IMG/VR virus record: IMGVR_UViG_3300010885_047207
Location: 1-22,978 of that record
DNA: 22,978 bases
Reading direction: 5' to 3' (one strand)
Source of the DNA: a virus
Part shown: positions 1-22,978 of the stretch, in pieces
Layout of the letters: every line of letters starts with the position of its first letter
How positions within the stretch are numbered: position 1 is the first letter of the stretch
Translations under genes and position numbers: made by a program
Notes under the pieces: model-generated
Told to the model about the DNA's origin: nothing
The model's database searches: none
Seen by the model: the letters and a program-made list of their open reading frames with translations, nothing else

Positions 1-30
1 TCTAAAAAATCTACTTTCAAACTTAGTCAT
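1..30 (-). CDS. 5' end of a divergent gene running off the left edge (partial)
   Basis: An ATG at 30-28 opens a frame that stays open for ten codons to the window edge (MTKFESRFFR). The ten residues alone do not identify a product. The call rests on the upstream signal. A CATAAATA octamer on the minus strand (43-36) lies 5 nt before this ATG, the same geometry seen before eight or more other genes here. The gene would be divergent from the plus-strand gene at 64, with only 33 bp between the two start codons. What I infer is a late gene; its function is unknown. Confidence 0.6.
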   Translation of the reverse strand, partial: MTKFESRFFR

Positions 31-35
31 GTAAT

Positions 36-43
36 TATTTATG
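36..43 (-). promoter_or_regulatory. Late-type promoter octamer CATAAATA for the gene starting at 30
   Basis: Read on the minus strand it is CATAAATA, then the 5-nt spacer ATTAC, then ATG. It differs by one base from the T4 late consensus TATAAATA, which is read by the phage sigma factor (gp55) family. Whether this phage encodes a gp55 cannot be seen here. Confidence 0.6.
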
Positions 44-49
44 CTAAAG

Positions 50-57
50 CATAAATA
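50..57 (+). promoter_or_regulatory. Late-type promoter octamer CATAAATA for the 64-1065 gene trio
   Basis: CATAAATA is followed by the 6-nt spacer TTTATA and then the ATG at 64. It is the only promoter-like element before the three overlapping plus-strand genes, which probably form one transcript. Confidence 0.65.
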
Positions 58-63
58 TTTATA

Positions 64-411
64 ATGCCAATCGCAACTAATCCTTACAGTGTAGGTATAG
101 CTTCTAATCCAATTAATGACCTAGACACACAAAGTCAGGTACAAAAATATAAGGATGAAGAAAAGACACATATTGCGCCTCAGGTACTACCTTTTGATTT
201 AAACGGTTCGCAGGAGTTAATTAGTGCATTGTATAAGGATCTTCTAGCTATAAGAAATATGATTCTTGCGGCAGAAAAGAATCCGCAGGTTAAAACAAAA
301 TACACAAAACCAATCCTAAAAGTCATCGATAATATTGGTAATGAAATTTTACAAGATATTCCAGAATTGCTTGATAAATTGCAATTATCGCATACAATAA
401 GACATGATTAA
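64..411 (+). CDS. Hypothetical 115-aa protein, first gene of the plus-strand trio
   Basis: I do not recognise a family. The first 45 or so residues are polar and probably disordered. Residues of about 48-108 (from SQELISAL to LDKLQLSH) look continuously alpha-helical and amphipathic, and could mediate oligomerisation. There is no signal peptide, membrane segment or Cys cluster. The ATG lies 6 nt after a late-type CATAAATA octamer, which decides the start and suggests late expression. The last 8 nt overlap the next gene, implying translational coupling with the membrane protein encoded there. A role in virion morphogenesis or lysis would be guesswork. Confidence 0.75.
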   Translation: MPIATNPYSVGIASNPINDLDTQSQVQKYKDEEKTHIAPQVLPFDLNGSQELISALYKDLLAIRNMILAAEKNPQVKTKYTKPILKVIDNIGNEILQDIPELLDKLQLSHTIRHD

Positions 412-823
412 AAAGATTGTCTTTTCCCTTGTTTTAACTATCTTAATTAGTACAGGTATAGGATTTGTTCTTCAAAATATTATTGGATTCTGGCAAGGCA
501 CTACAGCAGCAATAATTATTCACTTCCTAATATTTTATTTATTCAACCCCGAAAAAAAGAGTCGGGAATTTATCGATAGTAAAAAATCTGCATTTAATGA
601 ATTACTGCAAACCCAAAATGTAACAGTCGACTGTCCCTGTGGTCAAAATTCAATTACGACGCCTATACTATTAAATACAGAAAATATCTTTACGTGTGAT
701 AAGTGTCTTAGTAAATTTCGCGTGAATGTAGTGTTTGAATCGGTATTGTTGACAGAACCTTTTAATATTGCTAATGCTTTTAATGCTCTTAAGTCAAGGG
801 AACTTCCTTATAATGGTGTATAA
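404..823 (+). CDS. Small membrane protein with C-terminal zinc ribbon (139 aa)
   Basis: Two hydrophobic segments are visible, at residues of about 5-24 and 32-47. They are joined by a short turn and followed by a basic patch (KKSR) and a soluble domain. That domain holds CxC (C77, C79) and CxxC (C98, C101), a zinc-ribbon spacing of the DCPCG...FTCDKC type. The two-helix hairpin should place the ribbon on the cytoplasmic side if the positive-inside rule holds (K3, K4 and K51/K52 are both inside). The gene overlaps its upstream neighbour by 8 nt and its stop overlaps the next start (TAATG), so the trio is coupled. I know no named family. It could be an inner-membrane factor in takeover, assembly or lysis, but nothing here decides this. 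Confidence 0.8.
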   Translation: MIKKIVFSLVLTILISTGIGFVLQNIIGFWQGTTAAIIIHFLIFYLFNPEKKSREFIDSKKSAFNELLQTQNVTVDCPCGQNSITTPILLNTENIFTCDKCLSKFRVNVVFESVLLTEPFNIANAFNALKSRELPYNGV

Positions 824-1065
824 TGAGAACGTTTAACTTTAAACTTAAAACTGGTAAAGAAATTAAAATGGATATTGATGAGCTAACGCGTTGGGCGTGT
901 TTGCTTGAAGGTATTGAGCAAGTCTCAAATAAGTGTGATGAGCTTGGATATGGTAAAGATAACGAAGAGTGGATTAAGCCATTAGCCTTTCAAAAGTATA
1001 TTGACGAGCGCTTTCACTCTATGAAGCACGATCTTACTGTAGAAGCAATGATGGGCAGAATTTAA
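823..1065 (+). CDS. Hypothetical 80-aa protein, third gene of the plus-strand trio
   Basis: The ATG overlaps the previous stop in TAATG, so it is probably translated by re-initiation. The N-terminus (FNFKLKTGKEIKMDIDEL) reads as a beta hairpin followed by a helix. The rest (ELTRWACLLEGIEQVSNKC) is helical and mixed in charge. No motif or family is recognised. The stop at 1065 is 6 nt from the stop of the convergent structural gene, which leaves no room for a classical terminator between them. Confidence 0.7.
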   Translation: MRTFNFKLKTGKEIKMDIDELTRWACLLEGIEQVSNKCDELGYGKDNEEWIKPLAFQKYIDERFHSMKHDLTVEAMMGRI

Positions 1066-1071
1066 CATATA

Positions 1072-2967
1072 TTACGTAGCACTTAAAAGTCCAAATATAT
1101 TATAAGTATAAGATGGGTTGATCGTGTAGCCATACCTGGACCAGGTATGGTTATAGCTGATGAGAGTTCGGAGAGCTAGTACGTTATCTGTATAAGGTGT
1201 AAACACTATACGACCATTCTTAATAGCATTATTAGATAATCCAACAACAGTTAACGTATTCGGTATTGGTACTCCTCCAACAAGCGTATAATTACTTATT
1301 GTAAGTTCTTCTGTACCTGTAATATCAAAGTAATATGTAGTACCTGAACGTAGTGGTATTGTCATTAAATTACTAGAGTTAAATCCACTAATAGTAGCAT
1401 TTACTGAAGAATACCCCGCATTCGTCGTACTTAGACTTATATAATTCATAAGCACAAAGCCGTTTTGATTTGAGCTTAAGTTATATGTTACACCGTTTAC
1501 TGTATCAACAGTTACATTTGATGTTCCGGTAATACTACCAAGAGTGTTAGTTGCAACAACTTTGTATACACCCGCTTCATGTGGTAGAATATTATTATCA
1601 GTATATGTACCTGATAATACATTTGTAATAAGTATATTATCTTTATACCACCTATAACTTATAGGTGCAAGACCACTAACGCTAACAGTAAGATTCATTA
1701 TACTATTAGCTTTAAAGTTACTATTTGCGTTTAGCGGTATTGTGAATAAAGGCGGACCTACAGCGCTTGTTAGCCCTAATACTTGATTAGTAGTATTAAC
1801 TAACACAGGAGATTGTATAGAAGCGGAGAGCGTAGGGTTACTAGGTGGTGTAGCTACTGATAACGCAGATAGAGCAGGTCTAAATGCATTATAACGGTCT
1901 TGAAGTCCCTGTACTGTAAAGAGTGAATCAGGAACACCTTCAAGCTGAATAATACTGCATTCACCCCACGTATAATTATAACCTATCGTTACTACATTAA
2001 ATACATTACTACTTGCTACAGATGAAAGACATGTTGTATTATTATTGAAGAAAATAAGCGGATAAGCAAACTTAGTAATATTAAATTTATTTGTAGGTTG
2101 TGTTATATCACCATCTTTTACTAGAAGGGCGTAGTTAGCGTAATACAAATTAGTTTGATCAAAATCTACTTGTATATCTTTATACAGCGTTGTCACGGTA
2201 AACAACCTATTAACATTATCGATAGCTGTTAAGGTTTCCTTAGGCGTGTAAACAGATCGATCTGCATTTCCTAGCCCCCACTCAAAAACAGCTGGGTAAT
2301 TATCTCCGGGTGAAGGTATATTACTATTAATAGTAGTACCATCACTATTATAGATCTTATTAATTAAAATAAGATAATTATTCTTATAATATACATTCTC
2401 GTACGGTATGTTATAGGTAGTAGATGTGATGGGTATACTATATGTATAAGTCTTAGTATTACCTTCAACTTGCATATTACCTGTATGTGTTGCGCTCCAT
2501 ACTACAGCTAACCTATATTCAAAATTTATGTACTGACCAGTTGTTATGCTATACGGTAAAGTAAACACATTACGTGCAAAAGCAATACCCGTATCACGCT
2601 TAATAGCAAATTCATTTATATCAAAAGAAGTGAGGGCTTTCTTTGTTGTAAAGGAAGCAATATATAACCTACTTGATATAGAATCATTATATGACTCTAC
2701 TATATCGCGTTTTATATTACTAAACTCCGAACTAGCAATAACACCAGATAATTTATAACCTAAAGATCCAGATAAACTACGACTTGTTCCTATATCTAAG
2801 TAATTTAAAATAGTAGGTATGTCATAACTATATAAATCGATAAGCCCGCTCGATAATATCGTATTATTACACCACGGTGTTGAATATACAATATTATTAT
2901 CTTCCAAAACAGAAAATCTATACTGACCTCTAAGTTTCCGATCTATATTTATATTTTCGTGTATCAT
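1072..2967 (-). CDS. Tail/fibre protein with Ig-like domain (631 aa)
   Basis: Residues of about 12-155 follow a layout common in phage tail proteins: GQYRFSV, an early GLIDLY, a LDIGT strand, a FTTKKALTSFDINEFAI strand and an Arg-rich FARNVF motif before YxLAV. Residues of about 405-488 look like an Ig/I-set domain, with the strand LTVSVSG, the core SYRWYKDN, and AGVYKVVATNTLGS before a final TSNVTV strand. Ig-like domains on phage virions are known to bind carbohydrate or cell surfaces weakly; that role is inferred here. Its ATG overlaps the TGA of the upstream gene (ATGA at 2964-2967), so it is coupled to the lectin-like protein. It is the last gene of the minus-strand block. Confidence 0.8.
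   Translation of the reverse strand: MIHENINIDRKLRGQYRFSVLEDNNIVYSTPWCNNTILSSGLIDLYSYDIPTILNYLDIGTSRSLSGSLGYKLSGVIASSEFSNIKRDIVESYNDSISSRLYIASFTTKKALTSFDINEFAIKRDTGIAFARNVFTLPYSITTGQYINFEYRLAVVWSATHTGNMQVEGNTKTYTYSIPITSTTYNIPYENVYYKNNYLILINKIYNSDGTTINSNIPSPGDNYPAVFEWGLGNADRSVYTPKETLTAIDNVNRLFTVTTLYKDIQVDFDQTNLYYANYALLVKDGDITQPTNKFNITKFAYPLIFFNNNTTCLSSVASSNVFNVVTIGYNYTWGECSIIQLEGVPDSLFTVQGLQDRYNAFRPALSALSVATPPSNPTLSASIQSPVLVNTTNQVLGLTSAVGPPLFTIPLNANSNFKANSIMNLTVSVSGLAPISYRWYKDNILITNVLSGTYTDNNILPHEAGVYKVVATNTLGSITGTSNVTVDTVNGVTYNLSSNQNGFVLMNYISLSTTNAGYSSVNATISGFNSSNLMTIPLRSGTTYYFDITGTEELTISNYTLVGGVPIPNTLTVVGLSNNAIKNGRIVFTPYTDNVLALRTLISYNHTWSRYGYTINPSYTYNIFGLLSAT
1130..1150. repeat. Strong inverted repeat near the 3' end of the Ig-domain gene
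   Basis: CCATACCTGG (1130-1139) and CCAGGTATGG (1141-1150) are perfect inverted repeats around a single A. With wobble and A-T pairs the stem extends a few bases outward (G1129-T1151, A1128-T1152, T1127-A1153). It lies inside the coding region, 65-85 nt past the stop of the plus-strand trio. It could act as a 3' hairpin for that transcript, but no strong T-tract follows. Confidence 0.5.
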
Positions 2968-4139
2968 AGATAAATTGCAGTAATATAAGGTGCGTAAAAT
3001 CCAATCGGATTTACACTCGAGTTAGTTAAAAATAATGAATTAGAGGATAGATACCAGTTACTACACAAATTATTTTTATATACAATAAATGCACTATCTG
3101 TCGACACATATTTAAACATCTCGGTACGATTTAAGTTTATATCAACTGTTCCTGTTAGACTCCAAAACACAACGTTAAGTGTATAGCCAAAATTATACCT
3201 ATCTTGATCAAAAATAGGCACATCTACATTATTAATGTTAGAGACTATTTTACCATAAGACGCATATGGCGTCGGGCATATTGTAGCTCTATCATCGGAT
3301 ATGGGGTTAGAAATATCCGCTAAAGCTTCAATAGGCTTAATTGAAGGCGCCGTTGCAAGTGGAATATTGCTATCTAAACTCACACTTGATGCAGTACTTA
3401 TAAATGAAGAAGAACTACCCGAGACAGCGCTACCCTCTGTATGAAAGTTTTTAAAATAAATATTACCCACTTTATTAATATTATTACTACTAATAGGTGT
3501 AGCAAACGATGCGCCGGCTTTATACAGTGTATTGCTTGTTATATTTAAATTTATATCTTGCTGTAATAGAGGCTTAAAATCATCATCAGGGTTATATCTA
3601 TAGTCAACAAATAAAGTTCTACCTACATTACCAAGTCTTGCTCGTATTGTTTTATATCTCACCTCAGATTCAACAATTTTAAAATCACTATCAATACTAG
3701 AAAGAGCAATGTTAATCTTATAGGCGTTATAGCTATAGGTAGGCCAGTTACTACGAACACTAATACTATTAGCTATTCTATTATTATCTGATATTCCATC
3801 TCTTACAGTGACTGATCCTGATGTCGCTGATACAGGAAAACATCCTGTAGTATCAAATCCAACTGCAATAATAGCTCCTGATACACCAGGACTAATAGCA
3901 CTTAAATTAACTGTATTACTAAAAGCAGATAGCCCTGAATAACCAAGATCTATATTGTAATTACCACCAGAGAGAGCATAATTACTATCCATTAAGAATA
4001 TAGTGAAACCTGCTTCGGTATTACTATTACCGCTTATAGCGTATTCAAAAGACCATACAATATCATAATACGGAGAATAACTATAGCTAGAAGCTATATT
4101 AAACGCTTTTGTATTAATCGTGAACTTAGGATACACCAT
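2964..4139 (-). CDS. Lectin-like (L-type/ConA-fold) virion protein (391 aa)
   Basis: Residues of about 25-235 carry the pattern of L-type lectins. They show EAGFTIFLMDS (42-52), a glycine pair leading to LGYSG (65-69), and AVGFDTTG (92-99), which matches the conserved A-V-x-F-D-T strand of legume-type lectins. A RARLGN...LFVDYRY strand pair (about 166-182) and GNIYFKNFHTEG (225-236) follow. The C-terminal 150 residues are unassigned and contain a Ser-rich linker near 238-255. The inferred role is glycan binding on the host surface. The ATG lies 6 nt after a perfect TATAAATA. The stop overlaps the next start as ATGA. The lectin call rests on motif pattern only. Confidence 0.65.
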   Translation of the reverse strand: MVYPKFTINTKAFNIASSYSYSPYYDIVWSFEYAISGNSNTEAGFTIFLMDSNYALSGGNYNIDLGYSGLSAFSNTVNLSAISPGVSGAIIAVGFDTTGCFPVSATSGSVTVRDGISDNNRIANSISVRSNWPTYSYNAYKINIALSSIDSDFKIVESEVRYKTIRARLGNVGRTLFVDYRYNPDDDFKPLLQQDINLNITSNTLYKAGASFATPISSNNINKVGNIYFKNFHTEGSAVSGSSSSFISTASSVSLDSNIPLATAPSIKPIEALADISNPISDDRATICPTPYASYGKIVSNINNVDVPIFDQDRYNFGYTLNVVFWSLTGTVDINLNRTEMFKYVSTDSAFIVYKNNLCSNWYLSSNSLFLTNSSVNPIGFYAPYITAIYL

Positions 4140-4145
4140 ATAGTA

Positions 4146-4153
4146 TATTTATA
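4146..4153 (-). promoter_or_regulatory. Late promoter TATAAATA for the lectin-like gene
   Basis: A perfect TATAAATA occupies 4153-4146 on the minus strand. The 6-nt spacer TACTAT and the ATG at 4139 follow. The TGA stop of the upstream small gene (4156-4154) abuts the octamer directly, so the 14-bp gap is wholly promoter plus spacer. Confidence 0.75.
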
Positions 4154-4366
4154 TCAAGAGTCTTTTGCAAAGACACAAGTCATCGAATTTTTAGATTTAA
4201 ACCGTGTCACATGTTTAACTGAAAAGCCCATACGCTTATATTCGCGATAGAGTATATCAAAATACTCCATATCTATATTAATAATGATGCTATTTCTCGA
4301 CTCATCGATTATTAGATATTCAGAGAATTCTTCACCAAGTGCTAGTGCTCGTTCGGAAACAGCCAC
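4154..4366 (-). CDS. Hypothetical 70-aa protein between fibre genes
   Basis: The start is GTG at 4366-4364, 5 nt after an AATAAATA octamer. An ATG at 4368-4366 is out of frame. The protein begins MAVSERAL and has an alpha/beta look: a helix (SERALALGEEFSEY), the strand NSIIINIDM, the helix EYFDILYREYKRM and two more strands (FSVKHVTRF, TCVFAKD). No family is recognised. Its place between tail-fibre genes would suit a small assembly factor or chaperone, as some phages encode beside their fibres, but the sequence does not show this. Confidence 0.7.
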   Translation of the reverse strand: MAVSERALALGEEFSEYLIIDESRNSIIINIDMEYFDILYREYKRMGFSVKHVTRFKSKNSMTCVFAKDS

Positions 4367-4371
4367 ATATA

Positions 4372-4379
4372 TATTTATT
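4372..4379 (-). promoter_or_regulatory. Late-type promoter octamer AATAAATA for the 70-aa gene
   Basis: AATAAATA at 4379-4372 is followed by the 5-nt spacer TATAT and GTG at 4366. The TAA stop of the preceding small gene (4377-4375) lies inside the octamer, so stop codon and promoter share bases. Confidence 0.6.
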
Positions 4380-4536
4380 CTTCAAAATACTTTAAAATGT
4401 ATTTTAACTTATCATCTAGTTCTTTTACCTGCTGAACCTTACTAAAGTCATTAACCGTAAGTGGATATGAACCTACTATATCTTTAAGTAACCTTAAATC
4501 ACCTTCTTCTAATCCTTCGATAATTATTTCATTCAT
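4375..4536 (-). CDS. Hypothetical 53-aa protein
   Basis: An ATG at 4536-4534 opens 53 codons to a TAA at 4377-4375. The product starts MNEIIIEGLEEGDLRLL and ends in a charged helix (LDDKLKYILKYFEE). It fills the only sizeable gap between the collar-domain fibre and the 70-aa gene. It starts 3 nt after the stop of the fibre gene, so it is probably co-translated. The helix-rich, acidic composition suggests a real protein, but no family is recognised. It resembles a small assembly factor only by size and position. Confidence 0.65.
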   Translation of the reverse strand: MNEIIIEGLEEGDLRLLKDIVGSYPLTVNDFSKVQQVKELDDKLKYILKYFEE

Positions 4537-4539
4537 AAT

Positions 4540-6258
4540 TTATACTGTATAACCAACAATTCGAATTAACAAATCATCATTATTCGATGGTGATATTCTA
4601 AACGCGCATGTTAGGTCGCCTGTAGCTGTTGCAGAAAGAGGTATCATGACCTGACTATTATTTCTAATACTATCCCCACTACCTGAAGCTCTACAGGCAC
4701 CAACAACATATTCTGTATTTCCAATATTACCACTATTAGGAGTTGTAAGTTTAGATGTATTTATAGCAGCTAAGACAAATCTATCAGTATTATCACTATC
4801 AGGCCCAGCTTTTAATATATTACAATCAAGAATTAAGTTTTTTGCGTATGAAGGTACCCCAGTTGTAGGTGACGAGAGTGGAGGGATAGTAATACCATTG
4901 GGTAGTATTGTTGCAAGTGGGTATGCAGAAATGGTCGCTGCGGTTACCTGCATCGTTGTACCTGAATACGAATGCTTAAAGATTGTTATAGGTGTTTGTA
5001 AAAACGATATAGGTGAAAGCCCGTTATAAGTGAGTGAAGAATTAATAGTCTGTGCTGTACCAGCTGATTCTGTTGCTATACCTGTAGTACGACCATACCG
5101 ATCAATCGTTAAAGCTTTACCCCCTACAACCGTTTGTAATGTACCTAACACTGAAAGACCTATTTCGAGATTACCTGAAAGAGGATTAAAAGGAGTGCCA
5201 GTTGTGAGAGCACCGTTTACTGTAGAAGATAATCCATTGGTGACCGTAAATGAAGAACTAACAACAAAATCTGGTTTAGCTTTTATTATATAAAGCATAC
5301 CGGTAGCACTTAACGGTGAATTAATACCAGAAGATATTTTAAAAAGTGTGGATGTTGCAGGATTATTAACACCACCAGAACCAATCCCGCTTACACCGTA
5401 GATTGATTTATTAATTAAATTAGGAACATTAAAAGAACCTGTAGGCGTACCGATAATATTAAATGATGTTCCGATAACACTAAACAGTTCTGTATAGGCA
5501 GAACTTAATACCTGTTGCCCATTACATAACAACCAGCCTTGAGGTGATCCATTTGTTGAGACGTATGGCATTATTGAGCCAACAGGTATTTGATTTGCAG
5601 ACCCCGCGACAAAAACAGTATTTGTAACTGTAGACGGAGCCCATGATAAGTTGCCAGCAATATCTGTTGTGAGAGCATAATTAGCAGCAGTTCCGCCCGC
5701 AGGCCATTGATATGAAACATTATTAATAGTTAAAGCTTGTGGTAATTTAAGATATGTGCTACTATACGGTACTATACTGTTAGTGGTTATAGTACTACTA
5801 AGAGCTATTTTATTGTTTGTATCAAGCGTTAAAGAATTACCTAATAAATTAGAAGAAACATTCCCTGCGGATAGCTTACCAACACTAATATTATTAGCAC
5901 TTGTAAATGTAATAGTTGCATCATTAGGAGAATAAACTCCACCTACAGCTTTCCAATTATTGATATCCGCTGCATTACCACCTTGAAAGATATATAGAAC
6001 ATTATTATCTGCATCATATGCATAATCACCAGCTGCAGCAGTTAAAAGAGTTGTTACATCGTTAGAGTTTCCTAAGAATGTAGTACCTATAACAATGCCA
6101 CCCGTTGTCTGACCATCTCCAACAAAAAGACGTTTTGTATCAGTTGTATAACCTATTTCACCTTCAGTCAATACTACATTTTGTCTATCGGTATTAGTTC
6201 CACGTCGAACAAGCAGTTTGAGTAGAGTATTTTCGTAAATTTCAATTTTTGCTGGCAT
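4540..6258 (-). CDS. Tail fibre with Mtd-type N-terminal module and phage collar domain (572 aa)
   Basis: Residues of about 12-58 form the module RRGT...EGEIGYTTDTKRLFVGDG...GG, which matches the N-terminal domain of Major-tropism-determinant-type fibres. A second module (GDYAYDADNNVLYIFQ...NW, about 77-106) follows. Residues of about 224-290 match the phage tail collar domain, with VGSIMPYVS...PQGWLLCNGQ, an AYTELFSVIG helix and FNVPNLINKS. The remaining C-terminus is beta-rich and ends in a strand of hydrophobics (DDLLIRIVGYTV). The likely role is a distal fibre contacting the host. It starts 13 nt after the related fibre gene and has no promoter octamer of its own, so it is probably co-transcribed with it. 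Confidence 0.8.
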   Translation of the reverse strand: MPAKIEIYENTLLKLLVRRGTNTDRQNVVLTEGEIGYTTDTKRLFVGDGQTTGGIVIGTTFLGNSNDVTTLLTAAAGDYAYDADNNVLYIFQGGNAADINNWKAVGGVYSPNDATITFTSANNISVGKLSAGNVSSNLLGNSLTLDTNNKIALSSTITTNSIVPYSSTYLKLPQALTINNVSYQWPAGGTAANYALTTDIAGNLSWAPSTVTNTVFVAGSANQIPVGSIMPYVSTNGSPQGWLLCNGQQVLSSAYTELFSVIGTSFNIIGTPTGSFNVPNLINKSIYGVSGIGSGGVNNPATSTLFKISSGINSPLSATGMLYIIKAKPDFVVSSSFTVTNGLSSTVNGALTTGTPFNPLSGNLEIGLSVLGTLQTVVGGKALTIDRYGRTTGIATESAGTAQTINSSLTYNGLSPISFLQTPITIFKHSYSGTTMQVTAATISAYPLATILPNGITIPPLSSPTTGVPSYAKNLILDCNILKAGPDSDNTDRFVLAAINTSKLTTPNSGNIGNTEYVVGACRASGSGDSIRNNSQVMIPLSATATGDLTCAFRISPSNNDDLLIRIVGYTV

Positions 6259-6271
6259 TGTTTAAAGTAAG

Positions 6272-7384
6272 TTAATTATAGGAAAAGATTGGTATTGCGA
6301 ATTTATCCACTGATGTACCGTTTTGTGAATTAACAGATTCAAAAGTAATAAACCCCGCGGATGATAATTGCTTAGATGTCGAGTTCGTAAAGGTAGAATT
6401 CCATGATAGTGTATTTACTAGGGTCTGACCACGGCCGCCAAGCCCTCGGGTCACCTGCGACGGTATACCAGCGTAGTTTCCATTACCAGCTGACAGTGTA
6501 TCTATTACAGAATTATAAGAAGATAGTGCTCTACCTTTTGAATCGAATACTAAATTTTTAAATAAATTACCAGAATTGCCTGCGTTACCGAAATCTGACA
6601 GTTTTATTTGACCGCCGATGTTTTGTATATCAGAGGTAAGAGTACTGTTAATTGTTGCTTGCAATTTATCTCCCACAACATTTAACCCAGTTCCCAAAGA
6701 ATTAGCACTAAGTGAATAAGCTGTTACTGTACCTACGGGTAACGCTGTAAGCGTTAGTGTTGTACTATTGTATCCGAAATACGCTGTATCAGCATTTAAG
6801 CTAATAACAGTACCACTACCGCCTTGTAATCCCTTACCTAATGCAGATGTAACTATATTGTTTTGATTTATAGCGCTGACAGTAAGTTGATTAGAACCAT
6901 TAACCTTAATAGTAGTATTATCGACACTTGCACCTATACCAGTACCAGGAGTTACAGCTAACCCATTAAAAGCTGCTGATGTAGCAAATTTAGAGCCTGT
7001 AATGCCGCTATCTTTGATTGTCAGTATATTATTTGTACCTGATAAGGTTAAAGTGGAGCTATCAACTTGTGTACCGATGTATGTCCATGAAGCATTATCT
7101 GTTGGTGTAGTACCTGTTAACTGATATAAAAGCCCGTGATCATTCACAATATCACCCTTTACAGCGCTACCAACATTAGCAAAATTAATGCGCGTACTAG
7201 TCGCTGTTAAAGGTGGCCACGCTAAATTACCTATAATATTTCCTCCAAACGTAGAACCATCACCTACAAAAACTCTTTTTGTGTCAGTAGCTAATCCTAA
7301 CTCACCCTGTTCGAGAGTAATCAGCTTACGTTGAGCATCTGTACCTCTTCTTATTTTAAGTTTTACTATTGTAATATCAGGCAT
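6272..7384 (-). CDS. Tail fibre with Mtd-type N-terminal module (370 aa)
   Basis: Residues of about 8-52 (LKIRRGTDAQRK, LEQGELGLATDTKRVFVGDG) match the same N-terminal module as the next gene. A second module (VKGDIVNDHGLLYQLTG...ASW, about 75-100) also has its counterpart there. The two genes are thus related over about the first 105 residues and then diverge. The middle is repetitive, Ser/Thr/Asn-rich and probably a beta-helical or trimeric shaft. The C-terminus (KFAIPIFSYN) is unlike that of its neighbour. The module probably docks the fibre to the virion and the C-terminus contacts the host; this is inferred from family knowledge. Confidence 0.75.
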   Translation of the reverse strand: MPDITIVKLKIRRGTDAQRKLITLEQGELGLATDTKRVFVGDGSTFGGNIIGNLAWPPLTATSTRINFANVGSAVKGDIVNDHGLLYQLTGTTPTDNASWTYIGTQVDSSTLTLSGTNNILTIKDSGITGSKFATSAAFNGLAVTPGTGIGASVDNTTIKVNGSNQLTVSAINQNNIVTSALGKGLQGGSGTVISLNADTAYFGYNSTTLTLTALPVGTVTAYSLSANSLGTGLNVVGDKLQATINSTLTSDIQNIGGQIKLSDFGNAGNSGNLFKNLVFDSKGRALSSYNSVIDTLSAGNGNYAGIPSQVTRGLGGRGQTLVNTLSWNSTFTNSTSKQLSSAGFITFESVNSQNGTSVDKFAIPIFSYN

Positions 7385-7387
7385 ATA

Positions 7388-7395
7388 AATTTATT
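7388..7395 (-). promoter_or_regulatory. Weak late-promoter-like octamer AATAAATT
   Basis: AATAAATT at 7395-7388 lies 3 nt before the ATG at 7384. It lacks the final A of the consensus, and the spacer is shorter than the 5-7 nt seen elsewhere. It may be a weak promoter or chance in AT-rich sequence. Confidence 0.3.
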
Positions 7396-7403
7396 GTTAA
7401 TTA

Positions 7404-8075
7404 TTAAGCTGTTCTTCGCCATATATACAAGCCGAAACCGGGTGGTATATTATTATGAGACTGACTATCACCTGTAGTCAAAGCTGCTAGAGAGAGGTTA
7501 GGTGTTACACCACTATAACTTAAGTTACGATAACTGCTACCAAAATAACCCGTAGCACCTGCGTTATCATCATTCGTACTTACATATAAGGTCTGCATAA
7601 TGTGGGTATGCGTTGGCATTTCAGCCTCAGTGAGCTTGTGGTTATATTCACCGTTAAAATTTGAAACAGGAACTGTATAACTAGTAACACCATCATTACC
7701 AGAACCCACACCAGCTATAAATCTACCTTGGCTTACCTGTGCCCAAGTTGTACCATTCCAGCCAGTTCTTGTACCGGGATTATTAGAGTCAAAAGTAATA
7801 ATTATAGAGTTTACAGGGTGTAATACATTTAATAAATTTAATATATCAAATTGAGTTGAAGCAGAAAGCTTCGATGTTGTGGTCAATGTATTACACGATA
7901 GTGGACCACATATGGTAACACCGTTACACGCTCTACCTATTTGTATTGATGTCTTGTTACCAACACCATCGTAAATATCAGCTAGTCCAGTTGCTGGTAA
8001 TGCACTTCCATTCGCGTGTAAAACTCCCGCATATGTATCGCTAATCTTTGTTTGTGTTAGTTTAATACTAGCCAT
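7404..8075 (-). CDS. Short tail-fibre/collar-type receptor protein (223 aa)
   Basis: Residues of about 1-60 look like an N-terminal fibre attachment module (LHANGSALP, IYDGVGNKTSIQIG, GVTICGPL). Residues of about 87-223 match the distal domain of short or side tail fibres: HPVNSIIITFDSNNP, RTGW, QGRFIAGVG, EYNHKLTEAEMPTHTH and a terminal SHNNIPPGFGLYIWRR. The HTH motif (155-157) is the kind that binds metal ions along the trimer axis in T4 gp12 and similar fibres. The likely role is receptor binding below the baseplate. It has its own perfect TATAAATA. Confidence 0.8.
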   Translation of the reverse strand: MASIKLTQTKISDTYAGVLHANGSALPATGLADIYDGVGNKTSIQIGRACNGVTICGPLSCNTLTTTSKLSASTQFDILNLLNVLHPVNSIIITFDSNNPGTRTGWNGTTWAQVSQGRFIAGVGSGNDGVTSYTVPVSNFNGEYNHKLTEAEMPTHTHIMQTLYVSTNDDNAGATGYFGSSYRNLSYSGVTPNLSLAALTTGDSQSHNNIPPGFGLYIWRRTA

Positions 8076-8082
8076 TTTATTA

Positions 8083-8090
8083 TATTTATA
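8083..8090 (-). promoter_or_regulatory. Late promoter TATAAATA for the short-fibre gene
   Basis: A perfect TATAAATA occupies 8090-8083. The 7-nt spacer TAATAAA and the ATG at 8075 follow. The upstream gene stops at 8095, so the whole 19-bp gap is GGGG, octamer and spacer. Confidence 0.75.
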
Positions 8091-8094
8091 CCCC

Positions 8095-10059
8095 TTATTC
8101 TATTATCAATGTATTACTCGGCATATCAACACCGGCGTTATAAACAGGGGCAATTTCGTCACCTTTATCTGGTTGTGTTAGTGTGATTAATTGCTGCTGT
8201 AATTCGTAAATTTTCCGGATAACTCTATTAATAACACCAGTTATACTCTTTTCGTTGTCGTGAATAAAGTACTCATGATTACTATCATTGTACAGTGCAG
8301 TTAGATCTATATTATAATTATAATCATCATACACGAATATATTTAATGCATCATACTTACCTGTAAATCTACCTACGATATTATTTTTTAAGTTAATAAT
8401 ATCATACATTAATTTATATATTTCCTTATTAAATGAACTGCCTTGAATATACTCATTCGGATTTAATGTTAACTTATTACCAAAATTATCAAAATTAGGC
8501 AGCTTGAGAACAGTTTTTAGTACGATTGGCTCCTTAAAGTAATATATTTTAGATTTAGATATAAAGAATACTTTATCATAATCTGAAGCTTGTGGGGTTA
8601 TTCTATAACCAGCTAATACATCACTAAAGAGACCGTTTTTTGTAGCACCCCCATCTTGAACAGTACTTACTACAACTGTTGTTTCCCAGTTAAACCCCGC
8701 CTTATCCCATTGCATGGTAGCGTAGTTCCAGTAATTATTAACTTCATAATTAGATGATGTGGATGATTTAATATTTGCAAGTAACTTTTCTGTTTGATAA
8801 CCGCCAAGAACACTGGTAAGCTTATTAGTAAAATACTTATAAACAGTGTAATTTGTACTTATATAAAAATAATTGCTATCGTTATATGAAAAAGCTATAT
8901 TATTAGCTATTTCTCCACTCCTTAAAGTTGTAGGTAGTACGTGTGTTTCAATTATATTAAAACACTGATCAAGTATATACAGTTTAAAGCCACTACCGTA
9001 ATATGTTAGTATGTAAAGAAGATCATACAGCTTATTAAACTCTATAGCTGCTAATGGCTCACTTTTAAACTTAATAGTTGTGATTGTAGCTTTAAAATTA
9101 AAATCTAAATCATAAACTTTAACGATCTTATTATATGAATCATTAACAGCTATGAAGTTATTACCAGCTGCAATTTCTTTAGGTTGATTAAACAATAAAT
9201 TATCTGTTGCACGTCCACGACCACCTATAATTTCTATTAAGTTTCGCTTATTAGCGAGAACAGTATCACCGTCTATATAACCACTTATATCGTACTTGAT
9301 AACAGAATCGTTACCTGTATCTGTAACATATAAGTTATTATTAACTACAGCTATACCACCTATACTTGAAAATTTTAGTATATTTTCCTGAGTCTGTGTT
9401 TGATAATAAGGTGAATTATCAATTACTTTGATAGATTGATCACTACACGATAGTGTTATAATAGAGGTATCTGTATACGCAAATATAGCTGCAGTAGTTT
9501 CATCACTTGTATAATTTACAGGTATAAAACCTTTTATATCAGAAAGAAATTTAAAATTATTTGTATTTATAAACTCTATTGTGTTATAGAAAGAACCTGA
9601 TAGTATACTAAGCGAGGTGTCTGCTGCGCTTAGTATACCAGCATACTGAAGAATAGGGCTTGAAGGCAAATTAGAATCTGTTACAAAAAATCTTGAATAT
9701 GTATATGTTGTATTCTTTTTTATTTTTGACAATTTATCTTCCAATAAGTTATAATTTAAAAAATCATTTGCTTCTACTAGCATATCATTTAACTTATAGG
9801 GTAGCTCTATACTATCGTTAATAGCTCTATCATAAAAGAACTCAGAGCAAAGCAAATCTGTTCTATATGTATTAAGACGTTCGAGTGGCTGCTTAGCCAT
9901 TACTTTTATATTTTGACATCTTAACGCTAGATCTTCTATATTTTCAGCGACATACGGCACACCACTTAAGACCTCTACATAGCCTTCATAATTTGAACCT
10001 GTTAAAGTAAAGAGACCAGACTCAGCGTAAAATCGTTTATAATCGCTATATTTTATCAT
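8095..10059 (-). CDS. Virion protein with NHL-type beta-propeller (654 aa)
   Basis: Residues of about 225-410 show NHL-repeat features. One blade reads IGGIAVVNNNLYVTDTGNDS then VIKYD. A second reads FNQPKEIAAGNNFIAVNDS then IVKVYDLDF. Weaker copies continue as LYDLLYILTYY...LYILDQ and NYFYISTNYTVYKYF. The N-terminal 120 residues are helical and may attach to the baseplate. Residues of about 535-635 end in the helix ITGVINRVIRKIYELQQQL, which could trimerise. Extracellular NHL propellers commonly bind proteins or glycans, so a host-contact role is inferred. The gene overlaps the preceding one by ATGA, implying coupled production of two propeller proteins. Confidence 0.75.
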   Translation of the reverse strand: MIKYSDYKRFYAESGLFTLTGSNYEGYVEVLSGVPYVAENIEDLALRCQNIKVMAKQPLERLNTYRTDLLCSEFFYDRAINDSIELPYKLNDMLVEANDFLNYNLLEDKLSKIKKNTTYTYSRFFVTDSNLPSSPILQYAGILSAADTSLSILSGSFYNTIEFINTNNFKFLSDIKGFIPVNYTSDETTAAIFAYTDTSIITLSCSDQSIKVIDNSPYYQTQTQENILKFSSIGGIAVVNNNLYVTDTGNDSVIKYDISGYIDGDTVLANKRNLIEIIGGRGRATDNLLFNQPKEIAAGNNFIAVNDSYNKIVKVYDLDFNFKATITTIKFKSEPLAAIEFNKLYDLLYILTYYGSGFKLYILDQCFNIIETHVLPTTLRSGEIANNIAFSYNDSNYFYISTNYTVYKYFTNKLTSVLGGYQTEKLLANIKSSTSSNYEVNNYWNYATMQWDKAGFNWETTVVVSTVQDGGATKNGLFSDVLAGYRITPQASDYDKVFFISKSKIYYFKEPIVLKTVLKLPNFDNFGNKLTLNPNEYIQGSSFNKEIYKLMYDIINLKNNIVGRFTGKYDALNIFVYDDYNYNIDLTALYNDSNHEYFIHDNEKSITGVINRVIRKIYELQQQLITLTQPDKGDEIAPVYNAGVDMPSNTLIIE

Positions 10060-13000
10060 TTGAAATCAATAAATTGTATATCGTTAATTTTAACACCAAC
10101 AGGTAATGAGGAAGTAGCCTGATCTAGTATTATAGTTTTAATATTGTTTTGGAATTCAGTATTAGTTATACCAGCATTCTTAACGTAAATATTTATACTC
10201 TTAGAACTTGTTATAGGTGAATACTTAAAATATCTCTCTATCTCTTCTATATTGTTTCTCTGACCACACGGTATTGAAAGTACTAGATCATCGATTGGAT
10301 CCTTACTAATACTTAATGCAAATATCTCATCAGCTCTGAGAGCTCTATCGTATATGAGTAGTTTACGTAGCTTATTGTTATTTCTTAAGAAATAATACCC
10401 TGGTTGCTGTAAATACGATGCGAGATCTAACCCATTAGCAATACCTACAGCGCCTATATAGAGATCTTCCGTTAATATTTGTTGAATGTTATATTTATTA
10501 GGCGGTATTGTTAAATTTTTGTATATAATTCCATCAATAAATAAACTAATATTTCCTTGTCTGCTATCAAAGCGATATGTAAAGGTGTGATAGCCTCTAT
10601 CAAGATTCTGTAATGACAGTTCTATGTTTCGTTGTAGTGTATCCTCTGAAGAAAGATAGTTAGTAAGCGTCATATTAAACGACAAATCCGTACCTAAAGT
10701 CTGTATTTTATTAAAGTTTGTCATTACATACCTCTTTCTAATCGTCGAAGTATCTGTAATGTATTGTCCACTAATACCTAGATCAACTACAGTAGGTGTA
10801 ATCTCAAGATTGGAACTAGTGTTCGAAAGTATGTTTTGTACTACTAAATTACCTGTAGATGTTATACTAGCGTTACTGCCCGATAACATTAAAATCGAAG
10901 CATTTTCGTTTAATCCTGTATCTGTATACTCGCGAATAATATCGATATGTATATTTCTGTAAGGTCCGGTTCCGAGAGGATCTACTGTTGTACCAGATAA
11001 AACATACACACGATTAGACGTATATTGATACCAATTAGTATCTGTTATAATAATAATATTACTATCTGTCGTTAAGGCAAAATCATTAATACTACTCGAT
11101 GTATCAAATAATACTCGAGCTGTATTTTTAATTAAATTGTAATACCATAATTGCTTATTATGTAATAAGAAGTATATCTCGTCTGCGTTTTTATATTTAA
11201 AACGCTCACCTGGTATACCGTAAAGAGTATCATTATATACAATTAACCCTCTATGCTTGCCCTGTATAGGATCATCTGCATAAAGTGGTAACATGGTAGA
11301 ATAAACTATACTGTAATTAAATGTGTCTTTATTAACTTTTATAACCTTACCTGTTATATCTATAAGAAAATATATATATTTATCATCTTGGGTATAATTC
11401 TTATAACCGTAGACGGGTATACTCTCACGCTTTAGCTTATTACCCAACTCATTAACTTTATATAAGAACCCATTACTACATATTACAAAAAAATCATCTA
11501 AAGGCTTGAAAATAATAATATCTCTAACATCTGTATCAAATGTAATAGTTTTAATTAACGTATAATTAGTATTGTAGATATAAACAATGTTATCTTGATA
11601 CAATGTTATAAAAGGTGTAATTTTTGTATCATTAAGAATAGTAAACTCTCTGCTTGAGTTAGCTATAGAGTAACCATAAGCTACTCCTGGATCAACAAAT
11701 AAATCAAATGATATTGTAAATTGTGAAGTACAATTAATAGGGTTCTTAATACTAAATTTATTATATTTAGTACCATCAAATAATATTTCATCACTACTAT
11801 ACGGTATAGATACATTTTTAGTAGTAAAATAGCTAGTAAAACTACTAACTAACGGCATTGTATTAGTAAGTATATTTTGAACATCATTACTATTTACCCT
11901 CGAATAGTAGTATCTTGTATTAGGTTCAATTGTTAAGTCGCTTTTTTTATCAAATATAAAATTTGCCGTTCTGGAGGATGTATAATTAATTGTATCTAAA
12001 GGATCTAGAAAGGAGACAGTGTAGGCGTTATTGCTACTAGAGGAGAGAGCAGCCTGCTTAGATACTCTATCAGGATAATAGTATCTATCTACCCACGTAC
12101 CAACTGTACTAGCTCCACCAGATAACCACGTACATAAGTACCTTCCATTTTGAAACGTAGTACTTTTTACACGCGAACGGTATATCTTGTCAGCGAGAAG
12201 TGGTGAGGTAGAGGGTAAACTACCATTATAAACAAATTTAGTATCGTTGATATTAAGTTTTTCGTAAGGGTATAAAGATGATGGTGTTGTAAAATAAGTA
12301 TCACTCCCACTACGAACTTCGATATCTTTATCATACCATGTGTAAATAAGGGAAATATGATCATCGCCTTTCTCTTGATCATTACCTGTACGTAGCGTTG
12401 TATATTCCCTAAATAAAGTACTTGGTGTATCTATATCATTAATCGTATTACTAGCACCACGCTTAATAAAACCTTTTTCTGATCTACTGTTATCAAGCGC
12501 AATATGATTTAATTCAAAAGTATTACTAATTTCATTATAGTTAGTATGTAGTAGGTACTGGTTAGATTTATCAAAATTGCTTTTTACATTATTAATACTC
12601 AAAGTATTAACTTTATTAATATTATAACTTACCCAGCTTGTTTTTAATTTAGGGTCAATTGTCTCGTAATTATAATATATCCTGAAGAGCTTATCGGAAC
12701 GTCCTACTGAAGAGCATAATATATTAGATAAAGACAACATCGAACCAGTAAGTGCTACAACATATAAGTTATTATTATAGTTTTTATATAGTTGTAGATA
12801 TCCAGCGCTATCTATTTGATATTGAAATATATCACCACCTTCAACACCGTTGGGTATATAATTAGAAATATTAGGTACAAATTGTAAGTTATATCTATTA
12901 ATAGTACTAAGTGCATAATAGCCTGTACCCGCGTTATGTAAAACTCTAAGAACTTTATTGTTAATAAAGCTCAGTTCAAAAAAGCTACCTGAATTATTAA

Positions 13001-13361
13001 AATCAACAGTGCTTAAAATACTCAAAATCGTTGTGTTTTCACCTGTTGGCTGTATGTTTAATACTTTAGGTGTTGAGGTAGTAGTGAGATTGTTAAGTAT
13101 TAATGGTGTTGTTATGGTTCTTAAATAATTATCTTTTTGACCAGGTAGTAAAATAAAATCTTCAAGCTTCTTAGGACACGTTAAATACTGTGAAGTATAA
13201 TTATTAATTGACGAATCATGCACACCAGATAATGCATCTATAAGATTAAACGAAAATCCTTGTTCACATGTAATGGAGGACTGTTTATATTCGTAATGAT
13301 CGTCTAGATATGTCGCTTTAGGTGTATGTATAGCAGACAGGCTATATTTTTGCAGATTCAT
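10056..13361 (-). CDS. Large tail/adhesin protein with LamG-like and beta-propeller regions (1101 aa)
   Basis: Residue numbers count from a TTG two codons upstream. The start chosen here is the ATG at 13361-13359, 6 nt after an ATTAAATA octamer. The TTG at 13367 directly abuts the octamer, so I reject it. Residues of about 575-800 form repeated short beta units typical of a propeller (ITLYQDNIVYIYN, FFVICSNGFLYKVN, KYIYFLIDITGKVIKVN, LIVYNDTLYGI). LamG/concanavalin-like strands occur on both sides of it: FTISFDLFVD at about 550, and GYHTFTYRFDSRQG, ISLFIDGIIYK and KLRKLLIYDRALRADEI at about 925-1016. The C-terminus (INIYVKNAGI...VKINDIQFIDF) looks like an attachment domain. The likely role is a baseplate-attached adhesin. 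The downstream gene overlaps by ATGA. Confidence 0.75.
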   Translation of the reverse strand: MNLQKYSLSAIHTPKATYLDDHYEYKQSSITCEQGFSFNLIDALSGVHDSSINNYTSQYLTCPKKLEDFILLPGQKDNYLRTITTPLILNNLTTTSTPKVLNIQPTGENTTILSILSTVDFNNSGSFFELSFINNKVLRVLHNAGTGYYALSTINRYNLQFVPNISNYIPNGVEGGDIFQYQIDSAGYLQLYKNYNNNLYVVALTGSMLSLSNILCSSVGRSDKLFRIYYNYETIDPKLKTSWVSYNINKVNTLSINNVKSNFDKSNQYLLHTNYNEISNTFELNHIALDNSRSEKGFIKRGASNTINDIDTPSTLFREYTTLRTGNDQEKGDDHISLIYTWYDKDIEVRSGSDTYFTTPSSLYPYEKLNINDTKFVYNGSLPSTSPLLADKIYRSRVKSTTFQNGRYLCTWLSGGASTVGTWVDRYYYPDRVSKQAALSSSSNNAYTVSFLDPLDTINYTSSRTANFIFDKKSDLTIEPNTRYYYSRVNSNDVQNILTNTMPLVSSFTSYFTTKNVSIPYSSDEILFDGTKYNKFSIKNPINCTSQFTISFDLFVDPGVAYGYSIANSSREFTILNDTKITPFITLYQDNIVYIYNTNYTLIKTITFDTDVRDIIIFKPLDDFFVICSNGFLYKVNELGNKLKRESIPVYGYKNYTQDDKYIYFLIDITGKVIKVNKDTFNYSIVYSTMLPLYADDPIQGKHRGLIVYNDTLYGIPGERFKYKNADEIYFLLHNKQLWYYNLIKNTARVLFDTSSSINDFALTTDSNIIIITDTNWYQYTSNRVYVLSGTTVDPLGTGPYRNIHIDIIREYTDTGLNENASILMLSGSNASITSTGNLVVQNILSNTSSNLEITPTVVDLGISGQYITDTSTIRKRYVMTNFNKIQTLGTDLSFNMTLTNYLSSEDTLQRNIELSLQNLDRGYHTFTYRFDSRQGNISLFIDGIIYKNLTIPPNKYNIQQILTEDLYIGAVGIANGLDLASYLQQPGYYFLRNNNKLRKLLIYDRALRADEIFALSISKDPIDDLVLSIPCGQRNNIEEIERYFKYSPITSSKSINIYVKNAGITNTEFQNNIKTIILDQATSSLPVGVKINDIQFIDFK

Positions 13362-13367
13362 ATACAA

Positions 13368-13375
13368 TATTTAAT
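13368..13375 (-). promoter_or_regulatory. Late-type promoter octamer ATTAAATA for the 1101-aa gene
   Basis: ATTAAATA at 13375-13368 is followed by the 6-nt spacer TTGTAT and the ATG at 13361. The spacing decides between the ATG and the TTG two codons upstream. Confidence 0.6.
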
Positions 13376-13412
13376 TATAATAATCGAGTTAGAAAGCTTT
13401 TACAGAGAAAGA

Positions 13413-13670
13413 CTAACTAGGTATTGTAATTACAGCTGCTATTTCGTTAGGGCGCGTAGACGTAGTAAGTAAGCTTGGTATCACCTGTATATTCTGCTTA
13501 CTTTCAAAATTAACAAACGTGGTGCTTTCTAATGTAGGTAACATCTGCGAATTAATTGCTACAAACTCCTTTATATCATCATAAAACGATCCATGATAAA
13601 TGCAAAAAGGTTGATAAAATGTTGTAATTTCACCGCTATCATAAGTTAATACAAATGTAGCGGTAAGCAT
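13413..13670 (-). pseudogene. C-terminal part of a split PKD-like gene
   Basis: From the ATG at 13670 this is an 85-aa frame. The same frame is open upstream for 16 more codons, back to the TGA at 13721-13719 that ends the previous gene. Those 16 codons read TNYTHNYINSGDTHNL. Together with LMLTATFVLTYDSGE they give the Y-T-H-x-Y...T-x-x-x-x-YDSG pattern of the second half of a PKD-type domain. The ATG at 13670 has no promoter octamer or Shine-Dalgarno motif and would delete the first strand. I therefore think this is the tail of the gene at 13988, reached by readthrough or orphaned by a nonsense change. A separate 85-aa gene is possible but less likely. Confidence 0.55.
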
Positions 13671-13718
13671 AAGGTTATGTGTATCACCACTATTAATATA
13701 GTTGTGAGTATAGTTTGT

Positions 13719-13721
13719 TCA
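13719..13721 (-). other. In-frame TGA inside an apparent PKD-like domain
   Basis: The codons around it read TCT TTA TGA ACA AAC on the minus strand. The frame before encodes INWGDSNS (PKD first half) and the frame after encodes YTHNY (PKD second half). TGA is an ordinary stop elsewhere here (ATGA overlaps at 2964, 10056, 13985 and 20965, and the stop at 4154), so wholesale TGA reassignment is unlikely. An ATG overlaps this TGA too, but its frame closes after nine codons. Confidence 0.6.
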
Positions 13722-13988
13722 TAAAGAACCGCCTATCTTACCATATAATATTTCGTTAAATATAGTCTGCTCACGATAATTATAAAAAATATCCTTCTTA
13801 TAAGTTATAATATTACTATTACTATCTCCCCAGTTTATATCAAGGAACAGAATGGTATTATAAGATTCATTAATACCTGTTAGAATAAAATTAACAGTAC
13901 TAAAACCTTTAAGCGTAATAGGGAGATTATATATCGTAGTGCTAGTTACATTTGATAAATTTAAAAAAATAGTAGTATCTTTATTCAT
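13719..13988 (-). CDS. N-terminal part of a split PKD-like structural protein (89 aa)
   Basis: The ATG overlaps the TGA of the 1017-aa gene (ATGA at 13985-13988), so it should be translated by coupling. The product is beta-rich (TIFLNLSNVTS, TVNFILTGI, TILFLDINWGDSNS). WGDS at about 53-56 resembles the W-x-FGDG core of PKD domains. It ends GKIGGSL at the TGA, part-way through the presumed domain. With the downstream frame the full protein would be about 190 residues. The position among baseplate genes suggests a small baseplate or tail component; the function is not known. Confidence 0.6.
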   Translation of the reverse strand: MNKDTTIFLNLSNVTSTTIYNLPITLKGFSTVNFILTGINESYNTILFLDINWGDSNSNIITYKKDIFYNYREQTIFNEILYGKIGGSL

Positions 13989-16900
13989 ATTATAAACGCT
14001 CCGTTTTGAGTTGTTGGAGTTCCTTGAATTTGACCTGTAACAGCGTATTGCATAGATGAGTTATAAAAACCTGTTGTGTTTACAGTCTTATCTGTTTTAT
14101 ATAGTTTCGCATCATAAAATGATACAGTGTTATCCTTAATTTCAAAACTATAGTCAAATACATAAACCATATTATTACTATCTGTACATGTATACGTTAA
14201 TTTATATAAATCATTAAATGAATTATGGGTAATAATAGGTTTATCTATTTTAACTATATTAATATTAAATTGAGGAGTTATATAATCTCTTAAACTAAAC
14301 AATGCTGTAGCAGTATTTTGCAAATCACTCAATAAAGGGAAGACTTGTAATACTGAATTATCAATTATATCATACTTATAGATTGTCGGTAGTATAATTT
14401 TAGAGTTAGACCCAGACAAGCTATCAAACTCTGATTGTAAAGTTTGAGGATTCAGAAGTTTCTCCTCTGTTAAAAGCACACTGTATTCTGTTGTAATAAG
14501 ATCACCTCCGTTATTTACTATTTGATCAACAACACAAAAAGTAATCGTTCTATCCTTCTCGTTAAAAAACCTATTTGAGAATTTATTAAACGCTACGGAT
14601 GATATCCTCGTAAAATAAGTATTTTTAGTCATTGGTGTAACAAAATTGTCATCTTGATAATTAATTTTATCAAAAACTAGATAACTATCTGTTTCGCATA
14701 TAATAGTATCGTATATAATATCAAAATCTTTAACTTTATTATAGATTTCTACTTTAACAGCGCTTGTATATTTACTAAACGTTGAGCTTAAAGCAGAAGA
14801 AAGAGGTATAGATTGCGAGTAGCGTTGATTCTTAACGTATAGCTTACCATTTAATTTTCGTTTAAGTGCTTGTGTTTTAAGCTTGTTATCGCCTGTTAGA
14901 GAGCTTATAACTGTTAAACTATTATCTGATACAGTATCATAGTAAAGATAACTATCACCATAGTAATTATCATTTACAATTTCACCCTGTACATCAGTAA
15001 AGTATCCGCAATCGTAATCTTTAAAACTATATTGAGGGTAAGGAGTAGTTTGCGAAGCACTTAAAATATATTTTACATCTAAAGTAAAAACAGACTGATC
15101 AATATTACCTGCAATATAGCCTCTCAGTATATAAGATTGAAATTGCCTAACACCACCTTCAATTAACGTTTCATAATAATACGGTTGAGCAGAAGGGTAA
15201 TCTGCTATATTATCTGCATGTATGGGATCAGGTAGTAAGGAGTTATTTTGAAAGGTAAATCCCGCAGCATCTTTAAAGGTGTATGTTATATTACGTGCTG
15301 GTGCTGCAATTTCTTGATATGGTGTAAACTCTCTAAAGTATAGTGTGTATGGATTACCTGATAAAGAGAATCTAGAAGCAGTAAAGGGAGGTGTTATCGT
15401 ATTAACTGTAAGAGCTGTTAGCCCAGATCGTATAGCACCATCACCTTGTACACCAATTGTAGAGTAGTTAAAATTATAACCTTCATACGCATCGAAAAAG
15501 GAATGACCGTTAAGTGTAAGGTCTAATACTGTTGTTATACCACTATTATCTTCTACTGATTTAAATGTGTGTCCTAACTCATCTTTAAAAAGCGCGTACT
15601 CGTTACCATAAACATCGTATTGAACTTTAGTTATATATCCTTTATTATATAAGTCGCTAAAGTTTAAATTTAGACTATCTTCATTTACTGTTTTCTTATC
15701 AACAGTTTGTTGCTTTGTAAAGTATGGGGTAAATGTCTGTTCGTAATTACTAATCTTGGGATCACCACTAGCAAAGCCAGATGTATTATTCTTTATGTCT
15801 TTTGAATAATCATGAATAAACACAAGAGGGTAATCAGGCTGTTTATTAATCGATACATTACCGTACACGTTAGGATCGGGGAATATATAAACTTTATTAG
15901 CTTCAAGTTTTGTTTTGTCAATAGTGTAGGTATAGTTACTAGTATTAAGTTTAAATATACCTTGCGTATCTGGCTTGAAAAATAACCCTAAATTCCGTAA
16001 CAATTTTAACTCTAACGATGCTTCAACAGTAGCTGTATCCGCGGCTTGTAAATTTAATATATTGGAAGTTGGATTTTGTGCAACAATAAATCTATCATAT
16101 ACGTTATTACCGTTGATAGTTGAAAAGTAGTAAAAATCAACGCCGATATACTTACTAATTAATTGCTTTCTTAAAAACTCTATATCACTATTAGCCAACC
16201 CACATACAGTATTTGCATTTATAAGGGCTAGAGGGTCTGAAGGATTACAAATAGGGTCAGTTGTAACAGCAAAATTAACAGCAAACGGTAGTTCAACTAA
16301 AAATGTCTTTGACTTAAAGACTTGCTGTGGTAATACTTCTTTAAAGAATAGGTTAACATCTATATCATTAATATTTGCTGTATATTCTTCCCTTCTAAGC
16401 GGTGAAGACTCACTATTTGTTCTTGGTAAATCAAAATAATTACCATAAACATCGACAAATTCTTCTAAGTCAATTTTCATCTCTTTGACTACTGTCGAGA
16501 GAGATAAATTTAAAGTGCTAAACTGTGGTTGCTGCTCTGAAGAAAAAATATAGTTATAAATTTTTTCGAAAATAGCTTTCTCTATAGAAAGTGCACTACC
16601 CTTAATCTTAGTTTTATCTACAATATACTTTGTTTCTTCTCTTTTTTCTTTGTAGAATATAATAATCTGCCTTATTTTTTCAACATATATAGGTATAGCA
16701 ATATCCAAATCAACAGGATCTGCCAGATCGAGTGTTGACATGAATCTTAATTCCTGCTGGGTGGAGTAATTTAAAATTAATGTCTTAAGAAACTCTACAT
16801 AAAGATCAACAAAATTTACCTGTATATCAGATGTGTTATTGGTGTTTTTTATATCAGCCCATTGTTTCAAATAAAATAAGTAGAAGTTGTTATATTCCTC

Positions 16901-17038
16901 AGGTGAATAATCAACATTAGTATTTTTTATGAAGTCTAGAAATGAAAGAGGCTGAGTGTTATCAATTGTTATAGTAGAATTACTATTTGTAATAGAATTC
17001 GATACTATACTAACACTAAACGAATTTTGACTGATCAT
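13985..17038 (-). CDS. Large baseplate-region structural protein in the T4 gp7 position (1017 aa)
   Basis: This is a very large protein placed two genes after gp6; T4 gp7 is of similar size and also follows gp6. Homology to gp7 is not visible to me by eye. The N-terminal 190 residues are helical (PLSFLDFIKN, EEYNNFYLFYLKQWADI, YVEKIRQIIIFYKEKREETKY, KGSALSIEKAIFEKIYNYI). The rest is rich in Tyr, Asn, Thr and short beta strands. No enzymatic motif or signal peptide is seen. The ATG lies 7 nt after an AATAAATA octamer, so it starts a new transcription block. Its stop overlaps the split PKD gene by ATGA. A baseplate wedge component is the best inference. Confidence 0.65.
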   Translation of the reverse strand: MISQNSFSVSIVSNSITNSNSTITIDNTQPLSFLDFIKNTNVDYSPEEYNNFYLFYLKQWADIKNTNNTSDIQVNFVDLYVEFLKTLILNYSTQQELRFMSTLDLADPVDLDIAIPIYVEKIRQIIIFYKEKREETKYIVDKTKIKGSALSIEKAIFEKIYNYIFSSEQQPQFSTLNLSLSTVVKEMKIDLEEFVDVYGNYFDLPRTNSESSPLRREEYTANINDIDVNLFFKEVLPQQVFKSKTFLVELPFAVNFAVTTDPICNPSDPLALINANTVCGLANSDIEFLRKQLISKYIGVDFYYFSTINGNNVYDRFIVAQNPTSNILNLQAADTATVEASLELKLLRNLGLFFKPDTQGIFKLNTSNYTYTIDKTKLEANKVYIFPDPNVYGNVSINKQPDYPLVFIHDYSKDIKNNTSGFASGDPKISNYEQTFTPYFTKQQTVDKKTVNEDSLNLNFSDLYNKGYITKVQYDVYGNEYALFKDELGHTFKSVEDNSGITTVLDLTLNGHSFFDAYEGYNFNYSTIGVQGDGAIRSGLTALTVNTITPPFTASRFSLSGNPYTLYFREFTPYQEIAAPARNITYTFKDAAGFTFQNNSLLPDPIHADNIADYPSAQPYYYETLIEGGVRQFQSYILRGYIAGNIDQSVFTLDVKYILSASQTTPYPQYSFKDYDCGYFTDVQGEIVNDNYYGDSYLYYDTVSDNSLTVISSLTGDNKLKTQALKRKLNGKLYVKNQRYSQSIPLSSALSSTFSKYTSAVKVEIYNKVKDFDIIYDTIICETDSYLVFDKINYQDDNFVTPMTKNTYFTRISSVAFNKFSNRFFNEKDRTITFCVVDQIVNNGGDLITTEYSVLLTEEKLLNPQTLQSEFDSLSGSNSKIILPTIYKYDIIDNSVLQVFPLLSDLQNTATALFSLRDYITPQFNINIVKIDKPIITHNSFNDLYKLTYTCTDSNNMVYVFDYSFEIKDNTVSFYDAKLYKTDKTVNTTGFYNSSMQYAVTGQIQGTPTTQNGAFII

Positions 17039-17045
17039 CCAATTA

Positions 17046-17053
17046 TATTTATT
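17046..17053 (-). promoter_or_regulatory. Late-type promoter octamer AATAAATA for the 1017-aa gene
   Basis: AATAAATA at 17053-17046 is followed by the 7-nt spacer TAATTGG and the ATG at 17038. The last base of the upstream TAA stop (17055-17053) is the first base of the octamer. Confidence 0.6.
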
Positions 17054-19170
17054 TAATTAAATAGATTCAAGCCAGTATATAATTGATTGGAGAGAATATT
17101 AGAGATAATTCCGTCAGGTTGCGACCAATTGGAGTATGAGCTAACATTTGCATTAAGTGTATTAGTTATATCATTATAATTTATAACATTATTAGTTATC
17201 GCTCCGTTAATAGTCGGGTTATGCTCGTAAAATAGATAATACGCTTCAAGGTTTGCTTTGGTTGTGCTATCAGGTAATACTAATCCCCAGCCCCATGTAC
17301 TATTATAGCTGCTTAATGTATATGTACCTATAGAACTATTAATAAGAGACGCGCTCAATGATGCAACAATAGGTAAATATGTATTTAACCGTGTAAATGT
17401 ACCACTATACTTTTCAAACGCTACTAAATCAATACCTGCTGTTATTATATAGTTAAGTGTTGATATTTCTTTACCTAGATTGGAGCCGTATATTTCTCTA
17501 TCTTGGTACCCATACGTTTTAAAATCATAATTATAGGAATCAGCAAATCCTTTTAGTCTATTAAAGTTAATAGAAAGCAAGTCGATAAGTCTCCCTATAT
17601 CAGCAGGGTATAAATAATTAGAATTATCAAATTGAACACCATTACTGCCAACCATTTTAATTAGAGACACAAGACTCTGTATACCAGCATAATCTAGTGT
17701 AGAGTTGTTATCAACAAAATTCTGTATTTTCTCGTACGTTCTCTTTCCCAATGTAGCTCCTATAGGAGATGAAAGATTACCTACAATACTACTCATAAAT
17801 ACATCAAATAAAACAGGATTATCTAAAAACAAAGGCTGCATAGCAATATCTTTAAATTGCTGAGTCATATCAATATCTTCACCTTTTTTTGCTACATTAT
17901 AGTAATCTCTTGAGTATAAGTTGAATAGGTTAGATGTTTTCTTTGTTGCGCTAAGTGCTGCCCCACCATTAATATTTAAATCAACAGATATAGCAACATT
18001 TTTAAACGCGTACGGTGCATAATACACATTGCTCTGATCTGTTGTTATACTTTTAGCACTAAGATTTACAACAACATACCCTCTATAGTATGAACCTGCC
18101 GTGGGTGTATCTGTACCGTAAGTTAAATAACTAGGATTACTAATAGAATCCCCCCCACTTAATAGTATATAAGGTTTAAAATATGTTATAGTTCCCTGCT
18201 TATTGGTGTAATTGCTTGTATCCTTTACTTTGGCTACAAATCCTATCTTTGTGTTACCGAATTTATTAGTACCTATAGGAAAAAGATCGGAAGTCATCCC
18301 CTCACTAGTTATACCGTTTGAGTTTATTGAAACAGTTTTAAAGTCGGTGTTCTCAATCACAGCAGCACTTATACCAACAGTAGAAGTATTAGTAAACTCT
18401 AACAACTGACCTGGCTGATACCCAAAAAATAAATTAACCTGCGGTTTTGGTGTATCACTCTTAAAATATACGTTTTGATAACCTGTTATACCACAAAAAA
18501 ATGCATTTGTATCGGTTATATCCGTATACACTATTGTATTACCTGATAATTTACAATAAATAGGTGTAGTTATAGTCTGAAAATCAGATATTTCAAAATA
18601 ATCTGTTAAACCATTCAATCCAACCTCATATTGATAAAAGGAAGAATATAGCTGCAAATGACCGTATGGTTGCTTATCTAAACCTAGAGTAAAATAATTA
18701 TCATCACTACCTGAACAAAAAGCTGTTATCGTCTTTTTATCATTAGCACCTGTTAGCTGCTGGTATGATACAGAATTGGTAACATATATGGGTTGACTTA
18801 TTTGACTTGATATTAAATTAAAGTTTAAAGGGTTATTAATACTAATATTAATACTATTAGGAATAAAATCATACACATCTACAATCTGGTGATAGGTGTT
18901 GATATAACACTGACCATCACCCGTGTAAAGAGAGCATGTAACCTTATAGTTACCAGCAGTTGTGTAAGCGTGCTTTGCGGTAACTGTTTCCATTATAGTA
19001 CCATCACCAAAATCCCAAACAACCCGCTGTGTAGAGAATATATGATCAGTTGTTTCTAATCTAGGTATAAAGGTAAAGGTAGCAAATGGTAGCGAATAAC
19101 CTGTAGTCTTTAATAGATTTTCATAATTATACGTGTCGAAATAGGCATAAACTGTATTAATATTACTCAT
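17053..19170 (-). CDS. Baseplate-region structural protein with PKD domain (705 aa)
   Basis: Residues of about 28-100 are a clear PKD domain: the core VVWDFGDGT at 50-58, then KHAYTTAGNYKVTCSLYTGDG, which is the H-x-Y-x-x-x-G-x-Y signature. PKD domains are Ig-like and usually mediate protein or surface contacts. The C-terminal third is more helical (DYAGIQSLVSLIKMV, YPADIGRLIDLLSINFNRLKG) and may pack in the wedge. The ATG overlaps the end of the gp6-type gene by 8 nt, so production is coupled to the wedge protein. The likely role is a wedge or peripheral baseplate component. I cannot assign a T4 gene number. Confidence 0.75.
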   Translation of the reverse strand: MSNINTVYAYFDTYNYENLLKTTGYSLPFATFTFIPRLETTDHIFSTQRVVWDFGDGTIMETVTAKHAYTTAGNYKVTCSLYTGDGQCYINTYHQIVDVYDFIPNSINISINNPLNFNLISSQISQPIYVTNSVSYQQLTGANDKKTITAFCSGSDDNYFTLGLDKQPYGHLQLYSSFYQYEVGLNGLTDYFEISDFQTITTPIYCKLSGNTIVYTDITDTNAFFCGITGYQNVYFKSDTPKPQVNLFFGYQPGQLLEFTNTSTVGISAAVIENTDFKTVSINSNGITSEGMTSDLFPIGTNKFGNTKIGFVAKVKDTSNYTNKQGTITYFKPYILLSGGDSISNPSYLTYGTDTPTAGSYYRGYVVVNLSAKSITTDQSNVYYAPYAFKNVAISVDLNINGGAALSATKKTSNLFNLYSRDYYNVAKKGEDIDMTQQFKDIAMQPLFLDNPVLFDVFMSSIVGNLSSPIGATLGKRTYEKIQNFVDNNSTLDYAGIQSLVSLIKMVGSNGVQFDNSNYLYPADIGRLIDLLSINFNRLKGFADSYNYDFKTYGYQDREIYGSNLGKEISTLNYIITAGIDLVAFEKYSGTFTRLNTYLPIVASLSASLINSSIGTYTLSSYNSTWGWGLVLPDSTTKANLEAYYLFYEHNPTINGAITNNVINYNDITNTLNANVSSYSNWSQPDGIISNILSNQLYTGLNLFN

Positions 19171-20968
19171 CTTCTATAATTATTTTATTAGTTAGGTTAG
19201 ATATTTCATAGAAATACGCATACATAAAGCTATCTAATGTGTAATTTTGTGTTATAAAGGTTACATCATCTTGTTCATATAATGGGTTCCATACAACATA
19301 GTTAATCTGTGGTGATTCGTAGCCCGTATCTGAACGTCTTGTAGTAACACGCTTAACCCCTACAATATTAAGTATATCGTTAGTAATTTCATTGAGATTG
19401 ACAGTATCACCAAGCTGTATATTGGAAAAATATGTTTTAAATATGTTTAAAATTTGTCCCTTTAGTGAGGCGCTATTGATACGTGTATTAATATCACGCT
19501 TTATAACCAAATAAGTATTATCCTTGAGAGATACAGACTCTACTTCACCGATAATCTGTAATCCAAAGCTAAAAGCTTTATATATTGGATCCATACATAC
19601 TATCGATTGTGTAATATCTTTCTTTAAATTACACTCATTAATCAATAATTGCTTTTGCGATGCATTTAAGTAGTTAGGTGTGCGTTCGTTTAAGATAGTA
19701 GATATTTTCGGTACAGTAAACACATAAACGCTATTAAAGTTTGTTGAAGGAGCAAAAAATACCTGATTAAATAATACCCTACAGTCTTCATTTGGTCTAT
19801 TAAGACCTATTTTATAAAAATAAGCAAGATACTTTGATGTAAATTCTTCATTAGACAGAATATTAACTGACTTTATAATATTATTATAATTTTTAGTAAT
19901 AAACGATTTATAGTCACTCTGCGTCACAAGCCTATCCTGAGTAGTAAACATTTTAGGCGCGTTTTGTTTTATCTGTTCTGCAGTTTCAGCATCAGTAATA
20001 GGCGATGACTTGCTATTATTATTAGGAAATAGATGTACAAGATCAGTTCCTGTAATAAGTCTGGTTTGATTATCGTATATATACTGTGTTATATCAATAA
20101 ATGATGCAGAACTATATAGGTTTATTTTTTGTGTTTTAAGAACGCCTGCTCCTATCTCACCTGTAGCTCCATCTGAAAGTATGTAAAACACTTTTACTTG
20201 CTCACCTACTTTAAGTGATTTTCCTGTAACATCATTACCGAATTTAAACTCGTAGTTACCATTTTCGTTAAGTCTCTTTTCATATTTTCTAGCATTTGCT
20301 GTTTCAAGATAAAGAGAAGAGGTTTCCTGCCACTCATACCACTTATTATCAGCATTACTAAGTACAAATACTGTAAAGCTGTTATCTGCGATAAAGTTTG
20401 CGTTATTTACACCAATAGTATTAACAAGTATATACGTTTCAAAATTCTCACCCACTCCTGCATACGTAGGAGCCTCTATAATATTGCCCTGCATTAGTGT
20501 ATTATTGTTAATGTAGAGAGTTTCTGTACCTGTTGTTGTTTTTTCAAACGAAATATCTTTTATAGTTGTATACGGAATGCCGTTTGCATTAATAAATGAA
20601 AATCGTGGTAAGAGGTAGGTATTTTGTGCGAGTCCTGAGTCTGCTGATAGGCTTAGAGCGACTAAAGATGTTTGTTTACCTAATGGCTTATACCCAAGTA
20701 ATGAAACGAGCCTGTTTATATTTTCATATAAAGATGCTGTAGTAAAATTACTCTCTGTTGATGTGCTGTTTAGATAAAAAATTAATACATGATACATGTA
20801 TGCTACAATATCAATAAAAGCGTTAATATTAGATCCTTCAAAGTTTTGATCTCTAAAGACCTGATTTTCATTTAATCTAGCTATGATTAAATTCTTAAGG
20901 GTTTCAGCCTCAAACGCGGTATAAGCGTCTTTAGGTAGGTTAAATTCGGTAAAGTTATTAATATTCAT
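19163..20968 (-). CDS. 6: Baseplate wedge protein, gp6/baseplate-J family (601 aa)
   Basis: The N-terminal region (ETLKNLIIARLNEN, SNINAFIDIVAYMYHVLIFYLN) matches the helical start of gp6-type wedge proteins. Residues 242-260 (FKFGNDVTGKSLKVGEQVK) with SDGATGEIGAG form the conserved core. NAPKMFTTQDRLVTQSDYKS (336-355) is the hallmark baseplate-J motif. The length is slightly below T4 gp6 (660 aa). In T4, gp6 dimers form the inner ring that ties the wedges together. The start overlaps the gp25-type stop by ATGA and the end overlaps the PKD gene, so three wedge-region proteins are coupled. Confidence 0.9.
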   Translation of the reverse strand: MNINNFTEFNLPKDAYTAFEAETLKNLIIARLNENQVFRDQNFEGSNINAFIDIVAYMYHVLIFYLNSTSTESNFTTASLYENINRLVSLLGYKPLGKQTSLVALSLSADSGLAQNTYLLPRFSFINANGIPYTTIKDISFEKTTTGTETLYINNNTLMQGNIIEAPTYAGVGENFETYILVNTIGVNNANFIADNSFTVFVLSNADNKWYEWQETSSLYLETANARKYEKRLNENGNYEFKFGNDVTGKSLKVGEQVKVFYILSDGATGEIGAGVLKTQKINLYSSASFIDITQYIYDNQTRLITGTDLVHLFPNNNSKSSPITDAETAEQIKQNAPKMFTTQDRLVTQSDYKSFITKNYNNIIKSVNILSNEEFTSKYLAYFYKIGLNRPNEDCRVLFNQVFFAPSTNFNSVYVFTVPKISTILNERTPNYLNASQKQLLINECNLKKDITQSIVCMDPIYKAFSFGLQIIGEVESVSLKDNTYLVIKRDINTRINSASLKGQILNIFKTYFSNIQLGDTVNLNEITNDILNIVGVKRVTTRRSDTGYESPQINYVVWNPLYEQDDVTFITQNYTLDSFMYAYFYEISNLTNKIIIEDE

Positions 20969-21453
20969 ACAAAAGTATAGCCATCAGTATTTAAGACACC
21001 CTTCAAGCTTAGACCTTGGATATTAAGTGAAGGTATAGATAAGCTTATTGTTATATTATACTGTAGATCATCTATATTAGCGAGAACATCGAGTTGATCT
21101 AATACAATACGTGGCTCAAGACTTGTTAATCCTTCATAAAGATCAGTACCTAAAAAGAAGGCTCTACTCTCTGATATAGTTTCAAATAAATATCCCCTCA
21201 AGTCTAATCCAAACCTCGGATTAAGTAATTTTTCACCAGGTGATGTTGTAAGGATATTTTTTACAGAGTTAATTATAGAACCTGCATCGTAAATAGATTT
21301 TAAATCGTTTTTTTCGCTTTTTTTGTGTAACTGAGGATTATCTGTAAAGTGAGGTATAAGATCAAAACCAATATCTTTATATAGGTAACCATCATTTACA
21401 GTTGTATCCAGTGGTGATACTGGTCTTTTTACGTTTAATTTAATTGCAGCCAT
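20965..21453 (-). CDS. 25: Baseplate wedge protein, GPW/gp25 family (162 aa)
   Basis: The family pattern is plain: YKDIGFDL (25-32), a helix SIINSVKNILTT, then SPGEKLLNPRFGLDLRGYLFE (71-91) and the conserved EPRI tetrad at 113-116 before two beta strands. In T4-like baseplates gp25 sits at the wedge-sheath junction and starts sheath assembly. Adjacency of gp25 and gp6 is common outside T4 itself. The N-terminus overlaps the 62-aa gene by 14 nt, and no promoter octamer precedes it, so it belongs to the block starting at 21628. Confidence 0.9.
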   Translation of the reverse strand: MAAIKLNVKRPVSPLDTTVNDGYLYKDIGFDLIPHFTDNPQLHKKSEKNDLKSIYDAGSIINSVKNILTTSPGEKLLNPRFGLDLRGYLFETISESRAFFLGTDLYEGLTSLEPRIVLDQLDVLANIDDLQYNITISLSIPSLNIQGLSLKGVLNTDGYTFV

Positions 21454-21628
21454 ATTGATATAATAACTTTTCGTATAATCTGTTAAATGTTTTAGCTTCT
21501 TCCTCTTCGGAGGCGTTAATACGAAGTGCGGTTAAATACTTTTTAGCTTTTCCAATAGAATCAGAACACCCTACTTTTTTACCTGTATTTCTTTTATAAA
21601 CACATTTACCTTTTCGTATGTATGGCAT
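21440..21628 (-). CDS. Small basic Cys-containing protein (62 aa)
   Basis: MPYIRKGKCVYKRNTGKKVGC opens the protein with C9 and C21 about a basic turn, followed by a helical region (IGKAKKYLTALRIN, EEEEAKTFNRLYEKLLYQ) and a terminal C61. The C-x11-C loop with flanking Lys/Arg looks like a small metal- or disulphide-stabilised knuckle. I recall similar KGKCVY...GKKVGC openings in small marine-phage proteins but know no function for them. Its ATG lies 5 nt after a CTTAAATA octamer, and it overlaps gp25 by 14 nt, so it leads the gp25-gp6-PKD block. Confidence 0.75.
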   Translation of the reverse strand: MPYIRKGKCVYKRNTGKKVGCSDSIGKAKKYLTALRINASEEEEAKTFNRLYEKLLYQYGCN

Positions 21629-21633
21629 ATTAA

Positions 21634-21641
21634 TATTTAAG
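21634..21641 (-). promoter_or_regulatory. Late-type promoter octamer CTTAAATA leading the gp25-gp6 block
   Basis: CTTAAATA at 21641-21634 is followed by the 5-nt spacer TTAAT and the ATG at 21628. It is the only such element upstream of the four overlapping genes that end at 17053. Confidence 0.55.
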
Positions 21642-21662
21642 GTTATGTATCAGTATCCTTCA

Positions 21663-21938
21663 TTACCAGTTACGACACGACCAGTACCCAGCTGTTGTTT
21701 TATCTTTCTTTTGACTACACTTGTGTCTTGCTCTAAAAGATTTTCTTTTTTTAGGGTTCGACTTTTTAATGCGTAAGTTTGGATCGCCGTAATGTACACG
21801 TTTATAACCGGTTTTTGTTTTTACACATCTCATATATTTTTTATCACTACGTGTAGACGACTGTTGACCTGTTACCTTTGTACATTTACCACCACTTGCC
21901 TCTGTTAGTATTTGTTCAACTAAAATATCAAATTCCAT
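21663..21938 (-). CDS. Small Lys/Arg-rich Cys/His protein (91 aa)
   Basis: The N-terminal helix MEFDILVEQILTEA is followed by a very basic domain. It holds C19, C38, C74 and C88 with H49 and H72, and ends in KSFRARHKCS...YWSCRNW. Four Cys plus two His suggest zinc binding, and the charge suggests contact with nucleic acid or an acidic virion surface. The RARHKC...YWSC ending looks like a domain I recall from large marine phages, without known function. Its ATG lies 5 nt after ATTAAATA, and a divergent gene starts 32 bp away. Confidence 0.75.
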   Translation of the reverse strand: MEFDILVEQILTEASGGKCTKVTGQQSSTRSDKKYMRCVKTKTGYKRVHYGDPNLRIKKSNPKKRKSFRARHKCSQKKDKTTAGYWSCRNW

Positions 21939-21943
21939 GTAAA

Positions 21944-21951
21944 TATTTAAT
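21944..21951 (-). promoter_or_regulatory. Late-type promoter octamer ATTAAATA (minus member of a divergent pair)
   Basis: ATTAAATA at 21951-21944 is followed by the 5-nt spacer TTTAC and the ATG at 21938. It stands 5 bp from the plus-strand octamer at 21957-21964. Confidence 0.65.
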
Positions 21952-21956
21952 CAGAG

Positions 21957-21964
21957 CATAAATA
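21957..21964 (+). promoter_or_regulatory. Late-type promoter octamer CATAAATA (plus member of a divergent pair)
   Basis: CATAAATA is followed by the 5-nt spacer GATAT and the ATG at 21970. The octamer and spacing match those at 50-63, which also face a divergent partner. Confidence 0.65.
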
Positions 21965-21969
21965 GATAT

Positions 21970-22554
21970 ATGGCAAAAAAGTATCTAATGCTCGTCGAAG
22001 ATTATATGAGACGGTTTGAACGTGGTGGATTCCTCGTAGGTGACATCTTTAAGTTTGATGGTAAATTTAAATCTTCCGACGCTTATAAAGCTCTAGGTCA
22101 AAATACAAAAGACTTAATCGACGATATGTTAGAAACAGGGCTTCATGTCCGTGTTGTTGGTATTAATGATACAAACGGTCAAAGATTTCCTGGTAATCCG
22201 CAAACATCAGATGCAAGTAGTGTTCAATTATCACTAGCTCTTGATAACGGTGGTGGTAGATATTCTCATTACGTGACAGTTTCACCTAGCTTAGGTCAAC
22301 CTGAGTCACATTATCCAAACTTACCACCTATTCCTGACGCTGTTATTAGAAAAAATAACGTTAATATTAAGCCAAAAGAGCTTGCCAAGCAAGACCATAT
22401 TTCTAATAAAACGGATAAGGGTGATGCTAAAAACACTGACACGGAAATAGCATTAGCTACAAAAAATACTGTTTTACCACACCAATCAACTTCGCCTTCA
22501 CCAGCAGTAGCTTCATACACCCACCAATACCTAGGTGATCTGGTGAAGGCTTAG
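21970..22554 (+). CDS. Hypothetical 194-aa protein, possibly structural
   Basis: The N-terminus MAKKYLMLVEDYMRRFERGGFL is helical and basic. It is followed by a domain of about 120 residues with beta strands (VGDIFKFDG, LHVRVVGIND, SVQLSLALDNGG, HYVTVSP) and a Pro-rich PNLPPIPDAV turn. The last 50 residues are a Lys/Asp/Thr/Ser-rich linker ending YTHQYLGDLVKA, like the flexible tails of scaffold- or capsid-associated proteins. No family is recognised. It has a late-type octamer 5 nt upstream, which argues for late expression. It converges on the clamp-loader gene, and its TAG stop overlaps that gene's TAA in TTAG. Confidence 0.75.
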   Translation: MAKKYLMLVEDYMRRFERGGFLVGDIFKFDGKFKSSDAYKALGQNTKDLIDDMLETGLHVRVVGINDTNGQRFPGNPQTSDASSVQLSLALDNGGGRYSHYVTVSPSLGQPESHYPNLPPIPDAVIRKNNVNIKPKELAKQDHISNKTDKGDAKNTDTEIALATKNTVLPHQSTSPSPAVASYTHQYLGDLVKA

Positions 22555-22978
22555 ACGATTCGTTCGAGAGTAATTAAACAAGCAAAGCAATTTATTTCAT
22601 GGTCTAAAATAAATGCAGCTTTCCAGAGATGATCTGCGATAACCGCAATCATCTCTTTCTTTTTACTATCCACTACATTAGCTGTATAGATATAGTTAAG
22701 AAAACTACGAAGCAGGCTATCATAGTCATTATAAAACCTGTCTTCGTTCTCAATAAGATATTTTCTCAATGTAATGGTATCTTTTTTCTTAATACCGTTA
22801 AAGATATTATCAAGAAGTTCTGTATCTACACTAATATTAGTAATACACAATACATTATTGATACAGTTCTTTTGAATCTCATTGATAGTCTTACGAAGAT
22901 CTGGAAAATTAGCTCTTACAAGCTCTACAAACTTCTTCTTCTGTAGATCATCAACCTCTATACCTTCTAACTTGAGAA
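22551..22978 (-). CDS. 44: Sliding-clamp loader small subunit, gp44 type (C-terminal part, partial)
   Basis: The frame is open without a stop from the right edge for about 141 codons, so the gene begins outside the window; a TTG at 22850 is internal. The visible part starts KLEGIEVDDLQKKKFVELVR, followed by ANFPDLRKTINEIQK. This matches the FPDxRxxI motif at the end of the AAA+ lid of T4 gp44 and RFC-type clamp loaders. The C-terminal collar follows: a helical run and MIAVIADHLWKAAFILDHEIN, then CFACLITLERI. In T4, gp44 with gp62 loads the gp45 clamp onto primer-template DNA. The ATPase motifs lie off the edge. A replication gene adjoining baseplate genes is unlike T4 order. Confidence 0.85.
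   Translation of the reverse strand, partial: LKLEGIEVDDLQKKKFVELVRANFPDLRKTINEIQKNCINNVLCITNISVDTELLDNIFNGIKKKDTITLRKYLIENEDRFYNDYDSLLRSFLNYIYTANVVDSKKKEMIAVIADHLWKAAFILDHEINCFACLITLERIV

Follow-up and report, generated by a model that had tools for sequence, protein, structure and literature searches.

Gene starts in the viral DNA examined here raise the question of whether a promoter and a start codon can be fused into one short signal. The DNA is the complete IMG/VR record IMGVR_UViG_3300010885_047207, a genome fragment of 23 kb (22,978 bases; 32% G+C, 68% A+T), which we refer to in its entirety as the window. A preliminary description of its sequence noted ten gene starts that are preceded, at a distance of 5, 6 or 7 nt, by an octamer of the T4 late promoter type with no Shine-Dalgarno motif between octamer and start codon, and proposed that the resulting late mRNAs would be leaderless. 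As an alternative it suggested that the AT-rich element serves as a signal for translation in a host not reliant on Shine-Dalgarno pairing. We examined both proposals in the window and in a set of related contigs.

The window and its relatives

Judged by its sequence, the window comes from a T4-like phage. It encodes homologs of the baseplate wedge proteins gp6 and gp25, a long tail-region protein and part of a gp44-type clamp loader (Table 1), as well as tail-collar and Gp10_C-domain proteins. The clamp-loader frame is on the minus strand at 22551-22976, and a plus-strand open reading frame at 22629-22946 is probably spurious. The identity of the window gp6 to its counterparts in cultured phages is low (24-27%), whereas uncultivated relatives are much closer, comprising G004 (82 kb; gp6 87% identical), G001, G002, G003, G005, and G006. 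A further four contigs, G007 (110 kb), G008 (122 kb), G011, and G012, were added via a terminase that they have in common with G004. Together the window and these ten related viral contigs make up the eleven contigs, with 629 called genes, to which we refer as the clade; genes were called mechanically in all eleven, as the first ATG of long, non-overlapping open reading frames.

The missing Shine-Dalgarno motif is compatible with a host among the Bacteroidota or some cyanobacteria. A tRNA search identified none in the window and eight in G008, which gave no host clue, and a terminase profile found no relative among 84,980 genomes. An RmlA-like gene produced mixed, distant matches only, the best full-length match (46%) being to a Sphingobacterium MAG. 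Genes of the psbA/psbD family were absent from the 13 contigs searched, and the Bacteroidota promoter TAnnTTTG had no placement upstream of genes in the clade contigs.

The relative G004 has several further features. A 595-residue Cys/Asn-rich protein with GGxxN/TASG-type repeats, resembling a repeat-built fibre, is encoded at 67388-69175 (-) (L013 7988-9775), and its gene carries a late octamer 5 nt from the start. Three nucleotide-sugar genes (RmlD-, RmlA-, and RmlB-like) lie in a row at 70417-72977 (+) (L013 11017-13577). The same genome also encodes a clearly similar protein pair, at 56370-57257 (+) (L012 16770-17657) and 60061-60930 (+) (L013 661-1530), the second of which matches the head-closure Hc2 family; each of the two genes is situated ahead of tail-fibre-like genes on the opposite strand.

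Octamers at gene starts in the window

All ten octamers were found at the places and spacings described (Table 1), with no Shine-Dalgarno motif between octamer and start at any of them, and two, those of the starts at 4139- and 8075-, are the perfect TATAAATA, as had been noted. The gene that is cut by the left edge of the window (30-) is real, as its first nine residues agree with an intact reading frame in G004.

Table 1. Coding regions, octamers and other predicted promoter elements in the window.
Feature	Position	Strand	Remarks
Late octamer CATAAATA	36..43	-	5 nt ahead of ATG at 30; gene truncated at edge of window
Late octamer CATAAATA	50..57	+	6 nt ahead of ATG at 64
Sigma70-type promoter TTGATA-N16-TACAAT	371..398	+	5 nt (AAGAC) ahead of ATG at 404; within 3' end of gene 64-411
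GAACT-N4-TATAAT element	800..814	+	8 nt ahead of ATG at 823; conserved
Tail-region protein, long, Hoc-like immunoglobulin domain	1072-2967	-	PHROG 4069, E 4e-15
Late octamer TATAAATA	4146..4153	-	6 nt ahead of ATG at 4139
Late octamer AATAAATA	4372..4379	-	5 nt ahead of GTG at 4366; GTG and octamer kept in G004
Late octamer TATAAATA	8083..8090	-	7 nt ahead of ATG at 8075 (Gp10_C-domain baseplate protein)
Late octamer ATTAAATA	13368..13375	-	6 nt ahead of ATG at 13361
Late octamer AATAAATA	17046..17053	-	7 nt ahead of ATG at 17038
gp6-like baseplate wedge protein	19163..20968	-	PHROG 219, E 1.4e-45; late class; start via 4-nt overlap, without octamer
gp25-like baseplate wedge protein	20965..21453	-	PHROG 261, E 5.4e-20; PF04965; late class; overlaps preceding gene, without octamer
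Late octamer CTTAAATA	21634..21641	-	5 nt ahead of ATG at 21628
Late octamer ATTAAATA	21944..21951	-	5 nt ahead of ATG at 21938; kept in G006, G007, G011
Late octamer CATAAATA	21957..21964	+	5 nt ahead of ATG at 21970
gp44-type clamp loader, C-terminal part	22551-22976	-	right end of window; E 1e-74 to G004

The core TAAATA lies 5-7 nt upstream of 10 of the 22 gene starts in the window and of 2 of its 599 other ATGs (binomial P ~1e-19). The bare octamer is not enriched, with 179 one-mismatch matches against 159.6 expected, and the enrichment is thus one of position relative to starts and not of abundance. As had also been described, overlapping genes lack the octamer: it is missing at the window starts that lie in overlap with the preceding gene or no more than 4 nt beyond it (2967, 4536, 10059, 13988, 19170, 20968, 21453, 404+, and 823+). 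It is also missing at 6258, 7384, and 13670, where the gaps are 13-48 nt. Homologs in the relatives of those window genes that have no octamer mostly have none as well.

Two divergent gene pairs in the window are separated by spacers, at 31-63 (33 nt) and 21939-21969 (31 nt), each made up of two late octamers placed back to back; the spacer at 31-63 is a near-perfect inverted repeat. Divergent octamer pairs of a similar kind are present in G004, G005, G007, and G011.

Spacing of the octamer across the clade

Among the 629 starts of the eleven contigs, TAAATA is spaced 5 nt from the start in 80 cases, 6 nt in 44, 7 nt in 23, 8 nt in six and 4 nt in none, and every other spacing has 0-7 cases (about 1 per position). 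TAAATA is found 5-7 nt upstream of 147 of the 629 called starts and of 62 of the 16,660 other ATGs (23% vs. 0.37%), and the spacing result was unchanged once near-identical contigs were removed. The octamers at these spacings fit the T4-type late promoter consensus TATAAATA with a variable first base. The commonest is TATAAATA itself (41 cases), followed, apart from shifted copies, by AATAAATA (27), ATTAAATA (24), and CATAAATA (22). The perfect TATAAATA considered alone occurs 21, 12, and 5 times at spacings 5, 6, and 7, respectively, and never at 0-4. TAAAT followed by C, G, or T forms no peak at 5-7 nt.

Genome compaction is not the cause of the short spacing, because TAAATA keeps to 5-8 nt from the start (37 of 41 occurrences) even where upstream space of at least 60 nt is free. 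Beyond the 5-8 nt peak the octamer is near background, and there is therefore no second, leadered set of octamers within 60 nt. A -35 element is not conserved, as no column from -30 to -14 of the octamer genes exceeds 0.46 for any base.

Among homologous genes the octamer and its spacing persist while the flanking sequences have diverged. For instance, the spacing of TAAATA is 5 or 6 nt for the gene at 2964-4139 in seven of seven contigs, and 6 or 7 nt for that at 13985-17038 in nine contigs. The 5-nt peak is present in terminase-neighbourhood loci down to 55% terminase identity, and the arrangement is therefore old in the clade.

Restriction of the octamer to late genes and its rarity before overlapping genes

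Genes were assigned to late (virion or packaging) and replication classes by similarity to proteins of T4, HTVC008M, S-CRM01, and Moby. The octamer precedes 15 of 43 late genes vs. none of 40 replication genes. When only non-overlapping genes are considered it is found at 15 of 26 late-class genes (late vs. early, Fisher P = 6e-7, although P values in this work overstate independence because the contigs are related). The preliminary description held that the octamer tracks transcription blocks and not every start, and named an equal frequency before overlapping genes as one outcome that would speak against its proposal. The frequencies are far from equal, at 4 of 214 starts that overlap the previous gene or lie no more than 4 nt from it and 147 of 405 elsewhere (ten contig-edge genes left out).

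Approximately 40% of the non-overlapping late-class genes are without an octamer; these may be leadered, or may be read through from upstream. Overall, an octamer is present at 24% of the called genes and TATAAT at 8%, and 33% overlap their upstream neighbour or nearly adjoin it. Roughly a third belong to none of these groups and may possess leaders. The gp32 gene is preceded by an A-rich gap of 23-67 nt.

Predicted transcription start and late transcription machinery

The T4 late octamer occupies positions -13 to -6 from the transcription start (PMC1524935). On this basis an octamer at a spacing of 5 nt would place +1 on the A of AUG, and one at 4 nt would cut the start codon, so that the T4 position calls for a minimum spacing of exactly 5 nt. 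The limit that we observed is hard and one-sided, as the spacings peak at 5 nt and none of 4 nt occurs. The bases surrounding the predicted RNA 5' ends show an initiator pattern. In 72 of 78 genes with spacing 5, the base immediately preceding the A of AUG (-1) is a pyrimidine. At spacing 6 the pyrimidine-purine (YR) step is at the AUG in 20 of 40 genes and one base earlier in 17 (37 of 40 in total), and 90% of the 20 genes with spacing 7 have a purine as the sixth base downstream of the octamer. Geometry and initiator pattern agree, as predicted, with a T4-type start at the putative +1. Two features used to recognize leaderless genes are also present, namely a -10 box lying about 10-12 nt ahead of the start codon and the lack of a Shine-Dalgarno motif, which occurs in 2% of octamer genes (below the control). 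In every gene class, Shine-Dalgarno cores are no more frequent than background.

The preliminary description had suggested looking for homologs of gp55 and gp33, of which the first was identified and the second was not. A profile made from six public gp55 sequences detected gp55 homologs in G007 (69352-69789, E 8e-22) and G012 (25767-26360, E 5e-26), in both beside gp47, gp46, and uvsW. The G007 homolog retains the segments YKDDMIGD and NPFSYFT...AFVNRIKKEK that are conserved among gp55 proteins. The same search of the window and G004, both of which are fragments, identified none; gp55 is thus known only from relatives whose terminase is about 60-82% identical to that of G004, and we infer its use by the window's own phage. 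A sliding clamp was detected in relatives by profile (E 8.5e-4), and for a model of this protein of moderate confidence (pLDDT 63) the top PDB matches listed were all clamp-family chains (E about 1e-10). Profile searches for gp33 and gp59 found neither. A conserved protein of 93-125 residues is encoded in the gp33 position upstream of gp32 and shows no recognizable similarity.

Predicted promoters of early and middle-type genes

Genes without an octamer show a second peak, of TATAAT 5-8 nt ahead of the start, and this box occurs in two kinds of element. The first has TTGAT 15-19 nt upstream of TATAAT; 12 of the 14 such promoters near a start are 5-9 nt from it, and one precedes uvsX in G005 and G007. 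The second has GAACT 3-5 nt upstream of TATAAT, with 21 of 27 at 5-8 nt from the start. In the window, the promoter ahead of 404+ (Table 1) is kept in variant forms in G004, G005, G007, G011, and G012. AAGGAACTCCGATATAATAAGGT-ATG, exact or nearly so, recurs ahead of a row of small genes in G008, in the interval of about 69.0-73.3 kb (in L114, about 9.6-13.9 kb). The GAACT-box early-type promoter (AAGGAACTCCGATATAATAAGGT) fits no promoter class known to us.

As the TATAAT boxes are 5-8 nt from the start, the early and middle-type messages may be leaderless too. The original promoter account is supported in its late part and is incomplete, in that promoters of early and middle type (404+, 823+) also abut the start codon. 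We consider the odds slightly favorable that most of the lytic programme of the clade is leaderless, with late octamers, TTGAT/TATAAT, and GAACT-TATAAT elements all beginning transcripts at the AUG and operon-internal genes being translated by overlap without Shine-Dalgarno motifs. If so, the phage would supply messages requiring just a 5'-terminal AUG.

Proposed mechanism and alternative explanations

Based on these sequence patterns, we estimate a probability of roughly 0.84 that the octamers are T4-type late promoters placed so that late mRNAs begin at the AUG, or no more than 3 nt before it, and are leaderless or nearly so. This was the principal reading of the preliminary description, and the restriction to late genes, the near absence from operon-internal starts, the hard 5-nt limit, the initiator and the gp55 of the relatives all support it. 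In the proposed mechanism, a phage gp55-like sigma factor on the host RNA polymerase would read the octamers, with the sliding clamp as activator. The first transcribed base would be the A of the start codon at spacing 5, or a base 1-3 nt earlier at spacings 6-8. Because the octamer places the first transcribed base there, late mRNAs would begin with AUG or nearly so, and we infer that they are translated without a leader or a Shine-Dalgarno motif. Operon-internal genes would start by overlap with the preceding gene.

It is feasible, but unlikely, that the octamers are T4-type late promoters and the abundant mRNAs are nevertheless leadered, either because transcription starts off the T4 position or because of read-through from promoters farther upstream. 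For some of the listed T4 octamers activity in vivo is not established, and part of the mapped ends may reflect processing (PMC2988020); in the clade some late genes have no octamer at their start. However, the A of AUG is indicated by the hard lower limit as well as by the YR initiator, a start farther downstream would remove the AUG, and within 60 nt the octamer is near background beyond its peak.

Considerably less probable is the alternative put forward in the preliminary description, a translation-initiation signal of a non-Shine-Dalgarno host that is unrelated to promoters. Bacteroidota mRNAs are of this type, having no Shine-Dalgarno motif and favoring A at -3 and -6 (PMC6847099), and the low level of Shine-Dalgarno cores in all gene classes of the clade is in keeping with such a host. 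A host translation signal should, however, serve early and overlapping genes, which are translated by the same ribosomes, yet the octamer is present at 0/40 and 4/214 of these, respectively, and for this reason we reject it as the main explanation. Nor does a translation signal explain the YR initiator at the predicted start. Also against it are the specificity for TAAATA over TAAAT followed by another base, the step from 0 genes at 4 nt to 80 at 5 nt, and the loose TAAAAA-type run in phage immuto, which equally has no Shine-Dalgarno motif.

RegA of T4 targets AU-rich sites at start codons, and sites of this kind could bind an RNA-level regulator, such as a RegA-like repressor of AU-rich initiation regions. 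This we regard as barely plausible for the octamers, since the RegA target is early genes (PMC2988020) vs. the late-confined signal here, and since the motif is that of the gp55 target with promoter geometry kept. A chance or compositional artefact, from an AT-rich genome and starts picked by eye, has the high A+T content of the window and the lack of enrichment of the bare octamer in its favor, but is of negligible probability and is refuted by the mechanical start calls in the ten other contigs, where 23% of starts vs. 0.37% of other ATGs have the signal.

If the octamers are leaderless late promoters, a single 8-bp signal appears to fix both the RNA start and the protein start of many virion genes, and a phage is able to shift its late programme to leaderless mRNA, which would be informative on the ribosomes of its host. 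The octamers would then permit base-exact prediction of transcription starts and of true gene starts in an uncultivated clade, and the octamer-to-AUG distance would be a direct genomic marker of phage adaptation to translation initiation in uncultivated bacteria.

Comparison with known systems

Late transcription in T4 is the textbook system with a separate promoter and ribosome site. The clade has in common with the gp55/gp33/gp45-dependent T4 late promoters the octamer consensus TATAAATA, the restriction to late genes, the lack of a -35 element and genes for gp55 and the clamp. It differs in that T4 normally leaves room for a ribosome site, as the preliminary description had remarked: in T4 late genes the octamer is mostly 21-28 nt from the start, with a Shine-Dalgarno motif between in about half of the genes, whereas in the clade the distance is 5-7 nt and there is none. 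Other T4-like phages were scanned with the same gene caller. The cyanophages S-CRM01 and AG-345-F15 (the latter from a marine single cell) have the same octamer core, but with spacings of mostly 14-28 and 12-35 nt, respectively. TAAATA is mainly 23-24 nt from the start in Moby, which has a Shine-Dalgarno motif in about half of its genes, mainly 18-27 nt in XG4 and 25-27 nt in C48C1. A spacing of 5 nt is found at two genes of HTVC008M, in which the positions are otherwise scattered, and one of 6 nt at a single gene of V45v66. As the octamer is usually about 15-35 nt upstream in the T4-like phages sampled, its position abutting the start is, among these phages, probably a derived state of the clade.

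In the portion of the open-licence literature accessible to our searches, we found neither an earlier report of T4-like leaderless late promoters nor any match that combined leaderless messages, a late promoter and TATAAATA. What is new, on the genomic evidence presented here, is a set of predicted promoters of the T4 late type at which transcription would begin on the start codon. We considered phage AR9 as a precedent, since its authors call phage transcripts often leaderless, but rejected it because its own leaders are 26-491 nt (PMC5312081). Flavobacterium phage immuto (Immutovirus), a myovirus with a related terminase (33% identity), is also without Shine-Dalgarno motifs, but has no TAAATA peak at 5-7 nt and instead has its loose A-rich run near starts. 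The leaderless TA-led genes of Actinobacteria and Deinococcus likewise have a -10-like TA box about 10-12 nt from the start and no Shine-Dalgarno motif (PMC3160421). In those genes, however, the box is the -10 element of the host sigma70 (TANNNT), whereas in the clade it would be the target of a phage sigma factor, is confined to late genes, and is found in genomes whose other genes are also without Shine-Dalgarno motifs.
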